From NCBI RefSeq assembly GCF_036226745.1, contig NZ_CP109013.1, positions 8,370,001 through 8,434,000 of the forward strand: 64,000 nt of DNA, written 5' to 3'. Below the pieces are notes generated by a model. The model was not told where the DNA came from. It worked only from the letters and a program-made list of their open reading frames with translations, and did no database searches. Below, piece by piece: positions 1 to 64,000 of the stretch; the first letter of the stretch is position 1; every line of letters begins with the position of its first letter. This DNA comes from Streptomyces sp. NBC_00683. Its GTDB lineage: Bacteria > Actinomycetota > Actinomycetes > Streptomycetales > Streptomycetaceae. The position numbers and the translations under genes are program-made.

Positions 1-630
1 CGCCGCGTCGACCGCCTCGAAGCGCTGCGCGGCGAACTGGAGGCGGAAGGCGCCGTGGTCCAGGTGCTCGACCTGGACATCACCGACGAGCAGGCCGTGG
101 CCGCCGCCGTACGCTCCACCGTCGACACGCTCGGCCGACTCGACATCCTGGTGAACAACGCCGGGCTGATGCTGCTGGGACCGGTGGAGAACGCCGACAC
201 CACCGACTGGGTCCGGATGATGGACACCAACGTCATGGGCCTGATGTACATGACGCACGCGGCCCTCCCGGAACTGATCAGGAACCAGGGCACAGTCGTC
301 CAGATCTCGTCCATCGCCGCCCGCGTCGTCGGACGCGGCAGTGCCGTCTACAACGCCAGCAAGTTCGCCGTCAACGGCTTCAGCGAGGGGCTGCGCCAGG
401 AGGTCACCGAGCGCGGAGTACGCGTGGTGGTCATCGAGCCGGGCACCGTGGAGACCGAACTGCGCGACCACATCACGCACGCCCCCTCCAAGGCGGCGAT
501 CGCCGAACGAGTGGCCAAAATACGACAGTTGCAGAGCGAGGACATAGCCGACGCGGTCCTGTACGCCGTCACCGCGCCCCCGCACGCCACCGTCAACGAG
601 ATCTTCATTCGCCCCACCGACCAGGCCTGA
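1..630 (+). CDS. car: Clavulanate dehydrogenase (clavaldehyde reductase), 5'-truncated by window edge
   Basis: Short-chain dehydrogenase/reductase; the reading frame is open from base 1, so the N-terminal Rossmann glycine motif lies outside the window. Visible SDR marks are the ILVNNAG motif, the catalytic Ser in ISSIA, the YNASK (YxxxK) pair, and an end reading FIRPTDQA. The stretches LLGPVENADTTDW, LRQEVTERGVRVVVIEPGT and FIRPTDQ agree closely with my recollection of S. clavuligerus clavulanic acid dehydrogenase, the NADPH-dependent enzyme for the last step, clavulanate-9-aldehyde to clavulanic acid. The clavam genes further right support this over a generic SDR. It is followed by its own hairpin, so claR is probably transcribed separately. 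Confidence 0.88.
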   Translation, partial: RRVDRLEALRGELEAEGAVVQVLDLDITDEQAVAAAVRSTVDTLGRLDILVNNAGLMLLGPVENADTTDWVRMMDTNVMGLMYMTHAALPELIRNQGTVVQISSIAARVVGRGSAVYNASKFAVNGFSEGLRQEVTERGVRVVVIEPGTVETELRDHITHAPSKAAIAERVAKIRQLQSEDIADAVLYAVTAPPHATVNEIFIRPTDQA

Positions 631-644
631 ACCACGCTCCTCCC

Positions 645-673
645 GGCGGGCGCCGCACTGCGCGGTGCCCGCC
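645..673 (+). terminator. Hairpin after car
   Basis: A 12-bp stem (645-656 with 662-673, one G-T pair) with a 5-nt loop begins 15 bp after the car stop codon. No T-tract follows, as is usual in Streptomyces. It separates car from claR. Confidence 0.6.
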
Positions 674-798
674 GCCGTGCTGTCCGGGGCCGCTTGCGGT
701 GAGGGGAGCGAGAGGAGAGAACGCCTGCCTAACGTGAGCCGCAACAGGCCGTCACAGGTGAAGAAGAGGCGTCATCCATAACCGTAAGGAAGCCGTCC

Positions 799-2265
799 GT
801 GCCTTCTGCGATACACGTGCCCTCCGTTCCCGACCGGTTGACGCGGTTGCCCCTCTCGCGTTCGGATCTGCGGCTGCTGGACGCGATCGGGCAGTGCGGT
901 GACCTCCCCGAAGCCGCCCGCAGGGCGGGGCTGAGAGCGGCAGCCGCCCAGCGCCGGCTCGACCGGCTGGACCAGGCCACCGGCCTGGGACTGACGCTGC
1001 GCGGCGCGCGTACCGCACGGCTGAGCCCGGACGGCGCCCGCGTGCTCGTAGCCGGCCGGCGGTTCTTCCGCCAGGTCGACCAGGCCGTACAGACCGAGAT
1101 CTACGGGCGCGGCAGCGAGGCGCTGAACGCACCCCGCATCCTGAACATCGCCACCGCCGAACCGCTCATGGAGGACCTGGTCGAGGACGCGGCCGACACG
1201 CTGGGCATCCTCCTCTCCGTCAGCCACGACACACCGCACCAGGTGCTCCGCCAGCTCGCCGGGTACCGGGTGGACGCCGCGCACACCTGGGGCCTGAACG
1301 CCCTCTCCGACGCGGTCGACCGCACCGTGCGCACGTACGAAGTCCTGGACGACCCGCTCTGGGTGACGCTGCCCCTCGGACACCCGCTGGCGGGCCGTGA
1401 CACGGTCTCCCTCGCCGATCTGCGGGACGACAACTGGGTGTCCGAGGCCGGGCCCCAGGCCGAGGTCCTGGTGAGCCGCGTCTACCAACTGGCGGGTCTC
1501 ACCCCGCCCGCCCGCATCCAGGTCACCGGGGCGTCGGTGGCCCGGGGGATGCTGCGGCGCGGAGACGCCATCGGCCTCGGCTCCCCGGCCTGCCCCGCCG
1601 TGTTCGCCCCCTCGCTGGTCCGACGCTCGCTGGTCGAGCGGCCCCGGCGGGCCGCCGGACTCCTGGTCGATCCCACCGTCGTCCCCGGCGCCCTCGCCCA
1701 GCAGCTGGCCGCGCTGCTCACCGCCCGCTGCCTGAGCCGGTTCACCCGGCACCACGGGGACATGCTGGGCGATCCGTGGTGGGCCGAATGGCTACGCGGG
1801 CAGCGAGCGGGGCTGGAGCGGCGCACCGAAGCCGCACGCAGCCTCCAGGCCCCGCCGGCGCTGCCCGACGAGTCGATCCAGGTCGATGTGGAGGACCTCC
1901 ATCTGCTGCGCGCGGTGTCCGCCCACGGCAGCATCAACCGTGCCGCGACCGTTCTGTCCATCAGCCAGTCGGCTCTCACCCGTCGTATCCACCGACTCGA
2001 ACTCCGTCTGGGTGCAGGGCTGTTGCTACGCAGCTCGCGCGGCACGGACCTGACGGCGCCGACCCGGCAGTTCCTGGCACGGCTGGCCGGCTTCGAGGCC
2101 GAACTCCATGCGGTGGGCCTCACGGGCGGCGCGGGGGAGGCCCTGCCGCATGCGGAGCCGGGCGGCGGCACGCAGCGCCGCACGCACCGGGGCGGCGCGG
2201 TGCGTGCGGGACGGACCGCGCCCGAACGGACCGCGGTGCGGTCCGCAGTCGCCGGCCGGAACTGA
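799..2265 (+). CDS. claR: ClaR-type pathway regulator, LysR-like with two HTH domains
   Basis: A 488-residue regulator with GTG start and GTAAGGA 8 nt upstream. A LysR-type winged HTH at about residues 20-95 is followed by an effector-binding-like region (about 110-320) and then a second LysR-type HTH at about 355-425 (LRAVSAHGSINRAA, then SQSALTRRIHRLE). Two HTH units, one at each end, are the recorded peculiarity of ClaR, which in S. clavuligerus activates the late genes from clavaminate to clavulanate; that protein is about 431 residues, so this one is longer. It lies next to car and oppA1, as ClaR does. It is convergent with oppA1, with 52 bp and a hairpin between. Confidence 0.85.
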   Translation: MPSAIHVPSVPDRLTRLPLSRSDLRLLDAIGQCGDLPEAARRAGLRAAAAQRRLDRLDQATGLGLTLRGARTARLSPDGARVLVAGRRFFRQVDQAVQTEIYGRGSEALNAPRILNIATAEPLMEDLVEDAADTLGILLSVSHDTPHQVLRQLAGYRVDAAHTWGLNALSDAVDRTVRTYEVLDDPLWVTLPLGHPLAGRDTVSLADLRDDNWVSEAGPQAEVLVSRVYQLAGLTPPARIQVTGASVARGMLRRGDAIGLGSPACPAVFAPSLVRRSLVERPRRAAGLLVDPTVVPGALAQQLAALLTARCLSRFTRHHGDMLGDPWWAEWLRGQRAGLERRTEAARSLQAPPALPDESIQVDVEDLHLLRAVSAHGSINRAATVLSISQSALTRRIHRLELRLGAGLLLRSSRGTDLTAPTRQFLARLAGFEAELHAVGLTGGAGEALPHAEPGGGTQRRTHRGGAVRAGRTAPERTAVRSAVAGRN

Positions 2266-2279
2266 CACTGCGGCGGGAG

Positions 2280-2304
2280 GGCCGGCGGGCAAGGTCCGCC
2301 GGCC
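2280..2304. terminator. Bidirectional terminator between claR and oppA1
   Basis: A perfect 9-bp stem (2280-2288 with 2296-2304) and 7-nt loop lie midway between the two convergent stop codons. The stop codons are themselves part of an outer TGACAC/GTGTCA inverted repeat (2263-2268 and 2315-2320). Confidence 0.7.
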
Positions 2305-2317
2305 GCCCCGGCGGGTG

Positions 2318-3979
2318 TCAGCGGGCGCCCAGCGCGACGTAGTCGTACATCCCGAAGGACCCCGTGACGAACACGTTGCGCGCGTCGGGGTGGCGGTAGA
2401 GCAACGAGCGCGGATAGAGGTAGGGCACGATCACGGCATGGTCCATGGTCAGCCGGTCGATGCGGTGCCAGATGGCCGCGCGCTCCTCCAGGTCGCCGCT
2501 GACGGCACCCCGGTCGAGCAGGGCGTTGATCTCCGGGTCGTCCAGCTCACCCATGTTCTGGTTGCCGCGCTCCTTGATCGCGCGCCCATCCACGATCTGC
2601 TGGAAGAAGCCGTATCCGTCGGGGAAGTCGGCCCCCCACCCGAACATGATGATTCCGATGCCGTGCTCGCGCAGGTACGAGGGGCTGCCGCCGTAGCGGT
2701 CGAAGTAGTCGCCGGACGGGAAGTCCAGCACCTCGGCCTCGATGCCGACGCGGGCCAGCCCGGCCGAGAGCGCCTCGGCCGCCCGGTACTCCTTGAGGCG
2801 GTCCTTGCGGGCCGCGATCTTCGTGCGGAAGCCGTCCGGCAGGCCGGCCAGGGCCAGTTCGGCGCGGGCCGCCTCCAGGTCCCCGGTGCCGTCCTCGCCG
2901 ACGGGGTAGCGGTCGAAGGGCTGGTAGCCGTCGATGGTCGGCGGAAGGATCGTGGTGGCGATGTCACCGCCGACGGGGCCTCCGTACGCCGCTTGCATGG
3001 CCGCCTTGTCGGTGGCGAACTGCACCGCGCGCCGGCAGTGCACGTTGTCGAACGGGGTGATCCGGCTGGACAGGCAGTAGATCCAGGTGAAACCGGTCAG
3101 CGGGTTGTCGGCGTTGGCCCGCAGCGCGGGGTCGGCCAGGATGCGTTCCTGGACAGCGGGCTGCACCCCGAATCCCGCGAGGTCGATGTGCGCCTCCCCG
3201 GCCAGCAGCATCAGGTCCACCTCGTGCGGGTCCTTGCCCAGGTGCACCTCGACGCGCTCGGCCCGCTGCCGCCGTACGGGGTCGGTCGCCGGGTCCCAGT
3301 GGGGGTTGCGCTCCAGGACGACGAGCCTGCCGCGCTCGTAGGACTCGACACGGTACGGTCCGGTCGCCACGGGGCCGAGCCGGTAGCCGATACCGGTGTC
3401 CCGGGCCCTGGGGACCGGAGTGGTGCTCGGCATGGTGGCCAAGAGGTCCATGCCGGCGAAGGGCTCGGTCAGCCGCAGCACCAGGGTGCGGTCGTCGGGG
3501 GTCTCGACGGTGAGCGGACCGTCCACCTCGGGCTCGCGCCAGGGGCCGCCGTAGTCGGTGCCCAGCAGGTGACGGAAGTAGGTGGGGCCGACGCCCAGCA
3601 CGTCCGTACCGTAGTTGCTCCTGGCGATCGCGTACTTGACGTCCGCCGAGACGACGGGGGTGCCGTCCTCGTAACGCAGGCCCGGACGCAGCCGGTACGT
3701 CCAGGTCCGCCCGCCGTCCGAGGCCTCACCGAGCGACTCGGCCAGGTCGGGGACCAGTCGCTGGCCGGCCTTGCCGGGCGCGGTGTCGAAGGTGACCAGT
3801 GTCCGGCCGATCAGGCGCAAGAAGTTCCAGGTGTACGCGTAGTACGTGTTGCCGGGGTCGAGCGAGTCGAAGTCGTCGGTGCGCACCAGGCGGAGGGTTC
3901 CGCCCAGCGTGTCGGTCGGGGCGACCACGCCGTCGACGGCGGCGTCGAAGCCGGTGGTGCCCGACTGTTCGGTCTCCAT
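2318..3979 (-). CDS. oppA1: Oligopeptide-binding protein of the clavulanate cluster (OppA1-like)
   Basis: A 553-residue family-5 extracellular solute-binding protein (ABC peptide-binding type). The start METEQSGTTG is chosen because GAGAAGGG lies 8 nt upstream; an in-frame start 75 bp earlier adds no signal sequence. SBP_bac_5 marks include GGTLRLV near the N-terminus, the DGRTWTYRLRPGLRYEDGTP-type segment split over residues ~90-110, and a C-terminal hinge segment. Clavulanate clusters carry oppA1 and oppA2; both are needed in S. clavuligerus and were shown to bind peptides and arginine. No signal peptide or lipobox is visible from either start, which is odd for a permease-type binding protein. 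Adjacent claR and car support the assignment. Confidence 0.85.
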   Translation of the reverse strand: METEQSGTTGFDAAVDGVVAPTDTLGGTLRLVRTDDFDSLDPGNTYYAYTWNFLRLIGRTLVTFDTAPGKAGQRLVPDLAESLGEASDGGRTWTYRLRPGLRYEDGTPVVSADVKYAIARSNYGTDVLGVGPTYFRHLLGTDYGGPWREPEVDGPLTVETPDDRTLVLRLTEPFAGMDLLATMPSTTPVPRARDTGIGYRLGPVATGPYRVESYERGRLVVLERNPHWDPATDPVRRQRAERVEVHLGKDPHEVDLMLLAGEAHIDLAGFGVQPAVQERILADPALRANADNPLTGFTWIYCLSSRITPFDNVHCRRAVQFATDKAAMQAAYGGPVGGDIATTILPPTIDGYQPFDRYPVGEDGTGDLEAARAELALAGLPDGFRTKIAARKDRLKEYRAAEALSAGLARVGIEAEVLDFPSGDYFDRYGGSPSYLREHGIGIIMFGWGADFPDGYGFFQQIVDGRAIKERGNQNMGELDDPEINALLDRGAVSGDLEERAAIWHRIDRLTMDHAVIVPYLYPRSLLYRHPDARNVFVTGSFGMYDYVALGAR

Positions 3980-4135
3980 GTCCCAGCCCTTCTCGCGGTG
4001 ATTTCCGCGCAAGTCTGCGGGTGCGCGGCTGCCCGGAGAGGGGCGGGGAGGCATGGGCGCATAGCCGACGGCGGGTCGGTATAGCGGGAGAGTTCGGTGA
4101 GAGGTGGTGGAGAGCCCCGGCTGATTGGCTCGCGT

Positions 4136-4190
4136 CCCCCCACGCGCGAAGCGGACGCCCGCTTCCCCCCACGCGCGACGCGGGCGTCCG
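4136..4190. repeat. Interlaced direct and inverted repeats in oppA1/SGNH divergent promoter region
   Basis: The 14-mer CCCCCCACGCGCGA occurs at 4136-4149 and again at 4165-4178 (29-bp period). Interlaced with it is a perfect 11-bp inverted repeat, 4152-4162 with 4180-4190. The element lies between the divergent oppA1 (start 3979) and the secreted hydrolase gene (start 4210), ending 19 bp before the latter, so it may be an operator or an mRNA leader hairpin. Confidence 0.6.
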
Positions 4191-4209
4191 GACGAGAGGC
4201 GAGTAGAAC

Positions 4210-7200
4210 GTGTCCCGAAGAAGGAAATGGCATATACCTGTCATCACCGTCGCGGCTGCGGCATTGCTGGCGGGCTACCCGTCGGTGTCGATGGCCAAGA
4301 CCCCCACCCCACCCCCCGGAGCCGCCCAGGGGTGGTCCCAGAAGGACGAGGCCGACGCTGCCAAGCCTGGTCCCGCCGAGCTCCCCGAGGCCGTTCCGGC
4401 CGGCGACCGTGCGGAACTGCTCGGCTCCGGCTACCGCACCTCCGACGACCTGGCCTGGACGACTTCGGGTGACGCCACCGGCTTCCACGTCATGGTCGCC
4501 GCCGCCGAGGACGGCTACCACTGGCGGACCGCGGCGACGCTGTCCGAGCCAGGCTTCGACACCGACACCTGGATCGGCAACGCCTGCCTCACCGCCTCAG
4601 GCAAGCGCGCCGCCGTCACCTACGCGCCCCGCACCTTCACCAACAAGCCCGCGCTGATGACCCGCGGCGCCTTCACCGCGATCGTCGACCTGACGACCGG
4701 CGCGGTCACCAAGCTCCCCGTCCAGTCCAGCCTGAGCTACTTCTCACCCGGCTGCGGCACCACGGAGAAGGCCGTCTTCTCGCAGTTCTCCGACGACGAA
4801 TCGGAACGCAACGAGACCCGTCTCGTCGGCGTGGACACCGCGAGCGGCAAGGCGGCGAAGCCGCTGAAGCTGCCCGGCCAGGTCACCTCCGCCGTCCCCC
4901 TCGCGGACGGCTACGCCGCCGCGCAGGGCGCCCGCCTGGTCCGCGTCACCACCTCCGGCGACGTACGCGTCGCCGCCCGTACGGCAGCGGTGCCCTTCCA
5001 GCTCACGGCTGCCGCGGACGGCTCGGTCGTCTACATCGACCGGCCCGGCACCGACCGGTCCGCGAAGACCAAGGCCGTCACCGAGCGCGCGGAGGTCCGG
5101 CGCGCCCCGGCCTCGCTCTTCGGCGCCGCCGCCGAGGCCACCGGAACCACCCGACGCCTGGCCACCGGCGCACTCGCCGACTTCGACCTGTCCCGCGCCG
5201 CCCGCACCGGCACGGTCTACGTCACCGGGAAGGCCGAGGCCGCCGGCACCCTGCCCGCGTCCGTGCGCATGCCCTCGGGTGTGGCCAAGGACGCGGTCCT
5301 GTCCACCCGGGGCGACGCCGCCGTCACCACCGCATGGGCCGACGGCAAGGACTCCAGGATCTCGCCGCAGGAAGCCGCCTCGGCGCGGACCGCACGGACC
5401 GGGATGAAGTTCCTGGACACCGGACGCAGCGTCACCCTGGACGCCAGGCCCGGCACGACGGTCGGCTCGACCGCGAAGACAGCGGAGGGCCTCGTCACCT
5501 CCCCGGCACTCACCCGCGGGACCGCGGCGGCGGCACCGAAGCTCGCGGCGGCCTCACCGACCAATCCCGTCGAGGACGAGCGCTACTGCTCGGTGCCGCG
5601 CGGAGACGTCCGCAAGCAGGCCTTCCAGCCCACCCCGCGGCAGGTCGAGTGGGCCGTGGACCAGGCCGTGGTCGGGAAGCTCAACACACACGTCTCCCGT
5701 GCCGCCAACTGGAAGAACACCGGGATGACGGCCGCCTACCAGCCGCAGTCCCTCTTCCCCCTCAAGACCATGGCGGGCGACCCCAACGGAACACCTGACG
5801 CGGCCGACGGATACCACATTCCCGCGCAGGTGATGCTGGGCGTGACCGCTCAGGAATCCAACATGTGGCAGGCCACCAGGTTCGCCGTACCGGGTGTCAC
5901 GGCGAACACCCTGATCGGCAACTACTACGGCATCAGCCACGGTGCCGACGGGGAGACCCCTGATCCGTGGGCCGTCAACTGGGCCGCTTCCGACTGCGGT
6001 TACGGCATCGTCCAGGTGACCGACGGCATGCGCATGGCCGGGCACGAGAAGCCCGGTGAGACGGCGCTGTCCGTGCAGAAGCAGGAGGCCGTCGCCCTCG
6101 ACTACACCGCCAACATCGCCGCGGGCGTCAACATCCTCGTGGACAAGTGGAACCAGACGTACAGCGCCGGGATGACCGTCAACGACGGCGGACCGGAGTA
6201 CATCGAGAACTGGTTCTTCGCGCTCTGGGCGTACAACTCCGGCTTCTACCCCCAGTCCAGCGCCGGGTCGCACGGCGGCCACTGGGGCGTCGGCTACACC
6301 AACAACCCGGCCAACGCGCTGTGGAAGGCCAACCGCACCCCGTTCCTGGAGAATTCGGGCGGCGGGGACGACTACTCCCACGCCGCCCACCCGCAGGACT
6401 GGCCCTACCAGGAGAAGGTCATCGGCTGGGCCGCCCGCCCGATCTCGGCGATGTTCGCCCCGGGCGACTTCCAGCCCGGATACCGCGCAGCCTGGTGGAC
6501 GGACCCGCTCTACCGCACCTCGGCCAAGCCGCCGCTCGGGACGTTCTGCGACTCCTCCAACAACTGCGACCCCAGCAAGATCAAGGAGGGCGACACCGAC
6601 ACCAACGGGGCGTGCCAGCTCAACAACCCGGCGGACGAGTTCTTCCTGCACTGCTGGTGGAACAAGAAGGCGGCCTGGAAGAACTGCGAGTCCGCGGCCA
6701 CCTGCGGATTCGCCCTGCACCGCTTCGACGCCACCTATCCCGAACAGCCCGACGGCAACGCCTACCCGCCCCGGTGCTCCAGCGGGCTCCCCTCCGGTAC
6801 GTATGTGATCGACGACGTGGCCTCGGGCGTCACCCCGGCCGGTTCGGCCGCGCGAAGTTGCGGGGCGACGACCTCACCCGGCACCTTCGGCTTCACCTTC
6901 TCGGCCGACGGCGCCAACTACCCGGGCAAGATCGACACCCATCAGATCGGGGCCGGCTACGGCAACCACTTCTGGTTCTCGCACACCAGGAATCAGGCGA
7001 CCGGTGACGGCGCCCGGATGCGTACGACCGGCACCTGGACCCTGACCAACGGCATGACCGGCTGGGCCCGGGTCTGGGTGCACCTCCCCGACCACGGAGC
7101 CCACACCCGGCAGGCCACCTACACGATCTCCGGGACCAACAGCACCAGCCCGGTACGCGTGCACCCGCAGCGCGTCCTGGAGAACAAGTGGGTCTCCCTC

Positions 7201-8286
7201 GGGGTGTTCCAGTTCACCAGCACCCCGAAGATCGCCCTCTCCACGCACGCGGCCGACGGCAACGGGTCCGAGGACGTCGCATGGGACGCCGTCGGCTTCC
7301 AGCCGCTGTCGGCCAAGCCCAAGGACATGGTCGTCGCGATGGGCGACTCCTACTCCTCGGGCGAGGGCGCCTCGGCCGCGGGCGGCGTCGACTACTACAA
7401 GGAGACCAACTACCGGGACCCCAGCAACCCCTCGACCCGCGACGCCTGCCACCGCTCGACCAAGGCATGGTCCCGTCAGGCCACCATCCCGGGCCGTTCG
7501 GCATCCGTGGGATCCCTGGACGACAGCCGTTCCGCGGCCATGGACTACCACCTCGTCGCCTGCTCCGGCGCCCGCACGTACAACATCGCATCCGTCGGCG
7601 AGAACGGCGAACTGCCCCAGCTGTCCAAGGGCTACCTCGACCAGAACACCACGCTGGTGACGATCTCCGTCGGCGGCAACGACGCCCGGTTCGCCTACAT
7701 CATCCAGAAGTGCATCTTCGGCGGCATCGGCTGGCCGACGCTGTGCCAGAACCAGACGTTCGAGGACGACGACTCCCACGTGGACGACGCGGCCTACCAG
7801 GGGCTGGACATCGGTGTGGCGGCCGAGCGCCTGGCCAAGGAACGGGTGCGTCCGGCCATCACCGACGCCCTGAAGAAGATCCAGGCGAAGGCACCCAACG
7901 CCAAGATCGTCCTGATGGGGTACCCGCCGCTGCTGGAGGGGGCGGGGCAGTGCATCCCCGGCATCGGCACCGAGGAGGCCCCCTGGCTGAACAGCATGGC
8001 CAGCACCCTCGCCACCGAGATGCAGGGCGCCGTGGACGACGCCAAGACCGCCGGAGCCAAGGCCTGGTACTCCAACCCCGCCCAGAACTTCGCGGGCAAG
8101 GCCGTCTGTGGCGACCCCGAACAGGTCCACGGCATCGTGCTGGACCTGGTGGAGAGCGACGAGCCGCAGATCGACTGGCCGATCCTGCAACTCGGAGCCT
8201 CCGCCCAGTCCTTCCATCCGAAGGTCGGAGGAGCCCGGCTGTACGCGGACTCCCTCGAGCGGACGATGGGGGGCATGGGTCTCTGA
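4210..8286 (+). CDS. Large secreted lytic-transglycosylase-like / SGNH hydrolase fusion
   Basis: A 1358-residue exported protein; GTG start with GAGGCGAG upstream and a signal peptide (MSRRRKWH, hydrophobic core, cleavage near SMA-KT). Residues about 30-440 look like a propeller or repeat region without recognised motifs. A lysozyme/SLT-like domain follows (GVTAQESNMWQ near 545, GIVQVTDG near 597, WAYNSGF near 670), then Cys-rich segments, a golvesin-type beta-sandwich (about 880-1034), and a C-terminal SGNH/GDSL hydrolase with block I GDSYSSGEG (~1043), block III GGND (~1154) and FHP (~1336) for the catalytic His. Such fusions occur singly in Streptomyces genomes. Here it sits within a beta-lactam cluster, between oppA1 and the SARP gene; a role in wall turnover is inference. 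Confidence 0.8.
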   Translation: MSRRRKWHIPVITVAAAALLAGYPSVSMAKTPTPPPGAAQGWSQKDEADAAKPGPAELPEAVPAGDRAELLGSGYRTSDDLAWTTSGDATGFHVMVAAAEDGYHWRTAATLSEPGFDTDTWIGNACLTASGKRAAVTYAPRTFTNKPALMTRGAFTAIVDLTTGAVTKLPVQSSLSYFSPGCGTTEKAVFSQFSDDESERNETRLVGVDTASGKAAKPLKLPGQVTSAVPLADGYAAAQGARLVRVTTSGDVRVAARTAAVPFQLTAAADGSVVYIDRPGTDRSAKTKAVTERAEVRRAPASLFGAAAEATGTTRRLATGALADFDLSRAARTGTVYVTGKAEAAGTLPASVRMPSGVAKDAVLSTRGDAAVTTAWADGKDSRISPQEAASARTARTGMKFLDTGRSVTLDARPGTTVGSTAKTAEGLVTSPALTRGTAAAAPKLAAASPTNPVEDERYCSVPRGDVRKQAFQPTPRQVEWAVDQAVVGKLNTHVSRAANWKNTGMTAAYQPQSLFPLKTMAGDPNGTPDAADGYHIPAQVMLGVTAQESNMWQATRFAVPGVTANTLIGNYYGISHGADGETPDPWAVNWAASDCGYGIVQVTDGMRMAGHEKPGETALSVQKQEAVALDYTANIAAGVNILVDKWNQTYSAGMTVNDGGPEYIENWFFALWAYNSGFYPQSSAGSHGGHWGVGYTNNPANALWKANRTPFLENSGGGDDYSHAAHPQDWPYQEKVIGWAARPISAMFAPGDFQPGYRAAWWTDPLYRTSAKPPLGTFCDSSNNCDPSKIKEGDTDTNGACQLNNPADEFFLHCWWNKKAAWKNCESAATCGFALHRFDATYPEQPDGNAYPPRCSSGLPSGTYVIDDVASGVTPAGSAARSCGATTSPGTFGFTFSADGANYPGKIDTHQIGAGYGNHFWFSHTRNQATGDGARMRTTGTWTLTNGMTGWARVWVHLPDHGAHTRQATYTISGTNSTSPVRVHPQRVLENKWVSLGVFQFTSTPKIALSTHAADGNGSEDVAWDAVGFQPLSAKPKDMVVAMGDSYSSGEGASAAGGVDYYKETNYRDPSNPSTRDACHRSTKAWSRQATIPGRSASVGSLDDSRSAAMDYHLVACSGARTYNIASVGENGELPQLSKGYLDQNTTLVTISVGGNDARFAYIIQKCIFGGIGWPTLCQNQTFEDDDSHVDDAAYQGLDIGVAAERLAKERVRPAITDALKKIQAKAPNAKIVLMGYPPLLEGAGQCIPGIGTEEAPWLNSMASTLATEMQGAVDDAKTAGAKAWYSNPAQNFAGKAVCGDPEQVHGIVLDLVESDEPQIDWPILQLGASAQSFHPKVGGARLYADSLERTMGGMGL

Positions 8287-8344
8287 TCCACGGCACCCGA
8301 CGGGCCCTCCCCACCAGGGGAGGGCCCTGGACCGGAGGTGAGCG

Positions 8345-8635
8345 ATGAGAAAGGTGTCCCGCCGCGGTGACATCACGGCGGCCCTGCTGCTCCTCCTGCC
8401 GGACGCGGTCCTGCTGGCGGTCCTGCTCTTCGGGGTGCTGATCTCCGGGGGCCTGACGGGCAGTCCGGACCGGGTCGCGGCGGGCCGCGAGGCGTCCCGG
8501 GCCGCGCTGGTCTGCCTGGCCGCCCTCCTGCTCTCCGGCGGCATCGCGGCCGCCGTGCGCGCATGGGTCACCGCGGCAGTGCAGGTGGTCGTGCTGGGAG
8601 GCGCGGCCCTCGCCTGTACGGGGTTCGGCTCCTGA
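8345..8635 (+). CDS. Small integral membrane protein
   Basis: A 96-residue protein with three hydrophobic segments (about residues 12-34, 52-70 and 74-92) and a basic N-terminus. The ATG has GGAGGTGAGCG directly upstream, and the gene begins 58 bp after the secreted hydrolase gene, so the two probably form one transcript ending at the strong hairpin just after this gene. No family recognised. Confidence 0.6.
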   Translation: MRKVSRRGDITAALLLLLPDAVLLAVLLFGVLISGGLTGSPDRVAAGREASRAALVCLAALLLSGGIAAAVRAWVTAAVQVVVLGGAALACTGFGS

Positions 8636-8683
8636 GACACCGCAGCGCTCCCCGGCAATGAGGCCGGGGAGCGCTGCGGTGTC
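8636..8683. terminator. Strong bidirectional terminator, 21-bp perfect stem
   Basis: A perfect 21-bp inverted repeat (8636-8656 with 8663-8683) with a 6-nt loop starts right after the TGA of the small membrane protein gene and ends 9 bp before the stop codon of the convergent SARP gene. Confidence 0.9.
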
Positions 8684-8691
8684 AGGGCGGG

Positions 8692-9480
8692 TCAGTGCCG
8701 GGCCATGCCCGGCACCGCCGAGAGCATGTCGGCGTCCTGGCGGAGGATCGCCCGCTCCAGCGTGGTCAGCCTGGGGCCGGGGTCGATTCCCAGCTCGTCG
8801 GTCAGGGTATTGCGGGCCCTTCGGAACACGGCGAGCGCGTCGGCCTGCCGGCCACTGAGATACAGCGCCTGCATCAAATGCGCGTACGGCTCCTCCCGGA
8901 GGGGATGAAGGGCTATGAGGTCGGTGAGTTCACCAATGGCCTCCTCGTATTGCCCCAGAGATATTTCAAGGCAAATGCGCTGTTGCAGTGCGGCGACGCG
9001 TTCCTCTTCCAGCCGGGCCGCGCGGGTCTGCAGCGCACTGCTCGAAATCGTGGCCAGAGCAGGGCCCCGCCAGAGGGCGAGTGCGTCCCTGAGGAGTTCC
9101 AGTGCCTCCTCCTTGAGGTCGGCACGGACCAGTTTCTTCGCCGTCGCGACGTTGTGCCGGAAGACGTCGCTGTCGATCTCGCAGTGAGCGGAGTCCAGTT
9201 GGTAACCGGAAGCCGTCGACAGGACGGTTTCCTGCGGCGCGCCGACCATGGCCAGTGAGCGGCGGATCATCCACACGCTGGTCTGTAACTGGCCGGCGGC
9301 GGTCCGGGGCGGACGTTCACCCCAGAGGTGGGTGATGAGTTCGGGCGTACAGACGGCCCTGCCCGACACAAGTGCGAGGGCGGTGAGAACCCGGAGCTGT
9401 CGCTGACCGGCGAGGGGGACCGGCATGTTCCGGGAAAGCATGGAGATCGGACCCAATATGCGAATCTGTACGCCGGCCAT
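8692..9480 (-). CDS. SARP-family pathway activator
   Basis: A 262-residue regulator with an OmpR-type winged-helix DNA-binding domain (IRILGPISML ... LRVLTALAL ... LITHLWGERPP ... GYQLD, residues ~4-95) followed by a bacterial transcriptional activator domain (RDALALWRGPAL ... RLEEERVAALQQR ... REEPYAHLMQALY, ~100-245). The start at 9480 (MAGVQIRILG) has GGGAG upstream and gives normal SARP length; upstream in-frame codons add unrelated sequence. The size matches CcaR, the SARP controlling cephamycin and clavulanate genes in S. clavuligerus, but I cannot tell orthology from the sequence. It has a long (525-bp) upstream region with a DasR-like site and a dyad next to the start. Confidence 0.85.
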   Translation of the reverse strand: MAGVQIRILGPISMLSRNMPVPLAGQRQLRVLTALALVSGRAVCTPELITHLWGERPPRTAAGQLQTSVWMIRRSLAMVGAPQETVLSTASGYQLDSAHCEIDSDVFRHNVATAKKLVRADLKEEALELLRDALALWRGPALATISSSALQTRAARLEEERVAALQQRICLEISLGQYEEAIGELTDLIALHPLREEPYAHLMQALYLSGRQADALAVFRRARNTLTDELGIDPGPRLTTLERAILRQDADMLSAVPGMARH

Positions 9481-9516
9481 AGGGGTTCTCCCGTTCTGCC
9501 CGTCCATGGCTGAATT

Positions 9517-9586
9517 CCACTGCCATGAACTGCTGGATTTTCGCACGCAATATTTTTGTATGCGCTGGTTCATGAAAATACAGTGG
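9517..9586. promoter_or_regulatory. Large imperfect dyad at the SARP promoter
   Basis: Arms CCACTG-C-CATGAAC (9517-9530) and GTTCATG-N6-CAGTGG (9568-9586) flank an AT-rich centre that itself holds a CGCA/TGCG pair (9543-9546 and 9561-9564) around AATATTTTT. It lies 37-106 bp upstream of the SARP start codon, in much more AT-rich DNA than its surroundings. This is a good position for promoter plus operator. Confidence 0.55.
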
Positions 9587-9954
9587 TTCCGGCTTCGGCC
9601 ACTTCGCGTGTAGCGGGGTCTCGGCTCTCTCGATTCGGGAGAGTAATCAGCCAACCTTGCCCCGTCAATGAAGCCGGGACGGGGGGCGGCTGAAAACGGT
9701 CGTACCGGAACCGGCGAATAGCATGCGCGGGGAAACTGCAGATTACGTAGGGGAGATGGAGTGGCCGGGAGTGCATGATCGGGAACTGCGCGGAGTAATC
9801 GCCGGGGCATATGCCCCTCGCCGTGTGATGGGGTCGCGGCTCCCGGAATGCCGCGCCCAGGCGGAGTGTGTGCTTCCGCTGTGAAGGAGGCGAGGGTCGT
9901 GTGCGCCTGCTGAGGTTACGCAGCGCACTTGTCCGGACTCGAAATCGCCGGTTG

Positions 9955-9970
9955 ACTGGTCTAGACCGGT
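9955..9970. promoter_or_regulatory. DasR-responsive-element-like (dre) palindrome
   Basis: ACTGGTCTAGACCGGT is a 16-bp near palindrome that differs at a single position from the DasR operator consensus (A(G/C)TGGTCTAGACCA(G/C)T). It lies 475 bp upstream of the SARP start codon, just after the hairpins ending the metallo-beta-lactamase-fold gene, so the SARP gene is the only downstream target on that strand. DasR is the N-acetylglucosamine-responsive GntR regulator that binds upstream of SARP genes such as actII-ORF4 in S. coelicolor. The distance from the start is larger than usual. Confidence 0.55.
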
Positions 9971-10004
9971 AATGGCAGAAATCATACGCCGAGGAGGCCG
10001 TGCG

Positions 10005-10086
10005 CCGGTTGTCCGGCGCCGAGAAGCGGCGCCGGACAACCGGACTTCCGGCCCCGGACGCCTTCGGGGGCCGGGAGGCGTCCGGG
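10005..10086 (-). terminator. Tandem hairpins after the metallo-beta-lactamase-fold gene
   Basis: A perfect 16-bp stem (10005-10020 with 10028-10043, 7-nt loop) lies beside a 10-bp stem (10053-10062 with 10077-10086). Both fall 50-130 bp downstream of the stop codon at 10136 on the minus strand and insulate the SARP gene. Confidence 0.8.
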
Positions 10087-10135
10087 CCCGTGGTTCGGAT
10101 ATCCGGCCCGCTCGACGCCCAGGCGGATCGGCGGT

Positions 10136-11146
10136 TCAGGACTCCGGGAGCTCCGTGACGTCGAGCAACTCCAGGTGCCGGGGCGTCAGCACACGCGTGC
10201 CGCCGCCCGGCTTCCGTCGCTCGGCTGCCTGCATCAGTGCAGTCGCCGCGTCCGGGGACGCGGTGCGGGAGATCCCCGAGTCGCCCAGTGGGGTCACCAT
10301 GTCGTCGTGATGGCAGGGCAGGAGCACGGGCGGCGACCCCAGTGCGGACAGCAGCCGGTCCGGGTAGCCATGGACGGCGGCGTGTCCGCTCATCCCGATC
10401 ACCGCCACATCGGGCCGTGCGCCTGCCAGTTCCCGCTCCGCGACGTTGCTGGTGCCGGTCAGAAGGACGGACGGTCCCCCCTCGACGGACACCTGGAAGG
10501 CCAGTGTCTGCCCCTCGACGAGGTCGCCCAGGGTCCGGGGCCGCGCGGGAACGGAGTCCCGCGTCCCGGGGGCGAAGGACGTGTAGTCCTGCTGCCTGCT
10601 GTGCAGACTGCGGAACACCTCCACGCTGTAGCCGTCGAACTGGAGGTGGTCGCCCCCGCTCACCGCCACCACGTCCGCCATGCGATGTGCGGGGGTGCCC
10701 ATCGCGCCCAGCAGATGACGCGACGTGGTGTCGCAGAGCGTCCGGATGCGCCGGCCGCCCCAGCCCGGCCGGGACAGCAGGTGCGGCACGTCGGCGAGAT
10801 GGTCGAAGTGACCGTGGCTGATCAGGATCAGCTCGGGTGTCCCGGTCAGTCCCTCCTCCGCCACGTGCTCCACGGCCTCCGGGTCCAGGCGCAGCGGTAG
10901 CGCCGGATCGAGGGCGCCGTCCCCGTCGGCGTACGGCATCCGACTCAGATACGGATCGAAGAGCACGCTGCGGCCCGCGAAGGACAGCTCCCAGCCGGCC
11001 ACGCCCAGCCAGCGCAGGCCGAGCGCGGTTCTCTTCGGTGCCCGGCGGGCGTGTGCGGTCGGCAGGGGAGCGGCGCCGCCGACCAGCAGGCCCGCCGCCC
11101 CCGCGCCCAGCGCGCCCTGGAGGACCGACCTTCGCGACTGACTCAT
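10136..11146 (-). CDS. Tat-exported metallo-beta-lactamase-fold (UlaG-like) hydrolase
   Basis: A 336-residue protein with a twin-arginine signal (SRRSVLQG, then an Ala/Gly-rich core and AHA-RR cleavage region). The metal motif HGHFDH is at residues 111-116; further His/Asp ligands are plausible in LLTGTSNV and near GHAAVHG, and a late PCHHDD motif lies near 290. This is the UlaG/YcbL-like MBL branch, not the classical class B beta-lactamases. GAGGTGGCAC precedes the ATG, and 100 bp separate it from oat on the same strand, so co-transcription is possible. Cluster location allows a role in clavam self-protection or processing, but that is inference; the substrate is unknown. Confidence 0.75.
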   Translation of the reverse strand: MSQSRRSVLQGALGAGAAGLLVGGAAPLPTAHARRAPKRTALGLRWLGVAGWELSFAGRSVLFDPYLSRMPYADGDGALDPALPLRLDPEAVEHVAEEGLTGTPELILISHGHFDHLADVPHLLSRPGWGGRRIRTLCDTTSRHLLGAMGTPAHRMADVVAVSGGDHLQFDGYSVEVFRSLHSRQQDYTSFAPGTRDSVPARPRTLGDLVEGQTLAFQVSVEGGPSVLLTGTSNVAERELAGARPDVAVIGMSGHAAVHGYPDRLLSALGSPPVLLPCHHDDMVTPLGDSGISRTASPDAATALMQAAERRKPGGGTRVLTPRHLELLDVTELPES

Positions 11147-11246
11147 GTGCCACCTCGTTCACGTTGTGCTGATCACCCGTCACCCTACGGATCGGACGCG
11201 AGGAGGCTGCACATTTGAGTCAGTGGCGGGGCCGGGGCGTGGTGGC

Positions 11247-12425
11247 TCAGGTGGTGTACTCGGAGTTCAGCCGGACGTATCCCTCGGTCAGGTCGCAGCC
11301 GTAGACGGTGAACTCCCCGTCACCGATGCCCAGTCCGATACCGATCAGGACCTCCTCGCCGCGCATGTGCTCGGCGACCTCGGCCCGCAGTTCGGCGTCC
11401 CCGGGGCCGTCGGCGCGCTGGGGGTACACGAGGGTCCCGCCGAAGCGGACGGTGACGTTCTCCTGGAGGATGTCGGTGTCGTCGGTGCACTTGCCGATCG
11501 CCATCGTGACCCGGCCCCAGTTGGGGTCGCTGCCGTGCACGGCGGTCTTGACCAGCGGTGAGTTGACCACCGTCTTGCCGACGCGCTTGGCCTGGGCCGC
11601 GTCCCGGGCCCCGGTGACCCGCACCTCGATGAGCTTGCTCGCACCCTCGCCGTCGGAGGCGATGTTCTTCACCAGGGCGAGCGCCACCTCGTGCAGCGCT
11701 TCCTCGAACTCCACCGGATCCACGTCGCCGGCCAGGCCGTTGGCGAACAGGACCGCCGTGTCGCTCGTCGAGGTGTCGGTGTCGATGGACACCGCGTTGA
11801 ACGTACGGTCCATGACGCTCCGGAAGATCCGGTCCTGCTCGCCCTGGGGCAGCCGGGCGTCGGTGGCGAAGAACGTCAGCAGGGTCGCCATGTCGGGCTC
11901 CAGCATGCCCACACCCTTCGCGATGCCGACGAGCGTCGCCTCACCGCATCGCACCCTGACCAGCTTGGGCCGGGTGTCGGTGGTCATGATGGCCTGCGCC
12001 GCACGCTCGAACCCGCCCTCGGGGAAGGGCCAGGACAGCGTCTTGATGTGTGCGCGGATCTCCTCCATGGGGTACTGGAGTCCGATCACCCCGGTGGAGG
12101 CGATCAGCAGATCGTCCTCGGCGAGGCCGGTGGCGGCGGCCACCGAGTTCCGGATCTCGCGCGCGTTGCTCTCGCCCTCCGGGCCCGTGGCCACATTGGC
12201 GTTCCTGGCGATGACGACGACCCCGCGCGACTGGCCGTCGGCTGCCCCCGCCCGGCTGAGCACGACGCTCGGGCCGGCGAAGCGCGACTTGGTGAACACC
12301 GCGCTGACCTGCGTGGGCACGGTCGAGGCCAGCACCGTGAAGTCGTCCCGCCCATCGTCCGACAGCCCTACCGGGGCGGTGTGCACCATGAACCCCGCGG
12401 GGTCCCGGGTGGTCGTACCGGTCAT
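11247..12425 (-). CDS. oat: Ornithine acetyltransferase of clavam clusters
   Basis: A 392-residue ArgJ/OAT-family N-terminal-nucleophile enzyme that transfers acetyl between N-acetylornithine and glutamate (or arginine). The autoproteolysis motif KGVGMLEPDMA-TLLTF places the nucleophile Thr at residue 181, the position known for S. clavuligerus OAT2, and the end NSEYTT agrees with my recollection of OAT2. The residues DTDTSTSDT and GSDPNWGRV belong to the active site. In clavulanate producers this gene is thought to feed the arginine precursor pool. It is divergent from ceaS across a 213-bp regulatory region. A primary-metabolism argJ is less likely because no arg genes are near. Confidence 0.9.
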   Translation of the reverse strand: MTGTTTRDPAGFMVHTAPVGLSDDGRDDFTVLASTVPTQVSAVFTKSRFAGPSVVLSRAGAADGQSRGVVVIARNANVATGPEGESNAREIRNSVAAATGLAEDDLLIASTGVIGLQYPMEEIRAHIKTLSWPFPEGGFERAAQAIMTTDTRPKLVRVRCGEATLVGIAKGVGMLEPDMATLLTFFATDARLPQGEQDRIFRSVMDRTFNAVSIDTDTSTSDTAVLFANGLAGDVDPVEFEEALHEVALALVKNIASDGEGASKLIEVRVTGARDAAQAKRVGKTVVNSPLVKTAVHGSDPNWGRVTMAIGKCTDDTDILQENVTVRFGGTLVYPQRADGPGDAELRAEVAEHMRGEEVLIGIGLGIGDGEFTVYGCDLTEGYVRLNSEYTT

Positions 12426-14354
<1,929 letters not shown>

Positions 14355-14356
14355 TC

Positions 14357-15886
14357 ATGGCGCATACATTCCCCGCCGCCACGGGGTTCCTGGTCTCCGC
14401 CCAGCAGGGCGGGGACCGGGCCCCCGGTCCCGTCTTCGCCACCAGGGGCGCCCACGAAGCCGTGGCCGAAGCCCTCCGTACCCAGACCCTGAACGCCGTA
14501 CTCGTCCACTCGGGTTCGGCCGAGAACGCCGTTGCCCGCTCCGGCGACACGGCACTCGTCCTGGCCGGCGAGCTCTACAACCGGGAGGACCTGCTCACCC
14601 TCCTCCCGGCCGGAGCCGACGCCCACACGGACGCGCAACTGCTGCTGGCCCTGCTGGGCGTCTACGACCTGCATGCCTTCCGGCTGCTCAACGGCCGTTT
14701 CGCGGCGGCCGTGGCCCTCGGCGACCGGGTGCTCCTGGCCACCGACCACGCGGGCTCCGTGCCCCTCTACACGCTGCCGGCCCCCGGCCGTGTACTCGCC
14801 GCCACCGAGATCAAGGCCCTCGTCCCTGCAACGGCCAAGGCCCCGCCGTCCGGACGGCCCGTCGCCGAGGCGCGCAGGGTCCGCCGGGTGCCGGGCGTCC
14901 ACCAGGTGCCCGCCGGCACGGTGCTGGACATCGACGTCCGTACCGGCACCGCCGTGCCCACCCGGATCTGGACCCCGCCGGTGTCCCGGCGGATCCTCCC
15001 CGAGGCCGACGCGACCGCCGTCGTACGCGAGACGCTGGAGCGGGCCGTCCGGGCCCGTACGGGCGGCAGCACCCCGTTGGTCGTGCTCTCCGGAGGAATC
15101 GATTCTTCCGGCGTCGCAGCGCTCGCCGCCGCGCACACCCACGGTCCCCTGGACACGCTGTCCATGGGCACCGACACCTCGGACGAGTTCCCCGAGGCAC
15201 GTGTGGTCGCCACCCACCTGGGCTCCGCCCACCGGGAGATCACCGTCCCGACGGCGGACCTGCTCGGCCAACTCCCGTACGCGATCTGGGCGTCCGAGTC
15301 CGTCGACGCGGACATCATCGAGTACCTGCTGCCGCTCACCGCCCTGTACCGGGCCCTCGACGGGCCCGCCCGCCGCATCCTCACCGGCTACGGAGCCGAC
15401 ATCCCGCTCGCCGGCATGCACCGCGAGGACCGGCTGCCCCAACTGGACACAGCCGTCGCGTTCGACATGGCCACCTTCGACGGACTCAACGAGATGTCAC
15501 CGGTGCTCTCCGGTATCCAGGGCCACTGGTCGACCCATCCGTACTGGGACCGCGACGTACTTGACCTGCTCGTGTCGCTGGAGGCCGGGCTCAAACGCCG
15601 CCACGGCCGCGACAAATGGGTCCTGCGGGAGGCGATGAGCGCCCTCCTGCCGCGGGAGACCGTCACCCGGCCGAAGCTCGGTGTGCACGAGGGCTCGGGG
15701 ACGACCTCGTCCTTCAGCCTCCTGCTGTTGGACGCCGGCGTGCCCGACGCGGACATCCACCGGGCCAAGTCGCTGGTGGTGCGGGAGATCTTCGACCGGG
15801 TGGTCGTCGAGGGCCTGCCACCCGCCGAGGTGAGCACCGCCGACGCCGTGCACCAGGCAGCCGCACGGCTGAAGGAGACCGAGTGA
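14357..15886 (+). CDS. bls: Beta-lactam synthetase
   Basis: A 509-residue ATP-dependent enzyme closing the beta-lactam ring of carboxyethylarginine to deoxyguanidinoproclavaminate. It is an asparagine-synthetase-B relative; residue 2 is Ala rather than the glutaminase Cys, as expected for BLS. The PP-loop SGGIDSS is at 245-251, and Tyr345 (LTGYGAD), Glu379 (GLNEMSP) and Lys440 (RPKLGVHEG) correspond to the catalytic Tyr348/Glu382/Lys443 of the S. clavuligerus enzyme. It starts 2 bp after ceaS, suggesting translational coupling. Confidence 0.95.
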   Translation: MAHTFPAATGFLVSAQQGGDRAPGPVFATRGAHEAVAEALRTQTLNAVLVHSGSAENAVARSGDTALVLAGELYNREDLLTLLPAGADAHTDAQLLLALLGVYDLHAFRLLNGRFAAAVALGDRVLLATDHAGSVPLYTLPAPGRVLAATEIKALVPATAKAPPSGRPVAEARRVRRVPGVHQVPAGTVLDIDVRTGTAVPTRIWTPPVSRRILPEADATAVVRETLERAVRARTGGSTPLVVLSGGIDSSGVAALAAAHTHGPLDTLSMGTDTSDEFPEARVVATHLGSAHREITVPTADLLGQLPYAIWASESVDADIIEYLLPLTALYRALDGPARRILTGYGADIPLAGMHREDRLPQLDTAVAFDMATFDGLNEMSPVLSGIQGHWSTHPYWDRDVLDLLVSLEAGLKRRHGRDKWVLREAMSALLPRETVTRPKLGVHEGSGTTSSFSLLLLDAGVPDADIHRAKSLVVREIFDRVVVEGLPPAEVSTADAVHQAAARLKETE

Positions 15887-15936
15887 ACCACCCCAGACTC
15901 CGTACCGGCCGCCAGCGGCCCCGACAGGAGGCATGA

Positions 15937-17862
<1,926 letters not shown>

Positions 17863-17981
17863 CCGTCCTCTGCCCACGGCCCGTCCGTCGTGCTGCCCGC
17901 GCCGGTCCGCTCTCGGCTCACTCTCCCGGCGCTCTCCGTTGTGGCCCGGCCCCCTGGGGCAGCGGTTAGCGTGTCGGACAG

Positions 17982-18004
17982 GTGACCGGAGGCGGTCCGG
18001 TCAC
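17982..18004 (+). promoter_or_regulatory. Inverted repeat in the PBP leader
   Basis: GTGACCGGA (17982-17990) and TCCGGTCAC (17996-18004) form a perfect 9-bp stem with a 5-nt loop, 48 bp before the PBP start codon. It may be an operator or leader hairpin, or the cas operon terminator. Confidence 0.5.
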
Positions 18005-18052
18005 GGGAGACGTCCGCAGAGGAATCCGCAGCAGACGAGGAGACAGCGCCAA

Positions 18053-19723
18053 GTGTCGGACCCCACATTGCAGCAGATGGCACGTCATGACCGCGCACGG
18101 CGCCGCGGATCGCGCAGAGGACCCGTGCTGGGTGTGGCGGTGGCCGTCGTCCTGGCGGCGGGTGCGGGCTGGTGGGGGTACCGGGCGTGGTCCGGGGACG
18201 GGACGGAGCGGGACCCCGAGGTGACCGCGGCCACCGAGAGACTCCAGTCGTTCCTCGGCGCGTGGGCGGCGGACGATGCCGCGAAGGCAGCGGCACTGTC
18301 GGACTCGCCGGAGAACGCCGAGTCGCTGCTGACCTCGGTCATGACGAACCTGAAACCCGCGAAGGCGGAGCTGTCGGCGGGGGAGGGCGAGAAGAACGAC
18401 AAGGGCGAGGTGACCGTCCCGTACACCGCGAAGTTCACCATCCCCGCCGTCGGCCTCTTCCGCTACGACTCCGAAGCGACCCTGGTGAAGAAGTCCGGGC
18501 AGTGGACCGTGGAGTTCGGCTCCCCGATGATCCACCCGCGGCTGAAACCGGGACAGACGCTCGCGCTGAAGACGGTGGCCGAGCGCGCCGCCGTACTCGA
18601 CGCCAACGGCGACGACCTGCAGGCCGCCTCGCTGCGCGGCTCGGTGGACGAACAGGGCAAGGGAACGTTCGGCCTGGAAGCGCGCTACGACAAGCAGTTG
18701 CGAGGCGGCGAGGGCGCGGCAACCAGTGAGGTGGTGATCGCCGACCGCCAGTCCGGTCAGGCCGAAACCTCCCTCACCAAGAGCTCCGCGAAGCCCGGCA
18801 CACCCGTGAAGACCACCATCGACCCCAAGGTGCAGGGCGCCGCGGCCAAAGCGATGGAAGGGCTGAAGGTGAACGCCGCGCTGATCGCCCTGGAGCCCTC
18901 GACCGGGAACATCCTCGCCGTCTCCAACCGTCCGGCAGGCGGCCTGAACCGCGCGCTGGCCGGCCAGTACCCGCCCGGGTCGACGTTCAAGGTGGTGACC
19001 GCGGCAGCGATGCTGAAGGCGGGCGTGAAGCCGTCCGACGTCATGGAGTGCCCCAAGTTCGCCCGTGTCGACGGGCAGCGGTTCGAGAACCAGAAACAGT
19101 TCACGCTGCCGGCGGGATCGACCTTCAAGGACTCCTTCGCGAAGTCCTGCAACACCATGTTCGTGGAGAACCGCGCCAAGGCGGGCGGCTCGGCCCTGCA
19201 CGACGCGGCTGCTGCCTTCGGGATCGGCGGCGTCTGGGACGTGGGCGACTCGACGTACGACGGATCGGTCCCGGTGAGCACCTCGGACAACGACCTCGCC
19301 GCGTCCACCATCGGTCAGGCCCGGGTGCAGGCCTCGCCACTGGTGATGGCGTCGATCGCGGCGACGGTGAAGGAGGGAACCTTCAAGCAGCCGGTGCTGG
19401 TGCCCGACGCGGTCAAGAAGAAGCACGAGGCGACCGCCAGGCTCGACCCCTCGGTGACCGGTGACCTGCGTGACATGATGCGGGCGACGGTGACGTACGG
19501 AGCGGGCAGCGCACTGACGGGAATTCCCGGGCAGCCGCACGCCAAGACCGGGACGGCGGAGTTCGGCGAGGAGAAGCCGCCGCGCACCCACGCCTGGATG
19601 ATCGGCTACCAGGGCGACAGCGACCTGGCGTGGTGCGTGATGCTGGAGGACGGCGGTTCGGGCGGCGCCGACGCGGGGCCGGTGGCGGCCAGGTTCCTGA
19701 AGGGGCTGACGGATGCGGGCTGA
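18053..19723 (+). CDS. Class B penicillin-binding protein (clavam cluster, PbpA-like)
   Basis: A 556-residue membrane-anchored transpeptidase. One TM helix (about 28-47) follows a basic cytoplasmic tail; a MecA-N/NTF2-like domain spans about 60-180 and the transpeptidase domain about 260-556. The active-site motifs are complete: Ser310-T-F-Lys313, Ser365-C-Asn367 and Lys498-T-Gly500. The GTG start has GAGGAGA upstream. PBPs border the S. clavuligerus clavulanate cluster and are taken as resistance determinants; altered beta-lactam affinity here is inference. It lies 190 bp after cas in the same direction. Confidence 0.85.
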   Translation: MSDPTLQQMARHDRARRRGSRRGPVLGVAVAVVLAAGAGWWGYRAWSGDGTERDPEVTAATERLQSFLGAWAADDAAKAAALSDSPENAESLLTSVMTNLKPAKAELSAGEGEKNDKGEVTVPYTAKFTIPAVGLFRYDSEATLVKKSGQWTVEFGSPMIHPRLKPGQTLALKTVAERAAVLDANGDDLQAASLRGSVDEQGKGTFGLEARYDKQLRGGEGAATSEVVIADRQSGQAETSLTKSSAKPGTPVKTTIDPKVQGAAAKAMEGLKVNAALIALEPSTGNILAVSNRPAGGLNRALAGQYPPGSTFKVVTAAAMLKAGVKPSDVMECPKFARVDGQRFENQKQFTLPAGSTFKDSFAKSCNTMFVENRAKAGGSALHDAAAAFGIGGVWDVGDSTYDGSVPVSTSDNDLAASTIGQARVQASPLVMASIAATVKEGTFKQPVLVPDAVKKKHEATARLDPSVTGDLRDMMRATVTYGAGSALTGIPGQPHAKTGTAEFGEEKPPRTHAWMIGYQGDSDLAWCVMLEDGGSGGADAGPVAARFLKGLTDAG

Positions 19724-19831
19724 GCGCAGGTGACCTGAACCAAGCGGGTGGGCTTGTTCCAAGGGGGTTGCGGCCATGGCCTGCGCGGGGTGCCGGGCCC
19801 AAGATGACGTCGTGACAGGTCGAGCTGGTTG

Positions 19832-20194
19832 TCACTCGGAGCCGGAGCGGTAGACGTTCTCTCGCCCTTCGGGGTCCTCGTATTCGATGCTGTAGGGCGT
19901 CCCCATCGTCGCGAGTGCTTGAAGCAGGACGCCGACACGGTCCGGGTCGACGAAGCCGCTGAAGGTGACCGGATCAGTCGGCAGCACCTCGAGCTGGGCG
20001 AAGGTGTGCTCGGCCTCGAACTCGGTCCAGCTCGACCGTCGCACCGCCCAGCCTGCAGCTCGGAACAACTCTGCCGCCTGACGGGGGCCGGCCGCGGTGA
20101 GGAGTGTGCCCCAGACGTTGTTACGGAGGTCCCCGTGAGCGAGAGCGTCGTTGTCCAGCCGTGGGCCGACAGCTCTGCCTGAGGTGAAGTCCAT
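19832..20194 (-). CDS. Hypothetical protein, 120 aa
   Basis: Soluble protein starting MDFTSGRAVG and ending YEDPEGRENVYRSGSE. It has no signal or TM segment and no motif I recognise. The frame stays open upstream, but the ATG at 20194 opens the part with natural composition. No clear Shine-Dalgarno sequence. It ends about 110 bp from the convergent PBP gene. Confidence 0.5.
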   Translation of the reverse strand: MDFTSGRAVGPRLDNDALAHGDLRNNVWGTLLTAAGPRQAAELFRAAGWAVRRSSWTEFEAEHTFAQLEVLPTDPVTFSGFVDPDRVGVLLQALATMGTPYSIEYEDPEGRENVYRSGSE

Positions 20195-20363
20195 GGCGGC
20201 CAGTATCCACCGCTGCCACGGCGGGGCCGGATCCCGGTGACCACAAGCCGAACGATCCGCCTCTGGATCGCCCGTGCGGTTGCGAGCTCGGTGGCCACGC
20301 TCACCACCGGCACGGTGAGGCCCGGCCACGTACCTTCGCGGCCGGGCCGGAGCTGGTCGCTGA

Positions 20364-20783
20364 TCAGGCTTCGGGACAGAGCGTCCTGCGCAGCCCGATG
20401 TTGATGTGACTTCCGTCGTCATCGGTGAGCGTGACACCGTCGTAGGAGAACCGCTGTGCAGCACTGTGGTCCGGATCGGTCGCGCCGCCATCGAGGGCCG
20501 CGCACTGGTTGCGGGCCGCGTCGATGGCCTTGTCCTCGTCGTGGATGAGGTTGCTGTGGACGTCTTGGACGGCCTGGAGGACGGCGTCCCGCTCGCCGCC
20601 GGTGGGCTCGGGGGGCACGCCGGCGTTCTTGGCGGCGCCGCTGTCGCCCGCGGCACCAGGGGCCTCGGTGACGGTGCTCTTGGTGGCGTCGGCCTTGCTG
20701 TCGCTGTCCTTGCCGCTGCTGCAGCCGACGACGGTGACGGTGAGTACGGCGGCGATGGCCGCCGTGGTGGTGCCTATGCGCAT
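20364..20783 (-). CDS. Putative lipoprotein, 139 aa
   Basis: Starts MRIGTTTAAIAAVL with lipobox VVGC at about residues 17-20, then a Ser/Asp/Lys-rich linker typical of actinobacterial lipoproteins. The mature part has two further Cys residues (NQCAAL and RRTLCPEA) that could form a disulfide. GGGGGGACC precedes the ATG. No family recognised. Confidence 0.7.
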   Translation of the reverse strand: MRIGTTTAAIAAVLTVTVVGCSSGKDSDSKADATKSTVTEAPGAAGDSGAAKNAGVPPEPTGGERDAVLQAVQDVHSNLIHDEDKAIDAARNQCAALDGGATDPDHSAAQRFSYDGVTLTDDDGSHINIGLRRTLCPEA

Positions 20784-21178
20784 GGTCCCCCCTGGCGTGA
20801 CACGAGTAGGGACATGGTGCGGCAGGCGGGGCACTGCGGCCGCGCCGGAGACAGAATGGTGACCTGCTGCGGACGCGTTTGAAGCGATCCGCTCCCCGTG
20901 GCGGCGGCTGCCTCCAGGACGTTCGCCGTGCTGGTACTCGAGATGCTGCGGCACGAGCGACGCCAGTTCGCCGACCCCGGCAGTCCTGATCGCGGCTCAG
21001 CCGCGCGACGGCAGTGACAGCGCCGAGGACCTGGGACTCCGCCGACGGATGGCCGCGGCGACGACCCAATGGGTGGCCGACGCCGCAATCGTGATCCTGG
21101 CGATACCTCGCAGGGCTGGTACTTCGGGCCCGCCGGTGTGACGTTGGCTGGCACTCTCTACCGATATCGAGGTCCACC

Positions 21179-21502
21179 ATGTTCGGCCTGGCCTTTGCCG
21201 CCCCCTGGCTGGTACTTGCCTCCACGCTCTGGGCGCTGGTGCCGCTCGCTTTCCCCCGGCGGCGCCGGCCGGGCACCATCATCGCCCTATCCCATCTCAT
21301 CGTGACGCTGGCGATGACGCGGCCCTGGACCGAGGGCTGGTACTGGCGCGACGGAGCGTGGCTGATCCTTGTCTTCGGGCAGGGCGCCCTCATTGCCTTG
21401 GGACGGCTGGCCTTCGAGCTCAGCCCGCTCGGCGCCCGTCGCCGCAGCGCCAAGCCTCTGCCCCGAGGCAGCGACCCGGTGATGGCCCCACCCCAGCTGT
21501 GA
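21179..21502 (+). CDS. Small membrane protein, 107 aa
   Basis: Two or three hydrophobic segments (residues ~4-24, ~33-48, ~60-80) and an Arg-rich C-terminus. GAGGTCCACC precedes the ATG. It is followed by a strong hairpin shared with a convergent gene. No family recognised. Confidence 0.55.
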   Translation: MFGLAFAAPWLVLASTLWALVPLAFPRRRRPGTIIALSHLIVTLAMTRPWTEGWYWRDGAWLILVFGQGALIALGRLAFELSPLGARRRSAKPLPRGSDPVMAPPQL

Positions 21503-21526
21503 TGCCTTCGAGAACCGGGCGCCGGT

Positions 21527-21562
21527 CCAGGAGGGCTGGCAGTGGTCTGCCGGCCCTCCTGG
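21527..21562. terminator. Bidirectional hairpin terminator
   Basis: A 16-bp stem with one mismatch (21527-21542 with 21547-21562) and a 4-nt loop lies between the convergent small membrane protein and Ala-rich protein genes. Confidence 0.8.
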
Positions 21563-21586
21563 AGCTATATGTGCGTCGCGGTCCGG

Positions 21587-22051
21587 TCAGATCCGGCCGC
21601 CGGTGAGGCGGGTGATCGGCCCGGCATGGTTCCTGGCCGTCTGGCGTCCGAGGGTGAACGCACCGGCGAGGAGTCCACCGACGCCTGCGGCAGCGCCCAC
21701 GGCCACGGCCTTGCGGTGCTTGCCGACGGTCCGGGCGATGGTCGCGGTCGAGGTCACCCTGCCCGCCTTGTCCAGGACGGTCTGCCGGCCCGTTTCCCAC
21801 CCGGTGACAGCGGCCCGCTTCGCCGCCAGGCCGGCCGACCGCACACCGGTCCCCGCCGACTCGGCGGCGTCATGGACCGAGGACTTGGCGTCCTGCGCCG
21901 CTGACTTGGCCTTCGAGGCTGCGACCGCCGAGCCGGACTTGGCCTGGTTCCCGGCCGCCTCAGTGATCTGACGTCCACTGGCGGCACCCGTACCGGCCTT
22001 CGCCGCAGAACCGTTCACATTCTTCTGGGTTTCATCGCTCTCTGCAGTCAT
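21587..22051 (-). CDS. Ala/Lys-rich protein with glycine-rich hydrophobic segment
   Basis: A 154-residue protein; GAGGGG precedes the ATG at 22051. Residues ~10-100 are Ala/Lys/Ser-rich and helix-prone, and a single Gly/Ala-rich hydrophobic segment (AVAVGAAAGVGGLLAGAFTL) lies near residues 115-135. The layout resembles small stress-associated membrane-anchored helical proteins (ElaB/DUF883 type), but similarity is only in composition. Confidence 0.5.
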   Translation of the reverse strand: MTAESDETQKNVNGSAAKAGTGAASGRQITEAAGNQAKSGSAVAASKAKSAAQDAKSSVHDAAESAGTGVRSAGLAAKRAAVTGWETGRQTVLDKAGRVTSTATIARTVGKHRKAVAVGAAAGVGGLLAGAFTLGRQTARNHAGPITRLTGGRI

Positions 22052-22270
22052 GGTGTTCGTGTTACCCCTCGATGCGGCTCGAAACAGAGCGAACCCAGGC
22101 AGGCAGGCGTGGGTGCGGCACAGCACTGCGTCGGAGTGTTGGACTGGGTGTGGTTCGGCGGGGATGGAGGGCGTGCCGGACAGGCGGAACCTTGGGGGGA
22201 CGTCCTGGATCCACAACCACCTCGACGGCAGCCCATCGACGACGTGACCACGCTTCGCGGCGCGGACGGT

Positions 22271-23347
22271 CTACTGGAAGCTCAGTCGGTGCGGGTGTGC
22301 CGGATCGGTCGGGCAGGTGTGCACGCGCATCAGGCCGCGACCGAGGTGGACACCGACCGGGTCGAGTACGCGCGGGTCCTCCTCGGCATCCCGGTCCTCG
22401 ACCGGCAGCCAGCTGCGTGAGGCGCCGTCGCACTCCCACTTGTCCACGGTGAGCAGGGGTGGCATCGCTGTTCCGCATACCTGGCAGTCGACCGGAGCAG
22501 GATCGGTCAGATGCCAGGAGGCGAAGCCTCCGACCTTCCAACCGGGGGCGATAGACAGGTCGCTCATGTAGTCGATCTCTTCCGGTTCCCCCGCCAGGGC
22601 CGCGGTCATCGCCGCCTCGTACTCCTCATACGTCGCGTAGCTCGCCGGCGAGGAGAGGCCGTCCTCGTCCTCCTCGTCGTCGAGGAGCGCTTCCTCCCAT
22701 GCGGAGATCTCGTCCTGGAGCGGCTCGTCCAGCAGCCCGAGGTACTCGTGCTCCACGACCTGCTCCGGGTGCACTACGCACATGGTCGGTACGCATTCCG
22801 CGCGGCCGGCCACCGGGGGTTCGGGCTGCGGCGACAGGACGGCGCCGACATCGGCCGAGCGCCGCCACCTCAGCAGGACGTCGATCGTGCGGTCGGCCCC
22901 GTGCACCTCGAAGGGGCACCAGAAGACCTGCAGAAGATCGTGGCTCTCGGGTCCCACGAGATCCGGGACCTCTCCTGCGAACAACTGCGCGACGGCCAGC
23001 ATCGGCAACGGCCAGTCGTCGTGAAGGCCCGGGGCGTGTTCACCCCGCGACATGCCGTGGAGAAGGCGTTGCTCGTCCTCGGTGTACTCCCGTCCCCGTG
23101 CATCCTCCTCGATCCGACGGCTCAACCGCACGTCGGAGAGGAGGTAACCCTTGCCCTTCGGATGTACGGCCGTGCACACCGGCCACGGTTCGTCGGCCGG
23201 CCAGAGCAGGGGGCCCGCCACCGAACTTTCCTGTGCCCTGGGAGCACCGTGACGGGGGTGGAGCCGGGTTGCTGTGCGCCGGTGGGCTGCCAAGGCAGGG
23301 AATGCCGCTTCTACGTCGAGGGGGCGCGGCGGGGTGGTGCGGGGCAT
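22271..23347 (-). CDS. YwqG/DUF1963-like protein
   Basis: A 358-residue cytosolic protein. The WPADEPWP segment, FAGEVPDL, and DLLQVFWCPFEVHG resemble the YwqG (DUF1963) pattern; the C-terminal part has a zinc-ribbon-like CQVCGTAMPPLL and a late Cys (HTCPTDPAHPH). The ATG at 23347 has GGAAGG 6 nt upstream; a TTG start 15 bp earlier is less likely. Very acidic in the middle (DDEEDED). Function unknown. Confidence 0.65.
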   Translation of the reverse strand: MPRTTPPRPLDVEAAFPALAAHRRTATRLHPRHGAPRAQESSVAGPLLWPADEPWPVCTAVHPKGKGYLLSDVRLSRRIEEDARGREYTEDEQRLLHGMSRGEHAPGLHDDWPLPMLAVAQLFAGEVPDLVGPESHDLLQVFWCPFEVHGADRTIDVLLRWRRSADVGAVLSPQPEPPVAGRAECVPTMCVVHPEQVVEHEYLGLLDEPLQDEISAWEEALLDDEEDEDGLSSPASYATYEEYEAAMTAALAGEPEEIDYMSDLSIAPGWKVGGFASWHLTDPAPVDCQVCGTAMPPLLTVDKWECDGASRSWLPVEDRDAEEDPRVLDPVGVHLGRGLMRVHTCPTDPAHPHRLSFQ

Positions 23348-23611
23348 GAGAAGGCCTTCCAAGTACGTTCAGCAGCGATGCCATACAGCGGTCCGGACAC
23401 CGGCGGCGGAGCTCCTGAGTCTGCGTGACGAGGTTGTGCCAAGCCGATCCGCCCCTGCCGACGCCACCCAGACGGTCGGCGACGGCACGGTCGCCAGGCG
23501 ACGACCGTCACGAGCGGCTGTACTACGATGCGCCCGACGAACGAGTCATGCAGCACCCTCGCGTGTCCGTGTTCCTTCTTGGGCGAGGCTGACCGGAAGG
23601 ACACGGTGGAC

Positions 23612-24238
23612 ATGACCGGGCAACCCGACCGTTGGGCGGAACTGACCGGCGGACAAGCTGGGGAAGAGTACGCTCAACGTTTCGCGCGGCTCGTCGAATC
23701 GGGCCACGACATCCACGGCGAGGCCGCGTTCTGCGCAGCGTTGTTGAAGCCGGCCGCCCGGGTACTCGATGCCGGCTGCGGCACCGGGCGGATCGCGATC
23801 CGACTCGCCGAGCTGGGCCACCACTGCACCGGTGTAGACGTCGACTCCTCGATGCTCGCCGTCGCCCGCCGCGACGCCCCCACCCAGGAGTGGCTCCTCG
23901 GCGACTTGGCCCGTCTGGATGACCTCGGCCTTGATCCGGGCTTCGACCTGGCGCTCGCCGCCGGCAACGTCATCCCCCTGCTGGCCCCCGGCACCGAGTC
24001 AGCCGTCGTCCGTCAACTGGCTGCCGCATTGAGCCCCAACGGTCTGCTGGTCACGGGCATGGGACTGGATGCGGCACACCTGCCACTGGCCGAACCGCCG
24101 GTGACCATTGAAGAGTTCGACCACTGGTGTACCGAGGCCGGTCTGACCTTGCGGCAGCGCTACGCCACCTGGAGCGGCGATCCCTATGAAGAAGGATGCG
24201 GATACGCCGTGAGCGTCCATTTCCGCCACGACATGTGA
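23612..24238 (+). CDS. Class I SAM-dependent methyltransferase
   Basis: A 208-residue protein with methyltransferase motif I VLDAGCGTGRIAIRLAE at about 50-66, motif II GVDVDSSML and a post-motif LALAAGNVIPLL. The ATG at 23612 is preceded by GAAGGACACGG; the frame extends 84 bp upstream without natural composition. Substrate not predictable. Confidence 0.75.
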   Translation: MTGQPDRWAELTGGQAGEEYAQRFARLVESGHDIHGEAAFCAALLKPAARVLDAGCGTGRIAIRLAELGHHCTGVDVDSSMLAVARRDAPTQEWLLGDLARLDDLGLDPGFDLALAAGNVIPLLAPGTESAVVRQLAAALSPNGLLVTGMGLDAAHLPLAEPPVTIEEFDHWCTEAGLTLRQRYATWSGDPYEEGCGYAVSVHFRHDM

Positions 24239-24427
24239 GTCCGCGCCCTCTGCGCGACGGTCCGGGCCCACGCGCCCGAGTGATCCCGCGCCCTGATCGT
24301 TTACACCACGAGATGGGCGGCAGGGCGTGGGCCGCGGCCACGCACTCATGATGATCTACTGCATAGAGTGACCATGCGCCTGGCAGAGCTGTATGAGGGC
24401 CTCCGGCGGCGAGCGAATGAGGCTGCA

Positions 24428-24808
24428 ATGAGTGAACTGACGAAGCCCGGGATCGACCTTCCGGAGGGTGACGCTCCCACCGAGCTGACAATCCGCGACC
24501 TCGTCGTCGGGGATGGGCTTGAGGCGAAGCCGGGCAGGGTTGTCCAGGTTCACTACGTCGGGGTCACCTTCGAGTCCGGAAGAGAATTCGACACTTCCTG
24601 GGACCGGGGCCAGACGTTCAAGTTCGCCGTGGGCGGTGGCAAGGTCATCAAGGGCTGGGACCGTGGGGTCAGAGGGATGAAGGTCGGTGGCCGGCGCGAG
24701 ATCATCGTTCCCCCGCGCCTCGGCTACGGCAACCAGTCTCCGTCGCCGTTGATCCCTGCGGGCTCGACACTCGTCTTCGTAGTAGACCTGCTCTCCGTCG
24801 CAGTCTGA
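24428..24808 (+). CDS. FKBP-type peptidyl-prolyl cis-trans isomerase
   Basis: A 126-residue single-domain FKBP: VQVHYVGVTFESGREFDTSW, FAVGGGKVIKGWDRGV and PPRLGYGNQSP carry the usual Tyr, Phe-Asp, Val-Ile, Trp and Tyr pocket residues. No signal peptide, so cytosolic. The ATG at 24428 fits the family N-terminus better than one 60 bp upstream. Confidence 0.85.
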   Translation: MSELTKPGIDLPEGDAPTELTIRDLVVGDGLEAKPGRVVQVHYVGVTFESGREFDTSWDRGQTFKFAVGGGKVIKGWDRGVRGMKVGGRREIIVPPRLGYGNQSPSPLIPAGSTLVFVVDLLSVAV

Positions 24809-25290
24809 GGCCTTCTGATACCCGGCCTCTCCGCCCGGAACCTGGGCCGGGCAACACCTGCCGGCCCTCCGCGACACCACACCGGTGCACTTTTCACCCG
24901 CAGCCACGGACAGAGGCATACACGCCGGCAACAACACGCATCGGCATTGATGCGGTTCACGGCGCCCTCGATGCTGCCCGAGCTCCAGTCCAGGGTGAGC
25001 CGGGCTGCCACAGCCTCGAAGCCCGGACCCTCCCTCGTAAGCGAACAGCGAGGTGACGCACAGCGATGGCTCCCAAGAGCTGTGTCAGAACCCCAAGTTC
25101 ATCGACAACTTCTGCCGCAGCAAGATTCTGGCCCACATTCCGTGAGGGACAGAGCGGCGGGGGGGGGCGGCGGCCTTGGTACCTGCCCTCGATGTCGCGC
25201 CCGGCCATTACCCCCGAGGTAATCGCACTGCCCAACCACCCCCAGCTACGTTCTGGTCATCACTCACACCGCCTGAACGAAAGGAATCCC
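24809..25290. other. Gap with ISL3 transposase scar and a 9-G tract
   Basis: No intact gene. On the minus strand at 24945-25011 a fragment reads LTLDWSSGSIEGAVNRI, which matches the conserved C-terminal (S)SGxxEGxVxRIK segment of ISL3-family transposases. At 25159-25167 there is a run of nine G residues, followed at 25291 by the next gene. Confidence 0.5.
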
Positions 25291-25656
25291 GTGGTGCCCG
25301 CGTACGGTTTCGCCCATCTCCGCAGCCGCCGGAATCACTCCGACATCATCGAGTACCTGGAGCGCATCCAGGCAACCCTCGACCCCTTCGCCGGCCGCTT
25401 CGTCATCCACGGTCCGCCGGTCGAGGTCGTGGAGGGTACGTGGCCCGGCAGCATGGTGCTGATCGAGTTCCCCAGCCTGGCCGAAGCCCGTGCCTGGTAC
25501 GACTCTCCCGCCTACCGGGCCATCCTGAATTTGCGCACCGACCACGTGGAGGGCGACCTGGTGCTGATCGAGGGCGTCGGTCCGAACTACGACCCGGCCG
25601 AGCGAGCTCGCACGTTGCGGGCAGAAGCAGGCCGAGCGGGCCAGGCGACCACGTAA
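25291..25656 (+). CDS. DUF1330 family protein
   Basis: A 121-residue ferredoxin-like-fold protein: FVIHGPPVEVVEGTWPGSMVLIEFP, split as GPPVEVVEGTWPG and MVLIEFPS, then ARAWYDSPAYRAI, the DUF1330 signature. GTG start 6 nt after AAAGGA; GTG 3 bp further on is equally possible. Biochemical role unknown. Confidence 0.8.
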   Translation: MVPAYGFAHLRSRRNHSDIIEYLERIQATLDPFAGRFVIHGPPVEVVEGTWPGSMVLIEFPSLAEARAWYDSPAYRAILNLRTDHVEGDLVLIEGVGPNYDPAERARTLRAEAGRAGQATT

Positions 25657-25985
25657 GCCTGCTGCCGCCTCCTGGGGGGAGCGGCAGGACCCGGCAGGCC
25701 TCGCCGCCGACACTGGTCGGACCGGTACCACCGCGGTAGCCAGGCATTCGCGGCCACACTGACCGACGCTCTCACGGGTGCGGATCGCGCTCAAGTAGCC
25801 GTTCCCTTGGGCAAGTACCCAACGGGCAGAGGCTGCCGGCAGGCGGGATCTGGCGCCGCCGGTGCTCCCACGGGGTGGTGGTCGTTCTCCACCAAGGTGA
25901 ACAGGGGGCCCGGTGAGCAGGATTGGCTCGTGGGCTGTCATTCTGTGGCCCCTGACTCACCATCGACTTGGGAGTACAAGCACCC

Positions 25986-26318
25986 ATGCGTTCAAGACTT
26001 CTCACCACTGCGGCTCTTGCCACCGCCCTTTCGGCAGCCAGTGTGCTCGTGACTGGGCAGAGTGCCGTGGCGGCGTCGCAGTCCAGCTGCGACTACAAGG
26101 TCCTGTGGCCGACGGCCGGCGTGTACGAGGAACCGAACCCCTACAGCGTGATCGTGAAGACCAAGCAGGCCGGTGACATAGTGGGTGCACCCGGCCCTGG
26201 CTGCGAATACGCCAGTTGGGTCGACAACTCGTACAACGTGACATACGCGCGGGTCAGTACTGACGCGGCGGCCGACGGAGTGGGCTGGATGCGGTACGAG
26301 GCACTCGTCCGCGTCTGA
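25986..26318 (+). CDS. Small secreted SH3-like protein
   Basis: A 110-residue exported protein: signal peptide MRSRLLTTAALATALSAAS to a cleavage region near AVA-AS, then about 75 residues with two Cys and a pattern (VYEEPNPYSVIVKTKQAGDI) like a bacterial SH3 domain. GGGAG lies 12 nt upstream of the ATG. Ends just before a perfect 15-bp hairpin. Confidence 0.65.
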   Translation: MRSRLLTTAALATALSAASVLVTGQSAVAASQSSCDYKVLWPTAGVYEEPNPYSVIVKTKQAGDIVGAPGPGCEYASWVDNSYNVTYARVSTDAAADGVGWMRYEALVRV

Positions 26319-26394
26319 CGGGCGGCTCGTACTTTCGAGACACCGCCTGTGCGTGCCCAACACATATTTGGCCCAACGTTCCGGCGCACGCGGT

Positions 26395-26432
26395 GGGTGG
26401 GGGCCGCGCCGCCGACTGCGCGGCCCCCACCC
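26395..26432. terminator. Perfect 15-bp hairpin terminator
   Basis: Arms 26395-26409 and 26418-26432 with an 8-nt loop lie between the secreted SH3-like gene and the stop of a convergent pseudogene. Confidence 0.85.
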
Positions 26433-26436
26433 AGTC

Positions 26437-26680
26437 GGCTACTTCCGCACGCCGACCGCGCGGATGATCTCCTGCTTGACCGAGCCGCCCTTGTCGTCGG
26501 TGGCCGAGGCCCGCACGGAGATGAACTGCGCGTTGTTCGGCACCCGCACCGAGCCGGCCCAGGCGGCGGACTTGTTGCGTACGCCGTCGAGTTCGTCGGA
26601 TGTTCACGTCGCGCCGTCGTCGAAGGAGACCTCCAGCGTGGAGCCGGTGATGGTGGTTCCCTGCTTCCCTGATCAGCGTT
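26437..26680 (-). pseudogene. 3' remnant of a subtilisin-family (S8) peptidase
   Basis: On the minus strand the frame reads TTITGSTLEVSFDDGAT-stop-TSDELDGV, then VRVPNNAQFISVRASATDD and VKQEIIRAVGVRK-stop. This is the C-terminal beta-sandwich tail common to secreted Streptomyces S8 peptidases. The in-frame TGA stands where the family has Trp (GATW), so a TGG-to-TGA change is likely. The catalytic domain is absent: upstream sequence turns into unrelated DNA. Confidence 0.65.
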
Positions 26681-26720
26681 GGGTCATCGAGTTGTTCAGG
26701 CCAGCAAGTTCGCGGGCCGT

Positions 26721-26804
26721 TCAGCCAGCGACGGACCCGTATGCAACCAGTCGGCTGCCGGGCTCCTGGGCGGCGTGCACCAGGAGTGTGGCGAGGTTGG
26801 TCAT
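26721..26804 (-). pseudogene. Possible 5' remnant of an acyl-CoA synthetase gene
   Basis: A 27-codon frame, MTNLATLLVHAAQEPGSRLV and on, starts 5 nt after a strong AGGAGG and then stops. MTNLATLL resembles the N-terminus of many actinobacterial long-chain acyl-CoA ligases. Too short to be sure; it could be a chance small ORF. Confidence 0.3.
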
Positions 26805-27737
26805 GTCATTGCCTCCTCGAATCGGGACAGCCGGCGCGTCTGCCGCGTGCCCGGTGCCGCATGTCCTGCCCGTGATCAAACGCCGATCATCTGCCAGGGG
26901 GTCCTGCGAGGACGCCTACCTGCGGTGCATCCTGCGGAGCCACGTCGGGACGGCGAAGAGATGGACGTCGCCGCTTTCACCGTGCATGTCCGGATCTCCG
27001 GCTGCTGATGTCGAGCGACCTGCTCCGGTATCGCAGGGTGTGGGATCGATCGAGGACGGGTAGACAAGCCCGCGAAGCCGGTGATCTTGGTCGAGAACCC
27101 ACCTACCAGGAGCTTCGCGAGTGCAGGAGCGCCGAACTCATGCTCAGGACAACAAGGTTGGCAAGGCCCAGCGATCGATACACTCCCATCGGTGATTGCC
27201 CGCGATATGTAGCGGCGGCACACACCCGATACGCGTTCGGGTGGCCTGCAACCGGGCGCATGGACGGAGGTGAGTGACATGACCTCCCATCGGGGACCCT
27301 CTGCTCCGCACCCTACGATCACGGGTGCAGGAGACGGATGGGAAATGCCACGAGCAAAGGGAAGATGCACCCGCTCGAGAATCTCCGAACAATCGGTCGC
27401 TGACTGTCAGTTACAAGTAGACCCTCCTGATATCCGGTGCCCCTGCCCCGTCGCGCGTCGGCAATCACCGGTAACGATTCATGGCGCCGCAATTGGCGGC
27501 CTCCGGGCTCGCGCACGCCTGGCTACGACCCCGTTGTCTGCCTGAGGGGCTGTGAAAGCTTCGTGGCCGTTGTCGCCGGTCACTCCGCATCGGCAGGACG
27601 ACAGCGAGACGCTGTCGCAGAACCCAATGCTGCGCGCGGTCACACCGACGTGGAGATCGACCGAACGTGACGTACCCCCCGCAACCTCGTCGGTATGCGC
27701 AACAAGACCAACCACGGCATGGAAAGGAACAAGCATC
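26805..27737. other. Gap without recognisable gene
   Basis: About 930 bp holding only short frames with unnatural composition on both strands. No promoter, repeat or IS end is clear. The last 40 bp provide the AAGGA ribosome binding site of the P450 gene. Confidence 0.4.
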
Positions 27738-29102
27738 GTGACTACTCACCTTCAACTTCCCCCGGCAGCCCCCGGCGGGCTTCCGCTTCTCGGACACGCT
27801 CTGTCCCTCGCGGGCGGAAGCTCCCGGCTCGAATTCCTGCAACGGCTGCGTCCCCTTGGACCCATCGTGCGTATCACCGTGGGTCCGAAGTCCTTGATGG
27901 TGGTCAACGACCCCGACCTCATACATGAGTTGCTCACCGGACGCCTGACGAAGAGTCTCGACAAGGGCCTTCTCTTCGCGAAGCTGAAACTCTTCGGCAA
28001 GGACGCCCTGCCCGTCGCGGAAGGCGCAAGGCATATGCAGCGTCGGCGGCTCGTGCAGCCCACCTTGCACCACAAGCAGGTCAGCGGCTACGTCGACGCG
28101 ATGAGCAAGACGATCGAGCAGACCATCGCACCCTGGCACGACGGCGAGACACTGGACCTCAAAACGGAGATGCAGCTGATCACTCAGTCGGTGATCACGG
28201 AGACGCTGTTCTCATCGCACCCGCCGCGCGACGAGGCAGGCACCATCCTGAGAAGCGTCGACACGGTCTTCATGGCAGCTCTTCAGCGTGCTCTCCTGCC
28301 GCTGCGAGTGCTGGAACGCCTGCCGACACCCGGTAATCGCCGACTCAAGAAGGCCAGCGACATCCTGCGTCGGACGGTCGAGGACATCATCGCGGCACAC
28401 AGGAACCAACCTGACGCATACGACGACGTCGTCTCACTGCTCCTGAACCTCACGGACGAGAGCGGAGCGCCCCTGGAGGACGACGACATCCTGTCCGAGA
28501 TCACCGGACTGCTGGCTGCGGGATCCGAGACGACCGCCGTCGTCATGGCGTGGCTGTTCTACGAACTGGCCCGCAACCCCGACCTCGAGGAACGACTGCA
28601 CCGCGAGATCGACTCCGTGCTCGATGGTGCTCCACTGACAGCCGAGCACATACCCCAACTCGCCTTCACCGGCCGACTCGTTACGGAGACCCTGCGTCTG
28701 TACTCCCCTGCGTGGCTCGTGACTCGGCGAACCACCTCAGATGTGCGGCTGGGCGAGTTCGATCTGCCAGCGGGCACAGACCTGATATTCAGCCCTTACA
28801 CAATGCATCGCGATCCTGACCTGTACCCCGACCCGCAGCGCTTCGACCCCGACCGTTGGCTGCCGGAACGAACTCAACCACCGCAAAACGCGTTCATCCC
28901 CTTCGGTGCCGGCAAGCGGATGTGCATGGGTGACAGGTTCGCGGTAACCGAGGCAGTTTCCATTGCCGTCCTTGTCGCATCCCGTTGGCGGCTTCGGCTG
29001 GCGGAGGGACCCACCGTACGACCCATTGGGGCGATCACCACTCATCCGTCGTGGCTTCGCATGGTCGCCGAGACCAGGGCACCGATCACCGCAGACGCAT
29101 AG
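27738..29102 (+). CDS. Cytochrome P450
   Basis: A 454-residue bacterial P450. The I-helix oxygen-binding motif AAGSETT (260-266), the K-helix ExxR (E317-TLR320) and the heme loop FGAGKRMCMG with Cys396 are intact. The N-terminal GGLPLLGHALSL proline/glycine start and the length resemble CYPs acting on terpenes (pentalenene-oxygenase-like), without proof. GTG start with AAGGA 9 nt upstream. No ferredoxin, terpene cyclase or other biosynthetic gene is adjacent, so it is an orphan. Confidence 0.85.
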   Translation: MTTHLQLPPAAPGGLPLLGHALSLAGGSSRLEFLQRLRPLGPIVRITVGPKSLMVVNDPDLIHELLTGRLTKSLDKGLLFAKLKLFGKDALPVAEGARHMQRRRLVQPTLHHKQVSGYVDAMSKTIEQTIAPWHDGETLDLKTEMQLITQSVITETLFSSHPPRDEAGTILRSVDTVFMAALQRALLPLRVLERLPTPGNRRLKKASDILRRTVEDIIAAHRNQPDAYDDVVSLLLNLTDESGAPLEDDDILSEITGLLAAGSETTAVVMAWLFYELARNPDLEERLHREIDSVLDGAPLTAEHIPQLAFTGRLVTETLRLYSPAWLVTRRTTSDVRLGEFDLPAGTDLIFSPYTMHRDPDLYPDPQRFDPDRWLPERTQPPQNAFIPFGAGKRMCMGDRFAVTEAVSIAVLVASRWRLRLAEGPTVRPIGAITTHPSWLRMVAETRAPITADA

Positions 29103-29245
29103 CCGAATTGACCGCTGGGCGTCCTGGCGGCGTTTGGTGTCTTCCTTGCGGAGCATGAGCCCGCCCACTCGTACGAGTGGGGCCGGGCCGCGCCGGTCAG
29201 CGGCGACACACTGTCAGACCGTCCACGATCGAAGGTTTCTCCTTC

Positions 29246-29686
29246 TCAGTGCAGTTGCTCGGCCAGTCCGACGATGATGCCTTCCGGGCCGCGGAGGTAG
29301 CAGAGCAGATAGCTGTCCTCGAACCGGGCGATCTCGCCGAGGAGTTCGGCACCGTGAGGGCGCAGGCGGGCAACGGTGTCCTCGATGTCGTCGACGGCGA
29401 ACATGACCCGGTGCGTACCCAGGATGTTGTGCGGCCGGTTGCGCGGCTCGTTGCTGATCGCCGCGGGGCTGCGGTACTTCGCCAGCTCGAGCCGGCTGTG
29501 ACCGTCCGGGGTACGAACCATCGCGATGTCACAGTGGACGCCGTCGAGTCCGGTGCACTGGTCGGCGACGAGGCCCTCGACCTCCGCCTTGCCCTCCAGC
29601 TCCATACCGAGTTCCACGAAGAACGCGATGGCGGCATCCAAGTCCTCGACGACGATGCCGACGTTGTCCATCCGCTGAATCGCCAT
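29246..29686 (-). CDS. VOC (glyoxalase/bleomycin-resistance fold) protein
   Basis: A 146-residue single-subunit VOC protein starting MAIQRMDNVGIVVEDLDAAI, with GGAG 9 nt upstream. Likely metal ligands include His of VHCDIAM, and Glu in RLELAKY and PEGIIVGL region. Lactoylglutathione-lyase-like family; substrate unknown. Confidence 0.8.
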   Translation of the reverse strand: MAIQRMDNVGIVVEDLDAAIAFFVELGMELEGKAEVEGLVADQCTGLDGVHCDIAMVRTPDGHSRLELAKYRSPAAISNEPRNRPHNILGTHRVMFAVDDIEDTVARLRPHGAELLGEIARFEDSYLLCYLRGPEGIIVGLAEQLH

Positions 29687-30164
29687 GCTGGCTTCTCCTT
29701 CGTCCTCGTGCGGCCGGTGGTGGCCGCTGATGTCCCTGGGACGGAGCCGGTGGCACGTTCTCGACATCCCCAGACCGCCGACTCCGAACAATCTGGATCG
29801 AGCCTCAGCACCGCTGCGGCAGACCGCGAGCCTGGCGCCACCACCACCGAGGGTGAGCGCGGCACAGGTGGACGCTCCCATGAAGGCGATCAGCTGCCTT
29901 TGGGCTGATCCCACCCCTGGCCCTAGAGGTGTACGCGCACCTGTACGGGAACGAGCCCGGCCATTCGTACGCCGCTCCGGTCGAGCTCCGACCTGAGCCC
30001 CGCGCACTGGCGTGGGCGGACGCAGTATGAATGGCCGGCCTCGATGACGCACCGACTCGGACGGGAGGGGCCGAGGAGCCCTCGTCGGTTGCATCCAGGG
30101 GATCGCGACCAGCCGCGTTCAGCACGAACCGCTCCCGCCTTCCATTCGAATCGACCTGGTCGGA
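29687..30164. other. Gap without recognisable gene
   Basis: About 480 bp between two minus-strand genes. YCII-type genes often adjoin an ECF sigma gene, but none is seen downstream of the YCII gene here. No repeats noticed. Confidence 0.4.
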
Positions 30165-30560
30165 TCAGCCCTCCGGCGGGCCCTCGGGGATCGGGTGCAC
30201 TTCGACCGGGTCGTTGCTGGGCTTCCCGCCCGCGCCGGGGCACGCGGATGCCCGTGCGGCGATCTCCAGGGCCCGGTCCTCGCTCTTGACGTCGACCACC
30301 CAGTACCCGGCCAGGATGTTCTGGTCGGCCCGAGCCGGTCCATCGGTCACCTGCGGACGTCCATCGCTTCCGGCCCTCACTGTCTTGACCAGTGAGGGGC
30401 CGCCGAGGCCCTGACCGTCGACCCATTCACCGGCGGAATTGATGTCATCGTTGAGGGCGTTCATGTGGGCGAACATGGCCTTCATATCGGCCTCGGAGTA
30501 GGACGTCATGACGGCGTCCCACTGGGCCGCAGGCACGTTCATCTGGATCATGTACTTCAT
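30165..30560 (-). CDS. YCII/DGPF-domain protein
   Basis: A 131-residue protein beginning MKYMIQMNVPAAQWDAVM with the YCII-related pattern: SLVKTVRAGSDGRPQVTDGP carries the DGP motif and NILAGYWVVDVKSEDRALEIA the second half. GGGAAAGGGAG precedes the ATG. The family often partners ECF sigma factors; no partner is visible here. Confidence 0.8.
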   Translation of the reverse strand: MKYMIQMNVPAAQWDAVMTSYSEADMKAMFAHMNALNDDINSAGEWVDGQGLGGPSLVKTVRAGSDGRPQVTDGPARADQNILAGYWVVDVKSEDRALEIAARASACPGAGGKPSNDPVEVHPIPEGPPEG

Positions 30561-30830
30561 GTTGCTCCCTTTCCCGGGCTGGCTGTGATTTCTCGGGCTT
30601 ACGAAGAGGTAGACATCCGGACAGCGCGGAACTCATCGGTGCCCCCTCCTCACCATGCTCCGCCAGTACGTACCCGCCGGGGAGAAACGCCCGACGACGC
30701 GGAGACAGGTCGCGCGGTGGGGCGGACCAGCGGTTGCCGGCCACGCGCGCGTCAGATACGCAGCGCGCAGCGATGAATTCTCCCGGCCCGGATAGTCTCG
30801 CTATCGGCCCGCCCAGCACAGGAGGAGCGC

Positions 30831-31478
30831 GTGGATCAATTACTGAGAGTCCAGAACTTCAACGTCTCAAGTGACGGAATCGGGGCCGGAGAGAACCAGA
30901 CACTCGAAAGACCATTCGGTAATGGCGTCGAGCCCGAAAGACTGTTCGCATGGGCGGGCGCCACGGCAAGCTGGCCCATGCGCACGGACCCAGGAGGGAG
31001 CCGGGGCCTGGACGACTACCTCACGCGGGACTACGACCGCAACATCGGCGCCGAGATCATGGGCCGCAACAAGTTCGGGCCCCAGCGAGGGCCCTGGCAG
31101 GACCATGAGTGGCAGGGCTGGTGGGGTGACAAGCCGCCTTTCCGCACCCCGGTGTTTGTCCTGACCCACCACAAGCGTCCTTCGTTCACGCTTTCCGACA
31201 CCACGTTCCACTTCGTCGACGGCGACCCGGCCACGGTCCTCGAGCAGGCCCGGGAGGCGGCGCAGGGCAAGGATGTCCGGCTCGGCGGCGGGGTGACCAC
31301 GATCCGGCAGTTCCTCGACGCCGACCTCGTCGACACCATGCATGTCGCGGTCTCGCCGATGAAGCTCGGATCCGGACTACGGCTCTGGGAGTCCCCAGAC
31401 GAGCTGCTCGACCGCTTCCACCTGGACGTCGTACCCAGCCCGAGCGGGGTGACGCACCACCTGTTCTGGCGAAAGTGA
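30831..31478 (+). CDS. Dihydrofolate-reductase-like (RibD C-terminal) protein with an early TTA codon
   Basis: A 215-residue RibD_C/DHFR-fold protein: RNKFGPQRGPW, FRTPVFVLTHHKRPSF, GGGVTTIRQFLDADLVD are the family marks. GTG start with AGGAGG. Codon 4 is TTA (30840-30842), the rare leucine codon read by the bldA tRNA, so translation is probably tied to development. The enzyme class is NADPH-dependent reduction; substrate unknown. Confidence 0.8.
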   Translation: MDQLLRVQNFNVSSDGIGAGENQTLERPFGNGVEPERLFAWAGATASWPMRTDPGGSRGLDDYLTRDYDRNIGAEIMGRNKFGPQRGPWQDHEWQGWWGDKPPFRTPVFVLTHHKRPSFTLSDTTFHFVDGDPATVLEQAREAAQGKDVRLGGGVTTIRQFLDADLVDTMHVAVSPMKLGSGLRLWESPDELLDRFHLDVVPSPSGVTHHLFWRK

Positions 31479-31616
31479 CCGGTCCTCGGAGCCGGCCCCG
31501 GTCGGCCGCCCCACCTCCCCCCGCCGCCCTGACTTCCCGCTGGAATTTCGCGCCGGCAGGGCTGCCCGCGACCGGCGTCGTGTCCGAGCGGCTCACCAAG
31601 CCCCAGGACAGGCGAC

Positions 31617-31644
31617 GGCGCGGTGCCCGATGGGGCACCGCGCC
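31617..31644. terminator. Perfect 12-bp hairpin between convergent genes
   Basis: Arms 31617-31628 and 31633-31644 with a 4-nt loop lie 30 bp beyond the xylanase stop codon and about 140 bp beyond the reductase-like gene. Confidence 0.85.
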
Positions 31645-31673
31645 GGGGCGTGTGGGTACGCGGGACGCAGGGG

Positions 31674-32741
31674 TCAGCCCACGCTGCAGCTGCCGACCGA
31701 TGGGGACGGGCTGCTGGGTCCGCTGACGGTGAAGCCGAACGACGTCGACTGCCCCGCGCTCAGGGTGCGGTTGTGGCTGACCGGGGTCACGGTCAGAACG
31801 TTTCCGTTCCGGCTCGAGGTGCCGTTCCAGAGCGAGGTGACCGTCTGACCGCTGGCCAGCGTCACCGGAACCTTCCAGTTGGTGACGCCGCTGCTGCCCG
31901 CGTTGATGGTCACCTCACCGTTGAAGCCGTTGTTCCACGAGCTGGTGGTGCGGTACGTCGCGGTGCAGGCACCTGTCCCCGGAGGGGGAGTGGTACCCCC
32001 GCTCGGAGGCGGAGTGGTGGGCGTGGTCCCGCCGCCGCCCAGACTGACGCTGGAGCTGCCGGTGCTCTGGTAGCCCTCCGTGGCCATGATCATGTAGTAG
32101 TTGAACGCCCCCATCGGCATCCCGGCCGCCTGCCAGGCGTCGAAGTGCGCGCCGGTGTTGATGGTGCCGCTGCTGCGCTTGCTCTGCCGGATGCTCCAGT
32201 ACTGCTGGAAGGTCTTGGTGCCTTCCACGGAGGGCTGGTTGGTCCGGGTCGACTCATAGATGTCGTACGTTCCGCCGCCGTCGGTGACCGTGCCGCGCCT
32301 CGTGCCGGCCGAACCAGGGTTGTACGGGCCGAAGTTCTCCACGATGTAGTACTCGACCAGCGGGTTGGCGGTCCACCCGTACAGCGCCAGGTAGCCGTTG
32401 CTGCCCGGGTTGAACGAGCCGGAGTAGGTGACGGCCCGGCGGCTGCCGTTGCTCCAGCCGAGACCGCCGACCCAGTTGTTGGTGTTGCTCCACTGACTGC
32501 TGTACGAGCCGGCCGTGTCCGACAGCGTCATGCTGACGGAGCCCGGGGCGTCGGTCCAGAAGGAGTAGTAGTAGCCGTTGTGCGTACCGGTCGCGTTGCT
32601 GGTGAGGACGGTTGCGGCGCGCGCCGTGTCGGGCAGCAGCAGCCCTGCTGTCCCGGCCGCCACCAGCGCCCCGGCACCGCCGAAGACGAGTTTCCTGCGA
32701 CTGACCTGACGTGGTTCGGAGTTGTGCGGGGTGTCGCTCAT
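31674..32741 (-). CDS. Secreted GH11 endo-1,4-beta-xylanase with CBM2
   Basis: A 355-residue extracellular xylanase. A Tat signal (SRRKLVFGG, cleavage near ARA-AT) is followed by a GH11 jelly-roll with nucleophile Glu130 (LVEYYIVE) and acid/base Glu222 (MATEGYQS), a Gly/Thr/Pro-rich linker (~240-270), and a CBM2-like module ([15 protein letters not shown] to VGSCSVG) with the paired terminal Cys residues. ATG with AGGAGG upstream. About 280 bp upstream lie two CGAAACTTTCG boxes, the operator shared by Streptomyces xylanase genes, so xylan-dependent derepression is expected. Confidence 0.93.
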
Positions 32742-33018
32742 GCGTTGATTCCTCCTCGCGAATAGCACGGTCTGTGACCAAAAGACACGCCGAGCAGACG
32801 TCGGCGTTCATCGATGAGGTGACACAGCCCGGTCGTGCGCATCCCATTGCACGGCCGGGGGAGCGTCACAACAGTCGGCCCTGGCAAGGGAGTTGTCAAC
32901 GGTTTCCGTAACCTTTCCGAAACTCGGGCGACACTATGAATCTCATTCGTGCTGGTCAACGTGGGTGTAGATAGGGCGAGGAGAGGGGGTGGTCGAGATG
33001 TCGCCGATTTAGAGGCAC

Positions 33019-33046
33019 CGAAACTTTCGTAGTCTCGAAACTTTCG
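33019..33046 (-). promoter_or_regulatory. Tandem xylanase operator boxes
   Basis: The 11-bp palindrome CGAAACTTTCG occurs twice, at 33019-33029 and 33036-33046 (17-bp spacing), upstream of the GH11 gene. The same palindrome is known upstream of xlnA, xlnB and xlnC in S. lividans. A degenerate third copy (CGAAACTCGGG) lies near 32918. Confidence 0.85.
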
Positions 33047-33059
33047 AACCCTCTTCTCG

Positions 33060-33776
33060 GTGGGATGCGAGGTAACTGGTGTCCGGCGGAGACGCCCGTG
33101 GCGGCGGGGGACTCCCGGGGGCTTCATGGATGTGGTCGTGTGGGGCCGCTCATGCTGGGTCCGCCCGTGATCGGCCTCTTCCTGCAGCAACCCGGCGGGG
33201 ACGGACCGCCTGCCCGTCTCGTGGTCCGAGGGCCGAGATCCGTCTGCCAGGGGATACCGGATGCCGTACCGCGTCGCCCCCTTGAGTGGTGGATCTACTT
33301 CGCCTCGCAAGCCGGTCATGGCTTCGTAGGTGAAATTCGGTTCTGGCTCAACTTCCATGCCGAGTAACGCTCAGACATAGCTGGACGTCGAAGAGGGCGA
33401 TTGGCTTCGTTCACTTCCAGGGGCAGCGTCTGTCCGCCGGGTTGGGCAGCAGTGGCGGATCCTGAGGCCTTGAATGTTCAGGAGAAAATGCAGCGCGAGC
33501 GATGCGCGGTGCGTCGCTCGTCGTGCTCGCGGGGTGTCGCAGAACGGCCCGTGGCGCACCTATTGCCCTCTCAAGGGGGTCCGCAATACAGCGGATGCCG
33601 GCCCGGCACCGGCCAGGGTCTCGGCACCCGGACAGGGCCTCGACCAGCTGAGAGGCGGTGGGATCGGCGGCTACCGGCCCCCGAACACCTGCGCCTCGGG
33701 CCGCAGCATTGCCATGTCCGACGGGGGCAGTCCCCGCCCAGGACGAATTGTCAGAGGCTCCCTCTATGGTTTCGCC
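33060..33776. other. Gap without recognisable gene
   Basis: Open frames on both strands (for example plus 33065-33367 and minus over 33060-33358) lack a ribosome binding site and any family motif. Nothing supportable was found. Confidence 0.35.
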
Positions 33777-34265
33777 ATGGCCGTTCCCGAGATCGTTTCG
33801 ATCGCCCACGAGCCCGACTACCGCACCAAAACGATCGGGCAGTGTGCAGGAGGCCAGTTCCTGGCATCGATCACATATGCATTCCCGCACGGGTTCAGCC
33901 CCTGTGAAGGGTGGGAGGATCAAAAGCGCCTCTATGTCGTGCTGCACCAGTTCAACTCTGAGGGGTGGCACCTCCGCTCAGACATCTGGTGCGCCGGGAC
34001 CTGGGCCGAACAGCAACGGCGTCCGCAGGGCAACGATTCCGTTCTGGCCCGAGCGGAGGCACGGTTGGCAGAGCTGCTCGACCGTCTCTCTCAGCGCAAG
34101 TACGGGGACATTGCGATCCGTCCCTTCCAGCTGACTGTTGACGGCGTTGTCTTCGGCTTGATCTCCGAACGTCACGAAGAAGGCGACGGGGAAGACGACT
34201 GGGCCGAGCTCCACCCCGACAACCTCGGGTTCGGCGCTCCCTGGGACGGCCAGTACGACACGTGA
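33777..34265 (+). CDS. Hypothetical protein, 162 aa
   Basis: Soluble protein beginning MAVPEIVSIAHEPDYRTKTI and ending GFGAPWDGQYDT. The composition is natural (balanced, with Trp and Tyr), and it has no signal or TM segment. An in-frame ATG 63 bp upstream is possible; neither start has a clear ribosome binding site. No family recognised. Confidence 0.55.
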   Translation: MAVPEIVSIAHEPDYRTKTIGQCAGGQFLASITYAFPHGFSPCEGWEDQKRLYVVLHQFNSEGWHLRSDIWCAGTWAEQQRRPQGNDSVLARAEARLAELLDRLSQRKYGDIAIRPFQLTVDGVVFGLISERHEEGDGEDDWAELHPDNLGFGAPWDGQYDT

Positions 34266-34483
34266 GCGCCAGGCCGCCTGCCTGCATTGGGCTGACGGTA
34301 GCGGGCGCCGAACACCAGGGCGCCCACTGCCGTGGACCAAGAGCTCCCGTTCTTCGGCGCGGCGTAACCGCCCGGCCCTGCCCCACCTCCGGCGGCCCGC
34401 ATCCTCGCGCCGGGGCAGCACCAGGCCGTCGTGGCGCTCGCCCATCATGGGAGCTGCAAGCTGTGAGCCGGGAGACGGCGGGT

Positions 34484-36112
34484 TCAGGAGATGATGCGGG
34501 CCATTCCGCCGCCGCCGGTGGCGACGCCGCCGCTCGGCTTGGGGGCGGAGAAGGGGGGCGTGTCCTGTCGGCACTTCGTTCCGACAGGCGGAAGTGTGCC
34601 GTCGATGAAGTAGCGGCTCTCGTGCTCCTGAATGCAGCTGCTGGGGTTCAGCAGTGCGGTGTGCCCGTACCCCTCGTTGGTGAGCAGGCGGGCGTCGGCC
34701 AGTTCTTCGACCATGGCCTGCGAGTTGGGGTAGGCGGTGGACGGGTCGTAGGCGGTACCGACCACCAGGACGGGGTTCGCGGTCGGCTTGTTCCAGGGGC
34801 CGAGGTACCGGTCGGGGGAGGCCGGCCAGGTAGCGCACCCCGCGGCCGCCCAGGTCCAGAAGCGTCCGGCGTCACCCGCACGGGCTGCGGAAGCCTCCTC
34901 CAGGGCGTGGTAGGCACCGGGGTCGCGCGGATTGGGGCTGTCGCCGCAGAGCACCGCGGCGGCCTGTTCCTCGCCCAGGTACGGATTCGGATCCGGGACC
35001 GGCGGTGCGGGCGGGAAGGCGGCCTGCTCCGGGGCGCGGCCCTGCCACAGATCCTCCAGCCTGCCTGCCAGGTCGGCCCACCCGCTGACGATGTAGAGGC
35101 CGTTCACCACGTCCGCGACGGTGCGGGCATAGGTCCAGGTGTCCACGGGCTTCTTCCGGAGCCGCTGGGTCAGCTGGTCGAACTTGTCCCGCGTCGCTTT
35201 CGGGGTACCGGCGGAGAAGGCGCAGCGGGCGGTGGTGGCGGAACCGCACAGGTCCAGGAACTTGTCCAGGGTCGCTGCCGCGCTGCGGTCCGAGCCGACG
35301 CGCAGGAACGTCGTGAGCCGGGCGTCGTCGGACGCGTCGTTCGTCCAGGCCCGGGGGCCGATGTTGCTGTCGAGGGTCATGGCCCGGACCTTGCCGGGGA
35401 AGAGGTTGGCGTAGGTGGCGCCCAGGATCGTGCCGTAGGAGATCCCGTAGTAGTTGAGCTGCGGCTCGCCCACCGACCGGCGGAGCTGGTCCAGGTCGCG
35501 AGCGGTGTCGGCGGTCGACACATGGCTCAGGAGCTCGGGGTCCTTCTGCTGACAGCGCTGGACCAGATCCTTGTAAGCGGCGATGAAGTCCGTCCGCTCC
35601 TTCTCGTCCACCGGGAAGCCCGCCGCCTTGCTCGCGTTCCAGTCGGCGGCCTCCTCGGGGCTCGCGAAGCAGTTCACCGCAGTGCTGCTGCCGATTCCGC
35701 GGGGGTCCCAGCTGACGATGTCGAACCGCTCCCGCACCTCGCGGGGGAAGAATTCGTAGTTCTGCGGCATCTGAACCGTCCCGGGACCGCCGGGGCCGCC
35801 GGGGTTGAAGAACAGGGTGCCGATGCGCCGGCCGGGTGCGGTTGCCTTCCGCCTGACGACTGCCAGATCGATGGTGCGAGCACCTGGGCTCTTGTAGTCC
35901 AGTGGCACCTTCGCGGTCGCGCAGTCGAAGGGACTGCCTTGGATGCAGGGTCTCCAGTCCAGCCGCGGGGCGGGCACCGAAGGTGTGGGCGCACCGTCGG
36001 CCGTGACGGGGCCCTGCCCGGTCAGGACCGTCGAACAGGCCATCACCGTGGCGACGACCGCGGCGTGGTGTCGCCGACCAGCTATGAGTCCGCGCAGGGG
36101 GTGTACGGGCAT
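34484..36112 (-). CDS. Secreted tripeptidyl-aminopeptidase-like alpha/beta hydrolase
   Basis: A 542-residue exported S33-type peptidase of the Streptomyces Tap/SlpD/SlpE group. The signal sequence (GRRHHAAVVATVMACSTVL) contains a Cys but no convincing lipobox. The oxyanion region reads FFNPGGPGGPG, the nucleophile elbow GISYGT has Ser near residue 225, and the late triad members are Asp in TAYDPST and His in EGYGHTALL. The TAP-like C-terminal domain is present. AAGG lies 8 nt before the ATG. Role: removing tripeptides from extracellular protein N-termini. Confidence 0.85.
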   Translation of the reverse strand: MPVHPLRGLIAGRRHHAAVVATVMACSTVLTGQGPVTADGAPTPSVPAPRLDWRPCIQGSPFDCATAKVPLDYKSPGARTIDLAVVRRKATAPGRRIGTLFFNPGGPGGPGTVQMPQNYEFFPREVRERFDIVSWDPRGIGSSTAVNCFASPEEAADWNASKAAGFPVDEKERTDFIAAYKDLVQRCQQKDPELLSHVSTADTARDLDQLRRSVGEPQLNYYGISYGTILGATYANLFPGKVRAMTLDSNIGPRAWTNDASDDARLTTFLRVGSDRSAAATLDKFLDLCGSATTARCAFSAGTPKATRDKFDQLTQRLRKKPVDTWTYARTVADVVNGLYIVSGWADLAGRLEDLWQGRAPEQAAFPPAPPVPDPNPYLGEEQAAAVLCGDSPNPRDPGAYHALEEASAARAGDAGRFWTWAAAGCATWPASPDRYLGPWNKPTANPVLVVGTAYDPSTAYPNSQAMVEELADARLLTNEGYGHTALLNPSSCIQEHESRYFIDGTLPPVGTKCRQDTPPFSAPKPSGGVATGGGGMARIIS

Positions 36113-37151
36113 ACTCCGGCCTTCTCTCTTGCTTGTGTGAGCGCCCGAGACCACCGATGACCCGACCCTCGGTACGCATCCGTGTCAACAACACAGCGGC
36201 CTCGTATCGCGCGCGAGGCAGCCGCAGCCGAATGGCCGATCTCCCGCCACCGTGGACGAGGCCATCGCATCAGCGCCGACCCGTACGGCCTTGGGTTGTC
36301 GTCCACGCCAACACCCGTATCCCGCCGAGCGACCTCTGCTTGATCGCAATTCCCAGGGTGTGACCGGCCGGTGTGGTCGACCGCCGCAGTCCGGGTGAGC
36401 CGGCGGCCGACTGGGACTTCTCTCATGCGCGCCCCGCGACGGACACCCGGGCTTCATTCACCACGGCTGTCATGTCCACCGCGCGAGCGGGGGCGTCCCC
36501 CGGTCCTTGCCGGCTGCATTCGCCCTCATGGCCGCCAGGATCTCGCAGGCTGAGCCGACGGTGCCGGAGCACGCGGTCATCGTCCCTGACAGTGCGAGCT
36601 TCTACGCGACCTCGACAGCTCCTCCGGCCCGGTCGGCCTCAGACGGATCTTGCTCCGTGGCGACAACCTTCTGGAGAGCCTGTTCACCGACTACGCCCTG
36701 GAGCCGCCCTGGATGCTGTGCCCGATGACGAGGGAACGGGCTGTCGCTGACACTCCGGAGTGGCTGGATTCCTGGATTGACGTTCCGGGGGAGCGCAGTG
36801 CGAGCAAAAGGCGCCTTCCGAATGGTCCGGCAGACTCCCTCCAAACATTCATCGTCGCAGGTCAGAAGCCGCTTTCCTAGGTCCCCGCTTTCGGGCCCCA
36901 GCTCAGCCGAAACCTCGACGCCGACCCCTCCGGCAACACGGTTCATCACCTACCTCGAGTCCGGGCCCGATGGTGAATCGACGCTGAGGCTCGGGTGCGG
37001 CGACTGGGACCGCAAGGATCAGGCGCGGCCGCTCGAGCCGTCCGCCGAGTCCTGTCCGCACGGCTCCGTCGGACCCCGCCTCGATTAGCGGTCTAGCATG
37101 AATAGGGAGGTTTTATCTCCAGGCCCGGGCCGCAGCGGCAGGGAGGCCGGT
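36113..37151. other. Gap with a possible decayed ORF
   Basis: No intact gene. Between about 36530 and 36880 on the plus strand two frames together read naturally (PEHAVIVPDSASFY in one, then RDLDSSSGPVGLRRILLRGD and PPWMLCPMTRERAV in another), suggesting a gene broken by a frameshift near 36605. Family not recognised. Confidence 0.3.
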
Positions 37152-38987
37152 ATGGCGTTCGACACGACTGGTTTCGAGCAGCCGGACGGCTGCGGATACC
37201 TACCGATCTCCGAGCACGGCCTGATCGGCGATCTTCGTACGACCGCCCTGGTCGGCACGAACGGCACCATCGACTGGTACTGCTGCCCGCGCTTCGATTC
37301 GCCCAGCGTCTTCGGGTCCATCCTCGACGCCGACCGGGGCGGGTCGTTCGAGTTGGCCGCCGAGGTCCCGACCCGCACCAGGCAGTTCTACTTCCCCGAC
37401 ACGAACGTGCTGATCACGCGGTTCTTCGCCGCGGACGGGGTGGCGGAGATCCAGGACTTCATGCCCGTGGTCGACGAGGCGGGCGAAGCGGCCAGGCACC
37501 GGCTGATCCGACGGGTGATCTGCGTCCGCGGAACCCTCCCGTTCCGGGCGCGGATCGCACCCCGTTTCGGCTACGGCGCCGAAGCGCACACCACGCACCT
37601 CGAAGGTCACACGGCGGTGTTCCGCTCCCCGTCACTGACGCTCGCGCTGACCGCCACCGCACCACTGGAAAGCGACGGCCTGGATGTGTGGTCGCACTTC
37701 AAACTCATTGAGGGTGAGTCCAACGTGTTCGCCCTCGACCAGATCGGCGATGACGTCCCGGCCCGTTCGTGCCCGCGCGCCGAGGCGCAGGAGGAGGTAG
37801 AGGGGACCGTTCGGTTCTGGCGCCGCTGGCTGTCCGCTTCGCGCTACCACGGGCGGTGGAGGGAGACCGTGAACCGCTCCGCGCTGGTGCTGAAGCTGCT
37901 CACCTACGAGCCGACCGGTGCGATCGTCGCCGCACCGACCACCAGCCTGCCCGAGCAGATCGGTGGCGAGCGCAACTGGGACTACCGCTATGTCTGGGTC
38001 CGCGACGCCGCCTTCTGCGTCTACGCGATGCTGCGCCTGGGGTTCACCTCGGAGGCCGAGGCGTTCATGGGGTTCATCTCGGAGCGGGGCATCCTGCGGG
38101 GCAGGGGCGAGAGCGGTCCGTTGCAGATCATGTACGGCATCGACGGGCGCACCGAGCTGCCCGAATACGAGCTTCCGCATCTCGAGGGCTACCTCGGCTC
38201 CGCACCGGTACGCGTGGGCAACGCCGCGACCGGCCAGCTCCAACTGGACATCTACGGTGCGCTGATCGACTCGATCTACCTCTACGACAAGTGGGGCCAG
38301 CCGATCAGCAGTGACCGCTGGGACGAGGTCGGTGCTGTGGTGGACTGGCTGTGCGAGCACTGGAACCAGCCCGACGAGGGGGTGTGGGAGACCAGGGCGG
38401 GCCGACGGAACTTCGTGTACTCGCGGCTGATGTGCTGGGTGGCGCTGGAACGCGCGATACGCATGGCGAACCGCCGCGGTCTGCCGGCGGACCTGCCCCG
38501 CTGGCGGGAGTCCAGGGACGCGATCTACCGGCAAATCATGCGGCGCGGCTGGTCGGCCGAGCGAGGGGCGTTCGTCCAGGATCTGGACGGCCATGTGCTG
38601 GACGCCTCGCTGCTGATGATGCCGATGGCCAAGTTCGTCTCGCCCACCGACCCCAAGTGGCTCTCCACCCTGGACGCCCTCACCACGGACCTCGTCTCCG
38701 ACTCGCTGGTGTACCGCTACGACCCGGCCGCCAGCCCGGACGGTCTGCAAGGCCCCGAGGGCACCTTCTCGATCTGCTCCTTCTGGTACGTGGAGGCGCT
38801 GGCCCGTGCAGGCCGGCTGGAGGAGGCCCGGCTCGCCTTCGAGAAGATGCTCACCTACGCCAACCACCTCGGTCTGTTCGCAGAGGAGATCGGCCCGACC
38901 GGAGAGCAACTGGGCAACTTCCCCCAGGCCTTCACTCACCTCTCGCTGATCAGTGCCGCGTTCAACCTCGACCGCGCGCTGGGCTGA
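37152..38987 (+). CDS. GH15 family glycoside hydrolase (trehalase/glucoamylase-like)
   Basis: A 611-residue cytosolic GH15 protein. The N-terminal super-beta-sandwich begins ISEHGLIGDLRTTALVG and NGTIDWYCCPRFDSPSVF; the (alpha/alpha)6 barrel carries WDYRYVWVRDAAF, LQIMYGIDG and, for the catalytic acid/base pair, GVWETR (about 420) and GLFAEEIGPTGEQLGNFPQA, written here as FAEEIGP and GNFPQAFTH (~590). Actinobacterial members act as trehalases or on alpha-glucans. ATG at 37152 has GGGAGG upstream; an ATG 54 bp earlier does not. Confidence 0.9.
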   Translation: MAFDTTGFEQPDGCGYLPISEHGLIGDLRTTALVGTNGTIDWYCCPRFDSPSVFGSILDADRGGSFELAAEVPTRTRQFYFPDTNVLITRFFAADGVAEIQDFMPVVDEAGEAARHRLIRRVICVRGTLPFRARIAPRFGYGAEAHTTHLEGHTAVFRSPSLTLALTATAPLESDGLDVWSHFKLIEGESNVFALDQIGDDVPARSCPRAEAQEEVEGTVRFWRRWLSASRYHGRWRETVNRSALVLKLLTYEPTGAIVAAPTTSLPEQIGGERNWDYRYVWVRDAAFCVYAMLRLGFTSEAEAFMGFISERGILRGRGESGPLQIMYGIDGRTELPEYELPHLEGYLGSAPVRVGNAATGQLQLDIYGALIDSIYLYDKWGQPISSDRWDEVGAVVDWLCEHWNQPDEGVWETRAGRRNFVYSRLMCWVALERAIRMANRRGLPADLPRWRESRDAIYRQIMRRGWSAERGAFVQDLDGHVLDASLLMMPMAKFVSPTDPKWLSTLDALTTDLVSDSLVYRYDPAASPDGLQGPEGTFSICSFWYVEALARAGRLEEARLAFEKMLTYANHLGLFAEEIGPTGEQLGNFPQAFTHLSLISAAFNLDRALG

Positions 38988-39410
38988 CGGACCGTCATCA
39001 GCTGGACGGCAGTTTCTTCGAGCCCTGCCGCGCCGTGGTTCCTCCGGCACCCGCACGGCAATATCGTGGAGATGAGGTGCCCTTTCGGAGCCGCCTTCAA
39101 CGCGCGGGACAGCCGCTCGCCCTGGCCGTAAGCGCGCGTCCGGCCGTGAGGAGAGTGCTCACAAGGCGAAGGCTGGGGCCGTCACCGCCGTCGGCTGAGA
39201 CATGATCGCGGACTCCTTTCCAAGACCATCCGGGCTGCTCCGAATGTGCTTTCGTCCTTCGCCGTGACCGGGGGATGCGCGCCATGGTGCGGACGATCTC
39301 CGGATCTCCGGCCACCTGGGCTGTTTCGTTTGAATCTAGACTTTGCAGTTCGCTGCTGGTGCTCGTTCTGATGGCGGTGGACGCTCTGGATCACTGGAGG
39401 AAGGTGGGCG
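38988..39410. other. Gap with a possible VOC-gene fragment
   Basis: At about 39048-39130 on the plus strand a frame reads HPHGNIVEMRCPFGAAFNAR, like the C-terminal end of a VOC-family protein (DPDGNIVE motif), with nothing upstream. Otherwise nothing is seen. Confidence 0.3.
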
Positions 39411-39890
39411 TTGGACATCGTGCCCTGGGTACACGTCGTTTCGGAGCAAGGCGCCCTGCCTGTCGATTTGCTGCTTCCCGTGACGGGCAGGACGTACGTA
39501 GCGCGGCTCGACGGCCGGGAGATGCGCGACACGGATTCCGTCTTCCAGCAGTTCTACGATGGACTGAAGCTGCCGGACTACTTCGGGTGGAACTGGGATG
39601 CCCTCTCCGACTGTCTGCGCGACCTGAAGTGGCTGCCCGCGGAACACTATGTACTGATCGTTGAGGCCGCGGATGAGGCGCTGTCGGGTGACGTCGCCGG
39701 ACGGCAACTGCTCTTCAAGACCCTTCTGCGGGCAGGCCGCCGATGGTCCTCCACGAAGCGACCCGAGGGCATTGACCTCAGCAGGCTCGTGGTCGTGATG
39801 TCCTGCGACGCAGCATCCGTTTCGGGTCTGCGGGCACAACTGCGGTTGTGCTGGGAAGAGTGCTCGGTGGGCGCTGATGGTCGGTGGTGA
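39411..39890 (+). CDS. Barstar-like (barnase inhibitor family) protein
   Basis: A 159-residue protein whose residues ~25-120 show the barstar pattern: YVARLDGREMRDTDSVFQQF, then LPDYFGWNWDALSDCLRDL, where the Asp and Trp residues correspond to the inhibitor surface. TTG start 7 nt after GGAGGAAGG. No ribonuclease gene of the barnase type is in the neighbourhood, so it is an orphan; it could inhibit a distant RNase or serve as an immunity protein. Confidence 0.75.
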   Translation: MDIVPWVHVVSEQGALPVDLLLPVTGRTYVARLDGREMRDTDSVFQQFYDGLKLPDYFGWNWDALSDCLRDLKWLPAEHYVLIVEAADEALSGDVAGRQLLFKTLLRAGRRWSSTKRPEGIDLSRLVVVMSCDAASVSGLRAQLRLCWEECSVGADGRW

Positions 39891-40054
39891 GCCAGCCGCC
39901 CAAGCTTTGGACGCCGGCTACTGACATTGGAGCGGCTCAGTTTCAGCCACGCCTCCCGTACGGCATCGTCGGACTCGCTGAGCAAGCCCAGCATCCGATA
40001 GGCGACCGCCCGCGGATGGGAGCGGTGCTCCTGGAAGCGCTGAGCCAGTAATTC
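39880..40054 (-). pseudogene. 5' remnant of an ECF sigma factor (SigJ/ECF41-like)
   Basis: The minus-strand frame reads ELLAQRFQEHRSHPRAVAYR, MLGLLSESDDAVREAWLKLS and RSNVS, i.e. region 1.2-2.1 of a SigJ-like ECF factor, then shifts frame and continues SLGGWLTT, the family's next motif. No start codon or downstream domains remain. It is divergent from the carboxymuconolactone-decarboxylase-like gene, the typical partner of ECF41 sigma factors, so the pair was probably once complete. Confidence 0.7.
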
Positions 40055-40163
40055 CCTTCACGCTGACCTGTTACTTCCTCGCGCTGCGATCCGTCAATGC
40101 AGTGACGGACATTAACCGGCCCGTGCAACAAGCGTGCTGGCCGCCCGCGATGAGGAGGAGACG

Positions 40164-40673
40164 ATGATGGAAACACGGTCGATCACGGCGGAGATCCCGA
40201 TGATTCCGCGGATGCCCGAGGACCCCGCGGAGCTTGTCCCCGAGCTGGCGGAGGTGTCCGCGGCGCTGTTCAGGGTCACCGGCAACGGTTCGGTACCGCG
40301 CTCCACGATCAGCCTGGTCCAGCTGCGTGCTGGTCAGATCGTCGGCAGCACCTACCTGACCGTTCTGCATACGGGATTCCTGCGCAAGGCCGGGGAGTCG
40401 GAGGAGAGGCTCACGTCGGTGGCGTCCTGGCAGGATTCGCCGTACTTCACTGGTGCCGAGCGTTCCGCGCTGGCACTTGTGGAAGCCGTGCTTCAGCCGT
40501 CCGCAGGCGGCGAAAGGGTTTCCGACGAGCTGTACGTGCAGGCAGCCGCCCACTACGAGGCCAAGGCTCTCGCCACGCTGATGTTCGCGATCGGCCAGGT
40601 CAACTTCTTCATCCCCGTAGCGCTCATCGCCAAGCCGGTGCCCGGACGGTCGTTCACCGACCCGTGGGCATGA
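40164..40673 (+). CDS. Carboxymuconolactone-decarboxylase-like (AhpD fold) protein lacking the CxxC
   Basis: A 169-residue CMD-family protein: RSTISLVQLRAGQIVGS, FLRKAGESEERLTSVASW, YFTGAERSALALVEAV and ALATLMFAIGQVNFF follow the family. The family's CxxC catalytic pair, expected directly after QI(N)G, is replaced by GSTYLTVLHT, so peroxidase/thiol chemistry looks lost. ATG 5-6 nt after GAGGAGG. Next to a decayed ECF sigma remnant. It may keep a non-redox role or be drifting. Confidence 0.8.
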   Translation: MMETRSITAEIPMIPRMPEDPAELVPELAEVSAALFRVTGNGSVPRSTISLVQLRAGQIVGSTYLTVLHTGFLRKAGESEERLTSVASWQDSPYFTGAERSALALVEAVLQPSAGGERVSDELYVQAAAHYEAKALATLMFAIGQVNFFIPVALIAKPVPGRSFTDPWA

Positions 40674-41097
40674 GACCGGCCGCCCAAGGCCCGACCTCCT
40701 GGCCCCCGGGCGGGCCGGCGTGCGGCGTGACCAACCGGTCGGCGCCCGGAGAACGCAGAGGCGTCGGCCAGCTCGTTCTGCACCGCACCTGACCTGCAGT
40801 TCACCGGCTAGGCTTCCCGAATTCGGCCTTGGTGCCCCGGGGCACCAAGGCCGCTTGCGTCCTATTTCTCGATGGCGTTCGGGTCCCGCAGGGCCCCGTC
40901 ACCGTGGCTGCGGACGATCGGAGAGCAGCCGAGGAAGTCGATGTGCTCGTGGACCAGCGGGAACAGCCGGGCTCCGATCTCTCGCTGGCTCGGATTCCCA
41001 CTCGCGGTCAGTTGGAGGGGGAGTTGCCTGTCCGCGAATGTGACAGTGGGTCACCCAGGTCTGTGACTCATGGGTGCCGAATCGGGGCATCGTCCCG
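40674..41097. terminator. Gap with a perfect 30-bp palindrome
   Basis: Two convergent genes are separated by 424 bp. At 40825-40854 there is a loopless perfect palindrome (15 bp per arm, centre CCCCGGGG), a likely bidirectional terminator. No gene is supported in the rest. Confidence 0.65.
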
Positions 41098-41613
41098 CTA
41101 GGAGACGGCCGCCGGATCCGCGGAGAGGTCAATGGTGAACGCCACCCGATCGAGTCCAGGGCCGTCGTAGTCCGGCTGCACGGCTGAGGCCGCGAAACCG
41201 AGCCGAGTGTGAAAGGCCCGCGACGCGACGTTCTCCGGGCTTGTGATGCAGTGCACGTAACGGCGCCCATGGGACTGAGCGAGGGCGAAGAAGGCCCGGT
41301 AGAGAGTGCGCCCGATGCCTTGACCATGCAGCGCCGGGTCGACGCCGACGAAGTGCACATAGGCGGTGTCGGGCTGTGCCGGCGACAGGAAGCCGACCAG
41401 GAAGGCGGCTACCTCCCCACTGTCGTGCTCGACCAGGAAACTGGTGGTGGTGAAATGCTGGAAGTACAGCCGGGGCAGAAGCAGCGCCCTTTCCGTCGAC
41501 CCTGCCCTCCCTTTCAGGCCGCCCCACCACGTGTCCAGTACGGCGAGCACCCGGAGGTGGTCCTCGTTGGCAAGGTGGCGAGCCGTCAGGCCGGCCGGAA
41601 GATCATCGATCAT
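41098..41613 (-). CDS. GNAT-family N-acetyltransferase
   Basis: A 171-residue acetyltransferase with the acetyl-CoA loop VDPALHGQGIGRTLYRAFFA (motif A) and ENVASRAFHTRLGF (motif B). It starts 4 bp after the stop of the upstream PPOX-like gene, so the two are co-transcribed. Substrate unknown. Confidence 0.85.
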   Translation of the reverse strand: MIDDLPAGLTARHLANEDHLRVLAVLDTWWGGLKGRAGSTERALLLPRLYFQHFTTTSFLVEHDSGEVAAFLVGFLSPAQPDTAYVHFVGVDPALHGQGIGRTLYRAFFALAQSHGRRYVHCITSPENVASRAFHTRLGFAASAVQPDYDGPGLDRVAFTIDLSADPAAVS

Positions 41614-41617
41614 CTGT

Positions 41618-41992
41618 TCAGTCTGTCATCCGCCCGAAGCGCTCGTCGCGGAACACCGGCTCCCCACGCCCGTGCACCCGCACGACGGTGGGAAGGGCGC
41701 AGAACGCGCACCACGTCAGCCTGATCCGGCCGTTCTCGCGCAGGTGGGCGATGGCCTCGGCGTGGCTGCCGCCGAAGTCCGGACAGGCCAGGGTTGACTC
41801 GTCCAGTACCCCCAGGGTGCCCGCCCGGCCCTTGGGCGACAGGTTCACCCACCCGACGGCTGCGAGCGGGGCCGTGGCGGTGAAGAAGACTGGCCGGCCC
41901 TCGATGAACTTCCGCAGCCTGCCGTCGATGCTCTGGTAGGCCTTTCCTACGAGTCCCACCGTCGCAGACCGTCCTGCCGCAACCAGGACCAC
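41618..41992 (-). CDS. Pyridoxamine-5'-phosphate-oxidase-like protein, C-terminally shortened
   Basis: Residues from KAYQSIDGRLRKFIEGRPVF onward follow the PPOX-fold family (TATAPLA, VNLSPKGRAGTLGVLDE, LRENGRIRLTWCAF, VVRVHGRGEPVFRDE). The frame then ends FGRMTD after 124 residues, whereas relatives continue about 50-60 residues to complete the fold. Either a truncated gene or a frameshift; the GNAT gene begins immediately after. A GTG at 41959 is an alternative start. Confidence 0.7.
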   Translation of the reverse strand: MVLVAAGRSATVGLVGKAYQSIDGRLRKFIEGRPVFFTATAPLAAVGWVNLSPKGRAGTLGVLDESTLACPDFGGSHAEAIAHLRENGRIRLTWCAFCALPTVVRVHGRGEPVFRDERFGRMTD

Positions 41993-42045
41993 GGGCGCCA
42001 GGGCTCCCCGGAACGGGGTGTCGTGACTCTCTTTGCGAAAGGGGG

Positions 42046-43419
42046 ATGGTGGTGGCAGGGCCCCGGTCGGTGGTGCCGCTGCTCGCAGTCTGCGCGGGCT
42101 ACTTCATGGTCATCCTGGACGTGACCATTATCAACGTCGCCGTTCCCGTCGTGGGTCGGGAGTTGTCGGCCTCGCTCACCGGAATCCAGTGGATCACCAA
42201 CGGTTACACGCTGGCTTTCGCCGGCCTACTGCTCACCGGCGGCGCGCTCGGCGACCGGCTGGGCAACCGCCGGATCTTCTGTACCGGGGTCGTGGTGTTC
42301 ACCGCGGCCTCGGCCGGCTGCGGGCTGGCCCAGCACACCGGGACCCTGGTCGCCGCCCGGCTGCTGGAGGGAGCCGGCGCGGCACTGATCGTGCCCGGCT
42401 CGCTCGCCCTCCTCCAGCAGGCCTACCCGGCGCCCGCCGAGCGCTCCCGCGCCTTCGGACTCTGGGGCTCGATGGCCGGCATCGCCGCCTCCGCCGGACC
42501 CCTCCTCGGCGGACTCCTCGTCACCACCGTCGGCTGGCGATGGGTGTTCTTCATCAATCTGCCCATCGGATGCGCCTGCCTGCTGCTGACCCTGCGCCAC
42601 GTATCCCCCTCACCCCGGCACACCGGCCGCTCCCTGGACTGGCCGGCCCAAGGCGCGATCCTCGCCACGGTGGCTCTGCTGACCGCCGTCCTGAACGAGG
42701 CCGGACGACGCGGCTGGGCAGACCCCCTGATCCTCGCCGGGGCCGGCCTGTGCGTGCTGGCCGCCGCCCTGTTCGTCCTGCGCGAGCACCTGGCCCGCAG
42801 TCCCGTACTGCCGCTGCGGCTGCTGCGCTCACGTGCGCTGAGCGGCGCGGCGGTGATCGGTCTGCTGTTCAACTTCGCCTTCTACGGCATGATCTTCACC
42901 GCCAGTCTGTACTTCCAGCAACACCGGGGCCTGAGCGCCCTGCGCACCGGGCTCGCCCTCTTCCCCGCAGTCGCCATGACGATGTTCGCCTCCATCCTGT
43001 CCGGCCGCCTCGCACGACGCACCGGACACCGCCCGCTGGTGGTCTCCGGCATGCTGCTGGCAGCTGCGGGCCTGGCCGGCTGGGCCGCCGCTGGGACGGA
43101 CACGAGCTACCTGCTGCTCGTCGCACCGATGATGGCAGCCGGATTCGGCACCTCCTTCGCCCTCACCGGCTCGACCACCACCGTCATGACAGCCGCACCC
43201 GAGGGCTTCTCCGGCACCTCCTCCGCCTTGTTCAACACCACCCGCCAGGTAGGCAGCGCCGCAGGCGTCGCGCTGGGCGGCTCACTGCTCGCCGCGACCG
43301 GTGACTTCACTGCGGGGCTGCGAACCAGCATGGCCATCGGCGCGTTCGCCTATCTGGCAGCCGCCGCCCTCGCGCTCTCCTGCATCCCGCCGAAGGAGAC
43401 CCACCACACCACTGGCTGA
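42046..43419 (+). CDS. MFS drug exporter (DHA2-like, about 14 TM)
   Basis: A 457-residue major-facilitator protein: motif D1 LDVTIINVAVP, motif A GGALGDRLGNRR, motif C-like GSMAGIAASAGPLLGGLLV, about 13-14 hydrophobic segments. Similar to actinorhodin/methylenomycin-type exporters. The ATG lies within AAAGGGGGATGG, so translation may begin at GTG 42049 or 42052. No regulator is adjacent. Export of the clavam is not implied: it lies 24 kb from the cluster. Confidence 0.85.
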   Translation: MVVAGPRSVVPLLAVCAGYFMVILDVTIINVAVPVVGRELSASLTGIQWITNGYTLAFAGLLLTGGALGDRLGNRRIFCTGVVVFTAASAGCGLAQHTGTLVAARLLEGAGAALIVPGSLALLQQAYPAPAERSRAFGLWGSMAGIAASAGPLLGGLLVTTVGWRWVFFINLPIGCACLLLTLRHVSPSPRHTGRSLDWPAQGAILATVALLTAVLNEAGRRGWADPLILAGAGLCVLAAALFVLREHLARSPVLPLRLLRSRALSGAAVIGLLFNFAFYGMIFTASLYFQQHRGLSALRTGLALFPAVAMTMFASILSGRLARRTGHRPLVVSGMLLAAAGLAGWAAAGTDTSYLLLVAPMMAAGFGTSFALTGSTTTVMTAAPEGFSGTSSALFNTTRQVGSAAGVALGGSLLAATGDFTAGLRTSMAIGAFAYLAAAALALSCIPPKETHHTTG

Positions 43420-44097
43420 AGTACCGCCGACCAGCCACCGACGCGACAGCAAGCCAACCCGCTCGGAGTTCCCGGTCACTCATCGTGAACACATAGCGAG
43501 TCCTTGGTCTTTGGAGGTGTCAACCCGAAGGGCGCACCAGCGGGGGCGTGGGTGGACCCCATCGACGACATCGGGACCCTAGCCGCCCTTGAGGCAGTCG
43601 ACCGCCTCGGCTCCGAAGAGAGCAGCGACGGCTGGACCAACCGCTTGAGTTCGGCCTGTGGCTGGTCCACGCCCCGGCAGAGAAGGCCAGCCACAGGGCC
43701 GTTCGTCTGGTTATGGATTGAGGTAGCAGTCGTGAAGGATCTTGACTGTGCCGGCCCAAGCCCTGTCAGCCTGCTGGGGTAGGTGGCAGCCGGCGTGGTC
43801 GGCCGACCCGCAGTACAGCGGGTGCATAGCTCGCGCATCAGTAGTGATCAGAGCGGTGAGCAGGGCAGGGCGCTCGGGTTTCGGACTGCGGGTGCGAGGG
43901 ATTGGCTTGACGCGTCGCAAGGCGCACTGCGGCTTCGCGGCTGTGCCGAGGCACGACGACGTTGACTTGCGGTTCCGCCTCGGCGAGGCATGCCTATTGC
44001 CATGGAATCTGCGCGCTGCTTGTCGCCGGCGAGAAACCGGCGAGGGTGTTGGCACCGGCTACGCCCGCCTCAGCCACTCTCGCGGCACAATGACCCC
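43420..44097. other. Gap without recognisable gene
   Basis: Open frames exist on both strands, e.g. plus 43504-43782 (starting after GGAGG-like DNA) and minus 43711-44055 with a plausible tail (MHPLYCGSADHAGCHLPQQ). None carries a known motif and they overlap each other. Confidence 0.3.
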
Positions 44098-44457
44098 ATG
44101 GTGCATATTTTCTCCCGCCCAGTCAGGAGCTCCTCGCTCTCCTTGTGGTCGAAGGACTCATTCCTGTCCATCGGTTCCGTGGGGTCCGTGCTGTCCATCG
44201 GTTCGGTCGGCAGCGCGCTATCCATCGGGTCCATCGGCTCTTCGATGTCCGTCGGCTCGATCGGCTCCGCCATGTCCCTGGTGTCGCTGGGGTCCATCCA
44301 GAGCACCGGAAGTGCGCTGTGCATCCAGTCACGACGCTCTGTAATGGCCATCGGCCCCTACCGCGTGTTCAGCACTCCAAGCACGCTCGCGCTGGTCGGA
44401 TCGGGCGCGCTCGCGCTTGCCGGTGCGCTTGCCCTCTACACACGTACCAAGACATGA
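44098..44457 (+). CDS. Nonapeptide-repeat (Ser-Ile-Gly-Ser) protein with C-terminal TM
   Basis: A 119-residue protein. After MVHIFSRPVRSSSLSLWSKD come five to six tandem nonapeptides of the form [LM]S[IV]GS[VI]GS[AVS] (FLSIGSVGSV, LSIGSVGSA, LSIGSIGSS, MSVGSIGSA, then decaying), which would build a short left-handed or similar beta-solenoid. Residues ~95-113 (ALVGSGALALAGALAL) form a TM helix with a short basic tail. No strong ribosome binding site is visible. Function unknown. Confidence 0.6.
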   Translation: MVHIFSRPVRSSSLSLWSKDSFLSIGSVGSVLSIGSVGSALSIGSIGSSMSVGSIGSAMSLVSLGSIQSTGSALCIQSRRSVMAIGPYRVFSTPSTLALVGSGALALAGALALYTRTKT

Positions 44458-44627
44458 GCCGTCCGACGCCTTCGATCTCGGTGCCAACAAGATTGCTGTC
44501 ATGCACCGCGGCGAGCGGGCGCCGGCCGAGGGTGTCCTACAACAGGCGCGCATAATTGGGACATCCTTGCGCCGCGCCTCAGCGACCGGAGGCTGCTCCA
44601 GCGCTGCGAGCCTGTTAGTCCTTTCCA

Positions 44628-45290
44628 TTGGAGGGCGAGGCCTTCACCGCGCTCGCCGAGCTCGGCAAGGGCACAGGGTCCGAAGCGAGCTGCCTGGCTC
44701 AGCTGGCGCTGGAGGCGGCTTCCGGCATCGGGCATGAACGCCAGCGAGTGCGCGCGGTGGCGGCCCTGACCCCGCCGCTCGCGCGGACCGCGCAAGCAGT
44801 GGTGGCGTCCATTGGACACCCCGGATGGATGGCCGCGGCCCTGGAGAGGCTGGCGCCCGTTCTGCCCGCGGAGACGCTGACGCCCTCGCTGCAGGTGTTG
44901 ATCTCCCTTGGCTGGAAGGACGATCGGGGCTACTTCGCCGAGACGATGCCTGAGCTCTTCACCCGCCTGGTCCGAGAGGGCGGGCCCGAGGAGATCCCAG
45001 TGTGGCTGGACTCGCTGGACTCCTCGGGCGCGCTGGACGCCCTCAGAACCAGCGATGAACTCTACTGGCTGGCAAGATACTTGACGCTCACTCAGGCAAG
45101 GCGTGCCTGGTCAGTGGCGGAGCGTCTTGAAGGGAACACGCGCGCCGAGGTCTTGGCCGAACTGGCGCTGCGACTGCCTGCGGCCGAGGCCGTCGACCGC
45201 ATCCGCGCTGTCCCCCTGCGTGCGGGCAGCCCCGCAAGCGGCGGGTGGCGCAGGAACTCTTCCCGCCCGAACCCGCCACTATCCGCGAAG
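44628..45290 (+). pseudogene. Fragment of a STAND/NTPase-type helical-repeat protein
   Basis: Residues read AQLALEAASGIGHERQRVRA, VAALTPPLARTAQAV, LERLAPVLP and VAERLEGNTRAEVLAELALR, the roughly 30-residue alpha-helical repeats (AIGxExxRAxALAALAPxLP) found at the C-terminus of large actinobacterial STAND ATPases. No NTPase domain is present, and past ~45290 the composition changes sharply. The TTG used as start follows no good ribosome binding site. Confidence 0.5.
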
Positions 45291-45399
45291 GCGGCACATG
45301 AAGCACATGAGCCCCGAACCGAAGGACCAGCGAGCCAACCGCAGGGGTGTGGAAGCCGCAGTCTCACAGAGACGTCCGCCCGCTTCCGCGTTGCTGGCG

Positions 45400-46260
45400 T
45401 TTCGCTACTTGTGGGGGTGAAGGGGTTTCGGGCGGCGGGGCTTCGAGTGTTGGTCGTCCGGGGCTGGTCTGTGGTTGGCCGGCCTGGAACCGGCCGGCTC
45501 CGGATATCCCGGTCATGGGGGTTGGTGCGTGATCGGTGGGTGGTGTTGTCAGGGAGGACGGTGGGGTGTTGGCGGTTCAGTGGTCGCCGGGTGGGTTCAG
45601 TTGTGGGTGTGGGTGGTGCCGAGGATTGCTGTGTGTTCGAGTACGTCTTCGAGTGGGTCGTCGATCTGTCCGGTCTGGATGAGGCTGACGTGGGGTGCGT
45701 TGTGTGAGTTGGTATGGGTTTCGTCGGCGTGCGCCGCTCCCGTGGGCAGTCCCGCCGCGATGAGGGCGGCACTGGATCCGAACAGTAACCGGGTCAGTGT
45801 TCGTGTCTGTTGTGCCTGCATTCTGTTTCCTCGCCCATTCTTTGACTGATATGTCCGCCTGTTCCTCCGGCTCAACCACCGACAGGTTCAAAGGTCACGC
45901 AAGATCATCCCCGCTTCACCCTGTCTCCCTGCGGCTCCTCGCTCCGGCCTGGTCTGCGTGCTGTTGCACCCGGCTCTGTGTCGCCCTGCCTGGCCCCGGC
46001 CGGCCCGGTCCTGGCCTGGTTGGGCTTGTTTGGGTGGTGCTTCCGTTCCGGGGTGGGGCACCTTCCTGCGTGGTCCGCTCTTGCGTGGTCCCGTGTGCGA
46101 CGGCCGGGCGCCCCTGTGCGGCCACGAGCCTTGCGTGGTCCTGTGTGCGGCGCGGCCGGGGTTCGGTTTGGGTATGGGCGCGGCGCAACCGCATCCGTGC
46201 GTGCGGCACAACCTTTTGTGTGTGTTGTGGGTCACATCAGGTGTGAGCAAACCGCTCTCC
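45400..46260. other. G+T-rich strand-asymmetric region
   Basis: The plus strand here is conspicuously rich in G and T with few A (for example GGGTGTGGGTGG-type runs), interrupted only by the small secreted gene. From 45822 to 46278 no gene is supported. The skew changes sharply on entering the next gene at 46279. Confidence 0.5.
45597..45821 (-). CDS. Small secreted protein, 74 aa
   Basis: Signal peptide MQAQQTRTLTRLLFGSSAAL to cleavage near AHA-DE, then a 43-residue mature peptide VSLIQTGQIDDPLEDVLEHT and ILGTTHTHN. The GQIDDPxEDVLEH motif recurs in small secreted Streptomyces proteins of unknown function. GAGGAA lies 7 nt upstream of the ATG. It lies in DNA with extreme strand asymmetry. 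Confidence 0.65.
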   Translation of the reverse strand: MQAQQTRTLTRLLFGSSAALIAAGLPTGAAHADETHTNSHNAPHVSLIQTGQIDDPLEDVLEHTAILGTTHTHN

Positions 46261-46278
46261 GAGGCACAAGGGGGAAAT

Positions 46279-46728
46279 ATGAGAATCACGCGTAATGTTG
46301 CGGCTGTTGGGGCGTTGACCGCTCTGGCGGTGGGTGCCACGACCGCGCTGGGCACGACTGCTTCCGCCGCACCGAACGTCACACCGCGGACTGTCTGCGG
46401 CAGCGCCTACAAGACCGTCAACTCGGTGCCTGTCGGGTCGCTGGGTACCGTGTACCTGACGTACAACTCCACGAACGGCAAGAACTGTGTCGTGACGATC
46501 CGGAACAACCCCGGTTCCGTCAAGAACATGTCCACGTACATCTACGTCCCCGCGACCGATGAGTGGGCCGGCGACTACGGGAACTTCACGTCGTACGCGG
46601 GGCCGGCCTACGTCTACGGCAGGGCCTACTGCGTCAGCTGGGGCGGCAACATCGACAACGTGTACGTGTCGGTGGAGAACTCCAACTGCGCCGCTCTGCG
46701 GGAGCACCGGGTAACCGAGATCCGCTGA
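46279..46728 (+). CDS. Secreted SapA-like (spore-associated protein A family) protein
   Basis: A 149-residue exported protein: signal peptide MRITRNVAAVGALTALAVGA with cleavage near ASA-AP, and a mature domain with four Cys (TVCGSAY, GKNCVVT, AYCVSWGG, NSNCAAL) forming two likely disulfides. VCGSxY, YLTYNSxNGKNCVVT and YVYGRAYCVSWGG match the spore-associated protein A family. AAGGGGG precedes the ATG. A spore-surface or aerial-growth role is inferred from the family. Confidence 0.75.
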   Translation: MRITRNVAAVGALTALAVGATTALGTTASAAPNVTPRTVCGSAYKTVNSVPVGSLGTVYLTYNSTNGKNCVVTIRNNPGSVKNMSTYIYVPATDEWAGDYGNFTSYAGPAYVYGRAYCVSWGGNIDNVYVSVENSNCAALREHRVTEIR

Positions 46729-46848
46729 CCCGGCTCAGCAACCTGCCGCGGATCCCCGCGCCACCGCCACCCATAGGCCGACCTGGCGAACACTGATGGC
46801 CGCCAGGAAAGCACCCATGAGTCGCAGGCGGCGGCGCGGGACCTCGCA

Positions 46849-46882
46849 CCAGGCTGGGCCGGCAGCCGCCGGCCCAGCCTGG
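46849..46882. terminator. Perfect 15-bp hairpin after the SapA-like gene
   Basis: Arms 46849-46863 and 46868-46882 with a 4-nt loop, 120 bp after the stop codon. Confidence 0.8.
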
Positions 46883-47918
46883 TAGTACCCGGGAGGCGCC
46901 TCTTCCTCACCCTCGGATGCGCAGTCATCTGCTGGCGGCGACAGCTGATGCCGATCACGAGTCCATCCAAGGTGGCATCGGGCCGTACGCGATCACACCA
47001 GATATCCAAGGACATGGAATCAGCGCGGAGCCCACGCCCCCAGATCTTCGCTGCCCTCTGGGCACGGGGCGAGGTCGACCAGAAGGGAAGACTTCGCGTG
47101 CCGTCCGCAGAGAGGTGAGTCGGGCTTCCGCCGTCATCCCGGACAAGCTAGACCACTCTGCTTTGGCGGACGTCTCGGAAGAATGACGCCGCTTGCGAAC
47201 CACTCTGGCTCATGGCCACCGAGACTGCCGTTCCCCCAACACTCATTTCGTTGGGCGTTCTTAGTGTCTGTTCTGCTCGATGCGCCCCTGGCGGCTGCAC
47301 CAGGTAACCGCCGCACGGGACGTGCCGGGCCAGGTGTCGCTCGGCAGGTGAGTGGGGGAGGGCGTGCGGGAACAGGCCTCATCGAGGCGCCGTCCGTGCT
47401 CGGCCTACGGCCGTCGGGCGTCCAGGATCTCCTTGCGGCCCTGCTCGACGCAGGTCTTGCTCGCACACCCCGCAGCGGTACGGGTACACCGTGTCCGAGC
47501 ATCGGCGTACGACCCGAGGCGGGATGTGGCGTCGGGGTCGCTGGCTAGCGTCAAGATCGACTCGGTGGCAGCAAATGCGCCCAGCTGTAAGCGGACTGGG
47601 CGTTCAACGGCGTCGGTGACGGGTCGACGTCGTTCGGCCTGTTCGTGACACCCGACTCCCCAACTCGGCCGGTCCGACGAAGCGATAGCTCCACCGCTGT
47701 GTGTCGCGCTCGCTCTCAGCGGGTGAGCCGCTCCCACCGAATGGTGAACTCGTCCCGCCCGATCCGTGGCCGCGACGATGGGCTTGTGCTGGAGACGATG
47801 ACAAGGTCGCCGTCCCGGCGGACTCCTGGGCAGCCCCCCTGCTAATCGGAGTTACCCAGACTCGGGCCGGCGGAGTGCCCGTAGCCGGTGAAGAGGAGAA
47901 CCTGAGCCTTTTCCATCG
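46883..47918. other. Gap without recognisable gene
   Basis: More than 1 kb with short frames on both strands, none with a convincing start or motif. Probably decayed sequence next to the IS remnant that follows. Confidence 0.4.
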
Positions 47919-48140
47919 TCAGCTTGAGCTGGCCAGATGGAAGGTGAGGACGGCTTGGATGAGGCTGGTGATTCGGGTCGTCGAGCAGCGGAGCCCGCGG
48001 AGGATCCTCCAGGACGTGAGGGTGGCGATGGCCTGTTCGATCAGGGCCCGGACCTTTGCTGATCCCGTTCGTCGTCCCGGCACACCCCGCGCCTGCCGTA
48101 GCTCCGCGAGCAGGGCGCCGTAGTGGAAGCTGTGTGCCCT
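47919..48140 (-). pseudogene. 3' remnant of an IS5-like transposase
   Basis: The frame ends VRALIEQAIATLTSWRILRG, LRCSTTRITSLIQAVLTFHL, the usual C-terminal pattern of IS5-family DDE transposases (VExAIAxLKSWRIL ... AVxxLH). Upstream of about 48140 the frame loses similarity. No inverted repeats could be assigned. Confidence 0.6.
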
Positions 48141-48157
48141 GCGAGCCGCCAGGCCAG

Positions 48158-48358
48158 TCAGCTGCCTTTTTTGTTGAACCATCCGAGCGACTGGACGACG
48201 GACGCGCCGATCACGAGGATGCCGAGAGGAACGACCGTGAACCAGGTGGCATCGGCTTTTATGGCCGCGAGCAGGGCGATGGCGCCGAGGGCCAGCGCCA
48301 AGAGCACGAGCATGCCCAGAAGGACACGAATCTTGGAAACCAACGGAGGACTCTCCAA
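48158..48358 (-). CDS. Small two-TM membrane protein
   Basis: A 61-66-residue protein with two hydrophobic helices (LGMLVLLALALGAIALLAA and TVVPLGILVIGASVV) and a charged C-terminal NKKGS. TTG starts at 48358 or 48343; the latter has GGAGAG at good spacing. Confidence 0.5.
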   Translation of the reverse strand: MESPPLVSKIRVLLGMLVLLALALGAIALLAAIKADATWFTVVPLGILVIGASVVQSLGWFNKKGS

Positions 48359-48540
48359 TGTTCAGGCGGGCTCTGTTGACCAGACAGCGTTCGCTCCCCG
48401 TTGGACAGCTGGCGATGGTTGCCCAGTAGGGAGGCAGCAAGCTCCCCGGCGTGACACCACGGCTCCGTCAGGAAGCTCATGGGGTGAGTCTCCCAACGCT
48501 GTCTTCCCGAGGCGCCAGTAGAACTACGTAATCGAATACG

Positions 48541-49119
<579 letters not shown>

Positions 49120-49504
49120 CGGCCAGTCGCCGCCCGAGGCCGAACGGGTCCCCGGAGGGGCCCCACGCGGAAACGTCCGCGCGGGGAACCCGATTACCGT
49201 ACCGCCGGGCGGATCAGCGGGTCCGGGCCCACTACTGGTTGGCCGCGCCGTTACAGGTCCAGATCGCCGGGGTGCCGCTCTCGGTGCCGTGTCCCTTACG
49301 TCGAGGCCCTGCTGCACTGTCTCGAACAGGGCTTCCGGCGTGGTGGCAGTCAGGTCAGGGAGGCCGCCACGATCAGTTAGAGGCTGTCGAGATGGGTCAG
49401 CCTCGAGCCACAGGGCTGGCTTCGATCTCCCGGCTCCGACCAGCCATAACCGGGGCCACGAAAATCATCTCGCCAGCCGCCACACTGCCGGGTACGTTCA
49501 CCTC
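49120..49504. other. Gap without recognisable gene
   Basis: About 385 bp. The frame of the next gene is open through part of it but has no natural start; nothing else is seen. Confidence 0.35.
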
Positions 49505-49867
49505 GTGTGCTACTACGCCGACAAGCCCTACAAACTGCATTACGCCTGCGTGCCCTGCCGGGTCGCGTTCAAGCAGCATCCCGGGCCCGGCGAGCACCGA
49601 TGCCCTCGATGCTCAGAACCAATGGTCTGTGCCGGCCACGATTTCGCGGCACCTCGGCGCAGAGACGCCAAGGCATGGACCGTCGTGGCCGCGGTGCTCA
49701 ACACCGGACTGCGATACGAGGGCCGCGAACCGTGCGGCTGCGGCAAGGAACCCAAGTTCCGTCCCCGAACCCGAGCTCAGCTGCGCGCCCGCCGAATCGC
49801 AGCAGCACGAACGGGCACTCCCCTCGCCGACATGCTGGGACGCGCAGAGATGCAGGCATCCGACTGA
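49505..49867 (+). CDS. Zinc-ribbon protein, 120 aa
   Basis: Starts (GTG) CYYADKPYKLHYACVPCRVA; two Cys pairs CVPC and CPRC about 20 residues apart form a zinc ribbon, and a later CGCG lies in REPCGCGKEPKF. The rest is basic (RPRTRAQLRARRIAAAR), suggesting nucleic-acid contact. No clear ribosome binding site; the frame is open upstream. Confidence 0.55.
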   Translation: MCYYADKPYKLHYACVPCRVAFKQHPGPGEHRCPRCSEPMVCAGHDFAAPRRRDAKAWTVVAAVLNTGLRYEGREPCGCGKEPKFRPRTRAQLRARRIAAARTGTPLADMLGRAEMQASD

Positions 49868-50285
49868 TCGGAGAAGCGATCGGAGCCAAGATCAAGCGCG
49901 CTGAGATCACCAATCATCGCAGCCGTTCGGTCCGTCGGCCGTACCGTCGAGAGAGCAGCAGGCGGCAGCCTCCCGGGGGCGTGAACATCCGCTGTCCGTT
50001 CTCGGGTTCCGGCTCGCTGTTCGTGCAGCGCATACGTTGAGTGACGACTAACGGGTAGAGAGCTGTGTCTCTTGTGTCACAACGGCGGGTCTTCGGCGCA
50101 GTCGTCTGTTCCGGTGCTCGCCCACCCCAGATCGTGATCGGCGACGTTCTTGTCGTCGGCGTCGTAGGCGAAAGCGTGGGCAGGCTGCGAAGCCGGCCAC
50201 TCGAAGACAGCAAGGTCGCATCGATCTGTGTGCCGACTTGCGGGGCGGTGATCTCACGTTTCGGCTGTCAGTGTCGATCGTCATC
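49868..50285. other. Gap without recognisable gene
   Basis: About 420 bp, no supported frame or repeat. The next gene's start region is at its right end. Confidence 0.35.
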
Positions 50286-50639
50286 ATGGGAGACATGACC
50301 AACTCGCCCCTCACCACCGGCAGTATCTGGCGGCTCCACCACGGCGATCAGGAGATCGCCCGGCTGACCGTGACCGGCTTCGATATGCCATGGACGCACG
50401 CCGAAGTCGAGGTACTTCCTGGTTTTGAAGAGTTCCGTCCCCTCTTCAGTGAGCAAGAGCAGGCTGTCGACGAGGAGAACTGGGACCGGGCCGATACCTG
50501 CTACACACAGATACGCAGTGAGCTCAGCCTGACGTTTCCCGACGGCGGCCTGGTCGCCGAGTTCATGCTGCACATCCACGGCGACGGCACCGCTGGCTGG
50601 CGCTGGCACGACGAGCCCTTCGACGCGGTGAATCCGTGA
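50286..50639 (+). CDS. Hypothetical protein, first of a coupled pair
   Basis: A 114-117-residue acidic protein (from MGDMTNS at 50286 or MTNSPLTTGS at 50295) with Trp-rich natural composition. Its stop overlaps the start of the next gene (GTGA), so the two are translationally coupled. The size, acidity and pairing resemble small immunity-type proteins, but no family is recognised. Confidence 0.6.
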   Translation: MGDMTNSPLTTGSIWRLHHGDQEIARLTVTGFDMPWTHAEVEVLPGFEEFRPLFSEQEQAVDEENWDRADTCYTQIRSELSLTFPDGGLVAEFMLHIHGDGTAGWRWHDEPFDAVNP

Positions 50640-51169
50640 AACGCTGGGTTCGCTGCTTCTGGGACGAGGAAGCCGTCTGGTTCTACTTCGAGCTGGACGC
50701 CGATGGGTTTGTGGTCCGGCAAGTCGAGTTGCAGGAGCCCGGAAGCAGGGCTCTGACTGCGGCCTCGCTGGCCGAGTGGCAAGTAGCCGAGAGAGACGGT
50801 TGGTCTGCTGATTACGAGAACGTCTACGGTCTCACCGCGGAACCGCCCATCTCCGAGTGGGAGGGACACGACCCGCAGCAGTTGTCGGCCGATGAGTTCG
50901 AGATCGTTTGGTCGACCGCACGCCGGGACCTTCAGGATCGCCCGCGGCGCCCCCTTCCTGAGCGCGTCCACTGCTGCGGCCAAGACAGGGCGGGGCCATC
51001 GCGGAGCCCCGGTCTCGGGGGCGTCCGGGGCCCGATAGATCAGCATTGCACCGCAATCAGCCAGACGACAGAGGCGGGACCGGAAACAGCTGATCGGGGT
51101 GAAGTAGCGCCAGGATCGGCCAGAACCAGCGGCGCTTGCGCAGCGTTGGAAGCCTGGGACGATCGTTGA
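50636..51169 (+). CDS. Hypothetical protein, second of a coupled pair
   Basis: The first ~100 residues (MKRWVRCFWDEEAVWFYFEL ... VWSTARRDL) have natural composition; the remaining ~75 residues are Arg/Gly/Pro-rich and look like read-through after a frameshift near 50930. Overlaps the preceding gene by 4 bp. Confidence 0.5.
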   Translation: MKRWVRCFWDEEAVWFYFELDADGFVVRQVELQEPGSRALTAASLAEWQVAERDGWSADYENVYGLTAEPPISEWEGHDPQQLSADEFEIVWSTARRDLQDRPRRPLPERVHCCGQDRAGPSRSPGLGGVRGPIDQHCTAISQTTEAGPETADRGEVAPGSARTSGACAALEAWDDR

Positions 51170-51303
51170 GGCGCGAGCCGATGAAGCGAGGGCCGGGCAT
51201 GACCACGCAGGCGTTGCGTTTCGAGGAACACAGCGCAGTCCAGACAGTGCAGTTGCCCGACACCTACGCGGCTCAGCGAGCAGCGCTATGAGATCTGGTA
51301 GGC

Positions 51304-51489
51304 GGTGCTACGGACGCTGGTGTCTATCACCGGCAGGTGGTGCTGCACGTCCACGGGAAAGGCGCATCTGCCCAGGAACTGCAGTTCAACGCCGCTGCGT
51401 GGGCACTCGCCAGCGCTTGGCGAGGCCTGGACATCCCCTACGACTTGAACGGACCCATCGTGGTGACCGGCCCTCGCTGCGGCGAGTGA
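51304..51489 (+). pseudogene. 3' ORF fragment without start
   Basis: A frame ending YHRQVVLHVHGKGASAQELQ, FNAAAWALASAWRGLDIPYD and IVVTGPRCGE-stop reads naturally but is blocked upstream by an in-frame TGA after 51290. Family not recognised. The rest of 51170-51680 shows nothing. Confidence 0.35.
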
Positions 51490-51680
51490 ACGTAACTCGC
51501 ACCCATCCGACTCATCGGATCAGCAGTGGTCTCTGGCCGAGCCGGTGGTCACCGCATGGAAGGCCGACATCACTCGGTTGCTGTCGATCGCGACTGGCTG
51601 TGCTGCCGGTCGACGTCAGCGATTAAGAGGTACACATCGAGGCCCGGAGTGCGTTGAGTGGTCTGTTTCCTGTGGTCGGA

Positions 51681-52814
51681 TCAGAGCGCGCCCGAGGTGG
51701 GCGGTGCGGTGTTACGGACTCGGACGACCGGACCGCTGCTCGCAGGCAGCTGCGTGTGGGCAGCGGCGAGCGTGCCGCGGACGAACATCACGGCGTACAG
51801 GCCGACGACCAGGGCGGCCATTCCCAGGCAGATGCAGAGGAACCACTTGGCTGCAAGGCCCACGTGCGCGGCGACGGTCATGGCGGCGATCGTGGCGAGC
51901 TGGCCGAAGACTCCGGACAAGGTGATGAAGGCGGAGGCTACTACCCCCCAGCCGTGACCGGTCGCCTTGAGTCTTGTACCGTCCGCCCCCTCGTGGAGCG
52001 CGTAGGTGCAGGACGCGGAGTAGACGACCGGCGCGAACAGGATCAGGCCGGCGAACAGCAGGTTCAGGGTGAGGAAGTGACCGACCGAGATACCCGGTAG
52101 CCATTTCTGCAGTACACCCGTCGCGGTCAGCACAACGCCCAGGATTGCTCCTAGAGCGGTGATGTTGGTAACCCAGCTGTCCTTGGGGGACCAGGGGACC
52201 TCGATGGGCAGGCGCGCGGTCAGCCATCCTGGCTTGACCTGCGCGTACAGGAAGTCGTAAGGCAAGACCATGAGGACGAGGGCGATCAGGGCCAGGGTGA
52301 AGGCCACACCCAACGCGTTCTCGTACTCGGGATCCCGCTCCACGTCCCGGACCAGGGCGAACCGCAGGGTGGCCGGGGAGATGGCCTTCGCGGGGTCCGT
52401 GTCACCGGTGGACACGACGAGCGTGCCCTGGCGGCTGGCACACTTTCGGTTCAGTGCCAGTTGCACGGTCGTGGCGGCGGGTTCGTTGACGGTCAAGGCG
52501 GCCGGGCGCTCGACGAGTTCGGCACCTACTGCAGTCGGACCCGTACAGACCGAGTCGGTTGACTCACCCGTGGCGTCCAGGACGGCCCGCGCGACGAGTG
52601 GCGTCTTGAGGTTAGTGCTGGTAGCCACGACGAACCGGACCTTGCCGACCATCAGGTCTTTGACATCATCCCTGTCGAGTTCCACCTGCGCCGTCTTCTC
52701 GGGGCCGATGAGGGTGAGTTTGTCCTCCGCATGAGCCGGGCCGGAACCGACGAGCCCGAGGAGGAGCGAGAGGACGAGGACAAGCAAACGGCTGCAGTCG
52801 GTCACTCTGTCCAA
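51681..52814 (-). CDS. Exported multi-pass membrane protein
   Basis: A 377-residue protein: signal sequence (SRLLVLVLSLLLGLVGSGPA, cleavage near AHA-ED), an extracellular beta-rich domain of about 130 residues with two Cys (DSVCTGP, NRKCASR), then five or six TM helices (from about residue 165 to 350). The first domain resembles no family I can name. TTG start at 52814; GTG at 52805 is possible. Confidence 0.65.
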   Translation of the reverse strand: MDRVTDCSRLLVLVLSLLLGLVGSGPAHAEDKLTLIGPEKTAQVELDRDDVKDLMVGKVRFVVATSTNLKTPLVARAVLDATGESTDSVCTGPTAVGAELVERPAALTVNEPAATTVQLALNRKCASRQGTLVVSTGDTDPAKAISPATLRFALVRDVERDPEYENALGVAFTLALIALVLMVLPYDFLYAQVKPGWLTARLPIEVPWSPKDSWVTNITALGAILGVVLTATGVLQKWLPGISVGHFLTLNLLFAGLILFAPVVYSASCTYALHEGADGTRLKATGHGWGVVASAFITLSGVFGQLATIAAMTVAAHVGLAAKWFLCICLGMAALVVGLYAVMFVRGTLAAAHTQLPASSGPVVRVRNTAPPTSGAL

Positions 52815-52984
52815 GCAATCACCACGGGCGGCGGAGGCCGGGTTGACACGCCGTTCCCAACGGACAAGCGGCCTATTGAGATTGCGCTTCCCCTATTGGC
52901 GCGAGTGGGACGACTACCTGCTCAGTGCGGCAGGCGTCACTCAGCGTGCTTGCTTCACGGAATGTGTGCCAGAGCCCAAGAAGT

Positions 52985-53368
52985 TCAGCGGTCGTGGTGC
53001 CCATATGTCTGCAGGATCGCTGCCTCGTCCTCGCCCCGGTAGAGAACGTGCCAGTGCAGGTGTTTGCTCTCCTGGTACAGGCCCAAATTGGTGACCACCG
53101 AGCAGGAGCCATGCTCCTGCTCGACCTGGGCGGCGACCTGACGGACGACCTGGACCAGTTCGAGCAGCAGTTCCTCATCGGCGTCCGCGAGATCGGTCAG
53201 CGATGGTACGTGTTCCTTCGGGATGACCACGATGTGAACCGGATGCGAGGGGTTGGTGTGATGAAAGGCCAGCACCCGCTTTGTCTCGGCCGCTACCTCC
53301 AGCGGGATGCTGCCACTGAGGGCCTGATGACAGTAGAAATCCGACGGCACGTTCGTCACGCGGGTCAC
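52985..53368 (-). CDS. HIT-family nucleotide hydrolase/transferase
   Basis: A 127-residue protein with the histidine triad HLHWHVLYRG near residue 105-114 and the HIT patterns HPVHIVVIPKEHVPSL and GSCSVVTNLGLYQES. GTG start at 53368 or the GTG at 53359 (better AGGAA spacing). The family hydrolyses nucleoside phosphoramidates or dinucleotides. Confidence 0.85.
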   Translation of the reverse strand: MTRVTNVPSDFYCHQALSGSIPLEVAAETKRVLAFHHTNPSHPVHIVVIPKEHVPSLTDLADADEELLLELVQVVRQVAAQVEQEHGSCSVVTNLGLYQESKHLHWHVLYRGEDEAAILQTYGHHDR

Positions 53369-53506
53369 TTCCTGGTACGGATATGAATCGGCGTCAGATT
53401 GCAGGAGCCCGCAAATGGGTGACGCGACGTTGAATGTGCGTCGGGCGTATGGGCCGGCGCTTCTTCGTGTCTGTCAGATCAGTTGGGTGGGTGCCTTAGC
53501 CCACGT

Positions 53507-54256
53507 CTACTCCAGGACGTGTGCTTTGCGGGCGGCGATCAGCCATTGCGGGAATTCCTGTAGGAGCTGGTCGTAGAGGTGGTGGTCGTTGACAGTCCGT
53601 GGGGTGCGGCCGGCGTGGAAGAAGCCGGCGTTATCGACGACGCGGTGAGCTGGGACGGCGAGAGTGTCGAGTTTGCGCAGGAATGCAAATTCGTTGTCGT
53701 CGGGGTCGCCGAAGCCGATGAACTGCCAGAAAAGTGGGAGGCGGGCTGCTTTGCAGAGGTAGCGCTCGGCGGCGAATTTGCTGGTGGGGCCGCCGTCGGT
53801 CTGGAAGACGACCAGGGCAGGGGTATCGCTGCCCGAGGCTGTGTAATGGTCGATCACCTCGTCCATGGCCCAGTGGTAGTTGGTGCGGCCCATATGACCG
53901 AGGTTCTCGTGGAGTTTGTTGATGCGGCCGCGGTGGCGGCCGAGCGTCAGGTCGGTGGATCCGTCAATGTCGGTGGAGAAGAACACGACCGGGACGATGC
54001 CGTCGTCATCGAGGTGCGCGGACAGGGACAGAACCTGTTCGGCGAGGTGCTGCATGGTGCCGTCCCGGTAGTAGGGCCGCATCGATCCGGAGCGGTCTAG
54101 CACCAGGTAGACCGCGGCTCGCACTCCTTCCAGCCCGTGCGCGCGGACACTGCTCCCCGCAGCCTTGTACAGACTCACCAGATCAGGAGCCCGCTCCACG
54201 ACCTTGGTCAGGCTGATGGCGGGGGAGCGTTCGCTGCTGTTCATGATGTTCGTCAA
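53507..54256 (-). CDS. von Willebrand factor A domain protein (TerY/TerF-like)
   Basis: A 249-residue cytosolic vWA protein. The MIDAS motif LDRSGSM (DxSxS) is near residue 48-54, with the downstream Thr and Asp (FQTDGG near 150) also present, so metal binding should work. This vWA type occurs with tellurium/stress-resistance ter genes; none is adjacent. TTG at 54256 has GGAGGGG at good spacing; the ATG at 54244 is the alternative. Confidence 0.8.
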   Translation of the reverse strand: MTNIMNSSERSPAISLTKVVERAPDLVSLYKAAGSSVRAHGLEGVRAAVYLVLDRSGSMRPYYRDGTMQHLAEQVLSLSAHLDDDGIVPVVFFSTDIDGSTDLTLGRHRGRINKLHENLGHMGRTNYHWAMDEVIDHYTASGSDTPALVVFQTDGGPTSKFAAERYLCKAARLPLFWQFIGFGDPDDNEFAFLRKLDTLAVPAHRVVDNAGFFHAGRTPRTVNDHHLYDQLLQEFPQWLIAARKAHVLE

Positions 54257-54396
54257 GGTCACCCCTCCATCGTGAGGCCAGACATCCGCGAAGGCGGGGC
54301 TTTCGCCTCAAAGTAGCGAGGAGCGTGCGCTGTCAGGGCCGTTCCCATGCGCCGGGGCTGCCTCTGCCTACCCTCACTCATCTGAATCTGATCCGG

Positions 54397-54720
54397 TCAG
54401 GAATGTGCAGGCCCCGGTGTTCGCACCCCGGGGCCTGTGACGTGTGCGTAGCGTGCGGCCATGCTCATGAACTGGGTGCGCCCCGTGATGTCCGTGCCGT
54501 TCGTGCCGGCTGTCCGCCAGTCTTTGCTGTTGGGTCCTTGCTTGCCGCAGGAGGAACATAGGTGGGCGCGGGCCGTCAGTTCCTTCTCCAGACTTTCCCA
54601 GCGATCCAGCAGATCACGGCAGGCACGGGGGGTGTCCCTATGTCTTGGGTCAAGGTGGTCGGGTCGTAGTTCGGGGCGTCTGGAACGATGTGTCCGTGCA
54701 TGCTGATTATCAGGTTGGCG
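54397..54720 (-). pseudogene. Start-less ORF fragment with hairpin
   Basis: A long open minus-strand frame reads CRDLLDRWESLEKELTARAH, LCSSCGKQGPNSKDWRTAGT, NGTDITGRTQFMSMAARYAH before stopping at 54397. The composition is natural and CSSCG suggests metal binding, but no start codon or ribosome binding site exists before the opposing gene at 54696. A 10-bp hairpin (54408-54417 with 54428-54437) overlaps its end. Family uncertain. Confidence 0.35.
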
Positions 54721-55127
54721 AGGGTGTCCCTGCAGAGCTTGCGGTGTTCCTCCGGGGCGTTGTCGACGGCCGCCCGGTGAAGATCGCTCCTTCCATCTGT
54801 GAGGGGTGCGGCGGCCGCGTGTTCTTCGCGCTGGTCAACGCGTCCGGAGCGGAACGCGAGTGTTCTGGCTGCGGCAGCCGTGCGTTCATTGCGGACAGCG
54901 AGGAGTACTGGAACGAGGAGTCCTGGGAGGACGACGAGCCTGGTGCGGCCGGCTGCCCGTGCGGCAGCGAGGAGTTCGAGGCCGCGGTCGCGTTCTCACT
55001 TGCCGACGACGGATCCGTCCGCTGGGTGACTCTTGGCCTGCGGTGCATCAAGGACGGATTCTCCGGCGTCTATGCCGACTGGAAGATCGACTACGGACCC
55101 ACGGATCACCTCCTGACCATGGTCTAG
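54696..55127 (+). CDS. Cys-rich metal-binding protein, 143 aa
   Basis: GTG start. Two zinc-ribbon halves, CEGCGG and CSGCGS, about 28 residues apart, followed by CPCGSEEFE and an acidic C-terminal domain with RCIKDGFSGVYADWKIDY. No signal peptide. Function unknown; ends just at the IS110 scar. Confidence 0.65.
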   Translation: MHADYQVGEGVPAELAVFLRGVVDGRPVKIAPSICEGCGGRVFFALVNASGAERECSGCGSRAFIADSEEYWNEESWEDDEPGAAGCPCGSEEFEAAVAFSLADDGSVRWVTLGLRCIKDGFSGVYADWKIDYGPTDHLLTMV

Positions 55128-55320
55128 GTCTGCGAAGCGACGGCCCCTACAGGCTGCGGTTCAAGGAAGGTCCCATTGCGCAGCATCGCGAACAGGACGT
55201 CGGCCCGACGCCTGGGGCCTGGCGATCTTCTGGTCGTAGTCGGCCCGCGATGCCGGATCGCCCAGGGCGGCGAACGCGGAGAGAAAGCAAGCTCTCTTGA
55301 GCTGCTTGTTTTCCTCCTGG
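55124..55320 (-). pseudogene. 3' remnant of an IS110-family transposase
   Basis: One frame reads ENKQLKRACFLSAFAALGDP and ASRADYDQKIA, and after a frameshift another reads RRRADVLFAMLRNGTFLEPQ. Together these are the well-conserved C-terminus of IS110 transposases. The DEDD catalytic domain is gone. Confidence 0.75.
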
Positions 55321-55524
55321 AGGGTTGTTCGCCGCGGTTCGAGGAGCCTGAGCTCCGGGTCGCCGGGGCGAGACTTCGGCTTTCGCTGGACGACCAGCAG
55401 CCGGTCCCCGGATGGTCGGGCGTTCTTGCGGGCGATGACGGCACGCACCGGCGCCGAGTGCGCGGCAGGAGCCCGAACATATGAGCGCACCTGGAGAGTC
55501 GGCCCGGACGCCGCAAGCCGAAAC

Positions 55525-55985
55525 TGGACCAGTGACGACATACGCCTCCGATGCGCCGGCGACGCCGACGCCCGCCCCGCGCCCGACGTGGGGCTGCGTT
55601 CCTTCGCTGCCGCGTTACCGACCGTGCGCTGCGCCCACGACGAAGCCGACGTACGCGATTGGTTCGCACGCATCCTCGTGCCCCAGTACGAAACCTGGGT
55701 GGCGGACACCGGGAGCAACGTGGTGGGGCTCATGGTGCTCAACGGCGGGGACCTGAAACAGCTCTCCCTCGACCCCGCGTGGCGCGGGCGGGGCTTCGGC
55801 GACCGGTTCATGACCCTGGCCAAACAGCAACAGCCGGACGGGCTTTCACTGTGGACGTTCCAGGTCAACGAACCGGCGCACCGGTTCTACGAACACCCGG
55901 CTTCACCGCGGTTGAGCGGACGGACGCGCCGCGCAACGATGAGCGCGAGCCGGACATCCGCTACGTCTGGCAGCCCCATCTCGCA
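55525..55985 (+). pseudogene. Frameshifted GNAT acetyltransferase
   Basis: IRLRCAGDADARPAPDVGLR, then HDEADVRDWF, NVVGLMVLNGGDLKQLSLDP and AWRGRGFGDRFM (acetyl-CoA loop) lie in one frame up to NEPAHRFYE; the expected next motif PGFTAVERTDAPRNDEREPD follows in another frame, so bases were lost near 55890. No start codon is evident upstream. Probably dead. Confidence 0.7.
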
Positions 55986-56059
55986 TGCTCACGACGAAGG
56001 CGGTTGCCCGAACTCTGGAGTGACCGCCTTCGCCGACGGAGCCGGTCTACGGTGGCGCG

Positions 56060-56893
56060 ATGACAGTTCTGATCGTCGGCGGCAGCGGCTTCCTCGGGAC
56101 CGAGCTGGTCGAGCAGGCGAGAGCAGCAGGGCACACGACCGTCGCGACCTATGCGACCAAGCCAGGCGAAGCATCCCCGACTGCCTGGTATCCCCTTGAC
56201 CTGCGGGACGCGGGAAGCCTGGACACCGTCATGGCCGAGGTGCGCCCGCAGCTCGTCATCAACGCATCGAGCGGGGCGGCCGACTGGGCGACTACGGCAG
56301 AAGGCCCCATCCGGCTCGCGATGGTGGCGGCCAGGTACGGCACACGCATGGTCCACGTGTCCAGTGACGCGGTGTTCTCCGGCGCGAACGTCCACTACGA
56401 CGAGTCCAGCCTCCCCGACCCCGTCACCCCATACGGGGCGGCCAAGGCCGCGGCCGAGACCGGGGTCCTCGCCGTGCATCCGACGGCCGCTGTCGCTCGG
56501 ACATCGCTGATCATCGGCCACGGACGTTCACTCCACGAAAAGCTCGTACACGACCTCGCCGCCGGCGCCCGCGACGGCGCCCTGTTCACCGACGACATAC
56601 GCTGCCCCGTCCACGTCACCGACCTCGCCGCCTCCCTCCTGGAGCTGGGAGCCGCCGACGCGACCGGCCTCCACCACCTCGCAGGCCGAGACGCCGTCAG
56701 CCGTCACGAGCTCGGCACCCTCATCGCCCAACGGGACGGCCTCGACGCCTCACGGCTGCCCACCGCCCTTCGAGCAAACAGCACCCTTCCCGGCGCTCTC
56801 GACGTACGCCTCGACAGCCGGGCTACCCAGCGGGCCCTGCGCACCACGCTGCGCGGTGCTCGGCAATTCCTAGAGCACCCCGGCTTCCGGTAG
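56060..56893 (+). CDS. RmlD-like NAD(P)-dependent epimerase/reductase (SDR)
   Basis: A 277-residue extended SDR: Rossmann motif VGGSGFLGTELVEQ at the N-terminus, NASSGAADW, VHVSSDAVFSG and the catalytic YGAAKAAAE. The VFDG-like segment and overall length point to the dTDP-4-dehydrorhamnose reductase subfamily. It stands alone, without sugar-nucleotide genes. No strong ribosome binding site. Confidence 0.8.
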   Translation: MTVLIVGGSGFLGTELVEQARAAGHTTVATYATKPGEASPTAWYPLDLRDAGSLDTVMAEVRPQLVINASSGAADWATTAEGPIRLAMVAARYGTRMVHVSSDAVFSGANVHYDESSLPDPVTPYGAAKAAAETGVLAVHPTAAVARTSLIIGHGRSLHEKLVHDLAAGARDGALFTDDIRCPVHVTDLAASLLELGAADATGLHHLAGRDAVSRHELGTLIAQRDGLDASRLPTALRANSTLPGALDVRLDSRATQRALRTTLRGARQFLEHPGFR

Positions 56894-57000
56894 GACTGCC
56901 GACGGTGAGGCCCCGCCCGGAGGGCGGCCGGCGTCAGAAACTCGCTCGAACACTGCGGACCCCGGTCGCGCGCGGCTGAGGATCGTCGTACACAGGAAGG

Positions 57001-57186
57001 ATGAGCGAGGACAAGGCGTCGTGGCATCCGGGCGAGATCGTGCCTGAGAGCGGGATCTGCGAGTGTGACTGCGGTGCGGGCCATCACTGGAGTACGGACG
57101 TGAAAGGCCACCGTTTCCCGCCGCTGCCGGCGGGCTGTCCGGGCGGCACGTGGGCGCTGAAGACAGACGCGCACCCGAGCACCTGA
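57001..57186 (+). CDS. Small Cys-rich protein, 61 aa
   Basis: MSEDKASWHPGEIVPESGIC followed by ECDCGAGHHWSTDVKGHRF and PPLPAGC, with four Cys and two His suggesting one zinc site. AGGAAGG lies just before the ATG. Layout resembles YjzC-type small proteins found in many Streptomyces. Confidence 0.6.
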   Translation: MSEDKASWHPGEIVPESGICECDCGAGHHWSTDVKGHRFPPLPAGCPGGTWALKTDAHPST

Positions 57187-57225
57187 ATTCTCGATGGCGG
57201 TCACTCGGCTGCGAAGGAAGCTCTC

Positions 57226-57802
57226 ATGTCGTCGGAAGCCACCTGGGTCGCACAATCCGGGCAGCAATCGGTAGTTCTCGCCAGTTTCGACAGCCACCGT
57301 CGCGCCGAACGCATACTGGTATCGCTCGGGCGAGGCTTCCGGCAGGAAGGCCCGCGAGGGCGGTGTGACCGCTGTGCTGATCGCAGGAATCGCCGACGGC
57401 TCGCTGCGGCTGACTCAGTCTCGTGTGCTGACGGCCAGCGGCTTCTCGAACACCGTGTTCCGCATGTCCCTCGCATGGATGGTCGGATTCATGGGCCTGC
57501 TCTCCGCGCTGAAAGGAGCAAGGACTGGGGTTCACGCCGCTGGAGTGCGCAAAGGACATGTCGGATCCGATGAGCATCAAGCCCAAAGGATCCTCGCGGA
57601 AGCCGGCTCCCGCGCCGTCATCATGCTGGTTCGCTGCAAGGACACCGACACGCGAAGCCTGGTAACCGCAGCGGCGGCCGAACCTGCCAGATACAGCTGG
57701 GACGGCTCGCTCGCAGACTTTCTCGCCGCCCTCGACCCCGGCAGTGCTCACGATTGGGTGCGCTCGGCTGTCGGTGAGTCCAACACACGTCGCCGCCACT
57801 GA
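57226..57802 (+). pseudogene. DUF1269-like stress protein interrupted by a +1 frameshift
   Basis: The N-terminal half (QQSVVLASFDSHRRAERILV and SLGRGF) and the C-terminal half (ASGFSNTVFRMSLAWMVGFM, HVGSDEHQAQRILAEAGSRA and VRCKD) belong to one protein but lie in different frames. Removing one C near 57344 rejoins them (GFRRKAREGGVTAVLIAG). Either a recent frameshift or a sequencing error. Confidence 0.7.
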
Positions 57803-57867
57803 CTGATGGCCCGCAGCAACCCTGACGCCCGATTCAGTCCTGACCGGGCCCCGGCTAGGAGCCCCGC

Positions 57868-58290
57868 GTGGTGCTGCGACCTCCTGTGGAGCCGATGCTC
57901 GCCCAAGCCCGGGAGGTCATCCCGCACCCCGGAGCAGTACCGGGCGGCATGGCCGTCGAGCCCAAGTTTGATGGGTTCCGGGCAACTACTGTTCACCCCG
58001 GCCGACCCGGGGGAGCCGACGCTGCCGCAGTCGCGGCGCGGGGCGCTGCATCAGGCACGCTTCCCGATCTCGTCGCCACAGCGGACCAGCTGCCCTACGG
58101 CCTGGTCCTCGATGGCGAGCTGGCCGTCCTTGAACATGAACAGCTGAGCTTCAGCGCGTCGCAGCGCCGGGCCTCTGACCCGCCACGCCAAGGCCTTGGC
58201 CGCCGACCTGCCCGCGTACTTCATCGCCTGCCTCGCCGTCCTCACAACCCCCACTCCTACCCACCGCCGCTCGCGCGAACAGTTGCGGAA
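57868..58290 (+). pseudogene. ATP-dependent DNA ligase remnant
   Basis: The start MVLRPPVEPMLAQAREVIPH and the nucleotidyl-lysine motif EPKFDGFRA (KxDG) are intact, but the sequence then moves between frames (LLFTPADPGEPT, DQLPYGLVLDGELAV, LSFSASQRR, ADLPAYFIA) and ends before the OB domain. Three or more frameshifts. The intact family acts in non-homologous end joining. Confidence 0.75.
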
Positions 58291-58598
58291 CCCCGAGCAC
58301 CACGACAGCGAGACCAGAGCGACCAGCATTGCGCCACGGTGATTGAGCACGCGGTCAGCCCCACCTGCCACCCGGACCCCTGCGGCACCCACCCACCGCG
58401 TCAGCTACCACCGCCTACCCCCATTGCCACGGAATGCTTGGGCAGAGCACGGTTGGTACCGGCTCCGGACGTCCGAAAACGTGGTAGCCCACACGGTGCC
58501 CCCCCGCGCTTCCGATTGACGTCCAGCTCGGCGCGGGCCGGGCCTTCCGAGGCCTCACCTCGCCAACCAGTGCTTGAGCCTCGGGCCTGGGCTGCCGT

Positions 58599-59498
58599 CT
58601 ACGTGCGGTGCCGCGGACGGCCCGAGGCCTTCTTCGCGGGGGTCTTCGCCGCAGAGGTCTTCTTGGCAGCCGCCTTCTTGGCGGGGCCGGTCCTTCTCTC
58701 CGGAGTCGGGGATTCCGTCGCCGCCTTCCTGCCACGGCTCGCCCTCTTCGCGGGAGCCGTGCGACGGGGCCTGTCCGGCTCGGTGGACGCGTGCTCCGGA
58801 ACTCGGCGCCGACGGCGGGCGGCCGGGCGCTCGGATTCCTCCCCCGCGTCGTCCTGTTCCCCTTCGTCCCGCGTGCTCCCGGCGACCGCGCCACCGGCGC
58901 CCTCGCCGGCCTCCTCCACAGCGTCCGCAGCGCTCCGGCCCACGTCTTCGACAGCGTCGCCCGCTCCGGCGCCGACGCCTTCCACCGCCCTGCCCGCACC
59001 CCCGCCCACGGACTCGACCGCGGTCCCCGCTCCCCGGCCGACCTCGCTCACTGCCGCGCCGGCGCCCTTGCCCAGTTCTCCCGCGGCCCGGCCGGTTCCG
59101 GCCCCGACGTCCTCGACCGCCGCACCAACGCCGCGGGTCAGCTGCTCGAGGATCTGGGGGTTGCGATCCACCGTGGCCAGCAGCCGGGTGACGACGGCGG
59201 CGATGTGGTGGAGCCGGACCTTGAGCTGCGCCTGGACGTCCACACCCTCGATGCCCAGCTGGACCCGCCCGAGCCGCACGTCCGCCCCGACGTTCAGTTT
59301 GAGGAGGTCCAGCACCTCGGCCTGCAGGGAGACGTGGGCCTCGAGGTCGTCCACCTCCAGGTCCAGCTTGTCCACATGGAGGGCAGGGACGTCCAGGAAG
59401 ACATCTGACGGCCCCTCATCAGGACCGTCGCCCTCCGGGACCACGATCTCGGCGTCCGGGTCCCGGCCCTCGCGGCCGGCCTTGTCGGAGCTGGGCAT
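58599..59498 (-). CDS. Hendecad-repeat protein with histone-H1-like basic tail
   Basis: A 299-residue protein in three parts. An N-terminal conserved domain (DVFLDVPALHVDKLDLEVDD ... LHHIAAVVTRLLATVDRNPQ, ~35-125) is known from many Streptomyces. Then eight consecutive 11-residue repeats of the form VGxGAGxAVxx (~130-215) would make a long amphipathic helix, as in LEA or apolipoprotein-like proteins. The tail is Arg/Pro/Glu-rich and ends with Lys-Ala motifs (AKKAAAKKTSAAKTPAKKAS), like Streptomyces histone-like proteins. ATG at 59498. A nucleoid or envelope stress role is inference. Confidence 0.75.
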   Translation of the reverse strand: MPSSDKAGREGRDPDAEIVVPEGDGPDEGPSDVFLDVPALHVDKLDLEVDDLEAHVSLQAEVLDLLKLNVGADVRLGRVQLGIEGVDVQAQLKVRLHHIAAVVTRLLATVDRNPQILEQLTRGVGAAVEDVGAGTGRAAGELGKGAGAAVSEVGRGAGTAVESVGGGAGRAVEGVGAGAGDAVEDVGRSAADAVEEAGEGAGGAVAGSTRDEGEQDDAGEESERPAARRRRRVPEHASTEPDRPRRTAPAKRASRGRKAATESPTPERRTGPAKKAAAKKTSAAKTPAKKASGRPRHRT

Positions 59499-59626
59499 GG
59501 TGGCGCACATCCTCGATAGGTTCCCCGAGCAGGATCCTCTCGTCCAAGTGTCGGCCGGGCGAAACCATGACGCAATCGCCGGTGCCCCGCGCCGGACGGC
59601 CCGCGCGGGGATCACGGCCGGGTCCC

Positions 59627-59890
59627 TAGTCGTAACTGAGGTCCGACGCGGAGTAGCGGCAGTACGTGCCGTCCGGACCGATGCCCGTCTCCGTCGGCTC
59701 GTCGTCGTCGGTTCCGGTGTAGCGGATGCACGGCTTGATCTTCTTGCGCGCAGTATCTGCAGCGTAGGACCGCGACCGGGCCGTGCCCGCCGGGGCTCAA
59801 GCCCCGCTCGCGCAGCTGCCTGCGGGTGACCAGCCCCTCGGGACAATCGTGCCGGTTGAACTCCTCGAGCGTCGCGGAGCTGCGCGGCAC
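59627..59890 (-). pseudogene. RRQ-motif zinc-binding protein gene with frameshift
   Basis: Frame one reads PEGLVTRRQLRERGLSPGGH and VLRCRYCA; the continuation ARKKIKPCIRYTGTDDDEPT and DGTYCRYSASDLSYD-stop lies in another frame, so two bases seem lost near 59745. TRRQLRxxGLxPGG is shared with small zinc-binding proteins often carried on actinomycete integrative elements. Confidence 0.6.
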
Positions 59891-59950
59891 CCTCTTGAGC
59901 TCGCGGCGGCGAACGTCCGCCCGATGCCGCCCCGTGTGTCCGTCGGTCGG

Positions 59951-60505
59951 AGCGCAGCGGATCGCCGCAGGCGGCCTACAACAAGGTGGCGATCACCGAC
60001 GAGTCCGCGACGACGGCGGGGAACTACGACGGTGAGGGCAACAGCTTCTCGGCGCAGAAGCTTGCCGCGGTCGGCCTGACACCCGGGGCGACCGTCGAGG
60101 CCCTGGGCGCCGAACTGACCTGGCCGGACGTCCCGGCCGGCACGAAGGACAACGTCGGCAGCGCCGGACAGGCCATCACGCTGAGCGGCAAGGGCAGCAA
60201 GCTGGTGTTCCTCGGCTCGGGCGTCACGAGCGCCGCCACGGGCAGCACCACCGTCTACTACACCGACGGCACCTCGACCACGGGAACCTTCGGCTTCCCC
60301 AACTGGTCGTTCGACCCGGTCACCGCGCACGGCGCCACCCTGGTCAAGTCGACCGACGACCGCAACCGACCGGACGGCTACGGCAACGCCACGGTGTAGT
60401 AGAGCGACTTCGCCAACTCGTCCCGCTGGACCCGTCCAGGACTGGAGTTCGTGGTCCTGCCCGCGAATGCCAACGTCCATGCCTTCGACATGGCGATCGC
60501 CCCTG
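59951..60505 (+). pseudogene. C-terminal remnant of a secreted glycoside hydrolase
   Basis: AYNKVAITDESATTAGNYDG, NSFSAQKLAAVGLTPGA and FGFPNWSFDP match the C-terminal beta-sandwich attached to several Streptomyces secreted glycosidases; the final FVVLPANANVHAFDMAIAP lies after an in-frame stop in another frame. No catalytic domain remains. A T-tailed terminator follows. Confidence 0.65.
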
Positions 60506-60533
60506 ATCGTCCCGGAGCGGGCATGCGCGAAAC

Positions 60534-60566
60534 GGGGGTGGCGCAGATGTGCCGCCCCCTCTTTTT
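60534..60566 (+). terminator. Rho-independent terminator with T tract
   Basis: A 9-bp stem (60534-60542 with 60551-60559, one G-T pair) is followed directly by TCTTTTT. It lies 29 bp beyond the glycosidase remnant. Confidence 0.8.
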
Positions 60567-60699
60567 CCGCCCCGCCGGACGCCCACGTTCGACGTCACGG
60601 AACGCTGACGGTCAAGGAGCACGCACAGTAGTTCCGCCACTCGTGGCGGGTGTACTCGAGCACCGCGGGATACGAGTCCGGGGCCGCTCCTCGTATCGC

Positions 60700-60965
60700 T
60701 CAGTCCAGACCGTAGGCGCGGACCAACGTCTGGGTGACGGTGGCGCCGTCAGCGGTCGTGAGCTCCACCTTCAGATGGACATAGCCACTGCTTGCCGGCA
60801 CCCCGGCACGGTGGCGATCTTCTGCGTGCCGGTGCCGGTGACCGACAGCTCGGTCCAGTCGCCGGCGGGGATTCCTGCGACCGAGCTCTGCGATCCGGCT
60901 GCGAACATGGCCTTCGTCCGGGTGATCGGGACGGGCTTTCCGCCGGATGCGTCGGTGACGTTTCA
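60700..60965 (-). pseudogene. Second subtilase-type C-terminal remnant
   Basis: One frame reads GIPAGDWTELSVTGTGTQKI and another, after a shift, SGYVHLKVELTTADGATVTQ and TLVRAYGLD-stop. The closing VTQTLVRAYGL is the same tail type as the remnant at 26437-26680 but clearly diverged. Confidence 0.55.
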
Positions 60966-61247
60966 GGTGACCGGGCCTCTCGGCCGGGACCAGAGCGAGC
61001 GACGGTTGGCCAGCCGGGCCGCGCGACGCAAGACGGCTTCTGCGCCAGCATGTTCCCAGGCAAGGCTCGGCCGTTCGGGCCGTCGTCGGCAATACGCGCA
61101 ATCAGGATCACTGCAGACGCCTTCACGCCATTCGTCGCACACCACGCACAGCGCTGCGTCGAACCGTTCGCAGTAATCCTGCCTGGCGCCGCACCGCAGG
61201 CATGATCCGGACTTCGGCCGGCCGGCGGAGGGGCGCTTACGAGGCAT
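60963..61247 (-). CDS. Cys-rich small protein (possibly truncated)
   Basis: Starts MPRKRPSAGRPKSGSCLRCG; Cys pairs CLRC, CVVC and CAYC with CSDPDC suggest two zinc sites. After RPERPS the C-terminal 30 residues are Arg-rich and run into the subtilase remnant, so the original stop may be lost. It begins 15 bp after the preceding gene on the same strand. Confidence 0.5.
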   Translation of the reverse strand: MPRKRPSAGRPKSGSCLRCGARQDYCERFDAALCVVCDEWREGVCSDPDCAYCRRRPERPSLAWEHAGAEAVLRRAARLANRRSLWSRPRGPVT

Positions 61248-61262
61248 CCCCCTGTCCGAGGT

Positions 61263-61682
61263 TCAGCATCTCCGCGTCCACCACGGCTGAGACGGGTCGC
61301 CGTAGGAGTCCACAATCGTGCGGGAACAGTAGACCTCGTCAAGCGGATGCACCAGCCGCCGGAGCTCCCGCGATGCACCTGTCGGCAGCCCGCACAGGGC
61401 CTGCTCCAGTATCTCTCGTGGATGAGCGTCAGAGGGACAGCACGCTTCAACTCCGCAGCCACGGACCGGTGGATCCGTCAGCCTACGGGCCGGGCCGTGA
61501 ACGGTGCCGACCCACCGAGCCATCGCATCGGCGATGGCTCCTGGCCACAAAAGTGAATCCTCGAACGCGGCAATCTCGCTCTGTGCGCGCGCCGAGACCC
61601 CAGAAACGATCTTCCTGCCGGGCCCCGGGCGGAGCCTACGCGACAACTTGGCGCGCACCTGGCCTGGCCGTCTACGCGCCAT
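61263..61682 (-). CDS. Hypothetical protein, 139 aa, paired with Cys-rich protein
   Basis: Basic N-terminus, then SEIAAFEDSLLWPGAIADAM and LRRLVHPLDEVYCSRTI, ending PWWTRRC. AAAGG lies 5 nt before the ATG. The order (this gene, then the Cys-rich one) and the ~15-bp spacing suggest a conserved two-gene unit. No known domain. Confidence 0.6.
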   Translation of the reverse strand: MARRRPGQVRAKLSRRLRPGPGRKIVSGVSARAQSEIAAFEDSLLWPGAIADAMARWVGTVHGPARRLTDPPVRGCGVEACCPSDAHPREILEQALCGLPTGASRELRRLVHPLDEVYCSRTIVDSYGDPSQPWWTRRC

Positions 61683-61852
61683 AGGCCTTTCGTTGGTTCG
61701 TCATGGACGACATCCTCCCAGAGTGAGGCCGTTCCGATCAATGCTGCCCCGACACTCCGGCCTGTCCGCTGCCCGGGAGGCAGACTTCCCGACCTCTCTT
61801 GATCTCCCGTCGATTACACGTACGCTACGTATCACCGCAGGTCGAAGGCCAT

Positions 61853-62395
61853 CTATGGACTCCCGCGGTCGGTAAACCCGCACACAATCCACGTGGCCAA
61901 CAGGTACTCCATCTCCGCCGGTGTCCACGTCGCGTCGCCCTCCGGATCGGCGCCGCGGTCAGCAACGTCGATGCCGCGGTGGCCCGGGAGGAGCTCCAGC
62001 AGCAGCGACTGGATCCCGGCGAAAGCCCGCTCGCAGGCGGCCTTGTCCGGCGGCCGCATCGCCCGGGCCGGCAGCAGATCGACCCCGAGCGTCGTTGCCG
62101 CCTGGACGAAGTGGTGGCTCTTGTAGACGGCACCGTGGTCGCTGGCCAACGTCTCCGGGGCGAAGAACGGCAGCCCGGCGACCGGGTGCCCGGCCAACTC
62201 TGCCACCAGCGCCGCGGGGGCCCCGGGAGAGGGCCACTTCGTCTCCGGGCCCCAGTCCGAGCGCATCGGCAGCGGCAGCAGCACCTCACCACGGGCCCGC
62301 ACCGATACTGTCTTCGGTGCCCGGTCGTAGTGAGTGCGCTCCCGGGCAGCTGCTGCTCAGTGGGCAGCCCTGGCCCAGGACAGGTGGGCCGGCTA
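61853..62395 (-). pseudogene. Remnant of a Mu/TnsB-type transposase (integrase core)
   Basis: THYDRAPKTVSVRARGEVLL, ETLASDHGAVYKSHHFVQAA, LGVDLLPARAMRPPDKAACE and RAFAGIQSLLLELLPGHRGI carry the second catalytic Asp (SDHG) and Glu (CERAF) region of the rve/Mu transposase core. Upstream an in-frame TGA stands in AAH-stop-AAAARERTHY where the family has Trp, and the first Asp domain and the C-terminal part are missing. So it is dead. Confidence 0.75.
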
Positions 62396-62668
62396 CCTCG
62401 CGGCGCTCAGAGCTACTGAATAGGTCAAGAACAACGGCTCTTCACCAGTTCGTGGCCAGCCACAAGTGCATCGATGGCACGAGCGACAGCCACCGATCGG
62501 CGACCAACTCCAGCCAACTGACCCCCAGGAGGCGGCCCGCCAACCTCATGCCCATCGAGTTCGGCGGCATCGGGTTCCTCGAACAGCACCCTCCGAGCGC
62601 AGGAAGTCCGCATCACGCATCGGGAAGGTCTGATCCGGGGTGGTCGACTGCCGATGCAGCCTGTCCGC

Positions 62669-63064
62669 TCAGGCCTTGAGGGCGTGTCCAGTCGTTGCGT
62701 CCACGTGATCGGGGATCTCATCGTGGCGGTCGCCCACGGTTGGTGTCCCAGTCGGCTCGAACATGAGGATCGCGGCACCGGACGGTGCGTACGGCTTGTG
62801 CTCGGTACCTGCGGGGACGGTGAAGACCGCTCCCTGCGGAAGCAGGACCGTGCGCTCACCCTCGGGCTCACGCAACGAGATGTGCAGCTCCCCGTCGAGC
62901 ACCAGGAAGAATTCGTCGGTGTCGTTGTGGGCGTGCCAGATGTGTTCGCCTGCGACCTTGGCGATCCGGACGTCGTAGTCGTTGACGCGCGTGACGATGC
63001 GGGGGCTCCACAACGCATCGAAGGAGGCCAGAGCCTTGCTGAGGGGGATGGGCTGGTTACTCAT
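62669..63064 (-). CDS. Cupin-domain protein
   Basis: A 131-residue single cupin: motif 1 HIWHAHNDTDEFFLVLDGEL with the His-x-His and Glu metal ligands, and motif 2 PAGTEHKPYA with the fourth His. GGAGGATGAGCCC precedes the ATG. Divergent from the GlxA-type regulator with 52 bp between, so it is a probable target of that regulator. Confidence 0.85.
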   Translation of the reverse strand: MSNQPIPLSKALASFDALWSPRIVTRVNDYDVRIAKVAGEHIWHAHNDTDEFFLVLDGELHISLREPEGERTVLLPQGAVFTVPAGTEHKPYAPSGAAILMFEPTGTPTVGDRHDEIPDHVDATTGHALKA

Positions 63065-63116
63065 GGGCTCATCCTCCGCGGTTTCGCAGGGGCAGCGTGA
63101 GTGCTAGGAATTGCAC

Positions 63117-64000
63117 ATGGCGAAAGAATCCTCGCATCCAGCTCACGCGGCGGGCACACACCGGGTGGTCGTGATCGTGGACGAGAACTCGAACCCCTTC
63201 GAGCTCGGCTGTGCAACCGAGGTCTTCGGCCTCCGCAGGCCGGAGATCGGCCGCGTTCTCTACGACTTCAGGCTCTGTTCCCCCGAGCCCCGCACCCCGA
63301 TGCGAGACGGATTCTTCACGCTCACGGGAGTCGCCGGCTTGGAAGCGGCCGATGCGGCGGACACCTTGATCGTCCCCAACCGCCCCGACGTCGAGGTGCC
63401 CCGCCGACCCGCTGTGCTCGACGCCATCCGGCGGGCGCACGCGCGTGGCGCACGCCTGATCGGCCTCTGCAGTGGCGCCTTCACCCTGGCGGAGGCCGGC
63501 GTGCTCGACGGGCGGCGGGCCACCGCCCACTGGCAGTGGGCGGCTTCTTTCCGATCCCGTTTCCCTGCTGTCCACCTCGAAACAGACGTGCTGTTCGTGG
63601 ATGACGGTGACATCCTCACCGCTGCGGGAAGCGCGGCCGCACTCGATCTCGGGCTGCATGTGGTCCGCCGCGACTACGGCGCCGAGATTGCCAACTCCGT
63701 GAGTCGGCGACTGGTCTTCGCGGCGCACAGGGACGGCGGGCAGCGGCAGTTCGTGGAGCGTCCCATGCCCGACTTCCCCGACGAGTCCCTGGCACCCGTC
63801 CTGGCCTGGGCGCAGGAACGGCTCGACTCACCGCTCACGGTGTCAGACCTTGCGGCACAGGCGGCGGTCAGCCCTGCGACGCTGCATCGTCGCTTCCGGG
63901 CACAGCTGGGAACGACCCCGTTGATGTGGCTCACGGGAGAGCGACTTGCCTTGGCCTGCCGATTGATCGAACGAGGCGAGTCACGATTTGAGGTGGTCGC
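63117..64000 (+). CDS. GlxA-family transcriptional regulator (DJ-1/PfpI + AraC), 3'-truncated by window end
   Basis: Runs open from the ATG at 63117 (AGGAA 7 nt upstream) to the end of the window, 294 codons. The N-terminal DJ-1/PfpI-like domain (VVVIVDENSNPFELGCATEV, GLCSGAFTLAEAGVLDGRRA with the elbow Cys) is followed by an AraC HTH (SPLTVSDLAAQAAVSPATLH and RRFRAQLGTTPLMWLTGERL). A short part of the second HTH and the C-terminus lie beyond base 64000. Confidence 0.9.
   Translation, partial: MAKESSHPAHAAGTHRVVVIVDENSNPFELGCATEVFGLRRPEIGRVLYDFRLCSPEPRTPMRDGFFTLTGVAGLEAADAADTLIVPNRPDVEVPRRPAVLDAIRRAHARGARLIGLCSGAFTLAEAGVLDGRRATAHWQWAASFRSRFPAVHLETDVLFVDDGDILTAAGSAAALDLGLHVVRRDYGAEIANSVSRRLVFAAHRDGGQRQFVERPMPDFPDESLAPVLAWAQERLDSPLTVSDLAAQAAVSPATLHRRFRAQLGTTPLMWLTGERLALACRLIERGESRFEVV

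Follow-up and report, generated by a model that had tools for sequence, protein, structure and literature searches.

The genes at the left end of the window (the whole stretch of 64,000 nucleotides of Streptomyces sp. NBC_00683 DNA that was analyzed) very probably form part of a clavulanic-acid-like cluster that is complete and of the S. pratensis type known from the literature, in which a SARP activator would drive the early genes and whose product would be an early precursor, not clavulanic acid. The layout is not new: earlier publications describe it for S. pratensis (S. flavogriseus) and its relatives, to which this genome adds one more example; the addition over the literature is a regulatory map of predicted SARP boxes.

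Gene Content and Extent of the Cluster

The cluster covers about 29 kb, from gcaS at approximately −9273, left of window base 1, to the end of pcbR at 19723. The block does not stop at base 1 but continues to the left, where cyp, fd, cpe, orf13, orf14, oppA2, orf16, and gcaS were all found, and the cluster is complete because these late genes are also present. Genes were identified with Pfam and NCBIfam profiles and by comparison with solved structures, which bore out the earlier listing of the core clavaminate-formation genes together with car, claR, oppA1, and a penicillin-binding protein. The features, in window coordinates, are:

1..630, + strand: car, clavaldehyde/clavulanic acid dehydrogenase, start at −113 outside the window (phmmer 2JAH, E 2.9e-106, 246/247 residues)
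799..2265, + strand: claR, LysR-type regulator, 488 aa (Pfam HTH_1, LysR_substrate)
2318..4054, − strand: oppA1, solute-binding protein family 5 (Pfam SBP_bac_5, E 1.3e-56)
4210..8286, + strand: nocE homologue, secreted-protein-like, 1358 aa (Pfam Golvesin_C above and GDSL below the curated cut-off)
8345..8635, + strand: 96-aa membrane-like ORF (66–78% identical in three of four same-type genomes)
8692..9507, − strand: ccaR-type SARP activator, about 271 aa, longest ORF to 9810 (Pfam BTAD, E 3.9e-47)
10136..11146, − strand: orf11/blaB1, metallo-beta-lactamase-fold protein with an HGHFD motif (Pfam Lactamase_B_3)
11247..12425, − strand: oat, ornithine acetyltransferase (phmmer 1VZ6, E 3.9e-197)
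12426..12638, no strand: oat/ceaS common divergent promoter region (conserved blocks in seven aligned same-type loci, the window included)
12639..14354, + strand: ceaS, carboxyethylarginine synthase (phmmer 1UPA, 1074.5 bits)
14357..15886, + strand: bls, beta-lactam synthetase (phmmer 1JGT, E 8.4e-206)
15941..16891, + strand: pah, proclavaminate amidinohydrolase (phmmer 1GQ6, E 3.3e-178)
16888..17862, + strand: cas, clavaminate synthase (NCBIfam ClavSyn_CS1, 568 bits against a cut-off of 450; phmmer 1DRT, E 6.1e-172)
18077..19723, + strand: pcbR/pbpR, penicillin-binding protein (Pfam MecA_N, Transpeptidase)

The intactness of the catalytic residues, also claimed earlier, was upheld in four enzymes: CAS H144/E146/H279, BLS Y348/E382/K443, the CAD Ser-Tyr-Lys residues, and OAT T181 are conserved, as mapped by hand on alignments with solved structures. 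ClaR is 60–68% identical to its counterparts in canonical-type and S. fulvorobeus-type loci, OppA1 84–90% to canonical-type OppA1, and Orf11/BlaB1 60–61% to Orf11 of S. jumonjinensis. The SARP is 81–95% identical in six of six same-type loci, compared with 42–44% in seven canonical loci. The nocE homologue, 84–90% identical in the four same-type genomes, was named from its domains, its position, and the description in the cited part of PMC6856088; a Pfam search with the 96-aa ORF gave no match.

The ceaS start is most likely the ATG at 12639 and not the GTG at 12594, because the GTG is out of frame in one same-type genome (G244) and the alignment with the CEAS structure 1UPA begins at query residue 16. 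For the SARP the likeliest start is 9507, and for pcbR it is the ATG at 18077, a position from which three of the four same-type genomes align.

Conservation of the Layout and Comparison with Other Clusters

Gene content, gene order, and the conservation of this order are observed directly in the sequences. The window reads (> and <, direction of transcription) car> claR> oppA1< nocE> 96-aa ORF> SARP< orf11< oat< ceaS> bls> pah> cas> pcbR>. As the preliminary description stated, the ceaS-bls-pah-cas operon is inverted relative to oat, the two being divergent with ceaS, not cas, adjoining oat, and four ORFs, now named as orf11/blaB1, the ccaR-type SARP, the 96-aa ORF, and nocE, separate oat from oppA1.

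A cas match was found in 27 of 392 genomes, this one included, and gene order was compared over approximately 40 kb around cas in ten of the other Streptomyces genomes. Four of these ten (G231, G071, G052, and G244, with cas at least 85% identical) have the order of the window and the other six have other orders. The common order is gcaS> orf16> oppA2> orf14> orf13< cpe< fd< cyp< car> claR> oppA1< nocE> on the left, followed on the right by the 96-aa ORF> (in three of the four), SARP< orf11< oat< ceaS> bls> pah> cas> pcbR>.

This arrangement agrees with that of S. pratensis ATCC 33331 (S. flavogriseus) in its two-block layout and in carrying nocE, ccaR, orf11/blaB1, and pcbR along with the core genes, the match to that strain itself resting on published descriptions and the four relatives. 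According to the cited part of PMC9146315, an oppA1-gcaS block and an oat2-cas2 block are separated by blaB1 and ccaR; a published passage puts pbpR at the end of the cluster, and those cited from PMC6856088 place nocE, pcbR, and orf11 in the S. pratensis-type cluster. In the window, orf11/blaB1 and the SARP lie between the two blocks, pcbR is at the end, and the nocE homologue is inside. The cluster type was counted in 21 organisms, according to the cited part of PMC12482188. In S. pratensis ATCC 33331 its genes are numbered Sfla_0550 to Sfla_0565, as given in the cited passage of PMC4239341.

The claimed departure from the reference layout also proved real against that of S. clavuligerus and S. 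jumonjinensis. The core genes from ceaS to gcaS are shared, but the one-direction order ceaS-bls-pah-cas-oat-oppA1 of the S. clavuligerus type is absent from the window, and the compared S. jumonjinensis locus (L022) reads orf11< ccaR< pcbR< ceaS> bls> pah> cas> oat> oppA1> claR< car< cyp> cpe> orf13> orf14<. Collinearity of oppA1-claR-car-cyp-fd-cpe-orf13-orf14-oppA2-orf16-gcaS is retained in four canonical-type genomes, and in S. jumonjinensis as far as orf14 (with a query set that did not include fd). Unlike these clusters, the present one has ceaS-cas inverted relative to oat, includes nocE, and has orf11 and the SARP separating oat from oppA1; its Cpe carries KGG where theirs has KAG, and its genome gave no isopenicillin N synthase match. 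S. fulvorobeus-type clusters (G081 and G057) share the core genes and the KGG of Cpe, but have claR and ceaS divergent, oppA1 adjoining car, and no oat match within the fetched 40 kb.

Predicted SARP Boxes and Regulation

The boxes were scored with a model of three heptads at an 11-bp period and 18 scored positions. Because the ceaS site supplied the consensus, once the alignment had been viewed, the score of that site is circular and those of the other two are not. Three boxes were predicted:

4086..4114, + strand: predicted SARP box between the divergent oppA1 and nocE (17/18; 15–17 in four of four same-type genomes covering the gap)
12551..12579, + strand: predicted SARP box upstream of ceaS (17/18 in the window and in six of six other same-type loci)
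17910..17938, − strand: predicted SARP box in the cas/pcbR gap (17/18; 15–17 in six of six other same-type loci)

As sequence, the boxes are observed; their function we infer. The heptameric direct repeats upstream of ceaS are those that would be expected for regulation by a CcaR-type SARP. A score of 13 was reached by 23 sites, against 22.1 in simulations, and outside these gaps the 40-kb stretches of relatives contain further sites scoring 15–16, for instance in S. jumonjinensis left of orf11 (16) and in G216, G211, and G081 (15). The 300 bp upstream of canonical oppA1 reached 10–12 in seven of seven loci, with a site scoring 16 just inside oppA1 in G207. The idea that pcbR had gained a box was dropped: in canonical clusters, pcbR and ceaS border a common gap that already has boxes, and the 300 bp upstream of pcbR itself reached 14–15 in three of seven loci.

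For claR, the triple-heptad maximum upstream was 11–13 in five of five same-type genomes versus 14–17 in seven of seven canonical ones, suggesting that claR had lost its SARP box. This was put in doubt by a two-heptad site scoring 11/12 in the window, at what appears by eye to be the same place as the sites of canonical promoters; G244 scored 10 and the three other genomes 9, against a background of 397 windows in which 11 was reached in 0.5%, 10 in 3.5%, and 9 in 33%. Since this site is kept, the claim was reduced to a weaker signal.

Most likely, these triple-heptad boxes would let the in-cluster ccaR-type SARP activate the early genes together with oppA1/nocE and pcbR. The inverted ceaS-cas block keeps its own predicted box, and oat and oppA1, no longer following cas, sit beside such boxes in shared divergent promoters. 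That the rearrangement rewired regulation, with a SARP box kept at ceaS (now common with oat) and others at oppA1/nocE and pcbR while the grip on claR weakened, seems to us doubtful; such rewiring would mean a separate box before pcbR, which in canonical clusters has the gap and the boxes in common with ceaS, and one upstream of oppA1, where the canonical gene has none. Both ccaR and claR are reportedly expressed in S. flavogriseus (Alvarez-Alvarez 2013), which, if so, argues against lost claR activation as the cause of silent late genes. The earlier suggestion that the layout could change regulation or product fits the published S. pratensis data, the inversion itself being only a possible cause.

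Control of the SARP by bldA was rejected as a feature of the type because the TTA codon is not conserved. The SARP gene has one, at codon 74 of 271; five of six same-type loci have none and the sixth has it elsewhere, the frame of one locus from a metagenome bin (L019) being cut to 28 aa in this comparison.

Origin of the Inverted Operon

The ceaS-cas operon could have been swapped in from a ceaS-bls-pah-cas-oat kind of cluster without nearby late genes, hence its reversal, and Cas is indeed 83 and 81% identical to its counterparts in two Kitasatospora loci with that order, compared with 74–77% in canonical-type loci. Quick trees, however, separated the type of the window from the Kitasatospora-order loci and grouped it with the canonical type, the S. 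fulvorobeus type, and the Streptomyces type that has gcaS in the operon (SH-aLRT 81 for cas and 90 for ceaS). With these values they join the S. pratensis type to the S. clavuligerus type weakly, and oat is undecided. Replacement from another lineage was rejected, as no conflict supporting it appeared among the cas, ceaS, and oat trees, whose support is modest, and we regard it as improbable. The trees were built without L040 (a cas fragment) and without L006, L008, L017, L023, and L024, taken as represented by fetched genomes; for each gene they used the loci with a match to more than 70% of the query.

Predicted Product

Starting from glyceraldehyde-3-phosphate and arginine, CeaS, Bls, Cas, and Pah yield monocyclic beta-lactam intermediates as well as clavaminate, and the late arm would comprise GcaS, OppA2, Cyp/Fd, Cpe, Orf13, Orf14, Orf16, and Car. 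Expression and product we infer here: if S. pratensis is taken as a guide, what the cluster usually makes would be an early monocyclic beta-lactam precursor and not clavulanic acid. The cited passages of PMC12482188 describe S. pratensis as making predicted early monocyclic precursors, which are gone in a ceaS-bls deletion, and no clavulanic acid; its early genes are transcribed and cpe is not. The box map could fit this early-on, late-off expression.

It is improbable that the cluster is that of a working clavulanic acid producer, its product unaffected by the gene order. From ceaS to gcaS, the genes of the published core set are present and open, the catalytic residues mapped in four of the enzymes are conserved, and the enzymes look intact, so the sequence leaves room for true clavulanate production. 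However, Cpe carries KGG here and in four of four same-type genomes, against KAG in seven of seven canonical-type loci; KGG is not unique to the S. pratensis type, as both S. fulvorobeus-type loci, of a third layout, carry it too. According to the cited part of PMC6478378, KGG is the Cpe motif of two non-producers, and S. flavogriseus cpe did not complement an S. clavuligerus cpe mutant. Moreover, an isopenicillin N synthase query, which matched its source genome S. jumonjinensis, gave no match in this genome at E 1e-15, so that as judged by this query there is no cephamycin cluster, whereas in the cited part of PMC12482188 clavulanate production is noted solely for organisms where such a cluster is linked.

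A 5S clavam or clavaminate-only locus deserves almost no credence: 5S clavam pathways share ceaS, bls, pah, and cas, but car, cyp, fd, cpe, orf13, orf14, oppA2, orf16, and gcaS are all present. No second ceaS/bls/cas set was found in the genome, which has one cas match, one bls match, and seven further ceaS matches at 25–31% identity.

One query from the pSCAT region of S. cattleya, presumably thnM (the record is unannotated), found no close carbapenam synthetase in this genome, where only bls matched (36%). The same query had a 65% match in G052 and G071 and none of that kind in G231 and G244. A carbapenem cluster accompanies the S. pratensis type in 12 of 21 organisms, according to the cited part of PMC12482188.

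Biological Implications

Clavulanic acid is used in the clinic to inhibit beta-lactamases, and complete-looking clusters of the S. pratensis type have not been seen to make it; the box map provides a testable hypothesis on the published early-on, late-off expression. A genome without a close carbapenam synthetase match could allow the clavam-type inhibitor to be studied by itself, against a cleaner background. If regulation had been rewired as outlined above, the cluster would be set for early monocyclic beta-lactam inhibitors together with transport and self-protection, with the ClaR-driven late arm off, and the layout, far from being a broken clavulanate cluster, would represent a stable adaptation.

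Gene content and order of the cluster

The source genome is a single contig of 8,519,659 bases, of which the window covers 8370001-8434000; the left edge of the window lies about 150 kb from the right end of the contig. The closest PDB relatives of the named genes in the window were clavulanate-pathway enzymes, with similarity far above chance, and the gene placements of the preliminary description were retained. As it had also described, the operon is turned so that ceaS lies beside oat, the two being divergent, and four genes separate oat from oppA1, namely orf11 (blaB1), a ccaR-type activator gene (8692-9507, minus strand), a 96-aa ORF, and nocE. The leftward extension that it had proposed located cyp, fd, cpe (orf12), orf13, orf14, oppA2, and gcaS, all to the left of window base 1 (negative coordinates). 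With these late genes found, the cluster is complete from gcaS (-9273) to pcbR (also named pbpR; 19723).

Genes of the cluster and their matches
ceaS: best PDB relative, CEAS (1UPA)
bls: best PDB relative, beta-lactam synthetase (1JGT)
pah: best PDB relative, proclavaminate amidinohydrolase (1GQ6)
cas: best PDB relative, clavaminate synthase (1DRT)
oat: best PDB relative, ornithine acetyltransferase (1VZ6)
car: best PDB relative, clavulanic acid dehydrogenase (2JAH)
cyp: left of base 1, P450
fd: left of base 1, small ferredoxin seen by frame reading, 82-94% match in four relatives
cpe (orf12): left of base 1, ORF12 structure 2XEP (E 1.3e-166)
orf13: left of base 1, EamA
orf14: left of base 1, GNAT
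oppA2: left of base 1, substrate-binding-protein matches under the curated cut-offs
orf16: left of base 1, FemAB-like
gcaS: left of base 1 (-9273), ATP-grasp

The activator gene has a single TTA codon within its likely coding part. Five of six loci of the same layout carry no TTA in this gene; Streptomyces sp. SM10 (L007) has one at another place. The only other TTA among 21 genes scanned (fd left out) falls in a doubtful N-terminal extension of the activator gene. To the right of the cluster, unrelated genes encode a GH11 xylanase that also carries a cellulose-binding domain (31674-32768) and a GH15-family protein (37098-38987); a protein with a TerF-like vWA domain is encoded at 53507-54262.

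In the whole source genome, bls and cas had one match each and the seven further ceaS-like matches were 25-31% identical; thus, no paralogous ceaS/bls/cas set was found there. A 410-residue protein encoded on plasmid pSCAT of S. cattleya, unannotated in its source record and presumably the carbapenam synthetase ThnM, was used as a query and matched bls alone (36%), so that no close carbapenam synthetase was found in the source genome; the same query had a 65% match in two genomes of the same layout (G052 and G071). Isopenicillin N synthase (S. jumonjinensis query, identity checked) was found in none of five same-layout genomes at E 1e-15, and the query matched its own genome.

The layout in other genomes

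About 40 kb around cas was fetched from ten other Streptomyces genomes, chosen among 26 other cas-matching genomes (392 searched) and not forming a census. The window order, from gcaS to pcbR, was found in four (G231, G071, G052, and G244), the clavuligerus/jumonjinensis order, here called canonical, in four (G216, G040, G211, and G207), and a third, S. fulvorobeus-type order in two (G081 and G057). The visible part of the window order was also found in 4 of 36 named-record loci extending up to 10 kb on each side of cas (S. silvae L005, L006, SM10 L007, and L008), of which L006 and L008 may duplicate G071 and G244. According to previous reports, the clusters of S. flavovirens, S. flavogriseus, and others share two conserved blocks, one running from oppA1 to gcaS and one from oat2 to cas2, which are separated by blaB1 and ccaR, with pbpR at the cluster end where the cephamycin cluster is absent (PMC9146315); the S. 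pratensis (S. flavogriseus) cluster includes pcbR, orf11, and nocE, and many organisms have identical clusters (PMC6856088); and the type was counted in 21 organisms, 12 of them also with a carbapenem cluster (PMC12482188). The observation of a layout differing from the reference is thus correct for the clavuligerus/jumonjinensis order, but the layout is not new, as the same order occurs in four genomes and in these papers: the cluster is of a known, published type.

In quick trees of cas, ceaS, and oat, the window type formed one group (SH-aLRT 99 each). Support for joining this group to the other clavulanic acid-like Streptomyces types was 81 in the cas tree and 90 in the ceaS tree, and oat was undecided on this point. 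The trees do not support acquisition of the inverted operon from another lineage, which seems unlikely.

Another clavulanate-like layout was seen in four loci of Streptomyces spp., including S. wedmorensis (L028, L029, L035, and L039). Their core operon reads ceaS bls gcaS pah cas, with gcaS inside it between bls and pah, and orf16, oppA2, orf14, and oppA1 are divergent from it (orf16 without a match in L028); car, cyp, and cpe had no match inside these loci. In rarer actinomycetes (L030, L031, L032, and L034), gcaS is placed similarly. A nocE homologue (60-61%) adjoins gcaS, at the opposite cluster end, in three canonical loci (L093, L094, and L096, from G040, G211, and G207), and nocE therefore accompanies these clusters at differing positions.

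Product and Cpe motif

According to the S. pratensis report, early genes were transcribed, late-gene transcripts were undetected, clavulanic acid was not found, and deletion of ceaS-bls abolished beta-lactamase inhibitory activity together with two predicted monocyclic precursors (PMC12482188). By analogy, the window cluster is taken to behave in the same way. In another study, S. flavogriseus cpe did not complement an S. clavuligerus cpe mutant, and the Cpe motif was KAG in producers and KGG in the two non-producers (PMC6478378). We found KGG in the window, in all four same-layout genomes, and in both third-type genomes, and KAG in all seven canonical loci. Because some of these KAG strains are not known producers, the motif is here a marker of layout and not of proven production.

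Predicted activator sites

S. clavuligerus CcaR is described as binding heptameric repeats 5' of ceaS2 and claR (PMC3992018). The repeat CGGATAG-TGGAGAG-TGGAGAG, with an 11-bp period, was present in the oat/ceaS gap of all seven same-layout loci, including the window. In a search of the whole window that allowed at most two mismatches, a two-heptad pattern occurred at 4 places, against an expectation of 0.59; a single shuffle out of 100 gave as many. When 104 kb were scanned for a triple NGGAGAG heptad (18 scored positions), only three places scored at least 15, namely ceaS/oat, oppA1/nocE, and cas/pcbR, with 17 each; in twenty first-order simulations, a score of at least 15 came up at 0.25 places on average, and a score of at least 16 at none. 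All three gaps scored at least 15 in each of four same-layout genomes, as did both gaps contained in two further partial loci. The 300 bp upstream of oppA1 scored 10-12 in seven canonical loci, and G207 has a 16 just within oppA1.

Upstream of claR, the triple-heptad maximum was 11-13 in five same-layout genomes versus 14-17 in seven canonical ones; in the two third-type genomes it was 16, in a gap common to ceaS. A two-heptad site at the window claR scores 11 of 12, a value reached by 0.5% of 397 background windows; those of its relatives score 9-10, 9 being common by chance. The proposal that pcbR gained a box was dropped, as canonical pcbR already shares the gap and boxes of ceaS; the odds of a rewiring are unchanged by this, because that reading rests on oppA1/nocE and claR.

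A literature search on CcaR heptamers in S. pratensis returned nothing and one on S. flavogriseus returned S. clavuligerus work only; a 2013 S. flavogriseus paper was outside the coverage of both, and an earlier report is possible. The regulatory map is the sole part of this analysis not found in the literature searched, and we read it as a hypothesis: since box scores differ by layout, yet a two-heptad site persists at claR, the predicted boxes would have been redistributed, and the control of claR may be weaker without necessarily being lost.
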